DNA from: Halichondria panicea
Taxonomy: Eukaryota; Porifera; Demospongiae; Suberitida; Halichondriidae
Assembly (NCBI RefSeq): GCF_963675165.1
Contig: NC_087384.1
Span: forward strand, 4,457,182-4,521,181
DNA length: 64,000 bases
Reading direction: 5' to 3'
Part shown: one piece after another, positions 1 through 64,000 of the stretch
Layout of the letters: every line of letters starts with the position of its first letter
How positions within the stretch are numbered: position 1 is the first letter of the stretch
Notes under the pieces: model-generated
Database searches by the model: none
Seen by the model: the letters and a program-made list of their open reading frames with translations, nothing else
What the model was told of the DNA's origin: nothing
Made by a program: the position numbers and the translations under genes

Positions 1-1100
1 CCGCTCTGCAGCACACGGGGTGAATGCTCTATGAGCATCTTGTTATGGTATATATCGTTATATTGCTCATACATTGTGGTCAGACATCGAAGGATTGTTA
101 AATACAGTACATGCCTGGTAATATCAATATCACCCAGGATGTGGTAAATATACCTAGATGATATTGAGAATGTGATTCAACCTAAAGCACCCACTACCAT
201 AATTATTAGCTTGCATCACGGAAACTGGGGTGCATGGATGTGTGGCAAATCCCAATGCAGTCAAGTAGAACCCTGCAGTATAGTCTGATTGGTATTAAGT
301 ATAATGATTCTTGAAATTTGATCGAACCAATAAAAGTAGGTTATTACATCTTCCCTCGTGCTAATACAACTCTTGCCCTCGGACTTGGGTTGTATTAGCT
401 GTACATCCCTCGTGCATGAGTATAATAACCTATACGTATACACCGGTAGTAGCCTATAGCATCACCAAAGCTTTTTGGGCGTGAACCGACCTTCTGTTAA
501 AGTTAAAAGAAAGGACGTCGAGTTGCAAGCCTATCTTGAATTTGTTCTAACCTTTAAATAATTACGAAGCTAGTTCGTTTCTTTTGGAGGTTGAAAAATT
601 ATGTTGAAGTCCTGGTGTCGCATCTAATTGGAGGTTACTCTACTATCCTCGATTATAGGCTGCTTAAATTACATAGTTTCCCACAGCCTGGAATCGAGGC
701 TATTGTTTGACCTCTATTTAGGACGCGGCATAAAAAAATAATTGTCAACGCAGTAGTCGCTACTTTTAGAGGTCAGAAAATTGGAAAAGATCGAGGGTGT
801 TGCATATTTGGAGGGTCGCTTTAAATCGAATAAGTACGGTAGGCCAATCATCTTGCAGTATTTTCACGTGGTTAGTTACACTTCCGTTAGCATTTTTAAA
901 AAAACTGCAATTCACTATGCTGTGAATTAGCCACGTGATCAAATCGCACTTGAAATAACAATTCATACAGTGTTACATAATGCAGCAGACAAATCCAAGA
1001 TATAGGCTTGCAACCTGGAGGAGGTACGACATGCATGCAGGAGCAATAGTCTAATTATAGACTTGATTTGCTGACTCAGCATTAATAAACCTTGGGCCTG
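1..1100. other. Intergenic, no gene recognised
   Basis: I see no supportable coding exon here. The stretch 645-705 contains a degenerate inverted pair ending in GGAATCGAGGCTA, related to the TAGCCTCG...CGAGGCTA elements found elsewhere in the window. The phrase AGCATCACCAAAGCTTTT near 460 recurs near 10740 and, partly, near 21295. It belongs to the spacer of the left-hand tandem array, so another copy of the minus-strand membrane gene may lie just left of the window. Confidence 0.5.
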
Positions 1101-1303
1101 CACATGTAATTACAGCTCTCAATCAAGCCTAATTGCTCCTACATTTCGTACCTCTTCCAGATAGTCAGGCCACGCCTAACTACCTCCTCCGGCCCATCAC
1201 CCTACACACATACATATGTACACAAACCCTGACCATCTCGAGCATTCACCTCATACTTAGTTATACTATAGAGCAGGAGCTTCATCACAGCCTCCTCCTC
1301 GCC

Positions 1304-1486
1304 ATGGCAACAGAGAGCCAGTGTAACACGTGCAGGTGGTCCGTACCTTTGGTTAAATTGGTGGCCACTGCATGGCCAGCTGTCCAAGGGCTATGTGAGG
1401 AGAGTCACAGCGGCGATCGAGCATTACTTAACTATAGGATTGGCACCACTTTTGTAGCGATTTTCATTGATTCTGCGGATTGTTAA
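1304..1486 (+). pseudogene. MATESQ-type conserved exon, copy a (frame-shifted)
   Basis: This is one of five copies of a short plus-strand element. It has a pyrimidine/CCTCCTC lead, a strong start context (GCCATGG) and codons for MATESQ. The conserved block CAGCTGTCCAAGGGCTATGTGAG follows near 1378, but in this copy it is out of frame with the ATG. In the 5239 copy the same block reads QLSKGCVRRVTATIERYS in frame. I read this copy as a damaged first exon. Its position in the spacer between minus-strand membrane genes is the same as for the other copies. Confidence 0.4.
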
Positions 1487-1669
1487 GGCAAGGATAAGAT
1501 CTGGAAACTGGCTGCCCTGATGGATTTTACATACACTTTCTCGTGTATGTATGTATGTATATGTGTATGTGTGTGCTGTGATACTCCACTTTATGATTTG
1601 AAAGATGACCCCATTTGGTTTGACTGCATGCGTAAAGTAGATCTACATAAGCTGCATAGTTGAAGCTTT

Positions 1670-2005
1670 TCATCCGTGTATATGCAAGGGTCATCATGAG
1701 ATTCTACAACCAGTTTCCAAACAACTATACAACATTACTGTGTATATGCAAGGGTCATCATGAGATTCAGTTTCCAAACAACTATACAACATTACTGTAT
1801 ATATGCAAGGGTCATCAATCTCATCATGAGATTCTACAACCAGTTTCCAATTGTGTATATGCAAGGGTCATCATGAGATTCTACAACCAGTTTCCAAACA
1901 ACTATACAACATTACTGTGTATATGCAAGGGTCATCACATGAGATTCTACAACCAGTTTCCAACCGTGTATATGCAAGGGTCATCATTGAGGTTCTACAA
2001 CCATG
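1670..2005. repeat. Minisatellite, about 64-base unit
   Basis: About five imperfect tandem units carry the phrases GTATATGCAAGGGTCATCA, TGAGATTCTACAACCAGTTTCC and AACAACTATACAACATTACT. Some units are shortened. The 147-residue and 78-residue frames across it are repeat translations and show no protein character. The array lies 0.8 kb beyond the 3' end of the minus-strand gene at 2841-4496. Confidence 0.85.
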
Positions 2006-2099
2006 CAGTTTCCAAACGACTGAACCATGCATCGGAACTTTTCTCAGATTCCTTTTCTCTCTTAAACTTCCACTTAATTCTGTATAAAACTAGTCCCAC

Positions 2100-2840
2100 T
2101 TAAAAATTGCTATAATATAGGATTGGCTGAGAAAAGCACCAAAAAGTATTGAAACAGGCGACTGAGGAGGGGGGAGAATCGTATCCTCAATCTTCATCAC
2201 AACATCATAAACAGCTATAGTGTAGACAATACTTTTATGCATTCACATCACTACACTATACATTACAATGCGACAATGCTTGTAGACTCTATGTTTAAAA
2301 ATGTGTTCTCCTTGGTCCACATACATTTCAAACCAGTTTAAACAAATAATCATATACCTTCAAACACTAGCTATAGTTATAATTATTTTATCGCAATGGC
2401 CTGGTATACACTTCTCTATGCATTGTGTGGACTGACTGAAGTACACTTACAAATAACCCAACCACAGTTTATATGTCACTTTTTTTCACTGTGCTCTCCC
2501 CCTTCGTGTTTAAAGTGCACAATATAAGTGTCTAGAGCTCTTTTATTAACCCCACGCATACATGCATGTATTGATTTTTGGTTACAAAGTCAGTGTAAGC
2601 AGAATTGAAATAACAGTGTGTGTGCATGCTATATTTATTTCACATAAACAGCACTACATGTACATGATGAGGTATACTTATAATGATGTCCAAGCTGTGC
2701 AATAGTATATTTTTGTGAATAAAAGAAACCCTAAGACTTATCATAATCATGAAGTACTATACAATCATAGAAAACATAGCAAGTATAGTTCTCTGTATTG
2801 TAATAGTATAGTAAATGGATGCTAACAGCTGGAAATGTAA
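2100..2840. other. 3' flank of membrane gene 1, repeated at gene 2
   Basis: No gene is visible. From about 2236 to 2720 the sequence is homologous to 5828-6530 and 7510-7700 next to gene 2 (for example CACTACACTATACATTACAA). It is the undisturbed reference for two LINE insertions in the gene 2 copy. AT-rich matches to poly(A) signals on the minus strand (AAATAAA near 2630) could serve gene 1. Confidence 0.6.
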
Positions 2841-4496
2841 TTATGTGGTTGATGGTAACAACAGTGCGTATTCGCTTGGATCACTGATACGATGTGGAAG
2901 AGCTTCTTCATCTGTAGACGATCCTGTCTGGTGTGTAGCTCGTGTTTGATGACAGCAGCTGAAACCACACCATTTAGTTAGGGAAGATATCATCCATGAA
3001 ATAAACATTAAGATGTACAGCAGTACTAAACATATAGCGATAATCAATACAAACAACCATGGACTATTCCTAAAAGCCTCGTGGTAAATGTACCAAGCTG
3101 ACCCCATTGCAAACAGTATTAGGAAAAAAGCATCAAAATAGTTGTAACGGTCTTTCTTGTATGGTCGTAGGCCAAGGATGATAGCAGGTGTAATAATGAA
3201 GATCATTTGGTACACAATAAGGTGGTACACCTGACCACCAAAGGCTATGAATATTATTCTCAGCAGTAGGTAGACGCCTGCAAACCATCGACAGTCTCTA
3301 GTACCAGGTGTTGTGCCGTTCTTGAAATAGCCCTGTGTGATGTTTGCTAGCTCGTGAATTAGAACACATTTGATTTTGCAGGAAAAAAGGCATCTCTGAA
3401 AGAAACGGTTCTGGTAAAATAGCAGAAACACTGCTGGTAGAAATACCACGGTAACAGTGAGGATTGATGAGAGTATAGCGAGTGGAATGTATGTGCCCAC
3501 ATTGAAATCGGCTGCGAAGAAGAGAGTGTACGTTACATTTCCGTATTTGTCATATAAAGGTATTGGCTTCAACAGGCTAATTGAAATGGAACAAAATTTG
3601 CTGTAGGATAGTAAAAAGAATGTTGCAAATGCATTTACTACAGAGCCTTTTAGTTCCCAGCGTCTCCGAAACCTTGCTAAGCACTTGTGAAATGGCCTCC
3701 AGCAAATTACAATTATCTTGCATCCTCTGTCGTGGAGTGAAATGAACAAGTATACAGCCAAAGTAAAAGTGATTGGATACAGAGCTTCTAAGTACTCCAA
3801 TGCTACGACTGTGAGTGTGCTCATGTGCTCACTGATACAGAAGGGAGGAATTAAGAACAGAAAGAAGTCCAAATTGAATAGTCCCATAAAGTCAGCCACA
3901 AATTTATAAAAGGAATAGGAGGGAGTATATCCACTGATAGCAAATGGGTCATTTCTACACAATACAGTGTTTAGCACCTGAGCAATCAAAACAAAGCTGT
4001 ACAAAACTGGGGAAACAAAATTTATCCGGAACACAATAACAATCACACAGAGCAAAGTCAACGGTACTGTAAGCCTGACAAAGAAGAGTAGCCATCCTAA
4101 AGGTTGTGGCATGCATTCCTTACACTCTTTGTAGTAAGAGAAGGCGGCCGGTCCCAGTCCTGGTTGACAGTGACTACAGAGTAGCCCTGTGCGATTGAGA
4201 GGACCACACATTTCCTTGTCTAGCTTTGATACATCAGATGGTAGTTTGATGGATCTAGATAGGTGACTTTTTGTATTGTATGGGCAAGCTCCAAAATGCT
4301 CTGTGTCATTGTTGTATGTTATGCAGTAATCGTCTAGTATTTTTATGCTGTATGTCACATTCGAGCACTGCAATATAGTATCGATCTGTTGTCCGCACTC
4401 ACACTTGTTTGCTTGGCGTATAAACCATGTAGGGCATACTTGACTGGACACTAGAACTACCTGTAGTACAATAGTAATCACTCCAAGTATCATCAT
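2841..4496 (-). CDS. Cys-rich multi-pass membrane protein, copy 1
   Basis: Single-exon gene of 551 residues, read from the methionine pair at 4496. An upstream in-frame ATG at 4640 would add 48 residues of unlikely leader; starting at 4496 gives a clean signal peptide ending near VLVSSQ. An ectodomain of about 115 residues follows, with about a dozen cysteines (CPTWF, KCECG, LLCSHC, ECKEC) and N-glycosylation sites (NVT, NDT, NRT). Then come eight to ten hydrophobic segments, beginning at PLGWLLFFVRL. The tail carries EYALLLP, which fits the [DE]xxxL[LI] endosome/lysosome sorting motif. I do not recognise a named family. The LRPYKKDRYNYFDAF loop before a membrane segment is loosely like fungal TRP/flavin-carrier proteins, but that is weak. 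It is the first of four tandem copies and is closest to copy 3. Confidence 0.85.
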   Translation of the reverse strand: MMILGVITIVLQVVLVSSQVCPTWFIRQANKCECGQQIDTILQCSNVTYSIKILDDYCITYNNDTEHFGACPYNTKSHLSRSIKLPSDVSKLDKEMCGPLNRTGLLCSHCQPGLGPAAFSYYKECKECMPQPLGWLLFFVRLTVPLTLLCVIVIVFRINFVSPVLYSFVLIAQVLNTVLCRNDPFAISGYTPSYSFYKFVADFMGLFNLDFFLFLIPPFCISEHMSTLTVVALEYLEALYPITFTLAVYLFISLHDRGCKIIVICWRPFHKCLARFRRRWELKGSVVNAFATFFLLSYSKFCSISISLLKPIPLYDKYGNVTYTLFFAADFNVGTYIPLAILSSILTVTVVFLPAVFLLFYQNRFFQRCLFSCKIKCVLIHELANITQGYFKNGTTPGTRDCRWFAGVYLLLRIIFIAFGGQVYHLIVYQMIFIITPAIILGLRPYKKDRYNYFDAFFLILFAMGSAWYIYHEAFRNSPWLFVLIIAICLVLLYILMFISWMISSLTKWCGFSCCHQTRATHQTGSSTDEEALPHRISDPSEYALLLPSTT

Positions 4497-5238
4497 CTCA
4501 AACTTAAAACTAGCTTGCACTCTGCAAATGTATACAATTGGAACAGAAAAACTGAACCAACCTTTTCGATTAAAACTGCAGTTGATTAAAACAAAACATT
4601 GCAGTTGCACATGGCAGTTGATGAAACAAATTGAAAGCAAATGCTAAAACTCTTAAGTAAACTGTTAAAATTCATTAAAACCTTTTACGCTGTTAGTTTA
4701 ATGTTTAATATTCTCATCACTGTACATGCCTTCATTGCAGTGTATAATTATTATACATACATGTGTATTATAACATTTAAAGCTCCTCATTCACCCTCCT
4801 CTCGGCCCCCTCACACACATAGACCACGACTGTTCTTCAAACATTCTAACTCTTTATCGCCACCATGTAGATCTAGTAGATAGCAGAGGGGGTGCTTGAA
4901 CCCCCCTGACCTTGGACAGTTATCTGTGTGTCACACTCATAGACTGATTGAAGACCGAAGTCACTTTTAAACTTGTTACTAGCTGAGTAAGCTGTATTAG
5001 ACCTGTTTTGTGTCTTTTAAAAGCTGTGCTATAAGCTGACTAGCACTGCTGTAGTGCAAACTAGCACAGTAGAAGCACCGTTTTACTCTTGCACTAAATT
5101 ACCATGTGAAACCAGAGATGACGCAAAAGTGGACGTGGCCCCCAAAATTGCGTGCGTTGACGCACATATTTCCTTTCCTTTTGCATCAGCACCTACCTAC
5201 TTGTTTTTTAGATCTACCACTGCTACCCCCTCCTTGCC
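4497..5238. promoter_or_regulatory. Divergent spacer between gene 1 and the MATESQ exon
   Basis: The spacer lies head to head between the minus-strand gene and a plus-strand MATESQ exon. Much of it (for example GCAGTTGATGAAAC, AAACTGTT, ATCACTGTACATGC, a pyrimidine-rich stretch before the ATG) is repeated near 11400-11826 and partly near 15130-15230. A shared bidirectional promoter is the simple reading. No TATA box or known operator can be assigned with confidence. Confidence 0.4.
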
Positions 5239-5388
5239 ATGGCAACAGAGAGTCAGAATAACACATCGACACGGGTAAGGACTTACATTGACTCAGATGA
5301 TGACCAGCTGTCCAAGGGCTGTGTGAGAAGAGTCACAGCAACAATCGAACGTTACTCTATTTACGTGCACACAGAGGTACACCAATAA
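5239..5388 (+). CDS. MATESQ-type conserved exon, copy b (open)
   Basis: A 49-codon open frame starts in a strong context (GCCATGG). It reads MATESQNNTSTR, then an acidic patch (DSDDD), then QLSKGCVRRVTATIERYS. A possible splice donor follows the HTE codons (GAG/GTACAC at about 5376), and an earlier possible donor is GTAAGG at 5275. This is the only copy where start and conserved block share one frame. I infer a first coding exon of an otherwise unseen gene, or a small protein, transcribed away from membrane gene 1. The family is unknown, and no second exon could be identified downstream. Confidence 0.4.
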   Translation: MATESQNNTSTRVRTYIDSDDDQLSKGCVRRVTATIERYSIYVHTEVHQ

Positions 5389-5399
5389 CAGCTTTGGTA

Positions 5400-6526
5400 T
5401 AATTACAATAAGGCATCAATAATCAGGATGTTCAGACAACTCATTCTAAGGTAACAAGTATTAGTTATTGCCCATGCACGAGTGCAATATATGGCATGTT
5501 GCACGAGGGCGCCTGCAATTACTGGCTTGTTTCCCATGCAATGACGTCAAACTCTTCTGATGGTCAATTTTTCCCTATAAATTGTAATGAAAGACATGTG
5601 TTTTGAATGGAATTTTGGTGAATTCATTACTTTTGCTGAATTTCATAGTAAAATTTTAGGTTTTCTTCCCATAACTATAGTGCATTGGGGTATAGAGTCT
5701 AGTAGCCTATAAAAGGGACCAAATGAGTTATTGCTGGGAGGGGCATAAGTCCCAAAAGTATATTTCTTTCTCAAAATCTATTGAATTTACAAACAGTGCA
5801 AGTGCATATAATCCTAGTGCATTATCATGCATTCACATCACTACACTATACATTACAATGCGACAATGCTTGTAGACGTTTGATGTTTAAAAATGTGTTC
5901 TCCTTAATTGGTCCACGTACAATTCAAACCATGCAGTCAAACAAACAATCATATACCTTCAAACACTAGCTATAGTTACTATCATTTTATCATTAATTTT
6001 TATAATTTATTAATTATGGCCTCTATGCAAAATTTACACTTCTCTATGTGTGGACTGACTGAAGTACACTTTCAAATATCCCTCAACCACAATTTGCATG
6101 TATGACACTTTTTTCTGTGCTCTCCCCCTTCGTGTTTCAATACTGCCAATCTTAGTAATTTTCGAGGACTACCGTAGATGTGTGAAATACATGCCATGCA
6201 TGTGTTATTTGAGGCCGCAAATTAATGACTGTAGATACTGAACTGGAGTGAACGTTCTGGCAATCAATCTGCATGTATCCATATTGTATTTATAATAGTT
6301 TTTTATAATTACCATTATAGTTGCTAAAACTTTATATACTCACTCTCTTTCTAATAGTGTAAAGACTTAGTTACCGATTGCTAAACTTAGTGAGTGGGGT
6401 TCAACATGCACAATGTAAGTTGACCCCATGCAATGCCATGCATAATTATACATTTAGTTACGAGTGTCCACATTAGTTACCAAGTCAGTGTAAGCAGAAT
6501 TGAAATAACAGTGTGTGTGCATGCTA
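5400..6526. other. Spacer and 3' flank copy, no gene recognised
   Basis: Positions 5823-6135 and 6480-6526 repeat the 3' flank of gene 1 (2229-2520 and 2590-2635), so this is the segmental-duplication copy belonging to gene 2. I see no coding exon; the short frames near 5781-6105 are not conserved. Position 6527 is where copy 1 homology stops, because a LINE fragment begins. Confidence 0.6.
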
Positions 6527-7512
6527 TTACGTACATAAACCAAGTCACAGATGTTATTTCTCAAGACAGTAAGCTAAATATGTTTGCTGATGACATGGCC
6601 TTATACAGAGTTATCACATCTACTAATGACTACGTGAATCTTCAAAAGGACATTTCTAAAGTCTCAAATTTTTTGAACACTAAATTATTAGAATTTAATC
6701 TTGGCAAGTGTAAGTTTATGTCCGTTTCTAAGAAAACATCGCGCTTATTGAAGGCTCCAACTCTACTTCTAAATGGTTATGTACTACAGAGCAGGTTTCT
6801 AACTACAAGTATTTAGGAATTACCATATCGGCTGACTTGAGCTGGCACACTCACATCAATACGATTTGTAATAAAACAAGGAAGTTGATAGGTCTCCTAC
6901 ATCGCAGGTTCTCTGGGAATTCTTCTCCAACAACACTGTTAAAGTTGTATACATCGTTCGTGAGACCACATCTGGAATACGCATCCTCTGTATGGAACCC
7001 ATTTCACAAGTGTGAAATAAACAATTTAGAAAAAGTCCAGAGATTTGCTATGAGAGTCTGTCTAAAGAAATGGAATTTGAAAAGTGAAGAATTACTCACC
7101 TTGACCAGGCTTCCTTCTCTGCAGCTGAGGTGCCTTGCTGCGGTGCTTTGCCACCTTTTCAAAATACTACACAATCTAACTGACTTCCCAAACAACCCAG
7201 CAACCAAGAGAAATATGACGTACAGTAGTAGAACTGTTAACTGTTTTACTCTGGTCCCCTACCAATGTAGAACATCCTTTTACAAATTCTCATTTTTTCC
7301 GCATGCAAGCACAATATGGAATAGGCTGGTTAGCCACAAGGACTTTACTTTAGTAGACTGTACTAGTATAAGTTCATTTAAGTCTCATCTGTATTCACAT
7401 CTAGTTGACATGTTGTAATTATTAAAACGTATGTTATAGGACTCACTTCACCCTAGCTTTGTAGCTATTTGTGTATCCTTGCAATTAATTGCTAAATCTT
7501 TCATTAAAAAAA
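6527..7512 (+). mobile_element. 5'-truncated LINE, reverse-transcriptase C-terminal part
   Basis: The frame from about 6530 encodes a reverse-transcriptase palm ending with the catalytic FADD box (MFADDMALY near 6580-6610). After a frameshift near 6800 it continues (6837-7418) as the thumb/C-terminal region typical of CR1/Jockey-like non-LTR elements (YTSFVRPHLEYASSVWNP, LEKVQRFAMRVC, ASTIWNRL). The 3' end runs into A8 near 7505. Both borders are defined by comparison with 2620-2660, where GTGTGTGCATGCTAT is followed directly by the ACAGCACT flank. Truncation and frameshift make it dead. Confidence 0.85.
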
Positions 7513-7710
7513 ACAGCACTGCATGTACATGAGGTATACTTCTTATGTCCAAGCAGTGCACAGTGTTTTTGTGAATAAAAAGAAACCCTAAGACTTATCA
7601 TTATGAAGTACTATAAATTATAGTAAGCATACTGAATAAGTTAGTCTCTGTATAATTATAAAGTAGTATACATGTCATAGTATATGCTGCTAACAGCAGG
7701 AAATGTAATG

Positions 7711-8635
7711 TGCTGCGCATAACTCATCCTAGCTGGCACGAAGACAACCCTAATACACTCTACTCAATCCACAATTCTCACCTTAACTTTGCTACAAAAG
7801 AAAAAGACCTAGGCTTGTGCATAGCCAACAACCTCTCCTGGTCACTGCATTATAACCTCATATCGTCTAAGGCCTACCGAGCTCTTAACCTCATCCGATG
7901 GACGATTTCAATGAAATCAGAAACCAGCACAAAAAAATCGTTATATATAACCCTAGTTAGATCCCAGGTCACCTACTGCTCCCAAGTCTGGAGACCAAAT
8001 TTGATCAAGGACATTCAAAAACTAGAAAGAATCCAGAGGAGAGCCACCAAATTCATACTCAATGATTACTCAAGCTCATACAGATCAAGGCTGTCCGATT
8101 TGAAGCTACTACCTCTAATGTACTGGTTTGAAATACAGGACATAATGTTTCTAGTAAAGTCACTAAAGGAACCCTCGGACAACTTCAACATAAGAGATCA
8201 CATCAAATTCGTTACTGGTCGCACCCGCTTCAGTTGCAACAACAAACTCACTGTACAAGCCAATCACTACAGCGCAAGCAGACACTTCTACCTCAATCGT
8301 ATCACAAGGTTATGGAACTTGATGCCCACTATGCTGATGGATATCAGCGCACCACTAACTTCAACAAAGAATACACTCCACCATTACTTCTGGGAGCACT
8401 TCAAACAAAACTTTGTCTCTGACATCCCATGTACCTACCACTTAATGTGCCCATGCAACAGATGCTACACACGTAATTATAGCTAGCTTCACATGTAATC
8501 ATTAAATTATCCAGCTGTGTCGCTCAATGCGGCACAGTCTGTCAGCTATAGTCTTTGCTACAACAATCACTTGTTTTTATATCATTCACGTTACAGGCTG
8601 TAAAGTCTTAATAATAATAATAATAATAATAATAA
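7711..8635 (+). mobile_element. LINE 3' fragment with (AAT)n tail
   Basis: The open frame 7710-8486 encodes the C-terminal end of a second, different non-LTR reverse transcriptase (EKDLGLCIANNLSW, LVRSQVTYCSQVWRP, LERIQRRATKFIL, RITRLWNLMP). The element ends in a 3' tail of about nine AAT units (8611-8635), as in I-like LINEs with simple-repeat tails. Gene 1 shows the uninterrupted order GGAAATGTAAT then ATGTGGTTGATGG, so the insertion sits exactly between its two halves and abuts the stop codon of membrane gene 2. It is 5' truncated and carries no catalytic palm. Confidence 0.85.
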
Positions 8636-10303
8636 TCATGTGGTTGATGGTAACAACGGTGTGTATTCGCTTGGGTCACTGATACGATGTGGAAGGGCTT
8701 CGTTATCTGTAGACGATCCTGTCTGGTGTGTAACTCGTCTTCGGTGGCAGCAGCTGAAACCACACCGTTTAGTGAGGGAAAATATTATACATGAAATGAA
8801 CACTACGGTGTACAGCAGTACTAAACATAAAACGATAATCGTTAAAAACAACCATTGACTTTTCCTAAAAGCCCTGTTGTAAATGTACGAAGCAAATCCT
8901 ATTGCAAACAGTACTAGGCAAAAAGTATCAAAATAGTTGTAACGGTCTTTCTTGTATGGTCGTAGGCCAAGGATAATGACAGATGTAATAATGAATACCA
9001 CTTGGTACGCTATATTGTGGTATGCCTGAGAACTAAAAGCTATGAATATTATTCTCAGCAGTAGGTAGACTCCAGCAAACCACCGACAATCCCTAGTACC
9101 AGGTGTTGTTCCGTTCTTGAAATAGCCCTGTGTGATGTTTGCTAGCTCGTGAATTAGAACACATTTGATTTTGCAGGAAAAGAGACATCTCTGAAAGAAA
9201 CGGTTTTGATAGAATAGCAGTAGCACTGCTGGTAGAAATACCATGATAACAGTGAGGATTGATGCTAGTATAGCGAGTGGAATGTATGTGCCCACATTGA
9301 AATCGGCTGCAAAGAAGAGGGTGTATGTTACATTTCCGTATTTGTCATATAAAGATACTGGCTTCAACAGGCTAATTGAAATCAAACAACATTTGCTGTA
9401 GGATAGTAAAAAAAACGTTGCAAATGCATTTACTACAGAACCTTTTAGTTCCCAGCGTCTCCGGAACCTAGCTAAGCACTTGTGAAATGGCATCCAGCAA
9501 ATAACAATTATCTTGCATCCTCTGTCGTGGAGTGAAATGAGCAAGTAGACAGCCAAAGTGAAAGCGACTGGATATAGAGCTTCTAGGTACTCCATTGTTA
9601 CTACTGTGAGTGTGCTCATGTGCTCACTGATACAGAACGAAGGAATTAGGAACATAAAGAAATCAAAATTGAATAGTCCCACAAAATCAGCCACAAACTT
9701 ATAGAGTGAATAGGAGGGAGTATATCCACTGATAGCAAATGGGTCATTTCTACACAATACCGTGTTTAGCACCTGAACCATCAAAACAAAGCTATTCAGA
9801 ACTGGATAAGCAAAATTGATCCGGAACACAATAACAATCACACAGATCAAAGTCAATGGTACTGTAAGCCTGACAAAGAAGAGTAGCCATCCTAAAGGTT
9901 GTGGCATGCCTTCCTTACACTCCTTGTAGTAAGAGAAGACGGCCGGTCCCAGTCCTGGTTGGCAGTGACTACAGAGCAGCCCTGTGCGATTGAGAGGACT
10001 ACACATCTCCTCATCTAGCTTTGATACATCAGATGGTAAATCAATGGATCTAGATAGGCGACTTTTTGTGTTGTATGGGCAAGCTCCGAAATGCTCTGTG
10101 TCATTGTTGTAAGTTAAGCAGAAACCGTCTGCTATTGTTGTCTTGTTTGTCACGTTCGAGCACTGCAATACATTATCCATCTGTTGTCCACACTCACACT
10201 TGTTTGCTTGGTGTATAAACCATGTTGGGCATGCTTGACTCGATACTAAAACTACCTGTACTGCAATTGCAATCGCTCCAAGTAGATGTATGGTCACGGT
10301 CAT
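8636..10303 (-). CDS. Cys-rich multi-pass membrane protein, copy 2
   Basis: 555 residues from the methionine of MTVTIHLLGA at 10303; an in-frame ATG 12 codons upstream is also possible. The architecture is that of copy 1: signal peptide, cysteine-rich ectodomain, about nine membrane segments and tail motif SEYTPLLP (acidic dileucine). One otherwise conserved cysteine is lost (ECKEG for ECKEC). The stop is TGA at 8636-8638, immediately against the AAT tail of a LINE inserted in antisense to this gene, so its 3' UTR must now come from LINE sequence or an early cleavage site. It is closest to copy 4 in the signal peptide (LGAI-IAVQVVLVSSQ) and 5' flank. Confidence 0.85.
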   Translation of the reverse strand: MTVTIHLLGAIAIAVQVVLVSSQACPTWFIHQANKCECGQQMDNVLQCSNVTNKTTIADGFCLTYNNDTEHFGACPYNTKSRLSRSIDLPSDVSKLDEEMCSPLNRTGLLCSHCQPGLGPAVFSYYKECKEGMPQPLGWLLFFVRLTVPLTLICVIVIVFRINFAYPVLNSFVLMVQVLNTVLCRNDPFAISGYTPSYSLYKFVADFVGLFNFDFFMFLIPSFCISEHMSTLTVVTMEYLEALYPVAFTLAVYLLISLHDRGCKIIVICWMPFHKCLARFRRRWELKGSVVNAFATFFLLSYSKCCLISISLLKPVSLYDKYGNVTYTLFFAADFNVGTYIPLAILASILTVIMVFLPAVLLLFYQNRFFQRCLFSCKIKCVLIHELANITQGYFKNGTTPGTRDCRWFAGVYLLLRIIFIAFSSQAYHNIAYQVVFIITSVIILGLRPYKKDRYNYFDTFCLVLFAIGFASYIYNRAFRKSQWLFLTIIVLCLVLLYTVVFISCIIFSLTKRCGFSCCHRRRVTHQTGSSTDNEALPHRISDPSEYTPLLPSTT

Positions 10304-10783
10304 CTTTAAACTTGACACTATTTTGAGAAATGTTTGCAATTATTAACTAATGTACTTATTATTGTAAGAGTGACAAACTGAACTTTGCATGATTAGTGCC
10401 TGCATGTCTTTATTTATGATAATTGCAGCTGCTGAGCAAACACCAGTGGCACTAAATTAAAAAGCTGAATGTGTGAACACAAACACTGAGAGTATTCATG
10501 GAAACCTAACCAAATGGAAACCTATAACCATGAACACAAAACACTGAGAGTATTCATTGAAACCTAACCAAATGGAAATCCTTAAATCTTTGCATGAACA
10601 CAAACACTGAGAGTATTCATTGAAACCTAACCAAATGGAAACCTATAACCAAATCTTTGCATGTGCTATCATAATTATGGTGTTGTTATTTGCAAACTGT
10701 ACATGGATGTAATGTTATTGCGACATGTATAGTAGGTTGTAGCATCACCAAAGCTTTTACATATTCAATGTTCACCCCCCCCC

Positions 10784-10822
<39 letters not shown>

Positions 10823-11340
10823 CATGACCGTCTCAGTCCAGGAGTTTCATCTCAGCCTCCTCCTCATGGTAACATAGAGTCAATAATACACTGACACAGG
10901 TGATCCGTACATTGGTTCAGTTTGTGTCCAACTGCCCCTATCATCAGCTGTCTGAGGGTTATGTAAAGAAAGTCACAACTGGATCAAACACTACTCTATA
11001 ATAATTATACACATGAAGAGGTGCGTATATATAATAAGGTACAGGTGTAGATCTACTTGGCATTTGAGAGTGCAACTTATGTGCTTCAGGAGTGGAAATA
11101 GTTGGAGTTATGGCATCACATCATTTTTTCTGAAAAGCAAAGTTCAAATGGTACTACTCCAAACAGACCACACTCATTTTCCGTTAGCACTGTATATACT
11201 AACTTGACTAATGGGGAAAGCATAATTATACTTTGTGCCCTCAAACGTGCTTTGATTATAATAGTATAATTATTATTGCTCGAAAGAGATAACCCCTTCC
11301 CTACCTTCCAGACACAAATTTCAAAGGACATTGGTATCTG
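10304..11340. repeat. Spacer with three tandem repeats and (AC)n tract
   Basis: Positions 10470-10655 hold three copies of a unit of about 60 bases (ACACTGAGAGTATTCAT, GAAACCTAACCAAATGGAAA). The flank of copy 4 has a single shortened copy near 20165. Near 10775-10818 there is a C13 run followed by about 17 AC units. A broken MATESQ exon (ATGGTAACATAG) starts at 10866, and its conserved block (CATCAGCTGTCTGAGGGTTATG) lies near 10942. No intact gene was recognised. Confidence 0.65.
10866..11003 (+). pseudogene. MATESQ-type conserved exon, copy c (stop at codon 4)
   Basis: The lead CTCAGCCTCCTCCTC and the start ATGGTAACATAGAGTC match the other copies, but a TAG falls at codon 4. The conserved block encoding QLSEGYVKKVTT follows about 70 bases later in an open frame, preceded by LVQFVSNCP-like codons also seen in the 21397 copy. 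The consensus of copies c and e suggests an original exon of about 50 residues. Confidence 0.4.
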
Positions 11341-11395
11341 CACACTGACTGGACACCAGTAATACAATCGCAATACTCCTGGTATCGTCATCTAC
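11341..11395 (-). pseudogene. Relic 5' end of a fifth membrane-protein copy
   Basis: GACTGGACACCAG and ACAATCGCAATACTCC at this position match the signal-peptide coding region of copy 3 (15016-15062) on the minus strand. The flank to the right (AAACTGTTGTATTC, CAGTTGATGAAACGAAACAAAG) matches the 5' flanks of copies 1 and 3. The remaining about 540 codons are absent, so this is the stub of a deleted gene. Confidence 0.6.
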
Positions 11396-11650
11396 TTAAC
11401 ACAATGAAAAAACTTATTTAACAAGGTTTTCGATTAAAACAACATTGCAGTTGATGAAACGAAACAAAGACTAAAGGTTCAAATAAACTGTTGTATTCTG
11501 TTAGTTCAATACATCACTGTACTTAACACAATGAAAAAACAAGGTTTTCGATTAAAACAACATTGCAGTTGATGAAACGAAACAAAGACTAAAGGTTCAA
11601 ATAAACTGTTGTATTCATTGAACGCTGTTAGTTCAATATAGCTTATAACA
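11396..11650. repeat. Direct duplication of 5' flank, about 120 bases
   Basis: Two adjacent copies (about 11396-11515 and 11517-11640) share ACTTAACACAATGAAAAAAC, AAGGTTTTCGATTAAAAC and CAAAGACTAAAGGTTC. The unit is the upstream region of the membrane genes, so a promoter-like segment has been doubled beside the gene relic. Confidence 0.8.
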
Positions 11651-11826
11651 TCACTGTACATGCATGCGTGTATTTATTTTGCAGTGCATGTATATCAAAC
11701 ATGTGTATACATAGACACTGCTAACACTTTATTATCCCCCTCCCCCCCCCCCCCCTCCACACACACAGACCACAACTGTTTTTCAAGCATTCATACTATA
11801 CTCTTCATCGCCGCCTCCTCCTCACC

Positions 11827-11919
11827 ATGGCAACAGAGAGTCAGAATAATACATCGACACAGGTAAGGACTCAGATGATGACCAGCTGCCCTAACATCAG
11901 CTGTCCAAGGGCTATGTGA
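11827..11919 (+). CDS. MATESQ-type conserved exon, copy d
   Basis: A strong start context (ACCATGG) opens codons for MATESQNNTSTQ, followed at once by a consensus donor-like GTAAGG. If unspliced the frame stops after 30 codons. The conserved block (AGCTGTCCAAGGGCTATGTGAGGAG) lies near 11899 in another frame. Identity with copy b is high over the whole 130 bases. This could be a real first exon using GTAAGG as donor, or a decayed copy. Confidence 0.35.
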   Translation: MATESQNNTSTQVRTQMMTSCPNISCPRAM

Positions 11920-12355
11920 GGAGAATCACAGCACCAATTGAAAGTTACTCTGTATACGTGCACACAGAGGTACTAATGATTTCACCAATAACAGCTTTGG
12001 TATAATTTCAGACCCTCATTCTAAGGAAACAATCAATATTGTTTATTAATAGGTCGTTGATTGACTCACAATAATAAACCCCTAGATCCTGGAATTCTGT
12101 ATCGTACTATTGCAAACATGAGGTACGTTAATATTTTTCAAGTAACAGCTTTTGGTATCAAGTTAAAAGCATGGTCCAATAATGTTTGTCCCAGGAGTTA
12201 ATACCTAGAAACTGGATAATAGCCGTGCTCAATTTTAAGAACAATCCATGCACTGCTAGTTTTTTTCTACTCACTTTTCTAACTATGAGACAGATAATTG
12301 CTTAGTCTAATTGTTATCCGCTATCAAAGTCTTTATCGTAATATTTATACGATAT

Positions 12356-12565
12356 ACCGTATAGCGGGTAATTTTCGGGGGACAAAATATTTGTGGTTGA
12401 TCAGCATTTATAGTCATTTCATGGATAATATTTTCGTGGTTGCTGCTTGCACTGCAGGTAAAGGTAGGCAAGGTCGCTTCATTCGTGGGTAAAATATTCG
12501 TGATCAGACCTTCAACCACGAAAACCACGAATATTTTGCCCCATGAAAATTACCCTCTATACGGT
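12356..12565. mobile_element. MITE with ACCGTATAGCG ends
   Basis: Inverted ends are ACCGTATAGCGGGTAATTTTC and its complement GAAAATTACCCTCTATACGGT, 210 bases apart, inside a TATA-type flank. A second internal inversion (CGTGGTTGC and CACGAAAACCACG) extends the fold. The same terminal motif recurs at 20571-20798 and 29649-29943. Confidence 0.75.
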
Positions 12566-12655
12566 ATATATATTGTTAGCACAATAATTAAGTTTCAGTC
12601 TAACAAATTACTGTGTTGAGTCCAAATTTACAATGACATAACTTATACTTAAGTA

Positions 12656-12910
12656 CAGTAAAACCTTGACTATCCGGAAGCTCGATTATCTGGCTTTGCA
12701 ATATCCTTTTTAATAATTCAGAAAATGGGCATGTCCTGTGAATGCGCATGTCCATTACAGCTTTTACTATGGAGACAGGCCTGCTTATCTTCTGCGCATG
12801 CGCAGACAACCATGTGGCACAAATTATGAATTAATTGGGGGATAAAGGCATAAAGGCGTGGTTTATCCACTCGTCCGACCTGCCTCGGGAACCAAGGTAA
12901 AGTTTCACTG
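12656..12910. mobile_element. pogo/mariner-like MITE
   Basis: The element begins CAGTAAAACCTTGACTATCCGG and ends with the partial complement ...TTTCACTG, flanked on both sides by TA. The CAGT-AA-CCT-GA-TATCCGG terminus and TA duplication are typical of pogo/Tigger-type Tc1/mariner elements. It has no transposase frame. Confidence 0.65.
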
Positions 12911-13413
12911 TAACACTCTAGATCTGCTTATAGTAGTCCTCTCAATGATCGGATTGCTTACTTGTCACTCATTCACTTTTCTAATCATAGTAGTTTTGAA
13001 GATTTGTGGATATAACTAACGGGTATATTTACGAATGAGTGCATGCATGGGACTCAAAGTGTACTCATCCTTATTACCCCATGCATAAATTAGTTTATGA
13101 GTGTCCACACTAATTTGATAACTTGCAATAATTACGAAATCAGGCAAAACAGGATTGAAATAAGTGCTTTTGTTTTATCTATAGTGACTAGAAATACTTT
13201 CACTACACCACTGTACATGAAGTATACCAAGTATAGTGCATGTACATATAGTGCTTGTACGTATATGCATGGTGTTGATGTTTTTGTAACAAAAAAAAAC
13301 CCAAGGACTTATCATAACTATGAAATAATCGTAGTAAACATACCGGGTACATCTATATAGTTCGTTCTAGTATCTGTTGTTTGCTGAGTATTCTGCTAAC
13401 AGCAGGTATGTAA

Positions 13414-15075
13414 TCAAGTGGTTGGTGGTAACAGTGGTGTGTATTCGCTTGGATCACTGATACGATGTGGAAGGGCTTCGTTATCTGTAAACGATCCTGT
13501 ATGTTGTATAGCTCGTCTTTGAGGGCAGCAGCTATAACCACACCGACTAGTGAGGGAAGATTTCATCCACGAAATAAACACTAAGATGTACAGCAGTAGT
13601 ATAAATGTAACGATAATAAAGACAAAAAACCATGGGCTATTCCTAAATGCCTCGTGGTAAATGAACCAAGCTGACCCCATTGCAAACAGTACTAGGAGAA
13701 AAGCATCAAAATAGTTGTAACGGTCTTTCTTGTATGGTCGTAGGCCAAGGATGATAGCAGGTGTAATAATGAAGATCATTTGGTACACAATAAAGTGGTA
13801 CGTCTGAGAACCAAAGGCTATGAATATTATTCTCAGCAGTAGGTAGACTCCAGCAAACCACCGACAGTCCCTAGTACCAGGTGTTGTTCCATTCTTGAAA
13901 TAGCCCTGTGTGATGTTTGCTAGCTCGTGAATTAGAACACATTTGATTTTGCAGCAAAAGAGACATCTCTGAAACAAATGGTTTTGATAGCATAACAGAA
14001 ACACTGCCGGTAGAAGTACCATGGTAACAGTGAGGATTGATGCTAGTATAGCAAGTGGAATGTATGTGCCCACATTGAAATCAGCTGCGAAGAAGAGAGT
14101 GTATGTTACATTTCCGTATTTGTCATATAAAGGTACTGGCTTCAACAGGCTAATTGAAATCGAACAAAATTTGCTGTAGGATAGTAAAAAGAAGGTTGCG
14201 AACGCATTCACTACAGAGCCTTTTAGTTCCCAGCGTCTCCGAAATCTTGCTAAGCACTTGTGAAATGGCCTCCAGCAATTTACAATTATCCTGTATCCTC
14301 TGTCGTGGAGTGAAATGAACAAGTATACAGCCAAAGTGAAAGCGATTGGATATAGAGCTTCTAGGTATTCCAATGCTACGACTGTGAGTGTGCTCATTTG
14401 CTCACTAATACAAAAGGGAGGAATTAAGAACATAAAAAAGTCCAAATTGAATAGTCCCACAAAATCAGCCACAAATTTATAAAATGAATAGGAGGGAGTA
14501 TATCCACTTATATCGAATGGGTCATTTCTACACAATACAGTGTTTAGCACCTGAGCAATCAAAACAAAGCTGTACAAAACTGGAGAAACAAATTTTATCC
14601 GGAACACAATAACAATCACACAAATCAAAGTCAATGGTACTGTAAGCCTGACAAAGAAGAGTAACCATCCTAAAGGTTGTGGCATGCATTCCTTACACTC
14701 TTTGTAGTAAGAGAAGACAGCTGGTCCCAGTCCTGGTTGGCAGTGACTACAGAGTATCCCTGTGCGATTGAGAGGACCACACATCTCCTCATCTAATTCT
14801 GATACATCAGAGGGTACATCATTGAATTTTGATAATCGACTTTTCGTGTTGTATGGGCAGGCTCCAAAATGTTCTATGTCATTGTTGTAAGTTAAGCAGA
14901 AACCCTCTAATATTTTTATACTATTTGTCACATTCGAGCACTGCAATATAGTATTGATCTCTTGTCCACACTCACACTTGTTTGCTTGGCGTATAAACCA
15001 TGTTGGGCATGCTTGACTGGACACCAGAACTACCTGTAGGACAATCACAATCACTCCAAGCATTGCCTTCTTCAT
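13414..15075 (-). CDS. Cys-rich multi-pass membrane protein, copy 3
   Basis: 553 residues if read from MKKAMLGV at 15075; three more codons are possible. The signal peptide ends near residue 21, and the ectodomain reaches about residue 133 with CPTWF, KCEC, LQC, LLCSHC and ECKEC. Hydrophobic segments lie at roughly 136-159, 165-182, 237-259, 289-309, 337-363, 407-423, 428-444, 456-476 and 481-503. The tail ends SEYTPLLPPTT, with the acidic dileucine motif. The RRRWELKGSVVNAFATFFLLSYSK segment is almost invariant among copies. The minus-strand sequence TTGTGTTTAG just before the ATG could be a splice acceptor for a 5' UTR exon. It is nearest to copy 1. The molecular function is unknown; a receptor or channel at the surface or endosome is an inference. 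Confidence 0.85.
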   Translation of the reverse strand: MKKAMLGVIVIVLQVVLVSSQACPTWFIRQANKCECGQEINTILQCSNVTNSIKILEGFCLTYNNDIEHFGACPYNTKSRLSKFNDVPSDVSELDEEMCGPLNRTGILCSHCQPGLGPAVFSYYKECKECMPQPLGWLLFFVRLTVPLTLICVIVIVFRIKFVSPVLYSFVLIAQVLNTVLCRNDPFDISGYTPSYSFYKFVADFVGLFNLDFFMFLIPPFCISEQMSTLTVVALEYLEALYPIAFTLAVYLFISLHDRGYRIIVNCWRPFHKCLARFRRRWELKGSVVNAFATFFLLSYSKFCSISISLLKPVPLYDKYGNVTYTLFFAADFNVGTYIPLAILASILTVTMVLLPAVFLLCYQNHLFQRCLFCCKIKCVLIHELANITQGYFKNGTTPGTRDCRWFAGVYLLLRIIFIAFGSQTYHFIVYQMIFIITPAIILGLRPYKKDRYNYFDAFLLVLFAMGSAWFIYHEAFRNSPWFFVFIIVTFILLLYILVFISWMKSSLTSRCGYSCCPQRRAIQHTGSFTDNEALPHRISDPSEYTPLLPPTT

Positions 15076-15089
15076 ACTAAACACAAGAA

Positions 15090-15840
15090 AAAAAACTCAT
15101 CAGCTAATATCCATGGGAGTCATGAACTGCACTCATGCAGCTAAATTAAAAACAACAGTGCAGCTGATGAAACAAATTGAAAACAAATACTAAAAGTCCA
15201 TGTAAACTGTTGCTTAAAAATTTAACACATGCAGCGGCGATCAAACACTCTATACACACAGAGGATTATTTCACCATAATTACAACATGCAGCTTTGGTA
15301 AAATAACCGAGGTCCAAATAATGTAACCTCCGAATATGCTGTGAGCTTTTTATTATTATGAGCTCCACAACAGCAAGTATTGTATAGTGTAAGTGATGTG
15401 AATTGGCATGCTGTCAGACTGCAACAAAATAATGTTGCAGCTATGTAGTAGAGACATTGAAGATGAAAATTATATACATGTATCATTTGTTCCTTGAAAT
15501 GTTTCTAAAGAAAGTCACTGATGTTTTGTTCTACAATACTCAATGAGGTTCAAGCAGGTAGCTGGAAACTTGTTTTAAAGACGAGTCACTCTAGACTATT
15601 AAGTGCATGTCTATACTATAGCTGAAGTGATATTTAAGTCGGCCGGTACGTGTAGTTGTAGTTGAGAAGGATAATGTTGTTTCAGTCTTCTTATGTTTAT
15701 TGTGTCATTCAGGTCTTGCAAGCATTTTAACTATAGAAACTCGATGTCTAGCCAATGCGTTATGATGGGAGTATATAAGTGAATGTATTCCAGTGTTGTT
15801 TTATAATGAAGTGAGAAGTGAGCAGATATGTATGGTATAT
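15090..15840. other. Spacer, decayed flank of gene 3
   Basis: GCAGTGCAGCTGATGAAACAAATTG near 15155 matches the gene 1 flank, and CAGCGGCGATCAAACACTC near 15232 is a trace of the MATESQ-exon block. No intact coding exon is visible, and the remaining sequence is unassigned AT-rich DNA. Confidence 0.5.
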
Positions 15841-15849
15841 GGTTAATAG

Positions 15850-17130
15850 GGTTACTTGATTGTTTTTTCCTTTGTACCTTTTGACAAGTCTAGGTCTCCA
15901 CATGCAGTATTGACTGCATGAGTGATGCGGATTTTTAGGCGAGTTGGTGCATCAGATGGAGTGATCTTCATATCATGTTTATAGGGTCTATACATTACGG
16001 TGTTTGTCATTAGTAGCAATCGATATAAAGTCTGCATTTACTTGCATTTAGTGAAACTTCCATGGATCACCACCAGCTGCATAAAGAATCAATCCGACTG
16101 CATTAGCAGGCCATCATTTACGCTCGTAATGATTTAATATCGTCTGCAAAGATGTAAGATGTAACATATGGCATATTAGTTGATTTGTTCATAACAAGAA
16201 AAGAATCGGTCCAAGAATGATCCCCTGTGGTACACCTGAACAAACAGGAAGAAGTGCAGATTTGGTGCCGTCAATTGATATAAAATGATGTCTGTTTGAC
16301 CACAATTCCCATGTTCCATATAGCTTCAATATTCAATATTCATGTGAAACAGTGTCAAAAGCTTACTCTTTGACTTTGCTAGTTTGTCTTCTATGTGTAC
16401 GAGTACAGTTTATCTGATGTATAATTGCTGGGTTGAACCAGTGAGGACTTGATCTTGAAGGTAGACCTTGACTCCAGGTTAGGGTATAACAGTCTCACAT
16501 GCAGCTGTTTAGAGCTTTAATTCTGATACTGCTTGTGGTGTTGCCAAGAGACTGGCTATTGTGCAAGCTTGGGTAAGTCAGCTTTGAGATAGTTGCGTGC
16601 GTGGTGCTGGTTCATTGAGTACATTCTTTAAAATGAGATTGATTTGTTGATGTTTAGTAAATTAATGTCTGCAGTTACTGGGTATAGTGGAGTCCAGGGC
16701 AGTTCCCCACAAATTAATATTGAATTTTCAAGTCTATAAATGGTGCATTGGTAGCATCAATAGGGTATTTTTGTGAGTGAGCTGTGACATCATTTGCATA
16801 AAGTTTTGCGAAAGGGGTGCATTGCAGAGTGGATGACGAGAACAATGAGTTAGCACTGAAGAACAGTTATAGCATCATGCGCATTCAGATCACAGAGTAA
16901 AATTACATCATCATGAGTGCCTGTGGGTGCAATGAACTGATATTCAGATCTTGTTTATACCGGGCTCAACAGGTGTTATTATGTTTAGTACTTTTGGTGA
17001 TAAATCAAGCTCAAAGGTTATCATTTTTGTGTGTAAATGACAAGTGATTATTTTGACGCGATAGTGCTTTTAACTGCGATTAGGACACCACCACCACCAC
17101 GAGTTTTTCTATCATCTCTATAATAAACCA
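15850..17130 (-). pseudogene. Decayed LINE: endonuclease and reverse transcriptase relic
   Basis: Reading the minus strand, about 17100-16900 shows an APE-endonuclease-like GGGGVLIAVK and a degraded CDLN box. From 16390 down come LSKAFDTVSH, GVPQGIILGPILF and, near 16150, YIFADD, which are reverse-transcriptase palm motifs in the right order. A thumb-like frame (15852-16037) follows. Many stops and frameshifts interrupt it. The clade is a CR1/Jockey-like guess. Confidence 0.75.
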
Positions 17131-17310
17131 TGTATTACTTCTGGTAATTTGTATAATTATATAGATCATATCGTAGCCATGTTTTTGTTATACAAACAAT
17201 GTCTTAATTAAGCTGTGCTGTGTATTTGATAAACTTCGTGCATTCGGTGGGTTGAATGGAATTTGAGTGATATACTCAGAGGTAGGGGTTGGTAGAATAT
17301 GCTTGAGATA

Positions 17311-17716
17311 CAGTAGACTCTCGTTAATCCGGTCACCCTTGGGACCATGCAGCTTGGCCGGAATAGCGAGGTGGCTGTAGCTCAGGAAATAGCCGCGGCT
17401 TAAAAACAACCTTACCTCGAATCTAATGACTACTTTTGCGGTCCTTGTCTTGAGGATAATGTAGGATATTGAATCATTTTGTTCTCTATTTTATTTACTA
17501 AACCACACCCAAAACGTCATATCCAGCCGTAATACACGTATAAAATTGCATTGAAAACCTTGTTTGGGACAGCCAGCACTGGCCGGTAACCGGAATAGCG
17601 AGTGGCCGTACTTCAGGGTGAGTTTTGTGCAGTAAACATATAGCTAGCATTCCAACCCAAATGGCCGGTATATCGAGGTGGCCGTACTTCAGGGAGCCGG
17701 AATAGCGAGAGTACTG
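17311..17716. mobile_element. pogo-like MITE
   Basis: It starts CAGTAGACTCTCGTTAATCCGG and ends CCGGAATAGCGAGAGTACTG, with TA on both sides. Internal copies of GGCCGGAATAGCGAG and GGCCGTACTTCAGG give it a repetitive body. There is no transposase. Confidence 0.7.
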
Positions 17717-17719
17717 TAT

Positions 17720-18345
17720 TACTATTCTTTTATGCTCAAGTTAATTATTCTTTTCAAATTGCCTATTATTCTGTTCAAATCACCTGTTATTCCCATAATT
17801 ATTATTCCTACAAAGCACAACATAGACCCCATGTCATCGCACATGTAACTATATAATTATAATGGCCACATGACTCTATCTAACTACCACCACTACTACC
17901 ACTATGCAGGTCTATATACAAAATTAATGTTTATACATGATTCGTACTGACCTGTACTTCCGAAACCTGCGAAACCTGCAGTGCCTATTATGCTGGCATA
18001 ATCTACCAACCCGGCCTACTCAGAGGGTTAGTCATCCTCTGAGTCGGAGGATGCCCACTATACTGATTGTATAGGAGTGATAAACGAATTACAGGGTTTA
18101 ATAACAGCGTTACTGTTTTCTATTTGGCTACTGGTTGGAATACTTTCATTGTAAACATCTCTTATATGAGTCCATATAGTGGTGTGTGATATTGGCATTT
18201 TGTGGCTATAAAAAAACCCTCAATCAGTGTTGTTAATAATATTACAATCGTCACAGTATAATATAAGACTATGGAGTGTTGAAACTTAATATTTCTGAAG
18301 CATCAGTCAATAATATCTATAGCTGCATTTTGTTAACAGCTGTGT
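17720..18345. other. AT-rich spacer, nothing recognised
   Basis: The stretch holds short inverted phrases such as CTCAGAGGGTTAGTCATCCTCTGAG (about 18019-18043). I can support no gene or known element. It is the 3' side of membrane gene 4. Confidence 0.4.
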
Positions 18346-18350
18346 ACATA

Positions 18351-20009
18351 TCAAATGGGCTGTGATAGCAGCGGCATGTATTCGCTTGGGTGTCTTATAC
18401 GGTGTGGAAGGGCTTTATTATCTGCAGACAATCTTGTTTGGTATGCAACTCGTTTTCGACTACAGCAGCTGAAACCACGGTTAGTAAGGGCTGTTATCAT
18501 CCATGAAAGGAATAGTCCTATGTACAATACTGGTATACCTATAACGATAATTAATGCAAAAAGCCAACCAATATTCTGGAATGCCTTGCGGTAAATGTAC
18601 AAAGCTGATCCTATCGCAAATATTAGTAAGAGAAAAGCATCGAAATAGTTGTAACGGTCTTTCTTGTATGGTCGTAAACCAAGGAGGATAGCAGGTGAAA
18701 TAATGAAGACCATTTGGTACACAACAAGGTGATACATCTGTGCATTAAAGGCGATGAATATTATTCTCACCAGCAGGTACACACCAGCAAACCATCGACA
18801 GTCCCTAGTACCAGGTGTTGTTCCGTTCTTGAAGTTGCATTGTGTGATGTTTGCTAGCTCGTGAATTAGAACACAATTAATTTTGCTGGAAAAGAGGCAT
18901 CTCTGAAAGAAACGATTCTGGTAGAATAGTAAAAACACTGCTGGTAGGAATACCATGGTAACAGTGATGATTGATGCTAGTATAGCGAGGGGAATATATG
19001 TCCCCGTATTGAAATCAGCTGCGAAGAAGAGAGTGTATGTTACATTTCCGTATTTGTCATATAAAGGTATTGGCTTCAACAGGTTTAAAGAAATCAAACA
19101 AAATCTGCTGTAGGATAGTAAAAAGAACGTTGCAAATGCATTTACTACAGAGCCTTTTAGTTCCCAGCATCTCCGAAACCTTGCTAAGCACTTATGAAAT
19201 GGCCTCCAGCAAAGTACAATTATTCTACATCCTCTGTCGTGGAGCGAAATGAACAAGTATACAGCCAAAGTAAAAACGATTGGATATAGAGCTTCTAGGT
19301 ATTCCAATGCTACGACTGTAAGTGTGCTCATGTGCTCACTGATGCAAAATGAAGGAATTAGGAACATGAAGAAGTCCAAATCGAATAGCCCGAACAAATC
19401 AGCCATAAATTTAAGAAATGAATAGGAGGGGGTATATCCGCTTATAGCAAATGGGTCATTTCTACACAATTCAGTGCTTAGCACCTGAGCCATCAAAACA
19501 AAGCTATTCAGAACTGGAGAGGCAATATTTATCTGGAACACAATAACAATCACACAGATCAAAGTCAATGGTACTGTAAGCCTGACAAAGAAGAGTAGCC
19601 ATCCTAAAGGCTGTGGGATGCATTCCTTACACTCTTTGTAGTAAGAGAAGACAGCTGGTCCCAGTCCTGGTTGGCAGTGACTACAGAGCAGTCCTGTGCG
19701 ATTGAGAGGACCACACATCTCCTCGTCTAGATTTGATACATCAGAGGGTACCTCATTTAATTTATACAGTTGGCTTTTGGTGTTGTATGGGCAGGCTCCA
19801 AAATGTTCTGTATCATTGTTGTAGGTTAAGCAGAAACCGTCTACTATTTCTATCCTGTTTTTTGCATTCAATCGCTGCAATACATTATCCATCTGGTGTC
19901 CACACTCACAATTGTTTGCTTGCCGTATAAACCATGTTGGGCATGCTTGACTGGACACTAAAACTACTTGTACTGCGATTACAATCGCTCCTAGTATATG
20001 TACGGTCAT
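18351..20009 (-). CDS. Cys-rich multi-pass membrane protein, copy 4
   Basis: 552 residues from MTVHILGAI at 20009, or 557 from an ATG at 20024. The signal peptide and about nine membrane segments are conserved. The tail SEYMPLLSQPI keeps the acidic dileucine but differs after it. In the ectodomain the usual LQCSNVT is LQRLNAK, losing one cysteine and one glycosylation site, while ECKEC is kept; copy 2 shows the opposite loss. The loop reads FQINIASPV where copies 1 and 3 have FRI. It is the most diverged copy and has no frameshift or stop. Confidence 0.85.
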   Translation of the reverse strand: MTVHILGAIVIAVQVVLVSSQACPTWFIRQANNCECGHQMDNVLQRLNAKNRIEIVDGFCLTYNNDTEHFGACPYNTKSQLYKLNEVPSDVSNLDEEMCGPLNRTGLLCSHCQPGLGPAVFSYYKECKECIPQPLGWLLFFVRLTVPLTLICVIVIVFQINIASPVLNSFVLMAQVLSTELCRNDPFAISGYTPSYSFLKFMADLFGLFDLDFFMFLIPSFCISEHMSTLTVVALEYLEALYPIVFTLAVYLFISLHDRGCRIIVLCWRPFHKCLARFRRCWELKGSVVNAFATFFLLSYSRFCLISLNLLKPIPLYDKYGNVTYTLFFAADFNTGTYIPLAILASIITVTMVFLPAVFLLFYQNRFFQRCLFSSKINCVLIHELANITQCNFKNGTTPGTRDCRWFAGVYLLVRIIFIAFNAQMYHLVVYQMVFIISPAILLGLRPYKKDRYNYFDAFLLLIFAIGSALYIYRKAFQNIGWLFALIIVIGIPVLYIGLFLSWMITALTNRGFSCCSRKRVAYQTRLSADNKALPHRIRHPSEYMPLLSQPI

Positions 20010-20024
20010 CTTCAAACTTGACAC

Positions 20025-21385
20025 TAGAATGTTTCACACATCAACTAACACACTATAATTATTGCATGACTGAACTATATAGGGTTTTCTATATTTGGTG
20101 CATTTTGTAACAACTGCTGCTGAAACAAACACCAGTGGCACTAAATTCAAAAACTATGAATGTGTGAACACAAACACTGAAACCTAACCAAACTGTTGTT
20201 GGTTACAAATGGTTAGGCCTTGATAAATTATGCTTTTTTTTCACCCATTCAAATCTTGAAAAATGTGCCTATTAGCTATCTCCATCATAAAAAATTTTCC
20301 TGCGCATAATAATTATAAGATCTAGATGTAGACATAAACACAGCACACAACTGACACAAGACATTATTAATATTATTATCATGATTCTCAGTGTTATAAC
20401 TATTGCTGACTTGAACTACCGTAAGCGTTCTAATTATAGAACCAGCCTCGGTTAGGACGCCCTATTTTATAACACCCATATGCTATCATACTATTTTTTT
20501 CATACATTGTTTCTAGAAAAATAATTATTTTACTGGTTCTTTAATTAGAATGATTACGGTATTCCATAATACCGTATAGCGCGAAATTTTCGAGGGGCTT
20601 AATTTTCGTGGATTTCGTGGGTTAGCAATCTTACACGAAAATTAAGTCCACGAAAATCGTTCTTTACCTGCTATAACGTGCAAGATTTAAAGGCGTGGCT
20701 TCCGGTAAGCAGTCATTCCGCGAACATTGTGCAACGAAATGGCTTTTAGAGGCCAATCCACGAAATATAAGTGCCTCGAAAATTTCGCGCTATACGGTAT
20801 TCACTTTTAGGCCAATGTTAATCAATGTCTTGTTTCTGGTTACCTCCCTCCTCAAATTTCACTGCCTCATCAAAAAACTCATTATTATGACATCACTCCA
20901 TTATTTTCATTAGCCACACCTACTTGTGGGTGTGTCACATGATAAATAGCATAGATTGCAGCATAGATTAGGTAAGATTTTCCTTTTTCATATTTGTGGT
21001 TTTATTGTATATCCAGTGTGGTTAACAGGAAATGGGGTTTTACAGGAAGTGATGTCACAATAATGAATAATGATAACCTCCCTCCCTCACTAGTGGTAAG
21101 GTGATTTCCAAACCAGAAACAAGACATTGACGAACACTGGCCTTAGTATTTTTTGTCCTAAAAACGTCGTTGTGCAAAACTTAATGTAATGATTTTTACC
21201 AAAAATAGACATTGATGCCCAATTATTCTTTAGACACCTATTATTATGCTAAAATTATTTTGAGCATAATACAAATGGTGTAAATAGTAGCCTGTAGCAT
21301 CACCATTTTTATACATTCACATAAGCCTACACACAGACCAAGCATTCATCCTGGGCAACATAATTATAATCCAGGAGCCGCAGCC
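20025..21385. other. Spacer with MITE and gene 4 5' flank
   Basis: The 5' flank of gene 4 (ACACCAGTGGCACTAAATTC, GTGTGAACACAAACACTGA) matches that of gene 2. One MITE lies at 20571-20798. Between 20815 and 21150 a short phrase, TCTTGTTTCTGGTT, and its complement AACCAGAAACAAGACATTGA form the ends of a foldback of about 310 bases. No gene was recognised. Confidence 0.55.
20571..20798. mobile_element. MITE with ACCGTATAGCGCG ends
   Basis: The terminal inverted repeats ACCGTATAGCGCGAAATTTT and its exact complement are followed inside by CGAGG. The element is 228 bases and belongs to the same family as the one at 29649. Confidence 0.85.
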
Positions 21386-21396
21386 TCTGCCTCGCC

Positions 21397-21639
21397 ATGG
21401 CAATAGAGAGTCACCATAATACTGACACATGCATGCAGATGGTAGGTACATTGGCTCAGTTCGTGGCCAACTTCATGCCCCTATCATCAACTGTTCGAGG
21501 GCTATGGAAAAGAGTCACAGCGGCAATCGAACAATACTCTATTATATACATGCACAGTGGAGAGGAAGTTGAAACAGGGGGCCCAGCCCCCCCCCCCCCC
21601 CAACATCGAATGCCTGAGTTGGATAGGTGTTCTAATTAA
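21397..21639 (+). CDS. MATESQ-type conserved exon, copy e
   Basis: Starts GCCATGGCAATAGAG and reads MAIESHHNTDT, then LAQFVANF and WKRVTAAIEQYS, so the beginning and the conserved block are in one frame here too. The frame then enters a C-rich run (about 21590) that looks like non-coding sequence. A donor-like GTAGGT lies at 21442 and GAGAGG near 21562. It is the last copy, located between membrane gene 4 and the first receptor (A1). Confidence 0.35.
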   Translation: MAIESHHNTDTCMQMVGTLAQFVANFMPLSSTVRGLWKRVTAAIEQYSIIYMHSGEEVETGGPAPPPPQHRMPELDRCSN

Positions 21640-22196
21640 CCAATTGACAAGGAGAAAACATAAATTTGTAAGCAGAATGAAAGAAGGATTGCTTTTTTGG
21701 ACGTTTCTGATGATAATACTCTTGTAACATGTTTTATAATTGAACGCAATTCTGCTGTATACGGCATTATTATACAACTTGAATGTATAACAAAGTATAA
21801 CAAACTTCAGTGTGTGTGTGGTGTGTGTGTGGGTTATGAGAGTACAAATAATTATTATATAGACCTTAGCACTTGTTCAGAGCTAATAAGCTTGCAGCTA
21901 ATCATGATGTCATAATGAAGAGGTCTGGCTTCCTGCATGTCTCAAATTTTCCGCCGCTCTGCGGGGTGGGGTGCTTTGTACCACCCAAGTGGCCCCCCCA
22001 ACCTTTTAACTGTTCTTACTCCACTGATGCACACATGCAGAGGTGCATATAATAAGCCTTGTTTATGAATTACTTGTCGTATACATGTGTAGTCACAATT
22101 CACAATAGTAATAGGGTTTGTTTGTTTGTCGCAAATGATTAACTACGCATTCAAAATCTGATATACGGTATCTTGTATTTTGTTTTGATTCTTTAG
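21640..22196. other. Junction between the two gene arrays
   Basis: No signal-peptide exon for receptor A1 could be found here. From about 22090 the sequence is homologous to the intron before exon 2 of the other A copies (47470, 63040), including the half-MITE motif CTGATATACGGTATC. The rest holds an imperfect GT-rich tract near 21815 and no feature I can support. Confidence 0.5.
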
Positions 22197-25100
22197 CCCG
22201 GTTTAAGGTACCACCAGTGTCGGTGGTGCAGGCCAAAGGTGTGGACGCAGTCTTAAGTGTCTGTATCTTGGTGCTGTTAACCACAGTTGGGGAATCAATG
22301 GAACCTTTCCAGCAGAAGGCAAGCACCCACCTGATGTTACCCGTACCCAAGCGTCTGATAATACCCCAGCAACAGCACATTACAACAACACTGTGGTGCT
22401 GTGTAGAGTTGTTGAAATGGAAGGAGGGCTCGGGCTCCAGTATGTGGACTTACTGAGACGCAGTACACTTTTACATATCCCAACCACAATCGGTATAATG
22501 GCACATTTTTTTCCACTGTGACTCCTGTTGAAGGAGGGAATCAAATGAAAGGAACAGCTAGTGAACCAGTTGCTGGATCATTTACATCAGCCAGAGCTAG
22601 GTGGCTAGTGTACTTATACTGATCATGGTTCTTTGTGGTTTATAAGTGCTTCTCTACGGGTGTAAGAACAGTTGTCAGCCAAGGAGAAGACTCAGATAAA
22701 AAATGTGTGATGTTTGAAGCAATGGTAATAATCACTATAATTATTGTATATCAATGGTCTAGTTGTTATTTTTTCAGGTCCCTGAATGTACACTGTTTAC
22801 TTTGTATCGAGTGGAATTTGGATCACTACTAGTAGGATTCTAAGAGTGGTGCTCTTAACGCATCTGGAAATGTTTCAATCACCTTCTCACTTCCTACTGA
22901 CATTCTAACAAATATCTCTGTGCTGCTAATGGAATTGACCTGATGTTTGAGAGTTTATTAAGTGAGTAAATCTCTGTTTCACTTTACACGGAGTCATATA
23001 ATACTCTTCAGGTACTAGTGATATTCAAAGACTTCTACCTGAGACTATAATTGTTCCGAAAGCATCAGTATGTGTGGCCATATTGAATATGCTGTGGATT
23101 CTTTTTCTCTTGGGGCTCTTAATGTATTTAGTTCCCATCACAAGTTATCATGCACAAGTGAGTCCAGCAGCATTATGTTGGCTGTGCCAAGGAGTACGGG
23201 TGATAGTTTCAGTATCAGTCACATACCTCCTGGAAGATACAGTCTCCTTGCTTTTGACCTGGAGAACAACCGTCTGCCAAGAATGCCACTCTCTCTAGCA
23301 TCTACAAGTGAAATACTGGAAGTGAGTACGTCACGAGGTAAGTGTGTAATGGTGCGATGTGTAGCAATTAACACTGTGAGTACTAGCTGCATGTGCATGT
23401 ATACCCATTGGTATAGAACTCCGGCCCGTTAGAAAGAGCCATACAATTGACAAATGCTGAACATCAATTTTTTTACTACACAGCATACATGTATATGGCT
23501 CATTACACAAACATACAAGTGTATGTAAGGCTCACACACAAACATACGTATATATGTATAGTCATGTAATAATAATAAGAGGAACTGCACTGCTCTTGTT
23601 AGGCCGTAACATGTAACATCTGTTGGCTATTGTCATGTAGGATCATAGTGATAGTTTATGCTGCACGTCATATGTTTTTGTGTATGTGTATATGTACGTG
23701 GCTAACAGTCGACCATTGTACATGCATGTGTGCATCTCTAGGAACTGCTGCTCCCCTGCCCAATAGTGTAGGAATCACTGCCGTTAAGTTAATCAATGGA
23801 GATGTTGAAGTGTACTGCTCTATATACCTGTAACGAACTGCTTGGTGTTGGTTCATTCAATCAACTCGCCAGAACAATTATAATTATGTCCGGCTCATCA
23901 ACTCTACTGATGAAAGAAAAACTGTCTTCTCTGTTGATCTCATTGGTATAATGCCACAGCCTTTGTAGCAGTGCTCACTTGGGAGAAAATGACTCTATAT
24001 TTGACAGTCAATTATCCCTCATCACCCAACTAGAAACATATCCTAACCGGAAACATCGGTTAGGTTGTTTCAGTCAGATTATTTGTTACGATGTAGGAGT
24101 AGTATTATAGTTGTTGACAATGCCTTGATAAGATTGTTAATTAGCCTAGTTTATTCAAAACAATTATTCATCTTAAAATATTCCCACCTGCAGCTGTCTC
24201 AACCATGCCAATCATTTCGGCTCCTCAGACACTACCCACTGCAGTAGTAGCAGGTCAGTCAAAACCAACCATCAACTACGGCTCTAAATGGCCAATAATT
24301 GGTACTAACTGCATGGGTCTACTAGCTGTCTTGCATGTACATGCACTTCTATGTATGAAAAAGGATTTTTGCTTTCTTGTTGCATGCACTGTGATTACTA
24401 CACTGGTGGTGGTGTCCATTTCTTTAGTTCTTCTGGTTCTAGTCGTAATAAAGAGGACTAAACGAGGCAGAAAAGTATTAAATTCCAGCTGCCGTCACAT
24501 GAAAAGGTACACCCATTTTACACTAGTTGTAATTATGCATGCATAATATTATAATTTATAGTGAAATTTTGAGCATGTTTTCAACTTTTTATGTTTATTG
24601 TATCTTTCATACTGTGGGCACACATACTGTATTCATTTCAGTACTAGTCACTTCAGTGGATACAGCAATGCATCCTCAGTACAGGTAAGTATAGATAACC
24701 ATGTATAACGTCTAGTGAAAGACTTACATTACTTAACAGAATATCTAATTTGGGTAGGAATGTCAGAGTTGTGGGATTTAATTAGAAAGTATATGCTCTT
24801 ATCATGCACAATTTCAGGATAATTAAACTGTGTTGTCTACAGAATGAAGGTGTTGAATTAACGTCTGTTATTGGACTCCACGATGTGTGCAAGGATGACA
24901 ATTACAACATAGCTGACAGCGGTATTGCCTTGTCATCAACTTACAATGTAATCCGTGAAGAGAACTTACATGACAGAGGCAAATCACCATATGATGTAAT
25001 CATCACTGAGGACCTTTCCGATATTGGTAGTGGAGTGTATGACGTAGCACGTAAGGAGAACATGAATAACTCAGCAGACGCCACACGATCTCCTTATGTT

Positions 25101-25540
25101 GTGGTCAGTAGCGAGTACTTACCGCCACCTGGCTACGAATCAGTCACGGCTACAACGTCATCTGCTTCACTGTTTCCCCCATCCCTAGAGCAGCGAAGCT
25201 CCGTCTCTTCCTGCCCCATACGACTCTGGAGTGGATACTCTTTTAGAGAGTGTCGTTAACGGGTCAGTTCAGAATGATGTTGTGGTAACAAAGGACGAGT
25301 CAAAGCAAGGAGATGTATTTTTAAATGAGAAATCTGCTGATGAGACAAAAGACGATATTGATGACGACGGACAAGAGGTCATAGTTGAGGTGAGCAGATA
25401 ATTGTCACGAATTTGTCATTAGTTTGATTGTGTCAGTATCACGAGTTTTCCATGTACAGAAAAATATATGGATTTAGCTCATGTCTTCTCTTGCAACTCG
25501 CAGTCCATTTGCACAGTATCCAGACACAAGGTTCATTATA

Positions 25541-26604
25541 AGTGAAACATTAAGTCAGAATTTAGTACGTCAATAAAAAATACATCATTTTGAGCTGAAT
25601 GCATACAATATGTAATTAGTTTTTCGTTGTCTAGGCTACAGCGTGATTTGTGGTTAAGATTACAAGGGTGACTGTAGATACCAAGCATTAGCCCCGGGTA
25701 TTGATGAAAATGGTATAATCTGTAGCTTATCTATACCTTTCTAATTTGTTGGATCATTTTTTAAAGGAATCAGCGGAATATTTTTTTTCAGCTGATACTT
25801 TTCGATTCCCGGTGTATGGTTATAGTTCTTGTACGTCCATCACAGAAATTAACAATTAAGGGGAGTTTAGTTGATTTATATATAGAAACTGTTGTTTTGT
25901 TTTATCTTCTACCTTTATAGTAGGTATCAGGAGTGCATCCTGTAGGTATTTATTCCAACATTAACTTTGAAGCCACTCCCATCGGTTTTGGTGGAAAAGT
26001 TGTGACGGACGTTGCCCAGCTGCGTAGCTAGCATCACCAACCATTCTCGTGCAAGTAAGCTGCAAGTACAATGTATACAAGCTCAGATTTTTTGGTAAAG
26101 CAAGCTTTAGCTGTGTCTAGTTACAAAGAAATGCATACCAAAAGAAAAGTGTGTACTTTGCTATTGTGATACGGTTTTTAGCGTTATATTGATTTGCATA
26201 ATGAAATTTCAGATAAGTATACGTCTGTCACAAAATATGTGTACGTCCGTCACGAGGAAAAGTAGCCCATTTAAAGAAGACGCTAGCCATAATTTGTTTT
26301 TTCCAAATAATTTATCAGCATAAACATGTTTTTATTATCCTAAGGCTAGTTACAAGCAAATTAACTAGCACACTTCACAGACTTTTGTGAGTGAACAGTT
26401 CTACATACATAATTTCAATTTCTCTGAATACGTCCGTCACAGTACTTAAAATTCACCTGCAACGCACCAGAAAATTAAAAAATGTGTGCTGTTGAATTTA
26501 CTGAGTGATTCTACTGACACCTATATTTTAAAGTTTTCGCTTGTACTTAGTGTTCAGTACAAAACAATCTCTGAATTGTAACGTCCGTCACCACGGAATT
26601 GCCC
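25541..26604. mobile_element. Insertion unique to A1, with repeated ACGTCCGTCAC
   Basis: Compared with A2 (GTTCATTATA followed directly by GCCGGCTAATG at 52936-52956), A1 carries about 1.06 kb extra in the intron before the ITIM exon. It contains five scattered copies of (A)CGTCCGTCAC or close variants (25829, 26223, 26246, 26430, 26580) and one complement (26003). TATA lies at both edges. No coding frame is visible. Confidence 0.6.
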
Positions 26605-26639
26605 TATAGCTGGCTTATGATTTTCCCTCATCCCCATAG

Positions 26640-26763
26640 CACCTGTATGTGATGGTCAAAACAGAGCCAGGTGCCAACTCAGACGACCCCACAAGGGTTG
26701 TGTACGCTCAGGTGAACAAGAAGAAACAGAAGCCTGTCCGTCTTACTGGGTCAGCTGCCGCTG
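26640..26763 (+). CDS. A1 cytoplasmic exon with ITIM-like VVYAQV
   Basis: The exon is bounded by CCCATAG and G/GTGAGC and is open in the frame set by the preceding exon, which ends on a whole codon (GAG). It begins HLYVMVKTEPG and contains RVVYAQVNKKKQ at about 26694-26729. VVYAQV fits the ITIM consensus (S/I/V/L)xYxx(I/V/L) exactly. The paralogous exon in A2 (52975-53098) keeps it with few changes, which points to selection before the copies decayed. Confidence 0.7.
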
Positions 26764-26939
26764 GTGAGCACTACTATACTTGTGTTTACCTCGTTATAGT
26801 CTTCATAAAAACCACACAGTGGTCAATACTTCCATGTGCATGTACAAGTCAGGTAAGTTTTCTACGTGAAGTTGCACGATTTTGGAGAAACTGGGTGACA
26901 TTCGATACACATAATATTATACTAATCTAATCCTTTTAG

Positions 26940-27232
26940 TTGCTGCTCCCGTGAAGCGCTCACCGCTCATCTGTGACACCCTAATGGAAGAGCTCCATCT
27001 TCTGGCAGGGAGGTGGAAGGACCTAGCGAGAACACTGGACATGGATGAAGAGGACGTGATAATATCTTCAGTAATAACGAGAATGACCAACTGAGGCTGC
27101 ATGAGCTGGTGGAGCTTTACTTCAGTAGCACACAATACAGACACACTTGGGAGGAGGTGGTGCAAATGTTGACAGATGTTGAGGAACATAGAATTGCTGA
27201 GAGAATTCAAAAGGATAAAGTTGATTCACTAG
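26940..27232 (+). pseudogene. Death-domain exon of A1, one frameshift
   Basis: The acceptor is CTTTTAG and the donor is CTAG/GTAAAT. The first part reads LMEELHLLAGRWKDLARTLDMDEEDV. After a shift of frame near 27055 the second part reads LRLHELVELYF, TWEEVVQMLTDVEEHRIAERI. The spacing of W, LA, L, W/TW and AE-I matches the six-helix death-domain fold used in apoptosis and immune signalling. The exon is missing from A2. Confidence 0.7.
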
Positions 27233-27319
27233 GTAAATGTACTGAGCTGTATATGATCATAATTGTGTGACACGGGTATACATGCTTGTATGTAAGTTGC
27301 TCCCATGCACTTCAGTAAT

Positions 27320-27870
27320 TATGCCTCGGTGCGCATGCATGCGCAAGCGAGGTATACGGTAGTGTGTTTGTGTGTGTGTATATCAGTCTGTCTGTCTGTC
27401 TGTCTGTCTGTGTATAGACTGCTACAGCTGCTCAAGGATCAATGAAGAGTTTCTATAGGCTTCCAGTAACGTTTTCTTAATTGGATTTTAATTCGTGGAT
27501 TTGCAAAATAATGCTTCGTTCTCGAGTTATACCTACTTTTGGTTATTTGGAATGCTATTGCAGCCTTTTTAGAAGAGTGCGTAGCAAAACTTGTCCATGG
27601 AATGTTGCTACTGTACTTAGTAGTTAGCTCTGCACTAGAATGCTAGCTATTGGTAGCTGCAAGAGTGAGAAGAGAGCTGGACTTTTGTCATCAATCGTTT
27701 TTTAACAACAATCATGGTCGATCATTACCCACTCGTTGAGTTTCTCTGTGATTCTCATGCAGCAAAATAAATATTCATAAAAATGTTCATCATCATAATT
27801 GTAATCATGGTGTGTCTCCTGCAATGCGCAGTAAATGTGGGTGTGGCTTCCTTAAACGGGGAATGACCAA
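27320..27870. repeat. Repeat insertion with GCGCATGC palindrome and (TCTG)n
   Basis: It begins GCCTCGGTGCGCATGCATGCGC and is followed by about six TCTG units (27388-27412). It is absent from A2, which jumps from the intron after the ITIM exon to sequence matching 27880. It may be a MITE-like repeat; the ends are not resolved. Confidence 0.5.
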
Positions 27871-28634
27871 TATTTTCCACGCTGCCTGAGGCACCCTCCT
27901 ACTGATATTCCTATAGAGACACCACTGCATGCATGGTTAGGCTATTGCAGAGGGTTGATTTTCTCATTGTTCACACACAGGTATTGCGGAGCCAATCAAG
28001 CAGCTTCTGTGGATTCTTGTGACCGTATTCAGTCCACTGCAAGTACATAGCCCTAGCTGAACAATCTGTCATCTTGATTGTAATCAAATTTTTAACTTCC
28101 CCTCACTGGATGCAATAGCCCCTGTAAACCGTGTATTTTTTCTAGCTATAATATTATTGTTTCATAATCTTACTCATTTGTGTGAATTTGCATTGCTTTC
28201 TTGTTTGTCTGATGCATTTTATATAGAGAAGCTTATACCTTAATGTTACTATTATAAACTGACGGGTACTAATTTTAGCAAGTTATGTCTGAGGAAATAA
28301 TGAAACCAGGAGTGCACCCCTGATAAAACGCATTAAAATATAATTATAAAAAAAATTTTTCCGATGATATAAATGTACTTTTTAGAGTATGCTAGAAGCA
28401 AGCTAGCCCAATCTATATATTTCTGACTCAAACTTCAATCAACATTCAATCTAAAGAAACCATAGAAATACCAATTTATTAATTTTATAATAATAATATA
28501 TACATCTTGGCATAGTTATTGATTTGCTGCAAATCCCCCAAAATTATAGTATACCCTAAAAACTGAAAACGCTAAAATTACTATACCTGGGTATATGTAC
28601 TACAATACATGTATAATATAAAATTATCCACTGT

Positions 28635-28721
28635 CAGGGTTTCATCTATAGGATTAAAATTGGGGGGGGGGGAGGGGGGAAGATTCACCCCAGCCCCTCC
28701 CCCCCCGTAAATGAAACCCTG
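28635..28721. mobile_element. Short foldback element, CAGGGTTTCAT ends
   Basis: 87 bases from CAGGGTTTCAT to ATGAAACCCTG, with G- and C-runs as the inner arms. ACTGT stands on both sides, and the paralogous spacer near 53895 has a single CCACTGTACAATAAT, i.e. the empty site. That gives a 5-base target duplication. Confidence 0.75.
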
Positions 28722-29337
28722 ACTGTACAATAATAGTGTTGAAACTTAAATTGGTGTGAAATCCTTATAGTGAATCTGACTCACTCATTAAATCCACCAG
28801 GGCCTATTTTCAACTTCACTCACTCCCTTTCACCGTTTCCCCCATAGCCTCCTTCTTTCACCCTCCCTCTTTCTCTCTCCCCCCCCCCCCCACTCCTATA
28901 GACTCTACCACCCTTATTCCCTTTTTCTTTCTCTTTCTCTCTCTCTCATAGCCTAGGTGCATGCATTGCATGCCGTTATACATAAAATTATATGCACTCT
29001 AAGTTTGACACTTTGAATTGAGTCTCCCTCCTCCCTCTCTCCCTCTCTCCCTCTCTCTCCCTCTCTCCCTCTCTCCCTCTCTCTCCCTCTCTCCCCCTCT
29101 CCCTCTGCATCTCCCTCCCTAAGCATTTGGTTAAGCTATATACACTGTGAAGTCAATTTGTCTGTAACTATAGTTGTTGTTGCCTATAGCTAGGAGCTTG
29201 TCTCTAGCTAATTTGTCTAGCCTATATATATAGAATCCCTCTACACCAAGATAAGAGCTCAACAAATACGGCCCCACCATAGTTAACCCTGACTTTTTTT
29301 AGGACACGTCCTCTTTTTTTAATTTATATATTATACA

Positions 29338-29504
29338 CAGTGGAACCCCTCTATAACGGACACCTTTGGGAAACAATGTTTTGGATTTTATACGGAGGTA
29401 GTCTTAATTATTGAGAGATTGTGTTGTACACAAACTGTTCATTTTAACCACATAGCAACTGGCTTTTATTCGGAGGTGGTTGCATGTTAACAGAGATTCC
29501 ACTG
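29338..29504. mobile_element. pogo/mariner-like MITE
   Basis: CAGTGGAACCCCTCTATAACGG and AACAGAGATTCCACTG form inverted ends, with TA on the right. It is missing from the A2-B2 spacer. 167 bases, no transposase. Confidence 0.65.
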
Positions 29505-29648
29505 TATATAGATCTAGTTACAAATTGAAAAGGAATAATAAATGCTACCCAGGCCGATTAATTTTGTCTCCGCCAACTAGGGCCTGGGGACGAGGCTAAA
29601 GCATTGCAATGTCATGTGCACACTGAATATAGTATATATATAATATAC

Positions 29649-29943
29649 CAATATAGCGCGAACTTTTTGAGGCACTTATTTCATGGAATGGCCTCTAAAA
29701 GCATTTCATTCCACAATGTTCGCGGAATGACTGCTTACCGGAAGCCACGCCTTTATATCTTTGCACGTTATAGCAGATAATTCTAACAATTTTCGTGTAG
29801 GATTGCTAACCCACGAAATCTGTGAAAATTATGCCCCTTGAAAATTTCACGCTATACGGTAGCCTCGATCCCAGGCCGAGTTTTCGCTTTTATAACGGTT
29901 ATAAAAGCGAAAACTCGGCCTGGGATCGAGGCTAGCTATACGG
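29649..29943. mobile_element. MITE with ATATAGCGCG ends, interrupted
   Basis: The left end CAATATAGCGCGAACTTTTTG pairs with AAAATTTCACGCTATACGG on the right. The inner part (ATTCCACAATGTTCGCGGAATGACTG) is homologous to 20710-20745, so it is the same family as 20571-20798. The right end is split by the 75-base palindrome at 29860-29934. Confidence 0.8.
29860..29934. mobile_element. 75-base palindromic TAGCCTCG element
   Basis: TAGCCTCGATCCCAGGCC ... GGCCTGGGATCGAGGCTA is a near-perfect palindrome around TATAACGGTTATA. The 9 bases GCTATACGG flank it on both sides (29851-29859 and 29935-29943). It sits in the end of an older MITE and shares its ends with the 1,080-base element at 49177. Confidence 0.9.
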
Positions 29944-30001
29944 TAATTCGGTAGATGCACAAGTACGTACCGGCCAGTATAGATCCAAAATAAATGTAAT
30001 C

Positions 30002-30390
30002 CCGTATATCTTCTAATTTATCGGACACTTCTAATTACCCCGGACACTCTTTTGGACAATTTTCGTTGTTCTAATACAACGGACACTCCAGTGCTTTAAT
30101 ATTACATTTGTTCTAAATATCCGGACAATACCCTTGAAAAGTTGAGTTTCATTCACAAGTAAGACTTAGAGTGCTGCAGTTAGATAGCTTTGAGAGCTAG
30201 TTTTAGATAGCTAGTGCAACTATTCAGTCGCACACTGTTCTATTAAACTTAGCTAGCTCGCATGCAGCTGCTTGCTTGTTCTAATTATTCCGGACACTTT
30301 GCATGCTCTATAAAAATCTGTTCCAATTATACCCGGACAATTTCCAAAATAATTATTTTTTGCTGTCCGATAAATTAGAAGATATACGGT
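30002..30390. mobile_element. Foldback MITE, CCGTATATCTTC ends
   Basis: The left end CCGTATATCTTCTAATTTAT and right end ATAAATTAGAAGATATACGG are exact complements. Inside are repeated TTCTAATTA-CCGGACA phrases. The A2-B2 spacer lacks it (AATGAAGTAATACATAGTTAC near 54583). Confidence 0.85.
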
Positions 30391-31672
30391 ACATAGTTTA
30401 CATGCACATAATTATGTATAGTAATGGAGAAAAGAGGCTGGGCATGAGTGGAACACAATGTAAGACATTAGCATTAGACTGCAGTGAGACAGTAAGACAG
30501 CCCTGGAATAGTTGTGCAGCAAAATCTTAACATCTTGAATGACAAAAATTGAACATGTGTGCAAAAAAATGCTATGATGCAGTCATGCTCTATACTACAA
30601 ATGTACATTGTTGCTTTATAATGATATTCATTAATTTTTATCTTGTCATTAGATCTAATTGAACTCTCGATCTCGTGGCCATGATTTTGTGAATAGATAG
30701 TCTATATCTAGGTACGTAACTCATTCCTCTGCTCTCCCTCGTTTTAAGCTACTTGTATACTAGGCTGTAGCCAGGTAATTTAATTGTGATTATTAACCCG
30801 AGGCGCGTGGGCGGCCACGGGTTATAGTAGTTGTTTGGTTTGTTTGTTTGTTTGTTTGTTTGTTTGTTTGTGACAGGTGAATCTACTCACCTGGATGCCA
30901 CAGCACTGTGTTTACAGCATGGATAGCCTTCATACAACAAGTTATTAATTTTAATAGTGGCAGAATTTCATGTTAAACCTTCGTTGTCAAATAAAAACGA
31001 GCAAAAGCTAAGAAGCTTGTGACTGGGTCTGCTTACCTGGATGCTCTAGCACTGCGTTTACAGCATGGGTAGCCTCCACACAACAATTCAGTACTTCTAA
31101 TAGTGGCAGCTTTCGGTGTTAAAGCTTCGTTGTCTAATAAAAGCGAGCAAAATGTAGCTTGAACAGAACTTGCACATGCGTTACTTATAACTGAAGTGAT
31201 CCTGTACCAGGTCCAGAACAATGGAACAGGGTCACTAAAGTAGAAAGCTGTATATATACCAGGAACAATATTGGAACAGGGTCACTAAAGCAGAAAGTTT
31301 GCTTTAGCTGACTGGGATCCATGCAGGACCTGGAGCCATACTTCTCTGAGACTCCATGCTTCTTTGCTGTGATCCTAATCCACAGTGCATATATTTATAG
31401 TACTACTACCTGTTCTCAAATGTTTCAGCATGCCTCCAGTCTGGTTTAGTTTTATTGCTCCTGAGTTGCTGTGCAAGTCATGCATGATGATGATAACAAC
31501 ATCACTATTGCACTGCATTATATCAGTCTTCTGGTTTCTTTATAATCATGTCACCAGCCGAGGGTTTGCACTTTAGTGCTCTAGTTATAGCAAAAAAAGT
31601 GTTTTTTCTACATCTAGATCTACTCAAATTAATTTTTCTCCCACATTATTTTGTTACAGATAAAACAAAGCG

Positions 31673-34600
31673 ATGAAAGCTGTGTGTGTACCATTTGTAC
31701 TACTATTGATGTTCCATCTCAGTCAAGGTTTGCATACCGTATTAATGATCGCCTTAAATCGTAATATCATTGTAGCTTGTGCATGTGTGCATGTTCGTCC
31801 GTTAATATAATACGTATGATATTAATTTACATAGGAGTCTATTGTTCTTTAATACTGCTATACATATACGTATACACCTAATACAATTGCCAATACCCTG
31901 CTAGTTACTTGTGGTGTTCTTCAACACTTAATCAATCAACCAACGTTAACCTTCACATTATTGTACCGTATATCGGGTTTCGAATGCGAAGTTCTTTCGA
32001 TTGTGAATTATAAGTTTCGCATAGATAGCAAACGAAAGATGCGCAGGAGCATGCGCATGCTATTCACCAAAGTTAGAAACACAATAGGATTTGTACAGTA
32101 TCATTTGCAAATGATAAACTATACGCATTCAAAACTCGATATACGGTATTTTCTTTCAATTCTTCAGCCCAGTTTACAGTACAACCAGTGTCGGTGGTGC
32201 AGGCTGAAGGTGTGGACGCAGTGTTTGAGTGTCTGTATCCTGATGCTGTAACCCACAGTTGGGGAATCAATGGAACCTTTCCAGCAGATGATAAGTTCCC
32301 ATCTGATTTTACTCGTACCCCACCGTCTGGTGATACCCCAGCAACACTGACCATCCCAGCTACAGCACATTACAACAACACTGTGGTGCAGTGTGAGGTA
32401 GTGGTTAGAGTGGAAGGAGGGTTCGATGGTATACGGACAGAGAATGCTACCTTGACAATATTTGGTAAGTCCCTCATACATGTATACGTCTACATACTCA
32501 TGCCACTCACTATATCGTAATCTGTTACTACAGCCATTACTGTTAATGCAAGTAATGATACGGATACAATCATTTTGTCATGGGCGGACCTCAACTTTAC
32601 TACCAACCTTACGTACTGTGTGAACTTCAACAAAACGACAATTGTCTGCAATAAGACACTTCCTCCAGTGTGTGGACTGACTGAAACGCAGTACACTTTC
32701 AAGTATCCCAACCACAGTTTGTATGACACTTTTTTTTTCACGGTGACTCCTGTTGATGGAGGGAATCAGATGAAAGGAACAGCTAGTGAACCAGTTGCTG
32801 GATCATTTACATCAGCCAGAGGTGACCAGTGTACTTACTGATCATGGTTCTTTGTGGTTTATAAATGCTTCTCTACAGGTGTAACAACAGTTGTCAGCCA
32901 AGGAGAAGACTCCGAGGAAAAATATGTGATGTTTGAAGCAATGGTAATATCACTATTATTGTATATCAATGGTCTAATTATTATTTTTTCAGGTCCCTGA
33001 ATGTACACTGTTTACTTTGTATCGAGTGGAATTTGGATCACTAGTAGGATCTCAGAATGGTACTCTTAACGCATCTGGAAATGTTTCGATCACCTTCTCA
33101 CTTCCTACTGACATTCTAACAAGTATCTCTGTGACACTCACTGCTGCTAATGGAATTGACCTGATGTTTGAGAGTTCATTAAGTGAGTAAATCTCTGTTT
33201 CACTTTACATGGAGTCATAATACTCTTCAGGTACTAGTGATATTCAAAGACTTCTACCTGAGACTGATTGTTTCGAAAGCATCAGTATGTGTGGCCGTAT
33301 TGAATATGCTGTGGATTCTGTTTCTCCTGGGGCTCTAATGTATTTAGTTCCCACCACAAGTGAGTCCAGCAGCATTATGTTGGCTGTGCCAAGGAGGGGT
33401 GATAATTTCAGTATCGGCCACATACCTCCTGGAAGATACAGTCTCCTTGCTTTTGACTTGGAGAACAACAGTCTACCAAGAATGCCATTCTCTCTAGCGT
33501 CTACAAGTGAGATTGTGGAAGTGAGGACATCAAGAGGTAAGTGTGTAATGGTGCGCATGTATAATTACAGGGATTTGCTGAGTTCTTGCAACTGCAACAT
33601 CGAGAGCAGAACTACCTGTCACGTGAACAGTTATGTAATTCTGGCTCATTCCAAACCAATTTTTCTCCAATAAAGCCTTTAGGCCATTTATTTTAGGAAA
33701 AAATCGAACTATACAGGAGGCTTTGTTCTGCATTGCAAGCCTTTGCACCACAGCTCAAAGCTATCCTTGAGCATTTCCAATCGTTTTGTGAGCTACTATT
33801 AGTCTGTCACACAACCTGTGTCACAGACCTGTGTATCCAGCTGGTAAGACAGATTTTACTGAGACTAGTGATACACTTTCAACAGCTTGCAGGCAGGCTG
33901 GGGCAAGTAGTAGCTTGCAAAACGATTAGAATCTCAAGGATAGCTTCAGCTGACAAGGTCTTTCCTATGTAAGTCGATGTTTTCCCAGTTTAACAAAAAT
34001 AAACGGCTCTATTGGAGAAAAATTGGTTTTGGAATGAGCCACAATTCAATCTTGTTACATAACGGTTCACGTGACAGGTACTTCCGCTCTCGACATTGAG
34101 TTGCAAGAATTCTTCAAATCCCTGTAAACACTGTGAGTACTAACTGCATGTGCATGTAGCCAATGGTAGAACGCCTGCCCGTTAGTGAGAGAAGGAGTTC
34201 ATTGGTGAGAGCCATAGACAATGCTGAACAACAAATGTTTGTGTACAGTGTATATGTATGGCTCATACACTAACATACGTAGTATATACAGTCATGTACA
34301 GTGTATATAATAATTTATAAGAGGAATGCACTGCATGCTCTTGTTAGGCCCTAACTTGTAACTGTTGTCATGTAGGCTTAACGCCATGCGTGTGTGGCTA
34401 ACAAGCAAATGTTTTTGTGTATGTGGGTGCATCACTAACAGTTGACAGTTGTTATTGTACATGTGTGCATTTCTAGGAACTGCTGCTCCCCTGCCCAATG
34501 GTGTAGGGAACATTACCTTTAAGTTACTCAGTGGAGATGTTGAAGTGAACTGCTCTATACCTGTAACGAACTGCTTGGTGTTGGTTCATCCAATCAACTC

Positions 34601-36375
34601 TCCAGAACAATTATCTGTCCAGCTCATCAACTTTACTGATGACAGAACTATTGTCTTCTCGGTTGATTTTATTGGTAATGTCACAGTAGCAGTGCTCACT
34701 TGGGGGGAAAATAACTCTATATTTGACGGTCAGTTGTCCCTCATCACCCAACTGGAAATATATACCGGTAAGAAGATTAGTTACATGTGTTTTAGTCAGT
34801 CTGCATGGGTTGTATGTATCACTTTAAGCATGCGCAAATAATTATGATGATGGACAGTGGACTCTAAATGCTGCCAACTTGTGAACATGCGCAAGTTATT
34901 TGCAGCATCAAGTAATTAATTCATTTTTGTTATTGTAGCCACCTGTTGTCAGTAGATGTTTACTCAGGTACTAAACTGAAACTGCATTGTTATTATACAT
35001 TAATTTTGTAATTTTCACAGAATTCCTAGCTGTGATCACTTATTAGCAAAACACCCACTCTCTTCCATCCAGCCATACAAGTGGTGATCAGCCCCAGTGG
35101 TGGTCCAATGGCTGGTCAGAGTTTCTCCCTCACTTGTTCCCTGAGTGGAAGGGCCTCTCTACAATCCACCCTCTCCTACCAGTGGACGAGGGAGGGAGGG
35201 TCACTCATTACCAGCACAGCAACCCTCAACTTCGACACTCTCTACTTGTCAGACGCTGGTCAGTACAGCTGTCAGGTCATCCTCACCTCCAGTCAGCTTG
35301 AGGGGGAACACACTGTAGCTGCTCACTACACCATTGAGTTCATGAGTAAGTGCCACTATGTCTAGACATTATGATTTATCCATTTAGTAAAATCATTTAT
35401 GGACTGTGCGTAGCTAGTGCTCAATGGATCATGCTGCTGTTGTGACCGTCAATTTGTTTTATAGCACTCAACATTCAACTCCGTCTGGATGTAATAACAA
35501 ACTGTGAGGTGTATATTGAGTCAGAGACAATGGCCAAAGCCAGTGGCATCACTAACAGACTATCTCAAGGTGTTGAAGGATTGTGTGCTTGTGGGTTCAG
35601 CCCCTCCCTTCTCACTGACGAGTTCATCAATTGTTTTGACGGCTCCTCTAGTCATGTGACCTACAGAGCTGTGCTGACTGGAACAGAAACTGTGTCTGCT
35701 GTGGAACTCATTTCTTTAATTGAACAATGGATCAGCGACACTTCAAGCATCATAGTACAAAGTACCCGACTTGGTTTGACAAACACTTGCCCTGTGGTGA
35801 TCACTGACAGAGACAGTCTAGAGTGCCCTGAGGATATCACTAATCTGACAACTGCTACTACCTCACCCACAGAGAGTGTAGTGGTCAATGTTGGTGCAGT
35901 GGCTGGTTGGGTGGTTGCTGGAGTCTTGGCCATTGCTGTGCTAGTACTGATCATATTGCTTGTCCTGGTTATGTTGAGGCAATGGAGGTCTGGATCCAAG
36001 GACATGAGTGATGAGAAGACAGGCAGCCAACCAACACAGTGAGTGTTAGTTGTGTGAATGAAGTAGCTGTACATACATACTTAGGTATATTTGGTTGTAG
36101 AGAGCTCCTTTGTAATAAATTACCTAATTTTGTGCATTAATAATTATACGATAATTAATTCTTCTATTTCGTACAGACTAGCCCCAGTGGTGATGAGTCA
36201 TCTCCCCTCCCCTGATTACGAGGGGTTGAGCGAACTACAAGAGGAGGCTACCTATGAGGTGGTGGACCAGCCACGCCCCCCTCCTCCTGCAGACTACCAG
36301 CTCTCAGCCTGTGCAGCTTATGCATCCACTGACTGCAACACAGAAAACAGTAGACACTATAACAACACAGTCTAG
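31673..36375 (+). CDS. Type B Ig receptor, copy B1 (10 exons, 845 aa)
   Basis: Exons: 31673-31727, 32168-32464, 32534-32821, 32879-32943, 32993-33182, 33231-33536, 34477-34767, 35073-35345, 35465-36038, 36177-36375. All junctions are GT-AG, phases agree and the total is 2,538 bases, ending TAG. Residues 1-19 form a signal peptide; 19-117 an Ig domain (FECLY...VVQC, W in HSWGING); 118-213 an FN3-like module; 236-400 two further modules (IPPGRYSLLAFDLENN resembles a carboxypeptidase-regulatory-like fold); 401-497 another; 498-588 a classic Ig domain (C, W, DAGQYSC); 589-720 a cysteine-bearing module of unknown type; about 731-758 a membrane helix. The 86-residue tail has Y794EGL and Y806EVV in ITAM-like spacing, a QPRPPPP proline stretch and Y841NN near the C-terminus. 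Poly(A) signal AATAAA at about 36475. I infer a surface recognition receptor; the ligand is unknown. Confidence 0.88.
31965..32149. mobile_element. MITE in B1 intron 1, ACCGTATATCG ends
   Basis: ACCGTATATCGGGTTTCGAATGCG and the complement of CGCATTCAAAACTCGATATACGGT bound it, 18 bases before the exon 2 acceptor. The same element is at about 55352-55538 in B2. The A copies keep only its right part. Confidence 0.75.
33568..34124. mobile_element. MITE in B1 intron 6, CAGGGATTTG ends, TA target
   Basis: Long inverted arms of about 100 bases (CAGGGATTTGCTGAGTTCTT and its near-complement ending CAAATCCCTG; inner motif CCTGTCACGTGAAC). TA flanks both sides, and the A1 paralogue at about 23370 has the undisturbed AATTAACACTG. 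B2 has it at 56974-57518, so it entered before B1 and B2 separated. Tc1/mariner-type by target site. Confidence 0.8.
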
Positions 36376-36626
36376 TTTGTCAATGTATGTGTCACTGTTT
36401 CATGTAATTTAGCAAGTTGTTTTTAATTATTGTGTTTCAGGTTATGGTATTGTCTACTGAAGGCAAAGATCGTCAATAAAATGTTATTATTATGAGGAAG
36501 TGGCATCGTTGACGCCCACTCGTCACTGATCAACAAGCTCTACATGTATACATAGAGCATAGATTGAAAGTTAGAAGAAGGAAAATCTATGATCTAGCTA
36601 GCTAGCTAGCTAGCTTATAAGAATCA

Positions 36627-37880
36627 ATGGCTACTGTAACTCTATTTCTTTGTTGTCTGCTGGGAAGTGTTTCTCTTGTGCATGTATGGACAACCTTTGA
36701 GTGAGTTGATATGCAGTGCAACTAGTTATAGTGCATGTAGTCTAATTAATGAGCTAAACTATCTCAATCTTTTGTAATATTGATCTAGTAGACCTAGATG
36801 AAACAAATATTTATCAATTATTGTATTAATGGCATACAGTTCGACTAGCATCACCAACTGAGCCCCCTGACACTGACCACACTGGAGATGTCATCTCGTT
36901 CTCTGATGTTGGATCTAGAGCATGCAGGAACTGGTACTAATCCACGAGCCTGGTATTGCTACACCTTAGACCCTGGTGGTGTAGTGTGGCAGGGTCCTGA
37001 TGGGACTAACGTGCCCATAGGCGTCCCGAACAATCCCAACACAGCCGCAGTTGATGACGAACTGATCCTAACTGGTGTTTCTGGAGTTGCCATTGCTCTG
37101 CATCGTGGTCCCACACACTTCAGTTCTGATGGAGAACACTGCTGTAGGAGGTTTAGCACAGGACTGAGTAGATGTGTCACCTTCAGTGAGTGCTGACTAT
37201 ATTGTCTATGTCCAATACTAACCCCCCACATGCAGCTCCCTGCCCCACACTGAGTCCCCTGTCTAATGGAATGATCTCATACGACCCTGGTACTGACATG
37301 GCCACAGCCACCTACATCTGTGACACTGGGCACACTCTGACTGGTACCATCTCATCCATTACCTGTAATAAGGCCACAAGGCAGTGGAGTAGCACTGAGA
37401 GATTCACTTGTGAACGTAAGAAACATTTGCTATAATATTCACATTCACTGACCTCCTTGCATACAGTGATTTGTCCAGACCTCATGCACCATCCCAGCCA
37501 ATGGAGCACCACTTGTGTACAGTGACACCACCATCCCCAGAGATGATGGCTCCATGGCCTGTGACACTGGCTACCAGGTTACTGGACTGATGATGAGGAC
37601 GTGTAGTGTCAGTGGATGGAGCACTGGAGATGACCCTGTCTGTACTGGTGAGGGGGATGTGTTGTTGAACTGATATCAAGAGTTCCCCCACAGCTATCTG
37701 TCCTGTCCTCACCCTCTCCAATGGATTCATCGTCTACGATCCAAACTCATCCCCCGTACTAGAGGGAGCCATGGCTACACACGCCTGTGTCACTGGATAC
37801 CAACTGTCCTTATCTCCAGCTACTAGGATCTGTCAGTCTGACAGAATGTGGAGTGGAGATGACATCACTTGTGAACGTAT
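36627..37880 (+). pseudogene. Secreted or surface CCP (sushi) protein, copy 1
   Basis: Exon 1 at 36627-36700 encodes a signal peptide (MATVTLFLCCLLGSVSLVHV). The next exon (about 36840-37189) encodes an unassigned domain (WYCYTLDPGGVVWQGPDG, LILTGVSGVAIALHRG) but carries a 4-base insertion (GCATGCAGG for GCAGG, near 36921) that shifts the frame. CCP modules follow: 37236-37414 (CPTLSPLSNGMISYDPG ... WSSTERFTCE); about 37468-37648, with a stop in the phase set upstream; and 37694-37876 (CPVLTLSNGFIVYDPN ... CQSDRMWSGDDITCE). Exon 1 and exon 2 phases do not agree as I read them. Sequence after 37900 no longer matches copy 2, so the CCP series is cut here. CCP modules are typical of complement-type and adhesion proteins. 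Confidence 0.65.
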
Positions 37881-37899
37881 GTACTCAGACTGACTTAAT

Positions 37900-40215
37900 A
37901 AGGTATTACGAAACCAAAGAAATGCCAATTTCTTTCAAACATAAAAAAAAACAGTGAATCTGAATCTACTCACCAAGGAGAGCACAAATGCGTTGTTCCT
38001 GAACTTCTTCTTACTGACGATCTTTACAAAAATGCAGGTAAAGGTGGCCATCTAAATTGTGCAGCTAGCGGCGGATTGTTCCTTTATAGTGGCCGCGGTC
38101 AGTGGATTTAAAGCCGCAGCGCTAGTGCTTTAAATAGAAATTAATTCAAAGCGGATTGTTCCTTTATAGTGGCCGCGGTCAGTGGATTTAAAGCCGCAGC
38201 GCTAGTGCTTTAATACGTATATGGTAAGTGATTTTTTTGTGGTTGCTTTGCTTACCAGTTTGTATAACTGTGATACAGAATGGGAACTCCTGATCCGCCT
38301 GAACAAACACCTCAGCGTCCAGCACGGACCCCTGTTCCAGTCACTCTTTCTCCAATTCCAAGGCCTGTCTCTAGCTCTCCTCCCAGTGATCCTGCAGTGC
38401 AAGGTATTAAAGTACTTCCTCTCTCCATCTCACTTTAACTGACACTGAATTCTTTCCCAATGGAGACAGATTCATACGAATCTAGTTCTTCTAGTGATGA
38501 AGACTACGTGCCTCCTGCTCCTACTCCACAGCGAGGTAGAGGCAGGGGCCGTGGTCGTGGCCGTGGTGGGGGTGGTGCGGGTGGTGCAGGAGGCAGAAGT
38601 GTCTATGTAAGTATTGAAGTTTTATTATTAATTAATAGTGTTGTTTGAACTTTCCATAATTTCCTCCATATATCTGCAGATATCTGCAGATATTCAATGC
38701 ACCAGTGACCATAAATCAAATAAAGTAGTACTCTTGATCGATTGAACTCTTGAATGTATTATAACAATTCTATGTAAAACCTACTGATAAAATGTGAATA
38801 AATAATGTGAAATGTAGTTTAAGGTAGTTAAACGTAGTTAACGCGGAGTAGTCCAACTACGGCCTAACCTCGAGGAATACCGCCTTCTGAAGGCATGCAC
38901 TGGTATTGCGCATGCCTACCAATCTAGGTACATGTGCTCTAACTGATATAGCTATATGACAAGCAGGCGAATTCTTTAGCCTCCCTCCCACCCATTCTCG
39001 CAGGCTTGGAGCTTTTCCATCATTGCGATTTCAGTCGCATGATGTTGATCACCAAATGGGGCTGAATGAGGGCCCCCAACATACGGTCATAATGTTAACC
39101 ACAGGGGCCCCTCACTCAGTAATCCCTCAAAACCTAACCACAGTCACGTGACCCCCAACCCCCAGCGCGGGATCGAGACTGAGGGTCACATGACGTCTGA
39201 TTAGGCTTGGTACTACCAAATGATTATAATATTCGCATACAGGATATGACGCTTAATTACTGCGATGCTACATACAATAACTACGACTATAGTTAATTGT
39301 ACAACAAATTAACAATGACTAGCCTCGAGACCACCCAGATTAGTATTTCAATCGTCATCACTAGCCTCCTTCACAAGGCTTCAATACAGTGAGGCCTGTA
39401 ATTACATGCCTGTGTAAGTAAATTCTTAATCAAATAAATTTTTTTCCACAAACAGCTGCAAGTGGGAGTGCCAAATGAGCATTAAATAGAAGAAATAAAT
39501 AGCAAAACATGTATAATTATAATAATTATGAGTTAGTGTTTTGTTTTTCCCTTTTCAAAAGGGTGTTGTTTCGTTTCATTCGGCCGGTTTCCAAGACACC
39601 TTTGAGGTACGGCCTTCATCTCGTTTTTCGTTGTTTTCGAGGGATTCGCCTAGAGCCCTATACACCCCGTTCACATCACGTGTCTTTGTTATTGGGACAC
39701 TGCAGGGGATAAACACACAGTAACATTGAATACTCACAATAGTCTTCACTCACCGTATTGACGCTCAAAAGAAATGTTTTAATGAAAAGAAATTATGGTT
39801 GCCCATTTGTTGGTTTGTTTGTTAGCTCTAAGGTCTCTTGGACCAGTGTGCTCAGAGACACAAATGGAAGGAATACTTTTAGCCACACATTCAATGAACG
39901 GGCAATGAACGGGCAGTAAACCGTTTGACATAAGTCTCCATGAACAAACAACAATGGGCAACCTACGCACAGAGTGCGTGTGAAACATTGAACAATTAAG
40001 TTCTACACTTAGAGTCAATTACTTTAAGTAATAACAGAAAGAAAAGGTGGTTACCCATATTATGTTGATGGAAGGAATACTTTTAGCCACACATTCAATG
40101 AACGGGCAGTAAACCGTTTGACGTAAGTCTCCATGTATAACAACAATGGGCAACCTACGCACAGAGTACGTGTGAAACATTGAAAGGGAGGGACGTAAGT
40201 TCTACACGTAGAGTC
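37900..40215. other. Region between CCP1 and the Helitron
   Basis: It contains a spaced direct repeat of about 64 bases (38071 and 38151: GCGGATTGTTCCTTTATAGT, GGCCGCGGTCAGTGG). It also holds a second direct repeat of about 120 bases (39864-39990 and 40068-40183: ATGGAAGGAATACTTTTAGC, AAACCGTTTGAC), likely Helitron-derived. Unassigned DNA between them includes the RG-rich exon listed separately. No other gene could be supported. Confidence 0.55.
38281..38611 (+). CDS. Possible two-exon gene start, RG-rich, truncated
   Basis: One open segment (38281-38402) starts MGTPDPPEQTPQR and ends at CAAG/GTATTA. A second from 38461 reads METDSYESSSSSDEDY followed by PTPQRGRGRGRGRG and glycine/alanine repeats, up to a possible donor near 38609 (CTATG/TAAGT or CTAT/GTAAGT). 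The acidic serine patch plus RG repeats resembles the disordered N-terminus of nucleic-acid-binding or transposon proteins. No catalytic domain follows. I cannot name it, and the piece may be a gene fragment carried by a transposon. Confidence 0.3.
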
Positions 40216-40217
40216 AC

Positions 40218-40709
40218 TTACTTTGTCACAGATGTCACTACTTTGTAGTGGTCACCCGTGTGATAAATATACAAACCCTTTTTGTCCCGAGGAGGGGGGA
40301 TGTTGGGGTCTATTTTGCTCGGACAGTGACACAGCCAGGCATTTCCAGCCGTTCTCGAGTAGACGAACACCCTTCGCTCGAGCAGATGGGCCAGTGCAAA
40401 GATCTCCAAGTGAGTTCCCCAGGTACGTGTTTGGTCCATTTGCGTGCCCCTGACGTAGGAGATCATGTCCGGGTAACCTGCATCGATCAACCAATGTTTA
40501 CCATTAAACAAATGTTGAAATCACACGTGCTTTACAATGGCTCGCCTGACAGTAATGTGTTGACGTTGATAGCCGGAAATGACCACAGACATTGCCCTGA
40601 ACATGCACCCCATCATGTCAACGAGCGAGGGTAAATGGGGCCGAGTCAGGGCAATGTTTGGTCCGCCGGCGGTGACGATATTTCTGTGGTGATTAATTTT
40701 CAGCAGCAA
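40218..40709 (-). pseudogene. OTU-type cysteine protease of Helitron, two frames
   Basis: On the minus strand, 40709-40521 encodes GCMFRAMSVVISGYQRQH, the segment around the OTU catalytic cysteine. After a frameshift 40511-40218 encodes WGTHLEIFALAHLLERRVFV and YIYHTGDHYKVV, with the catalytic histidine. The usual DGNC box is degraded (DMMGC). OTU domains occur in Helitron2/Helentron-type elements; here the domain lies downstream of the helicase on the same strand. Confidence 0.7.
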
Positions 40710-40931
40710 ACACGCCGATTTCTGTTCAACCTCGTCCAGAGGGTTGAAGCAGAACGATTCACCGTGATTGCTACCACGATTCTCTGGGTCTTCAACTATA
40801 TGGCAATCACCAGCAGAGGTGACTGCCTCGTTTAGTTTCTTAACTGGGGGTTTGTTAACATTGCTGGGGACTTTCCTTTCAAGGTTACATTGCCGTTTGG
40901 CTGGCGGGAAGACTGCAGGCGTCCTTTCCTT

Positions 40932-42935
40932 TCATTTCTTAACTGGGGGTTTGTCGACATTACTCCCTTCAACCGTACACTGCCGTTTGGCTGGCGGGAC
41001 AATCGCAGCTGTCATTTTCCTTTTTCTGTTTTGTTTAACGGGCAATTCGTACGCTGCCAAGTCTGGCCTGAATGCTAGCCTGAGCCTGTTACACTCCTCC
41101 ACACACGTTCTAGAGGCCATGATGGAGTCGGGTGTAAAGGACGTCAGGTGTACACCGTCTATGGACCTGACTCTGGACAACGCCACGTACGCCATGCCCT
41201 CACCAAACACGCTGTCAGATAGGTCGATGATGGCACAGTCGAGCGAGAGACCTTGGCTCTTGTGTATGGTGACGGCATAAGCGACTATTAGAGGGAACTG
41301 GTTCCTGGAAATGTAGAATTTTTTCAGGACACAGAACCGGTTAGCAACTCTGGTCACTTTGTACGGTTCTGCCACACGGTCGAACTTAACAGTCACGTGT
41401 TTAGATTCTATTTCAAGAACGGTGCCTACGGCTCCGTTTACTAGACCGTCTTCGGTGGATAGGTTTCGTCTCAACATGACGCGGGCATTAACGGCCAGGT
41501 GGAGCACTTCTTCCAGACCAGCCGTCAAGCTGCTGTCTTTGTTCATTTCTGTCAGACGCTTTTCGGCCTGTTTGTTCCACTCTCCGTTGGCGCAGGCACC
41601 CTCGTCGATGACGTCTCTACAACGCAGTGGTATTATCTTACTGTCTAGAGTGTTTAAAAGATCAGAGTTAACTGTTGCACACGCTTTTCTAGTCGAGAAA
41701 AGGCATATGGGTTTTTTACCCTCGCGTTTCAGTTGCTCGTACTTTTCTAGTACGGGCACATTGAAGACGCGTTCTGTCAGGAGAGAGACTGCCTGTTCGC
41801 TAGGAAATCCCCTCCTGACGCCGTCGAGTATTTCAGTGTACAATTTGTCCCCTTTTTGTCTTTCGTTAATGGTAAGCTCGTCGTACACTACTGTGCTTTT
41901 CCAAATGTTTGCGGACCCTATGCAACCTATTCTGAGCGATAGCACTTTAGTGGGAACGCTTTGGAACATCGGTGCACCGTTAACGGGTGGTAGCTGGAGG
42001 ATGTCGCCCACAAAGAGCATTGTTTTACCCCCAAACCATTCGGCCCCCCCGTAGATCTCGTCAAGTCTCAAATGTATGTACGTTAGATTGAGACTTGACA
42101 CCATGGACACCTCGTCAATTATGAACACCTTTACGTTCATTAGTTGTTGCCTGAGGTATTTTAGCGTTTGTTTGGGCAGTTCCCAGTATGATGCAGTTTT
42201 ACTGTCGTGCTCTATCGGCAACTGAAAGAGCTGGTAGGTGGTAACACCGTTTACATTACAAGCTGCTAGGCCCGTGGGGGCGGCTACTGCACTTGAATTG
42301 GGTAAATCCGGCCACGTGGCTTTGACAAACGCTCTAAGCGCCTGAATGAGGAAGGACTTGCCCGTTCCCCCCACACCACTAACAAACATTTGCAATGGTT
42401 TGATGTCTGTGCATTTACAGTCTCCTTTTTCATGGTCTAATTCGTGCAACAAATGCCCAGTGATTTTTTTGTACACACGGCTTTGGTCGTCGTTTAGCAT
42501 GGACAGTCTCCTGTCCAGCGTTATGGGGTCTACGTCGAGGTCTAGCTCGAGATGGCGATCCAAGTGTGATTTGGCCATGCCCTGGAGCAGGAGGTTGACG
42601 TCGTCTTCCTCCTCCTCCACCTCTCTTTTCTGACGTTTCGACCTTCTGGCGTTTGAGATATCCCGCGATCTCTTATTGACGTCCAACATCTTCTGGAGCT
42701 TGTCGTGGTGAGCGAGGAGGCCTTCGTTCTGCCTCCTCTCGAACGGCGACTCTCCGTCGAGGAGGAGGTCACCCTCGTCAACGAACGGGACAAAGAGCAG
42801 AATGAGGCAGTAGTAGTACTCTTGCTCCTGTTCTTTTCTGTTGGTGGGTGTGACTGATAACGCGAGGTTTGACGAGCCTCCTGTACGTTTTCTCACCCTG
42901 GCGGTCCCTAGCGTACCAGTCAATGTGTGCGACAA
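40932..42935 (-). CDS. Helitron PIF1-family helicase part
   Basis: About 600 usable residues with the helicase motifs in order: GVGGTGKSF (Walker A), IDEVSMVSS (Walker B), FVGDILQLPPV, the RVMLRRNLSTEDGLVNGAVG segment and, near the end, YAVTIHKSQGLSLDCAIID and YVALSRVRSIDGV. This is the 5'-3' superfamily 1B helicase half of a RepHel protein. The frame is long and intact, but it is separated from the Rep half by frameshifts at about 42850 and a stop near 43195. The first about 25 codons may be out of the original frame. Confidence 0.85.
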   Translation of the reverse strand: MSHTLTGTLGTARVRKRTGGSSNLALSVTPTNRKEQEQEYYYCLILLFVPFVDEGDLLLDGESPFERRQNEGLLAHHDKLQKMLDVNKRSRDISNARRSKRQKREVEEEEDDVNLLLQGMAKSHLDRHLELDLDVDPITLDRRLSMLNDDQSRVYKKITGHLLHELDHEKGDCKCTDIKPLQMFVSGVGGTGKSFLIQALRAFVKATWPDLPNSSAVAAPTGLAACNVNGVTTYQLFQLPIEHDSKTASYWELPKQTLKYLRQQLMNVKVFIIDEVSMVSSLNLTYIHLRLDEIYGGAEWFGGKTMLFVGDILQLPPVNGAPMFQSVPTKVLSLRIGCIGSANIWKSTVVYDELTINERQKGDKLYTEILDGVRRGFPSEQAVSLLTERVFNVPVLEKYEQLKREGKKPICLFSTRKACATVNSDLLNTLDSKIIPLRCRDVIDEGACANGEWNKQAEKRLTEMNKDSSLTAGLEEVLHLAVNARVMLRRNLSTEDGLVNGAVGTVLEIESKHVTVKFDRVAEPYKVTRVANRFCVLKKFYISRNQFPLIVAYAVTIHKSQGLSLDCAIIDLSDSVFGEGMAYVALSRVRSIDGVHLTSFTPDSIMASRTCVEECNRLRLAFRPDLAAYELPVKQNRKRKMTAAIVPPAKRQCTVEGSNVDKPPVKK

Positions 42936-43195
42936 AGTCGTGCAGGCACATGGAGGACAGTCTGTCTGGCCTGTTTGGATAGTGAACGTCTATCAGGCTA
43001 GGGGCGTACATGTCAGTGCTTTTCGGGTTCATTTTTAAGAGCTGAGCGTAGTTTTTGAGCTTTCTATTGCGTTTGTACGGTAGCAAAGCATTCACGTAGT
43101 GAACATCGTTTGATTTCTCATGAAAGTGGTCACCTGTAACACCCCTCGTGCTGCCCTACTTCTCGGGTTTTAAAGGCTATTAAAGCAAACTTCCA
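42778..43195 (-). pseudogene. Helitron linker between Rep and helicase, frame-shifted
   Basis: The frame 43095-42778 reads NALLPYKRNRKLKNYAQLLK and LHDFVAHIDWY. A degraded upstream piece (about 43180-43100) contains REVGQHEG-like codons, as in RepHel proteins just before the helicase. Stops and a frameshift show the element is dead. Confidence 0.65.
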
Positions 43196-44053
43196 CTAGA
43201 GAGTAGTGCCCGTGCTAGACAGGCTAGACAGTTCCGCAAACGTGTCTTGCATGGCGCTTTTCTCTGCTTTTGTGACGTACGCCGTAATGTAACCGGTGAG
43301 CGCCATGCTGGTCTCGGCTATGTACTGGACGTCAACGTTAGCTTTCCAAAGGTGCAGCAGCAAGGGATTGTAATCGTTGATTCTGGCTTCTTGGCCTTTT
43401 CTGGGAAGATCGTACACTCTCTGCCTAGCATTGGTTTTTTCCATGGCGTTTAAAGTGGCCGTGGCCGTCGCTATTCTGGGAAAGTTGAATCTACACCTTT
43501 TAATGTACTTTCCCTTACCCATGTGTCTAGGCCTAGAACAGTAGTTGTTGCACCGATGCATCTGATATTTCATGACCAAGGCGTACAGTTCCGGGTCAGT
43601 TTCTTTGTCTGGGATGTTACACGTGATTCTCTCCTGTATCCAGGCGAGAACCACGTGATCGGGGTCGACCCCCATCACGGGGGCTCCCTTTATCCAAAAC
43701 ATGACGTGGTAATGCGGTGCACCTCTGTTCTGAAACTCTTTTTTGATAAAAGAGCACACCACCTCGCCAAACAACTTGCCACGCATAATTACAATTTAGA
43801 ACATCGCGCGGAATTTGTGCGAGAACTGCTTGGACACCGAGGCGGGGTCTTCATTGCACATTTTAGAGATGTCTACTTTTGAGCCGGGATCGTAGTCGCC
43901 GAGTAGCTTAAGGAACTCCAAAATGTCTGGCGAGCTATATTCTGCACAGCTTAGCGTCATGAAAATGGTAGCTGGACCATTCTCCCTAACTAGAGCATTC
44001 AATTCACCGGCAGTTTTATGCCAGTACTGCTTGGTTCCACGCACACTACGCAT
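43196..44053 (-). pseudogene. Helitron Rep (HUH, two-tyrosine) domain, interrupted
   Basis: The frame 44053-43796 holds the first Rep motif (PATIFMTLSCAEYSS). After a frame change 43786-43196 gives RGAPHYHVMFWI, whose HYH is the metal-binding HUH motif, then CRFNFPR and GYITAYVTKAEKS, with the two tyrosines three residues apart followed by lysine. These are rolling-circle replication initiator features. The domain is split by one frameshift and followed by a stop. Confidence 0.85.
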
Positions 44054-45059
44054 GATTGTGGAGAGGTTTTCCTCTAGCTCGCCGTCTTTTTTTTTCTAGC
44101 TGTTTCAGCAGGTCTTTGACAGGGGAATGTCTGATCGTGGTGTTTTTAAGCACGTTGAAAATGCCCGCCTTGATCTTTCTCAAGAGTTTTTGGTGCGTGA
44201 GGTAGAACAGGTACTCGCTACTTTTTCTGTACCTAGAGTCTTTGTTGTTTAGACGCGACTTTACGTACTCGCTGAAACTCAGGTGCTCGTCGCGAGGGTG
44301 AAACTCGCCGAATCTACCTGTTGGGAAAAGGTTTGGGAAGCACATGACGTCTAAATGCTCCTGGCTACTTTTTAACGGATATTCGTCTACCTTGAGCATT
44401 TTAAACTGGTCTATGTCGGCAACGTTGGGTTTGAACGTGTCTAAACTACGTACCGTGTAAGCTTGTATGCCGGCCGCGTATCCCGACTTGTCGGTCACCT
44501 TTTCGAGCATGGTACTGGTTGCACTGTTTGCAACCTCTATGACTACGTCCTCCATGGACTGTTCTACTTTTCCCGGTTGCACGTCTACGTACAACCAGTT
44601 GATTTCTTTGAGTTTTGTCAAAGCTCCTTCGATTTTGTTTATGTCGACGAACTTCCACCAAAGAACGTTTTTCTTTGTGGGAACCCCGTCGACTTTAACG
44701 TACAGCTGCAGTTTAGGTAGTCCGCATTCGTTCAGAGCTAGCGTTTCAGCCGTGTTTGCCATGGGCAATGGCAGAATGAACATGTTACCGCGGCACGCTT
44801 TGAGACAATTGTACGAAGGAACTTTCTTCGAATACGGATGCAACCTGATGACAGTTTGAAACGTTTTCGCTAGTTGAATCAATTGCAAGCTAAAGGCGTC
44901 GAGCCACTTCAGCTCGTCTGGCAGGGGTGCCGTTTCTAGACCGTTCACTACGGCCCTAGGTGGAATCCGACTAGAAAAACATTTGCAATATGAAAAATTG
45001 CTAGGATTGGCCAGGGGGACCACAAAAAAGCGTGGAAACAAGAAATCCGACGAGAGCAT
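44046..45059 (-). pseudogene. Helitron N-terminal (Helitron_like_N) region
   Basis: 337 residues open on the minus strand, with HLDVMCFPNLFPTGRFGE and YVKSRLNNKDSRYRKSSEYLFYL, typical of the region just before the Rep domain. It overlaps the next frame by a few bases, consistent with a frameshift at about 44090 in a T9 run (44087-44095). Its first about 30 codons lie inside an inverted repeat (44965-45079). Confidence 0.8.
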
Positions 45060-45512
45060 AACTCCAATCCGTTACGTCAATCACATGTACTGGTAGTTTT
45101 CCATGTTTTCCCGGCCAATATAATATAAATATGCAATTTTTACTGGTGGGTGATGACCAATCCTTTTATTATACATCCATTTTGGAATGTGCGGGCATAT
45201 AATTATGATGATTTGTGATGAATTGATGTTCCTAATACATGCAGTGTTGAACACAGGTACACACATGCAGTCCATCCATGCGTAGTAACATGCACGGACC
45301 GTACTGGTGACCTACATGGAATGATGTGGTGGATGGAAGCTGGTAGATGGATCTGGAACATAGTCTATATACTATGTATTGTACATGTTCATGACGTTGT
45401 AACGGATTGGAGTTATGCTCTCGTCGGATTTCTTGTTTCCACGCTTTTTTGTGGTTCCCCTGGCCAATCCTAGCAATTTTTCACATTGCAAATGTTTTTC
45501 TAGTCGGATCAG
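44965..45512. repeat. Inverted repeat at the start of the Helitron frame
   Basis: About 110 bases at 44965-45079 (CCGACTAGAAAAACATTTGC ... CCAATCCGTTAC) recur in inverted orientation at 45402-45508, with about 320 bases between. Identity is very high. The left arm encodes the N-terminus of the Helitron frame, and the right arm repeats it on the plus strand (45415 onward). The spacer is AT-rich and has no gene. Confidence 0.85.
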
Positions 45513-46651
45513 TGGCGTAGGCAGAGGGGGGGCTGAGGGGCTAGAGCCCCCCCCTTTTGTGCTTTATCAACTTCTACTCAACTGCGATCTGTCCATGTAT
45601 TCTGCACTGTACTGCAATGCGTATAGTTACTAGAATGCCGGATGTCATTGAATGGAAATGTGGGCAGGGCCATCTAATGCGCATGCTGACTGCTGAGCAA
45701 AAGCATAGATAGTAGAGGAAGGGGATTGGAAACACAGGCAATTAACACTATTTCACACGGACCGTCCTCAATTATAGCCGCGACCATGGATGCAGCTTAA
45801 AGTGCTGAGCTTGCAATAAACTTTTTGTGCACTAATGGCAGTTTATGATCATGCATAGACAACAATGAACAATCAACAAAAGGTATAAGCATGATCTAAA
45901 CATAATTATACATAAATTATCAATGTTCTTCCAGTGATTTCTCAGTCCAAGTTCTTGCCACACATCGACACTGCGGTGACAAAATCAGAGCACGAATAGT
46001 GATTTTCAAAATCTAATGGATTGGAAGCAATAATATGGACATTGATCTTTAATATTGCCGAGTCTCGAATATAAACTCAACTTAGTTATGGAGATGCTAC
46101 CCCGCAAAGATGGCTAGTGGAAATCAACAAATCGGTCAATAACTCAAAAAGTATGATATCCCCACTTTCAATATATAGCTGAAGCAATAAAGTACCATCA
46201 TGTACTACTACTGTGACCATTCATTTACAATAGATGCAATTCATAAGTCAGTTCTTACCCCACAAATAAAAAGAAGAAGCTAAGTGTTGTAAAATCTTCA
46301 AATTTTGTGTGCTACCAAGAGTGAACATGACTTCTAGCTAGATAATAATGTTTCATTTTGTACCTAGCCATGCCTCAAGACAAATTTTAGGGCTATTCAT
46401 ACATTTACTTACCTAGTATCCTCTCATTTGCTTCTTTTCAAAAGCTTCTCTTGACCTCAAAACCAGTAAAATCACACCTCAAGGTGTCATAGGTTGCCAC
46501 GCGCACGGTCCCAGAGGCCTTACGTTGCAAGCATAAGCTCACGTGATCCCGTTTCCAATCCCCTTCCTCTACTATATATCTATGGCAAAAGTGATGCCCT
46601 GCTCAACTGATTTGAGCCCTGCCCTTCCCAAAATCCTGGCTACGCCACTGC
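45510..46651. mobile_element. Long-TIR hAT-like non-autonomous element
   Basis: It starts CAGTGGCGTAGGCAG and ends CTGGCTACGCCACTG, the terminus commonly seen in hAT-type MITEs. Further in, GATAGTAGAGGAAGGGGATT (45708) has its complement at 46556, so the inverted arms are over 200 bases. The interior has no transposase frame. I could not find a convincing 8-base target duplication. Confidence 0.6.
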
Positions 46652-46659
46652 AGATTCCC

Positions 46660-47566
46660 TTTCTTTTTCAATGCAAGTGGAACGTCAAGAGGCAGTACAG
46701 AAGTCCAAGAAGAGAAGACAGGACTAATCAGATATCTTCTAGAATATCTCTGGATTGATAATTATAGTAATGAGTAATATTGCTTGATATGTTGAATTTG
46801 TGAATCAGTATTAAGTCTTTCTGGAAGCTCTTGTTTGAGATCTTCGCTTCTAAACATCTGCATTTATTATGGACGCAGTACTGCTGTGCACAGTATTAAT
46901 TTCTAGTGTCATTATATCATTATATCACTGTATTTTTAGCCAACTGTGATGAACTGAAGATTTTACAGTACATAGCTGATACTTACCAGTTTCCGGTCAC
47001 GCCCAGATACAATCAATACCAGGCCGAGGAGGCGACCTAGCGTTCAATTAGAGACGGATTGGCCTGGGATCGAGGCTAGTGCATAACCAGCTTTTCTAAA
47101 AGCTACCACTATGCAAAAATTCACCACAATTATGACGTCAGTTCTGGACACGTGATAGTAATAGTAGCTGGATGATGGGCTTATAATCGAGTGAAAATAC
47201 CCTCGTGCAAGAACTTCGAGGCAAAAGAGGGGATGGGCGTTTATTCAAGATGGGCTTATTTTCGCGACGGTACGGTATAGCTACAGCTAGCTCATGTTTG
47301 GATCCTTCGCAGCCAGGTAGCTAGGTATGGTGCAACATTAAATTAGCCTTCTTACTTCTTTTCACATTCCTTTTATGCCATAATTATGGAGTGTTACCGC
47401 TGACTAAACACATAGTCAAATCTGATTGGCGTATTCTTTTGATCTCATGAATTGCGAAATGATTAGGTACAATTCACAATAGCAATAGGGTTTGTACAGT
47501 CTCAAATGATAACTACGCATTCAAAATCTGATATACGGTATCTTGTATTTTGTTTTGATTCTTTAG
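46660..47566. other. Spacer before A2, no signal-peptide exon found
   Basis: A degenerate TAGCCTCG-family piece lies at about 47018-47080 (CCAGGCCGAGGAGGCGACC ... GGCCTGGGATCGAGGCTA). From about 47287 (AGCTAGCTCATGTTTGGATC) the sequence is nearly identical to 62853 onward upstream of A3. The exon 1 that A3 has is missing here, so the duplication or rearrangement edge lies near 47280. Confidence 0.6.
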
Positions 47567-49176
47567 CCCAGTTTAAGGTACCACCAGTGTCGGTGGTGCA
47601 GGCCGAAGGTGTGGACGCAGTCTGTATCTTGGTGCTGTAAACCACAGTTGGGGAATCAATGGAACCTTTCCAGCAGAAGGCAAGTACCCAACTGACGTTA
47701 CTCGTACCCAAGCATCTGGTAATACCCCAGCAACACTGACCATCCCAGCCACAGCACATTACAACAATACTGTGGTGCTGTGTAGAGTTGAAGGAGGGCT
47801 CAGGCTGACCGAGAATGCTACCTTGACGATATTTGGTAAGTCCCTTGTGCATATACACCATGCCACTCACCATTATCTATGTTGTTATTTACAGCAATTT
47901 CTGCTAAAACAAGTATATAATGATACGGATATTATCATTTTGTCATGGGCTTACGTTTACTACCAACCTCACGTACTGTGTGAACTTCAACAAAATGACA
48001 ATTGTCTGCAATAAGACACTTCCTCCAGTGTGTGGACTTACAGAGACGCAGTACACTTTACATATCCCAACCACAATCGGTATGACAATTTTTTTTCACG
48101 GTGACTCCTGTTGATGGAGGGAATCAGATGAAAGGAACAGCTATAGTGAACCAGTTGCTGGATCATTTACATCAGCTAGAGGTGACTAGTGTACATGTAT
48201 ACTTATACTGATCATGGTTCTTGTTTTGTGGTTTATAAGTGCTTCTCTACAGGTGTAAGAACAGTTGTCAGCCAAGAAGAAGACTCAGATAAAAAATGTG
48301 TGATGTTTGAAGCAATGGTAATAATCACTATAATTATTGTATATCAATGGTCTAATTGTTATTTTTTCAGGTCCCTGAATGTACACTGTTTACTTTGTAT
48401 CGAGTGGAATTTGGATCACTACTAGTAGGATTCTAAGAGTGGTGCTCTTAACGCATCTGGAAATGTTTCAATCACCTTCTCACTTCCTACTGACATTCTA
48501 ACAAATATCTCTGTGCTGTGCTGCTAATGGAATTGACCTGATGTTTGAAAGTTTATTAAGTGAGTAAATCTCTGTTTCACTTTACACGGAGTCATATAAT
48601 ATTCTTCAGGTACTAGTGATATTCAAAGACTTCTACCTGAGACTGATTGTTCCGAAAGCATCAGTGTTTGTGCATGGTCGTATTGAATATGCTGTGGATT
48701 CTTTTTCTCTTGGGGCTCTAATGTATTTAGTTCCCATCACAAGTTATCATGCACAAGTGAGTCCAGCAGCATTATGTTGGCTGTGCCAAGGAGTACGGGT
48801 GATAGTTTCAGTATCAGTCACATACCTCCTGGAAGATACAGTCTCCTTGCTTTTGACCTGGAGAACAACCGTCTGCCAAGAATGCCACTCTCTCTAGCAT
48901 CTACAAGTGAAATACTGGAAGTGAGTACGTCACGAGGTAAGTGTGTAATGGTGCGATGTGTAGCAATTAACACTGTGAGTACTAGCTGCATATGCATGTA
49001 TACCCATTGGTAGAACTCCGGCCCGTTAGAAAGAGCCATACAATTGACAAATGCTGAACATCAATTTTTTTATACACAGCAAACATGTATAATATGGCTC
49101 ATTACACAAACATACGTATATGTATAGTCATGTAATAATAATAAGAGGAACTGCACTGCTCTTGTTAGGCCGTAAC

Positions 49177-50256
49177 TAGCCTCGATCCCAGGCCGAGTTT
49201 TCGCTTTTATAACGGTTAGGCGAACAACTAGGCCTGGTACTAGTTGTCTGCGCATGCGTCAAATTTTCATTGTATTTGTGGTCGGCAAAAATATTTAATA
49301 AATCAATAATCGAAATTTGTACACAGAAAATGTACAGAGTGAGTACACAAAAGATGCACATAGGGAGCTGCTTCACAAGGGCCTGGGGAGTTGCCAGTTG
49401 TGCTGCAGCACGATTACAGTGACCCAGGGCAACTTCAAGATGATTGAATGCCTTCAAATTACGTTTCAAAACGATTTAGCAGGCTGCTGGACTTCTCTGA
49501 TTCTAGGCCCCAACTCGTAACTCAGTTAAACTTTGCTTGAGAAAACGTAGATTCTCTTGATGCCTCTGAGCTACCCAGCAACGCTCGAACGAGCAGGTCA
49601 TACTCCAGTCCTGTAAGTATAGGACAATATTAAAAGAAACCAAACACGGTTAAACCCTTACCTCAAACTGTCCAGTCTCGTCCGTTAGTATAGCCAAGAG
49701 GAACAATGTTGGGATAGCTGGATAGTAGCCATTGCTCTGTGTACAGAGAAGTAGACATTCAAAATACGTGTAGATCTAATTTCTCGTATTAAACAAGTTA
49801 TAGTGTCATTGTCGACGAGCTGATGATGGCAGCACCAAGTTCTCTAGCTCACACTCTTCACTTGATCCACCATATTAATGATGATACTATAGTCTACCTA
49901 GATCTTTAATACCAAACATAAACAAGACTTGATAGCATAGCCCACACAAAAATATCTGACCTTAACAAGCTTGACAAAGCTTTATACCTCTTCCCTTGTT
50001 GTTCAGTCTTCAGAATAATGTTTTCTAAGCTTCAGAGAAGAGAGAAGCTTCAGCTAAGAGCCATTCCAATAATGATAAAACGGGAACTGACTTTTAGTAC
50101 ACGATAGTACACGAATATAAATGTCACGAAAGTGAACGAGAATATCCATTCGTCAGAATCTGACGAACGATTGACGCATGCGCAGACAACTAGTACCAGG
50201 CCTAGTTGTTCGCCTACTCGTTATAAAAGCGAAAACTCGGCCTGGGATCGAGGCTA
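49177..50256. mobile_element. TAGCCTCG element, 1,080 bases, 9-base duplication
   Basis: The ends are TAGCCTCGATCCCAGGCC and the exact complement, with arms of about 85 bases (GTTTTCGCTTTTATAACG, CTAGGCCTGGTACTAG, TGCGCATGCGTCAA). GGCCGTAAC flanks it on both sides (49168-49176, 50257-50265). The A1 copy (about 23602-23614) shows the empty site TTAGGCCGTAACATG. It has no long reading frame. The 9-base duplication and long arms suggest a Mutator-like non-autonomous element. Confidence 0.92.
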
Positions 50257-52109
50257 GGCCGTAACATGTAACATCTGTTGGCTATTGTCATGTAGGATCA
50301 TAGTGATAGTTTATGCTGCACATCATATGGTTTTGTGTATGTGTATGTACGTGGCTAACAGTCGACCATTGTACATGTGTGTATTTCTAGGAACTGCTGC
50401 TCCCCTGCCCAATAGTGTAGGAATCACTGCCGTTAAGTTACTCAGTGGAGATGTTGAAGTGCACTGCTCTATACCTGTAACGAACTGCTTAGAATTGGTG
50501 TTGGTTCGTTCAATCAACTCTCCAGAACAATTATATGTCCGGCTCATCAACTCTACTGATGAAAGAAGAACTGTTTTCTCTGTTGATCTCATTGGTATAA
50601 CGCCACAGCCTTTGTAGCAATGCTCACTTGGGAGAAAATGACTCTATATTTGACAGTCAATTTTCCCTCATCACCCAACTAGAAACATATCCTAACTGGA
50701 AACATCGGTTAGGTTGTTTCAGTCAGATTATTTGTTACGATGTAGGAGTAGTATTATAGTTGTTGACAATGCCTTGATAAGATTGTTAATTAGCCTAGTT
50801 TATTCAAAACAATTATTCATCTTAAAATATTCCCACCTGCAGCTGTCTCAACCATGCCAATCATTTCGGCTCCTCAGACACAACCCACTGCAGTATAGTA
50901 GCAGGTCAGTCAAAACCAACCATCAACTACGGCTCTAAATGGCCAATAATTGGTATACTAACTGCATGGGTCTACTAGCTGTCTTGCATGTACATGCACT
51001 TCTATGTATGAAAAAGGATTTTTGCTTTCTTGTTGCATGCACTGTGATTACTACACTGGTGGTGGTGTCCATTTCTTTAGTTCTTCTGGTTCTAGTCGTA
51101 ATAAAGAGGACTAAACGAGGCAGAAAAGTATTAAATTCCAGCTGCCGTCACATGAAAAGGTACACCCATTTTACACTAGTTGTAATTATGCATGCATAAT
51201 TATAATTTATAGTGAAATTTTGAGCATGTTTTCAACTTTTTATTTTTATTGTATCTTTCATACTGTGGGCACACATACTGTATTCATTTCAGTACTAGTC
51301 ACTTCAGTGGATACAGCAATGCATCCTCAGTACAGGAAAGTATATATAACCATGTATATAACGTCTAGTGAAAGACTTACATTACTTAACAGAATATCTT
51401 TGGGTAGGAATGTCAGAGTTGTGGTAGAAAGTATACAAACATACTCTTATCATGCACAATTTCAGGATAATTAAACTGTGTTGTCTACAGAATGAAGGTG
51501 TTGAATTGACGTCTGTTGTTGTACTCCACGATGTTTGCAAGGATAACAACTACAACATACGTAGCTGACAGCGGTATTGCCTTGTCATCAACTTACAATG
51601 TAATCCGTGAAGAGAACTTACATGACAGAGGTAAATCATCGTATGATGTAATCCTCACTGAGGACCTTTCCGATATCGGTAGTGGAGTGTATGACGTAGC
51701 ACGTAAGGAGAACATGAATGACTCAGCAGACGCCACACGAACTCTTTACGTTGTGGTCAGTAGCGAGTACTTACCGCCACCTGGCTACGAATCAGTCACA
51801 GCTAAAACGTCACCCATTTCACTATATTACCCCCTCCTATGATCCGAGAGAGCAGTGAAGCTCCGTCTCTTCCTGCTCCATACAACTCCGGAGTGGATAC
51901 TCTTTTAGAGAGTGTCGTTAACAGGTCGGTTCAGAATGAAGTTGTGGTAACAAAGGACGAATCAAGGCAAGGAGATGTATTTTCAAATGAGAAATGTGCA
52001 AATAAGACAAAAGACGATACTGATGATGACGGACAAGAGGAAAAGGTCATTGTTGAGGTGAGCAGATAATTATCACGAATTTGCACATTATTTTGATTGT
52101 GTCAGTGTC

Positions 52110-52826
52110 TAGCCTCGATTCCAGGCCGCGAAGAGAAAGGCGGCCTGGTATACCTTGTATGCACATGCGCGAAATAATTGACAGCAATTTCATCATACAA
52201 ACCGGACAAAGTTACAATATGTAACCATGGCAGCTTTCAGAGACACTAATTAAATAATTATGCTGCAGCAGTGTTACTTCTTCTAGCTCTGTTTATCAAT
52301 GAGACAGTTCAAGAAAGCCTCCCAGACAGCTAGAGCTGCCAGCTAGGAAGAGTGGTGGACTCTTTAATACATCAGTATATATAGATCTTGAGTGAATAAC
52401 TTCCTGAGTGTCGAGTTAAAGCTCTTTCAGGAGTGATCATTAGCTTCTTTATCTTCAGCAATGACTTCTTGTCGAACATAAAGGCAAAATTTGGTAGCAG
52501 AAGACTTGCCTGGTCCATATTACCACAGCCTCATCAGGGGACCCATAGGAACACATCATGCCTTTCCTATAACATCTGTAGCCTTACAGTGTAGAGTGTC
52601 GTTAAGTAGAGACTTGGCTTGATACAATAAAGGGCAAAAGTTAGTCGTCTTTGCACAATACTTCTAAATAAGTTCTATGTAACGGACTGTAACTTCAGAA
52701 TACAAATAGTATACGGTTGACAGTATCCACAAATACACGGATTACCCCCTTTTTGGGGTAATGTACACGCATGCGCATACAAGGTATACCAGGCCACCTT
52801 TTTCTTCACGGCTGGAATCGAGGCTA
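52110..52826. mobile_element. TAGCCTCG element, 717 bases, 9-base duplication
   Basis: TAGCCTCGATTCCAGGCC at the left and GGCTGGAATCGAGGCTA at the right, with inner arms GGTATACCTTGTATGC / GCATACAAGGTATACC. GTCAGTGTC stands on both sides (52101-52109, 52827-52835). A1 near 25432 has a single GTCAGTATCACGAG, the empty site. It contains no transposase. Confidence 0.9.
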
Positions 52827-52974
52827 GTCAGTGTCACGAGTTTTCCCCTTGTACATGTATGTATGTACGGAAAAATATATGGATAATTAGTTCTCTTGCA
52901 ACTTACAGTCCATTTGCCCAGTATCCAGACACAAGGTTCATTATAGCCGGCTAATGATTCCCTCACTCCCATAG

Positions 52975-53098
52975 CACCTGTATGTGATGGTCAAAGCAGA
53001 GCCAGGTGCCAACTCAGACGATCCCACGAGGGTCGTGTACGCTCAGGTGAACAAGAAGAAACAGAAGCTTGTCCGTCTTACTGGGTCAGCTGCAGCTG
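52975..53098 (+). CDS. A2 cytoplasmic exon with ITIM-like VVYAQV
   Basis: The paralogue of the A1 exon at 26640, with the same AG acceptor (CCCATAG) and GTGAGC donor. VVYAQV lies at 53032-53049, and the exon is open throughout. The gene around it is broken, so expression of this exon is doubtful. Confidence 0.6.
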
Positions 53099-53329
53099 GT
53101 GAGCACTACTATATTTATGTTTACCTCGTTAGTCTTCAGAAAACCACATATGTCACGCTGCCTGAGCACCCTCCTACTGATATTCCTATAGAAAAGACAC
53201 CACTAGTTAGGCTATGCAGAGGGTTAATTCTCTCATTGTTCATACACAGGTATTGCAGAGCCAATCAGCATGCTTCTGTGGATTCTTGTGACCGTATTCA
53301 GCCCACTGCAAGTACATAGCCCTAGCTGA

Positions 53330-55061
53330 ACAATTTGCATGTCATCATGATTGTAATCAAATTTTTCAACTTCCCCTCACTGGATGCAATAGTCCCTGTA
53401 AACCGTGTATTTTTTCCATAGCTATTGTTTCATAATTTTACTCGTTTGTGTGAATTTGCATTGCTTTCTTGTAAAATCAATAACGCTGATGCATTTTATA
53501 GGAATTAACGAGAAGATTTTTATGCTTATACTTTGTTACTATTATAAACAGGTACTAATTTAAAATTGTGTCCGCGCTAATAATAAAACCAGGAGTGCAC
53601 TCCTGATATAAGAGAGTATGCTAAGCAAGCTAGCCCTATCTATACATCTGACTCCAAAGTTTAATCGACATTCAAAGGGCAGATCATCAAAATCAAGCTG
53701 TTAGGACGCCTTACAACACACCTTCACTACAGCACTCATAATTTTATACATCTTTTGGCCAATAATTATTGTGCTAATAAATTTGCTGCAAATCCGCCAA
53801 AATTAGTACCCCCTAAAATTAAACTGAAAACGCTAAATTACTATACCCGTAATAGTAATCTTACTAAGTTAGGTATATGTACTATACAATTATACTATAT
53901 ATACCCACTGTACAATAATAACTAGTGTTGAAGCTTAAATTGGTGTGAAGTCCTTATAGTACACTCATTTAAATCCGCCAGGGCCTATTTTCAACTTCCC
54001 ACTCTCCCTCTCATCGTTCCCCCAACTTTTATAGCCTCCTTCTTTCACCCTCCCTCTTTCTCTCCCCCCCCCCACTCCTACCACCCTTATTTGTTCTCTC
54101 ATATAAGTGCATGCATTGCATGCCGTTATACATATAAAATTATATGCATTCTAAGTTTGACACAAACACTCTTTGAACTGAGTCTCCCTTCCCCCCCCCC
54201 CTCTCTCTCATCCATATATACTAGCATTTCCTTTCAGATTACATTTAAGAATATAATATTCATTCAACACGTCAAGATGTGCATGAATGAAGGTGTAAAC
54301 ATAATAAATTATAGATATATGGCCCACCAAAATAATTATTATAGTTAACCCTGACTTTTTTTAGGACACGTCAATTTGTCTATTCTAGTTACAAAAGTCA
54401 ATAAAAATTAATACTAATAATTAACTATTACATTGCTAGCCTCGTTCCCAGGCTGATTGTCTCCGCCAACTAGGGCCTGGGGACGAGGCTAAAGCATATG
54501 CATTGCAATGTCATGTGCAGATAAAATTAATGTTTCACACCGGTAGATGGCCCAAGTACGTACCAGCCATGCAGTGGATCCAAATGAAGTAATACATAGT
54601 TACATGCGCACGCGTATGATGGTAATGGAGAAAAGGGGCCGGGCCGGGCATGAGGTGGAACACAATGTAAGACATTAGACAGTGCGTGCCCCCCTGCTAT
54701 CTACAGCCCTGGAATAGTTAACTGTGCAGCAAAATCTTAACATCTTGAATGAAAGTTAACAACTTACATGTACAAATGTACAATGTTGCTTTATAATGAT
54801 ATTCATAAATTTTATGCTCAATTAGTCTAGATCTAATTAGATGAACTTTTGTGGCCGGCCATGCACATGATTTTGTGAATAGATATGATAGACTAGCTAT
54901 ATCTAGTTAACTCATTCTGCTCTCCCTCGAGCTCCGTTTCAAGCTACCTGTATACTAGGCTGTAGCCAGGTAATTAAATTGTGACTCTAACCAAAAAAGT
55001 GTTTTACATCTCGAGCTTTAATTTTTCTCCCACATTATTTTGTTACAGATAAAACAAAGTG
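53330..55061. other. A2-B2 spacer, reference without late insertions
   Basis: No gene here. It matches 28061-31672 in order but lacks most of its insertions. It keeps the TAGCCTCG remnant at 54437-54491 (also at 29546-29597). Pyrimidine-rich stretches lie near 54050-54210. Confidence 0.65.
54437..54491. mobile_element. Short TAGCCTCG element, old insertion
   Basis: TAGCCTCGTTCCCAGGC ... GCCTGGGGACGAGGCTA around CTCCGCCAACTAG. The paralogous place at 29546-29597 carries the same element with a damaged left end, so it predates the duplication. The flanking 9-mers no longer match. Confidence 0.7.
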
Positions 55062-58000
55062 ATGAAAGCTGTGTGTGTACCATTTGTACTACTATTGATG
55101 TTCCATCTCAGTCAAGGTTTGCATACCGTATTAATGATTGCCTTAAATCATAATATCATTGTAGCTTGTGCATATGTGTTCGTCCGTTAATACGTATGAT
55201 ATTTATAATTATGATATTAATTTATATAGGGGTCTATTGTTCTTTAATACTGCTATACACCTAATGCAATTGCCAATACCCTGCTAGTTACGTGTGGTGT
55301 TCTTCAACACTTATAATCAATCAACCAACGTTAACCTTCACATTATTGTACCGTATATCGGGTTTCGAATGTGAAGTTCTTTCAATTGTGAATTGTAAGT
55401 TTTCGCATAGATAACAAACGAACGACACGCACAGAGTGGATCATGCGCATGCTATTCGCCAAAGTTAGAAACACAATAGGATTTGTACAGTGTCATTTGC
55501 AAATGATAAACTATACGCATTCAAAACTCGATATACGGTATTTTCTTTAGATTTTTCAGCCCAGTTTACAGTACAACCAGTTTCGGTGGTGCAGGCCGAA
55601 GGCGTGGACGCAGTGTTTGAGTGTCTGTATCTTGGTGCTGTAAGCCACAGTTGGGGAATCAATGGAACCTTTCCAGCAGATAATGAGTTCCAACCTGATT
55701 TTACTCGTACCCAACCGTCTGGTGATACCCCAGCAACACTGACCATCCCAGCTACAGCACATTACAACAACACTGTGGTGCAGTGTAGAGCTGTTGTTGA
55801 AGTGGAAGGAGGGTTCGTTGGTAGACTGACCGAGAATACCACCTTGACAATATTTGGTAAGTCCCTCATATACATGTACGTCTACATACTCATGCCACTC
55901 ACACTATGCCATAATCTATTACTACAGCCATTACTGTTAATGCAAGTAATGATACGGATGTGATCATTTTGTCATGGGCGGACTTCAACTTTACCACTAA
56001 CCTCATGTACTGTGTGAACTTCAACAAAATAACAATTGTCTGCAATAAGACACTTCCTCCAGTGTGTGGACTTACTGAGACGCAGTACACTTTCAAGTAT
56101 CCCAACCACAGTGGGTATGACACTTTTTTTTTCACGGTGACTCCTGTTGATGGAGGGAATCAGATGAAAGGAACAGCTAGTGAACCAGTTGCTGGATCAT
56201 TTACATCAGCCAGAGGTGGCTAGTGTACCTACTAATCATGGTTCTTTACTGCTTCTCTATACAGGTACTGGTGTAAGAACAGTTGTCAGCCAAGGAGAAG
56301 ATTTAAATGAAAAACTTGTGATGTTTGAAGCAATGGTAATAATAATTATATAGATTCGATTTGTTGTCTAATTGCTATTTTTTCAGGTCCCTGGATGTAC
56401 ACGGTTTGTTTTGTATCGAGTGGAATTTGGATCATCACTAGTAGGATCTCAGAATGGTACTCTTAACGCATCTGGAAATGTTTCAATCACCTTCTCACTT
56501 CCTACTGACATTCTAACAAACATCTCTGTGACAATCACTGCTGCTAATGGAATTGACCTGATGTTTGAGAACAGTTTATTAAGTGAGTAAATCTCTGTTT
56601 CACATTACATGGAGTCATAATACTCTTCAGGTACTAGTGATATTCAAAGACTTCTACCTGAGACTGATTGTTCCGAAAGCATCAGTATGTGTGGCCGTAT
56701 TGAATATGCTGTGGATTCTTTTTCTCCTGGGGCTCTAATGTATTTAGTTCCTACCACAAGTGAGTCCAGCAGCATTATGTTGGCTGTGAGGAGGGGTGAT
56801 AATTTCAGTATCGGCCACATACCTCCTGGAATATACAGTCTCCTTGCTTTTGACTTGGAGAACAACAGTCTACCAAGAATGCCATTCTCTCTAGCGTCTA
56901 CAAGTGAGACTGTGGAAGTGAGGACGTCAAGAGGTAAGTGTGTAATGGTGCGCATGTATAATTATATCAGTTACAGGGATTTGCTGAGTTCTTGCAACTG
57001 CAATATCGAGAGCAGAACTACCTGTCACGTGAACAGTTATGTAATTCTGGCTCATTCCAAACCAAATAAAACCTTTAGGCCATTTATTTTGGGAAAAAAT
57101 CGAACTATACAGGAGGCTTTGTTCTGCATTGCAAGCCTTTGTACCACAGTTCAAAGCTATCCTTGAGCATTTCCAATCGTTTTGTGAGCTACTATTAGTC
57201 TGTCACACAACCTATGTCACAGACCTGTGTATCCAGCTGGTAAGACAGATTTACTGAGACTAGTGATACACTTTCAACAGCTTGCAGGCAGGCTGGGGCA
57301 AGTAGTAGCTTACAAAATGATTAGAATCTCAAGGATAGCTTCAGCTGACAAGGTCTTTCCTATGTAAGTCGATGTTTTCCCAGTTTAACAAAAATAAACG
57401 GCTCTATTGGAGAAAAATTGGTTTGGAATGAGCCACAATTCAATCTTGTTACATAACGGTTCACGTGACAGGTACTTCCGCTCTTGACATTGAGTTGCAA
57501 GAATTCTTCAAATCCCTGTAAACACTGTGAGTATACTAACTGCATTGTGCATGTAGCCAATGGTAGAACGCCTGCCCGTTAGTGATAGAAGGAGTTCATT
57601 GATGAGAGCCATAGACAATGCTGAACAACAAATGTTTGTGTACAGTGTATATGTATGGCTCATACACTAACATACGTAGTATATACAGTCACGTACAGTG
57701 TATATAATAATTTATAAGAGGAAATGCACTGCATGCTCTTGTTAGGCCCTAACTTGTAACTGTTGTCATGTAGGCTTAACACCATGCGTGTGTGGCTAAC
57801 AAGCATATGTTTTTGTGTATGTGGGTGCATCACTAACAGTTGACAGTTGTTATTGTACATGTGTGCATTTCTAGGAACTGCTGCTCCCGTGTCCGATAGT
57901 GTAAGGAACATTACCGTTAAGTTACTCAGTGGAGATGTTGAAGTGAACTGCTCTATACCTGTAACGAACTGCTTAGTGTTGGTTCATTCAATCAACTCTC

Positions 58001-59733
58001 CAGAACAATTATTTGTCCAGCTCATCAACTTTACTGATGACAGAACTATTGTCTTCTCGGTTGATTTTATTGGTAATGTCACAGTAGCAGTGCTCATTTG
58101 GGTGGAAAATAACTCTATATTTGAGGGTCAGTTGTCCCTCATCACCCAACTGGAAATATATACCGGTAAGAAGATTAGTTTAGTCAGTCTGGGTTGTATG
58201 TATCACTTTAAGGATGCGCAAATAATTATGATGATGGACAGTGGACTCTAAATGCTGCCAACTTGTGAACATGCGCAAGTTATTTGCAGCATCAAGTAAT
58301 TAATTCATTTTTGTTATTGTAGCCACCTGTTGTCAATAGATATTTACTTAGGTACTAAACTGAAACTGCATTGTTATTATACATTTGTAATGTTCACAGA
58401 ATTCCTAGCTGTGATCACTTATTAGCAAAACACCCACTCTCTTCCATCCAGCCATACAAGTGGTGATCAGCCCCAGTGGTGGTCCAATGGCTGGTCAGAG
58501 TTTCTCCCTCACTTGTTCCCTGAGTGGAGGGGTCTCTCTACAACCCACCCTCTCCTACCAGTGGACGAGGGAGGGAGGGTCACTCATGACCAGCACAGCA
58601 ACCCTCAACTTTGACACTCTCTACTTGTCAGACGCTGGTCAGTACAGCTGTCAGGTCATCCTCACCTCCAGTCAGCTTGAGGGGGAACACACTGTAGCTG
58701 CTCACTACACCATTGAGTTCATGAGTAAGTGCCACTATGTCTAGACATTATGATTTATCCATTTAGTAAAATCATTTATGGACTGTGCGTAGCTAGTGCT
58801 CAATGGATCATGCTGCTGTTGTGACCGTCAATTTGTTTTATAGCACTCAACATTCAACTCCGTCTGGATGTAATAACAAACTGTGAGGTGTATATTGAGT
58901 CAGAGACAATGGCCAAAGCCAGTGGCATCACTAACAGACTATCTCAAGGTGTTGAAGGATTGTGTGCTTGTGGGTTCAGCCCCTCCCTTCTCACTGACGA
59001 GTTCATCAATTGTTTTGACGGCTCCTCTAGTCATGTGACCTACAGAGCTGTGCTGACTGGAACAGAAACTGTGTCTGCTGTGGAACTCATTTCTTTAATT
59101 GAACAATGGATCAGCGACACTTCAAGCATCATAGTACAAAGTACCCGACTTGGTTTGACAAACACTTGCCCTGTGGTGATTACTGACAGAGACAGTCTAG
59201 AGTGCCCTGAGGATATCACTAATCTGACAACTGCTACTACCTCACCCACAGAGAGTGTAGTGGTCAATGTTGGTGCAGTGGCTGGTTGGGTGGTTGCTGG
59301 AGTCTTGGCCATTGCTGTGCTAGTACTGATCATATTGCTTGTCCTGGTTATGTTGAGGCAACGGAGGTCTGGATCCAAGGACATGAGTGATGAGAAGACA
59401 GGCAGCCAACCAACACAGTGAGTGTTAGTTGTGTGAATGAAGTAGCTGTACATACATACTTAGGTATATTTGGTTGTAGAGAGCTCCTTTGTAATAAATT
59501 ACCTAATTTTGTGCATTAATAATTATACGATAATTAATTCTTCTATTTCGTACAGACTAGCCCCAGTGGTGATGAGTCATCTCCCCTCCCCTGATTACGA
59601 GGGGTTGAGCGAACTACAAGAGGAGGCTACCTATGAGGTGGTGGACCAGCCACGCCCCCCTCCTCCTGCAGACTACCAGCTCTCAGCCTGTGCAGCTTAT
59701 GCATCCACTGACTGCAACACAGAGACCAAGTAG
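55062..59733 (+). CDS. Type B Ig receptor, copy B2 (10 exons, 841 aa)
   Basis: Exons: 55062-55116, 55560-55856, 55928-56215, 56265-56335, 56387-56582, 56631-56933, 57875-58165, 58452-58724, 58844-59417, 59556-59733. Phases agree and the coding total is 2,526 bases. Exon 4 is 6 bases longer, exon 5 is 6 longer and exon 6 is 3 shorter than in B1, all in frame, which is what selection on protein would leave. Domain order is as in B1. The last two Ig/unknown modules and the membrane helix are almost identical to B1, while the first exons differ more. The tail keeps YEGL and YEVV but ends at TETK because of a one-base length change, losing the final tyrosine of B1. Poly(A) signal AATAAA near 59850. 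Confidence 0.88.
56974..57518. mobile_element. MITE in B2 intron 6 (same as in B1)
   Basis: The orthologous copy of the CAGGGATTTG element at 33568-34124, with the same ends and TA flanks and slightly shorter. It is a shared insertion, not an independent one. Confidence 0.8.
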
Positions 59734-59950
59734 ACACTATAACAACACAGTCTAGTTTGTCAATGTATGTGTCACTGTTTCATGTAATTTAGCAAGTTGT
59801 TTTTGTGTTTCAGGTTATGGTATTGTCTACTGAAGGCAAAGATCATCAATAAAATGTTATTATGGCATCGTTGACGCCCACTCGTCACTAATCAACAAAT
59901 AGAAGAAGGAAAATCCATGATCTAGCTAGCTAGCTAGCTTATAAGAATCA

Positions 59951-61340
59951 ATGGCTACTGTAACTCTATTTCTTTGTTGTCTGCTGGGAAGTGTTTCTCT
60001 TGTGCATGTATGGACAACCTTTGAGTGAGTTGATATGCAGTGCAACTAGTTATAGTGCATGTATAATTAATGAGCTAAACTATATATCTCAATCTTTTGT
60101 TATAATGTATAATATTGATCTAGTAGATCTAGATGAAACAAGTATTTATCAATTATTGTATTAATGGCATACAGTTCGACTGGTATCACCAACTGAGCCC
60201 CCTGACACTGACCACACTGGAGATGTCATCTCGTTCTCTGATGTTGGATCTAGAGCAGGAACTGGTACTAATCCACGAGTCTGGTATTGCTACACCTTAG
60301 ACGCTGGTGGTGTAGTGTGGCAGGGTCCTGATGGGACTAACGTGCCCATAGGCGTCCCGAACAATCCCAACACAGCCGCAGTTGATGACGAACTGGTGTT
60401 TCTGGAGTTGCCGTTGCTCTGCATTGTGGTCCCACACACTTCAGTCCTGATGGAGAACACTGCTGTAGGAGGTTTAGCACAGGACTGAGTAGATGTGTCA
60501 CCTTCAGTGAGTGCTGACTATATTGTCTATGTCCAATACTAACCCCCACCCCCCACAGCTCCCTGCCCCACACTGAGTCCCCTGTCTAATGGAATGATCT
60601 CATACTACCCTGGTACCGACATGGCCACAGCCACCTACATCTGTGACACTGGGCACACTCTGACTGGTACCATCTCATCCATCACCTGTAATAAGGCCAC
60701 AAGGCAGTGGAGTAGCACTGAGAGATCCACTTGTGAACGTAAGAAACATTTGCTATAATGTTCACATTCACTGACCTCCTTGCATACAGTGATTTGTCCA
60801 GACCTCACCATCCCAGCACCACTTGTGTACAGTGACACCACCATCCCCAGAGATGATGGCTCCATGGCTACCTACACCTGTGACACTGGCTACCAGGTGA
60901 CTGGACTGATGATGAGGATGTGTAGTGTCAGTGGATGGAGCACTGGTGAGGGGGATGTGTTGTTGAACTGATATTAAGAGTTCCCCCACAGCTATCTGTC
61001 CTGTCCTCACCCTCTCCAATGGATTCATCGTCTACGATCCAAACTCATCCCCCGTACTAGAGGGAGCCATGGCTACACACGCCTGTGTCACTGGGTACCA
61101 ACTGTCCTTATCCCCGGCTACTAGGATCTGTCAGTCTGACAGAATGTGGAGTGGAGATGACATCACTTGTGAACGTATATGTACTCAGACTGACTTAATG
61201 GGTAACTAACTGCCAGTTATACATCTGTTTTAGTGATTTGCCCCAACCTTGGCGTACCAACCAATGGAGGAGTGACCTACAGTGACACCACCATCCCCAG
61301 AGCTATGGACTCCACTGCCACCTATCTGCAGGTATTATTT
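59951..61340 (+). pseudogene. CCP (sushi) protein, copy 2
   Basis: Signal peptide exon at 59951-60024 as in copy 1. The second exon lacks the 4-base insertion of copy 1 but has a 10-base deletion (GAACTGGTGTTTCTGG near 60390), so it shifts elsewhere. CCP modules follow at about 60560-60738 (SSITCNKATRQWSSTERSTCE), 60790-60945 (open, but without its last cysteine), 60991-61174, and the start of a fourth at about 61234-61332 (CPNLGVPTNGGVTYSD) that breaks off at ATCTGCAGGTATT. The neighbour upstream is B2, as CCP1 follows B1. Confidence 0.65.
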
Positions 61341-62458
61341 TCGTATCCACTATAGAGCTGGTTCTACTGCCAGAAAGTTTCCAAAAGGAGCAGAACTTCT
61401 AAAACTACTACAATAGGATTGCACGACTATGGAATTGACTGGACCCTATCGATCTAACATCAATACAATCTATTACGAACTAAGGGAAAATTCGACATTG
61501 GTGCTCGTGCCCCTGTGAAAACTGTCTCATGCACACAATTGCAAATTAGTATGGTTTAGTCTCACTCTGTCAGTACTCATGAGATCACAAACTTGCAACA
61601 TTGTCATGTCATTCTCAAATACACTGTTTCTAGACTAGACTACTGCTCAATAATAATAACTCAAGCCTCAAGTTGAAGCTTGAGGATAGGCTCAAAGATA
61701 GACCTTTAGTCTTCAGACTTCACTATGCTAGGTAAAGCCATCGTCTATATGATAATATCTCCAGACTTGCATAAAGTAAGTCTGCAATGCGTAGGCATCC
61801 TGTGGCTTTGTTGCCTGTCAGGCTCCGCCCATCTACTGAAAGCACACTCATTTTCACTATGCCACCACTGTGCCACCGTCACGCGACTTAGCGAGGCAGG
61901 CTCTCCTTTTTCTTGGACGGTTCGTTCTTTCTTTGTTCCTCCAATTCTTTATCTTAGCTTATTGACCGTGAACAAAGAACGGAAAAAGGAGAGGCTGCGA
62001 AGGAGGCTACCTCTGCCTGAGGTCACACTAATAACATGCCATGATTCTTGAATAGATAGAATTCCATCAAATAAATCGAAGCTAAGCATCTCGTGTTGAG
62101 ATGTCAGTGGAAAACCAACATAATTATTCTCCCATACCTTTCGTATACCTAAAAAACAACAACATGCTGTCAGCTTTACCGTTAGCCTCGACCCCAGGCC
62201 GCTAGGTCGCCTACTAGTATTTTTCAACTTCGTTATATTAAAAAAAAATCGGCCTGGGACCGAGGCTACTTTACCTTATGCTACGGCGTACGTCAAAATT
62301 ATAACCATTCACATCAAGTTTTGATAGTTGTCATACAAAGTAGGTGCATGTCATTGTCCTCAGGACAACCCTATATTGTATATCTTTTAACTAGCACTGC
62401 AGGATATAAAACTTTTAACTCCCATACTGTACTGAGGGTGCATAAACTAGTTTGTTCT
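61341..62458. other. Spacer between CCP2 and A3
   Basis: An imperfect hairpin lies at about 61888-62005 (GGCTCTCCTTTTTC and GGAAAAAGGAGAGGC). The TAGCCTCG element at 62183-62268 is listed separately. No gene is visible; the fourth CCP module is not continued. Confidence 0.5.
62183..62268. mobile_element. Short TAGCCTCG element with 9-base duplication
   Basis: TAGCCTCGACCCCAGGCC at the left and GGCCTGGGACCGAGGCTA at the right, 86 bases in all. The flanks are CTTTACCGT (62174-62182) and CTTTACCTT (62269-62277), eight of nine matching. Confidence 0.85.
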
Positions 62459-64000
62459 ATGGCATGTTGCATCACTACCATGGCAACCATATGGCATAAT
62501 GCACTGGGATTATGTGTACTCCTACTATTACTACATCTCAGTCAAGGTTTGCATACGTATATCGTCAGGAGTACATTAAGATATCGTATATACCAGGAGT
62601 CGATAAATTGATGTAGAGCTTGTGCATGTGTGTTTGTCAGTTACGCATGATAATAATTGTACTTGCTTTAATAGCAACAAGCACAATAGTCTCCATAATT
62701 ATTATGGAGACTATTATTATAGAAGGCCATACCCTGTACAGTCTCGCGGGCAGACGTTGGTAGGGGAGGGGGTCGTCTGGTCACTCTTACACTGATTCTG
62801 TTGCACATGCAAGATATTCGTTAATTGACTTATTTACAGCTATAGCTATAGCTAGCTCATGTTTGGATCCTTCGCAGCCAGGTAGCTAGGTATGGTGCAA
62901 CATTAAATTAGCCTTCTTACTTCTTTTCACATTCCTTTTATGCCATAATTATGGAGTGTTACCGCTGACTAAACACATAGTCAAATCTGATTGGCATATT
63001 CTTTTGATCTCATGAATTGCGAAATGATTAGGTACAATTCACAATAGCAATAGGGTTTGTACAGTCTCAAATGATAACTACGCATTCAAAATCTGATATA
63101 CGGTATCTTGTATTTTGTTTTGATTCTTTAGCCCAGTTTAAGGTACCACCAGTGTCGGTGGTGCAGGCCAAAGGTGTGGACGCAGTCTGTATCTTGGTGC
63201 TGTAAACCACAGTTGGGGAATCAATGGAACCTTTCCAGCAGAAGGCAAGTACCCACCTGACGTTACTCGTACCCAAGCATCTGGTAATACCCCAGCAACA
63301 CTGACCATCCCAGCCACAGCACATTACAACAATACTGTGGTGCTGTGTAGAGTTGAAGGAGGGCTCAGGCTGACCGAGAATGCTACCTTGACGATATTTG
63401 GTAAGTCCCTTGTGCATATACACCATGCCACTCACCATTATCTATGTTGTTATTTACAGCAATTTCTGCTAAAACAAGTATATAATGATACGGATACTAT
63501 CATTTTGTCATGGGCTTACGTTTACTACCAACCTCACGTACTGTGTGAACTTCAACAAAATGACAATTGTCTGCAATAAGACACTTCCTCCAGTGTGTGG
63601 ACTTACAGAGACGCAGTACACTTTACATATCCCAACCACAATCGGTATGACAATTTTTTTCACGGTGACTCCTGTTGATGGAGGGAATCAGATGAAAGGA
63701 ACAGCTATAGTGAACCAGTTGCTGGATCATTTACATCAGCTAGAGGTGACAAGTGTACATGTATACTTATACTGATCATGGTTCTTGTTTTGTGGTTTAT
63801 AAGTGCTTCTCTACAGGTGTAAGAACAGTTGTCAGCCAAGAAGAAGACTCAGATAAAAAATGTGTGATGTTTGAAGCAATGGTAATAATCACTATAATTA
63901 TTGTATATCAATGGTCTAATTGTTATTTTTTCAGGTCCCTGAATGTACACTGTTTACTTTGTATCGAGTGGAATTTGGATCACTACTAGTAGGATTCTAA
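62459..64000 (+). pseudogene. Type A Ig receptor, copy A3 (cut by window end)
   Basis: Exon 1 at 62459-62546 encodes a signal peptide ending LLLLLHLSQG, like the B copies, and joins exon 2 (from 63132) in phase: QFKVPPVSVVQAKGVDAV. The same 10-base deletion as in A2 then gives a stop at about 63202. Exon 3 (from about 63460) has the AGTATATAATGA stop. The sequence 62853-64000 is nearly identical to 47287-48438, so A2 and A3 are recent duplicates that inherited the lesion. It could be expressed only as a truncated peptide. Confidence 0.75.
62684..62716. repeat. Perfect palindrome in A3 intron 1
   Basis: AATAGTCTCCATAATTATTATGGAGACTATT is a near-perfect self-complementary stretch centred at about 62700. 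It could be an excision footprint or the core of a small MITE; nothing more can be said. Confidence 0.6.

Follow-up and report, generated by a model that had tools for sequence, protein, structure and literature searches.

A receptor locus of the sponge Halichondria panicea, read in a window of 64,000 nucleotides from a single assembly, carries two predicted intact genes, B1 and B2, that look like fusions of the head of one receptor family (A) with the 3′ half of another (CCP). Judging from sequence, recombination of the two families inside an intron apparently gave shared heads with different tails. The partner with the matching head, A4, is a predicted intact A gene that starts 8.8 kb beyond the window end (extended position 72838). 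On balance, we lean toward the view that the locus consists of recombination products of two sponge receptor families and that B1, B2, and A4 work as receptors with a shared head and different tails.

Organization of the Receptor Locus

The order A1-B1-CCP1-A2-B2-CCP2-A3, all on the + strand, had been proposed in an earlier note and is borne out here, as are the head exons common to A and B. The sponge origin proposed there also stands: a silicatein exon with a Cys-to-Ser change indicates a demosponge. The A-B-CCP, A-B-CCP, A layout is real and mostly decayed, and B1 and B2 are the only intact members within the window. The proposed triplets do not amount to working units of three genes: CCP1 and CCP2 are fragments left by a separate receptor family, and B itself is fusion-like. 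The features are as follows.

22197–27266, + strand: A1, decayed A-type gene (19 frameshifting gaps against A4; TM-exon acceptor AT, E3 acceptor GG)
A1 parts by match to A4 exons, + strand: E1–E6 remnants 22197–24041; TM 24386–24473; Tyr tail 24843–25389; ITIM-like exon 26640–26763; Death exon 26940–27266
31673–36375, + strand: B1, predicted intact 10-exon receptor gene, 841 aa (GT-AG introns, matching phases)
32165–34767, + strand: B1 head exons E1–E6, shared with A4 (95% aa identity)
34817, + strand: B1 junction in the intron after E6, where local alignments to A4 stop and those to CCP receptors of an array on contig C4 start
35073–36038, + strand: B1 Ig exon (35073–35345) and stalk plus TM exon (35465–36038), of C4-family type
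36177–36375, + strand: B1 ITAM-like tail exon (DYEGL-x8-YEVV, PPPP, DYQL; relaxed ITAM match)
36830–37890, + strand: CCP1, a broken CCP receptor represented by its 5′ half (Sushi exons and a frameshifted N-terminal domain)
40932–45071, − strand: putative Helitron-like element between CCP1 and A2 (helicase ORF, from the ORF list)
47567–53098, + strand: A2, decayed A-type gene (21 frameshifting gaps against A4)
55062–59733, + strand: B2, predicted intact 10-exon gene (GT-AG introns, matching phases)
58201, + strand: B2 junction at the same intron site as in B1, where local alignments to A4 end and those to L006 start
60165–61350, + strand: CCP2, likewise a 5′ half of a broken CCP receptor, its N-terminal domain frameshifted
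63132–64000 and on to extended position 67558, + strand: A3, decayed A-type gene (16 frameshifting gaps against A4)

Apparent Chimeric Structure of B1 and B2

In terms of domain order, B1 comprises a signal peptide, the six-exon head, an Ig domain, a stalk with the transmembrane (TM) segment, and an ITAM-like tail. The E1 acceptor lies at 32165 or 32180 (tandem AG), and the membrane-proximal Ig domain is matched by Pfam Ig_3 (E = 2.2e-8). The 97% identity between A4 and B1 runs to 34817, and homology of B1 to one C4 receptor locus, L006, begins at 34817, positions that are local alignment ends, accurate to a few bases. For the other four of the five aligned C4 receptor loci, homology to B1 begins later, at 34845–35084. 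B appears chimera-like because A4 homology stops where C4 CCP-receptor homology starts, inside one intron; since B2 is a copy, its junction is not independent of that in B1. Aligned at 833 positions, B1 and B2 share 93.6% identity, and the dN/dS between the two heads is 0.81, near neutral.

Five C4 stalk exons are 75–97% identical to the B1 stalk exon, and at least 44 long matches to the B tail exon were found across the genome. The B stalk is presumably SEA-like; the AlphaFold model of the stalk/TM exon (6 sequences) was poor (pLDDT 41.9) and uninformative. No charged residue was seen, by eye, inside the B TM segment.

A4 as the Probable Partner of B

A4 (C8:4530019-4536681) has 12 exons and encodes 916 aa. 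Its six-exon head shares 95% aa identity with that of B1 and 92% with that of B2; its 3′ end consists of ITIM-like exons and a Death domain, whereas that of B is a single ITAM-like exon. Because the heads are so similar and the tails differ, the proposed pairing of a shared ectodomain with different tails holds in the gene models for A4 with B1 and B2, and not for A1–A3, the A genes first named, which are decayed. B2 and A4 are adjacent genes in one cluster, as in paired receptors: both are on the same strand, with the CCP2 and A3 remnants between the end of B2 (59733) and the start of A4.

As a control for the frameshift counts, the signal and six head exons were compared among the intact genes, giving no frameshifting gaps for A4/B1, four for A4/B2, and two for B1/B2, those of the latter two pairs all within E1 and net in frame. 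The dN/dS is 0.33 for A4-B1 and 0.51 for A4-B2. A ZU5 domain before the Death domain, a feature of UNC5-type Ig-Death receptors, is absent from A4, a Pfam scan of which to E 0.01 returned Death only.

Decayed A Genes and CCP Remnants

Downstream of the A heads lie Tyr-motif exons and an ITIM-like exon; a Death exon is present at A1 only (Pfam Death, E = 9.7e-9, with the frameshift bridged with X) and was unmatched at A2 and A3. The TM-exon acceptor is AT instead of AG in all three genes, the stalk exon scores 58, 46, and 58 in A1, A2, and A3, under the cut-off of 60, and the signal exon was unmatched within the stretches searched. The frameshifting gaps were counted by the aligner against the intact A4 exons, and some compensate within one exon. 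Since no in-frame stops by substitution were counted in A1–A3, the decay call is based on gaps and lost sites, by which all three look like pseudogenes. Assembly error was judged an unlikely source of the frameshifts, several gaps being common to copies (for example, a 14-base gap in E5, 3/3). The ITIM-like exons of A1–A3 have no frameshifting gaps and give dN/dS of 0.30–0.47 against A4. Near 62.5 kb, by A3, a weak signal-exon look-alike was spotted by eye (score 30). The joined pieces of CCP1/CCP2 match Pfam Sushi (E = 5.2e-16).

Fold of the Shared Head

The predicted model of E1 has an Ig fold (pLDDT 83.7), and the best VIA rows for this model are Ig domains with Z ~10 (NEGR1: Z 10.0, rmsd 2.2, 82 aligned). 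Foldseek with the same model gave no match at E ≤0.001. Pfam Ig_3 is matched by five of eight E1 exons (best 8.5e-5), the B1 E1 of the window not being among them. On the predicted model, the head contains an Ig fold, which places it in the immunoglobulin superfamily. Searched as a profile against the PDB, the aligned heads yielded nothing significant, only BPI chains at E 0.14; Pfam FN3 matched neither E2 (6 exons) nor the whole head (5 members), and one E1 exon weakly matches the Dep-1 Fn3-like model (0.038).

Tyrosine Motifs in the Tails

The ITIM-type motif [SIVLT]xYxx[IVL] occurs four times in A4 against 1.04 expected (p = 0.016), a modest enrichment, with motif p values at ~0.02 and uncorrected; the corresponding p values in two C1 relatives are 0.25 (C1a) and 0.05 (C1b). 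The motif VVYAQV of the A4 ITIM-like exon has counterparts VIYSVV, VVYVVV, VIYSEV, and VVYVVV in two distant C1 relatives. In B1, the strict ITAM of an activating member (Yxx[LI]x6-12Yxx[LI]) has no matches, and the relaxed form, with V allowed, occurs once against 0.021 expected in shuffles. A relaxed ITAM-like pair (YDVV...YETV) is also present in A4 and in the two C1 tails tested, and the signalling sign of the A tail is therefore not clean. The earlier opposition of an ITIM-like plus death domain tail in A to an ITAM-like tail in B survives at the level of motifs, and from these we infer that A4 and B may signal in opposite directions.

Related Arrays and Effector Genes

The head family of A and B is also found on C1, and tail alternation recurs on C1 and C4. 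On C1, at least about 41 heads lead into either short Tyr tails (YESI/YEDV/YVNV motifs) or ITIM plus Death tails, and on C4, CCP heads are followed by an ITAM-like tail or by phosphatase domains; both arrays were sampled rather than read whole, so that counts are lower bounds. The YVNVN end of the short C1 tails is presumably a Grb2-type motif. Effector exon chains of the types SH2-SH2-PTP (SHP-like), SH2-SH2-kinase (Syk-like), and SH2-ANK-SH2-kinase (L012) were found in the genome, the last of which we take to be Shark-like from its layout.

Discussion

We propose that an A-family gene comprised an Ig head, Tyr tail, ITIM-like exon, and Death domain, and that its head would have been joined, by crossover in the post-E6 intron, to the Ig, stalk, TM, and ITAM-like tail exons that make up the 3′ half of a CCP-family gene. 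The resulting B gene would then have been duplicated along with its surroundings, leaving B1, B2, and the adjacent A4 as the most likely working genes today. Their near-identical heads may bind the same or a similar ligand and pass the signal to different tails. The ITIM-like motifs of A4 could recruit an SHP-type phosphatase, in addition to a Death-domain partner, and Src kinases could phosphorylate the B tail for Syk or Shark to read, such that the A4/B balance would set the response of the cell to neighbours or microbes. This pairing is favoured by the intactness of B1, B2, and A4, by the 95% and 92% head identities, by the gap-free A4-B1 heads with the A4-B1 and A4-B2 dN/dS, by the coinciding ends of A4 and C4 homology, by the ITIM-type excess in A4, and by the counterparts of its ITIM-like exon, the effector chains, and the head and tail swaps elsewhere. 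Against it stand the missing strict ITAM in B, the ITAM-like pair in the A tail, the weak motif p values, the near-neutral B1-B2 heads, and a junction reached by only one of five C4 receptor loci.

The same tail observations would suit receptors of one sign or of non-immune function, in which both tails serve as general-purpose docking sites (SH2, SH3, Grb2-like), the Death domain of A signals to NF-kB or apoptosis, and tail swaps diversify adhesion or patterning output with no on/off pair. The ITAM-like pairs in A tails, the strict-ITAM result for B, the YVNVN ends on C1, and the Death domain of A4 all point that way, but the ITIM-type excess in A4, the retention of the ITIM-like exon in two distant C1 relatives, and the SHP-like chain speak against it, and we regard this reading as possible rather than probable. 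That the cluster is a dying set of segmental duplicates, with every member including B losing function, would account for the broken A1–A3 and CCP1-2, the transposon-like ORFs between CCP1 and A2, and the B1-B2 head ratio; it is unlikely given that all frames and splice sites are kept in the B1, B2, and A4 models and given the A4-B1 ratio. Least credible, to the point of being very improbable, is that splicing also joins B heads to the tail exons of the decayed A gene that follows, with A2 and A3 surviving solely as tail cassettes. Phase 1 at the end of E6 in both B and A4 would permit such splicing, and the gap-free ITIM-like exons of A1–A3, with their dN/dS against A4, would fit it; we rate it low for want of an intact TM acceptor in any of the three, and it would further need an intron of ~16 kb spanning transposon-like ORFs, with the Death exon unmatched in A2/A3 and frameshifting gaps in the tails.

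Taking B1, B2, and A4 as shared-head receptors, the locus resembles, at the sequence level, the vertebrate paired receptors (such as KIR, LILR, SIRP, and PIR), in which adjacent genes have near-identical ectodomains with ITIM-type or activating-type tails. It differs in that the activating-type tail is an ITAM-like exon of its own, joined through an intron from another receptor family, in the Death domain of the A tail and the B TM segment without a charged residue (by eye), and in a head with weak Pfam Ig matches and no significant PDB match. Other sponge membrane proteins share Ig domains but carry kinase or TIR tails in place of ITIM/Death and ITAM-like ones. We know of no Death tail or phosphatase pairing in Hydractinia Alr, and Draper is, to our knowledge, a single receptor with no inhibitory twin cluster.

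Receptors with ITIM and ITAM-type motifs are reported in the allorecognition of cnidarians and ascidians (PMC12065747). The allorecognition-linked fester co-receptors (FcoR) of Botryllus combine Ig and sushi domains in one protein and carry Tyr motifs of the ITIM, hemITAM, or core type (PMC12065747), and the sponge locus is similar in having IgSF and sushi receptors with Tyr signalling motifs in one cluster; it differs in that the Ig heads of A and B and the CCP heads on C4 form separate families and in its Death and phosphatase tails. The candidate allorecognition genes of the early animal Hydractinia (Alr) likewise carry ITIM/ITAM motifs but are cnidarian, not poriferan (PMC12065747). In the Draper-Shark pathway, a Syk-related kinase reads an ITAM receptor outside vertebrates, to which the SH2-ANK-SH2-kinase chain offers a parallel in the sponge genome (PMC4503800). 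Within the literature searched, of which coverage was partial, no earlier report of sponge ITIM/ITAM-type receptors was recognised.

More tentatively, and with some doubt, a receptor system built generally on the "same head, alternative tail" principle and fed by recombination may extend over the C1, C8, and C4 arrays and, with the Syk-, Shark-, and SHP-like genes, let Porifera balance activation against inhibition in an NK-like manner, possibly for self/non-self recognition. Read in this manner, C1 contains Ig heads with short or ITIM plus Death tails, C8 the same head family with ITIM plus Death or ITAM-like tails, and C4 CCP heads with ITAM-like or receptor phosphatase tails. If the shared-head pairing is true, balanced recognition of this type would be as old as the sponge lineage or have evolved in it independently, and the locus would show a route to a partner receptor, a single intron crossover between two receptor families. 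It would also put names to candidate receptors and effectors of self/non-self discrimination in sponges.

Source genome

The window covers C8:4457182-4521181 of an assembly with 39 contigs and 131.46 Mb, which contains multi-exon genes matched by a silicatein query. One of their exons, GDCGASYAFSAMGALEG, has in the same comparison a serine at the position of the catalytic cysteine of cathepsin-like relatives, which supports a demosponge source and agrees with the sponge origin proposed in the earlier note.

Intact and Decayed Receptor Genes

Self-comparison of the window reveals a repeat unit, with 31593-37899 matching 54993-61199 at 93%, and the A-type segments also match one another. Three receptor gene models are relevant here.

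31673-36375, forward strand: B1, ten exons, 841 aa, introns GT-AG with matching phases
55062-59733, forward strand: B2, exon structure as in B1
72838-79500 in window numbering continued downstream (C8:4530019-4536681), beyond the window end: A4, an A-type gene of 12 exons, 916 aa, every intron GT-AG with matching phases

B1 and B2 share 93.6% identity across 833 positions (best aligned stretch). The signal exon and head (extracellular exons E1-E6) of A4 are the same as those of B and are followed by a Thr-rich stalk, a transmembrane (TM) segment, and a Tyr tail with STYDVI, SPYDVL, SLYDVA, SPYDVV, and PDYETV. An exon with RVVYAQV comes next, and then a Death domain (Pfam, 9.1e-5) that is 78.8% identical to the A1 Death query, in which a frameshift was bridged. 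The A4 head shares 95% identity with B1 and 92% with B2; the two relatives aligned from contig C1 show 40% and 39%. Head dN/dS values are 0.33 (A4-B1), 0.51 (A4-B2), and 0.81 (B1-B2), the last of which is weak evidence for constraint.

Judged by exon-by-exon alignment to A4, the A genes of the window are decayed. Frameshifting gaps number 19 in A1, 21 in A2, and 16 in A3, with some offsetting each other inside one exon; the count of in-frame stops by substitution was zero in all three. The signal exon is unmatched in the stretches searched (a weak look-alike for A3 lies near 62.5 kb), stalk exon scores of 58, 46, and 58 fall below the cut-off of 60, the acceptor of the TM exon is AT in all three, the E3 acceptor of A1 is GG, and the A4 Death exon finds no match in A2 or A3. 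As a control, the signal and six head exons show 0 frameshifting gaps for A4/B1, 4 for A4/B2, and 2 for B1/B2; gap counts in E1 are soft because these control gaps all lie in E1 and are net in frame. CCP1 and CCP2 comprise an N-terminal domain and Sushi exons and are frameshifted. Thus, of the tandem A-B-CCP array described earlier, the repeat unit and intact B1 and B2 stand, whereas A1-A3, CCP1, and CCP2 are broken; an ectodomain shared between receptors with different tails holds for A4 with B1 and B2, but not for A1-A3.

Domains of the Ectodomain

The single clear Pfam domain of B1 is its membrane-proximal Ig (Ig_3, 2.2e-8). The Ig/FN3 profile search suggested earlier yielded weak Ig matches in the head exons, with Ig_3 found in E1 of five of eight relatives (best 8.5e-5) but not in E1 of B1 itself, and no FN3 match for E2. 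An AlphaFold model of E1 from eight sequences is an Ig-type sandwich (pLDDT 83.7), for which Ig domains are the best rows in structural comparison (Z about 10); Foldseek returned no match at E <= 0.001.

Origin of the B Genes

A4 matches B1 at 97% identity as far as B1 position 34817, 50 bp inside the intron after E6. Homology to C4 receptors starts at 34817 in one of five C4 receptor loci aligned (L006) and at 34845-35084 in the other four; these positions are local-alignment ends, placed to a few bases. The counterpart in B2 is 58201, and since B2 is a copy of B1, the two junctions represent one event. B shares its 3′ part with the C4 CCP-receptor array, in whose exon chains an N-terminal domain and several Sushi exons precede Ig, stalk, TM, and the tail DYEGLSKLQEEATYEVVDQPRPPPPADYQLS. 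Five stalk exons on C4 share 75-97% identity with the B1 stalk exon. Long matches to the B tail exon (47 residues or more, counted by hand) number 44, with 40 on C4, 2 on C8, 1 on C10, and 1 on C12; YEVV is present in 10 of ten tails examined and YEGL in 9. On C8, the B1 stalk-TM exon has no match besides B1 and B2 among the matches listed. B therefore looks like a chimera of an A-type head and a C4 CCP-receptor 3′ part, as read from these alignments.

Receptor Arrays on C1 and C4

Receptors on C1 and C4 are same-strand exon chains, taken as genes from the DNA sequence. The A-head array on C1 has at least 41 matches to the E5 region at 6.91-7.70 Mb, with at least 1 on C2; the counts are lower bounds because 88 of 248 candidates were scored. 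Two C1 stretches inspected by eye (L008 and L009) have the A architecture including Death, and nine long first-tail exons occur on C1 among the matches listed. Three further C1 stretches, selected for closely spaced heads (L022-L024), have a short tail containing YASV, YESI, YEDV, or similar, plus YVNVN, and no long-tail or Death match among those listed. The short tail (>= 60 residues) has 47 matches in the C1 array and 2 on C2. Another 17 weaker short-Tyr-tail matches (>= 60 residues) lie at C1:3.44-3.70 Mb, possibly another head family carrying the same short tail. Death-domain matches number at least 148 genome-wide, from 150 scored out of 503 candidates, and are densely packed at C12:1.04-1.67 Mb.

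In three C4 stretches (L010, L014, L015), tyrosine phosphatase exons lie 3′ of Sushi exons, that of L014 tested by Pfam; the N-terminal domain before the phosphatase in L010 is 87% identical to that of the ITAM-like receptor of L005. L014 and L015 have an Ig exon 3′ of the TM exon. Tyrosine phosphatase exons give at least 176 matches genome-wide, mostly on C4 among those listed, where a very large array (0.04-0.77, 1.27-1.38, and 2.1-2.6 Mb) is interspersed with CCP/ITAM-like receptors.

Neighboring Elements

2841-4643, 8636-10339, 13414-15096, and 18351-20033, reverse strand: tandem long open frames of a multi-pass-looking membrane protein
82.8-84.5 and 88.4-90.1 kb in continued numbering: further copies
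40932-45071, reverse strand, between CCP1 and A2: helicase and related open frames, presumably Helitron-like

The multi-pass-looking frames lie on either side of the receptor cluster, encode 560-600 aa within the window, and are about 83-90% alike in DNA; Pfam gave no significant match for the one copy scanned.

Signaling Motifs and Proposed Mechanism

By shuffling, A4 has four ITIM-type motifs against 1.04 expected (p=0.016); of the two C1 tails tested, C1a has two (p=0.25) and C1b three (p=0.05). B1 contains 0 strict ITAMs and one relaxed ITAM (0.021 expected, p=0.02), and a relaxed ITAM-like pair also occurs in each of A4, C1a, and C1b, so the sign of each tail, activating or inhibitory, is put forward as a hypothesis. 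The ITIM-like-plus-Death and ITAM-like tails of the earlier description survive as motifs, but not as a strict ITAM. The genome also encodes three candidate effector chains, whose layouts we take to be those of SHP, Syk, and Shark/HTK16, respectively.

C3:8.40 Mb: SH2-SH2-PTP exon chain
C4:4.84 Mb: SH2-SH2-Tyr kinase exon chain
C9:5.25 Mb: SH2-ankyrin-SH2-Tyr kinase exon chain

Beyond the gene models, we infer a scheme in which one ligand would be bound by both B and A4 on the same cell. Syk or Shark would be drawn to B after its Src-type phosphorylation, whereas A4 would bring in an SHP-type phosphatase through its ITIM-like sites, and the A4 Death domain would open a separate, additional branch. 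The Drosophila ITAM receptor Draper acts upstream of Shark (PMC4503800).

Hydractinia alr genes carry ITIM/ITAM motifs, and the fuhc locus of Botryllus includes ITIM and hemITAM receptors (PMC12065747). No report of ITIM/ITAM paired receptors in sponges was recognized in the literature searched, with partial coverage. The sponge locus resembles paired receptors in layout but differs in the failed strict ITAM test of B1; by that layout, A4 with B1 and B2 would best be filed as a variant of paired receptors.
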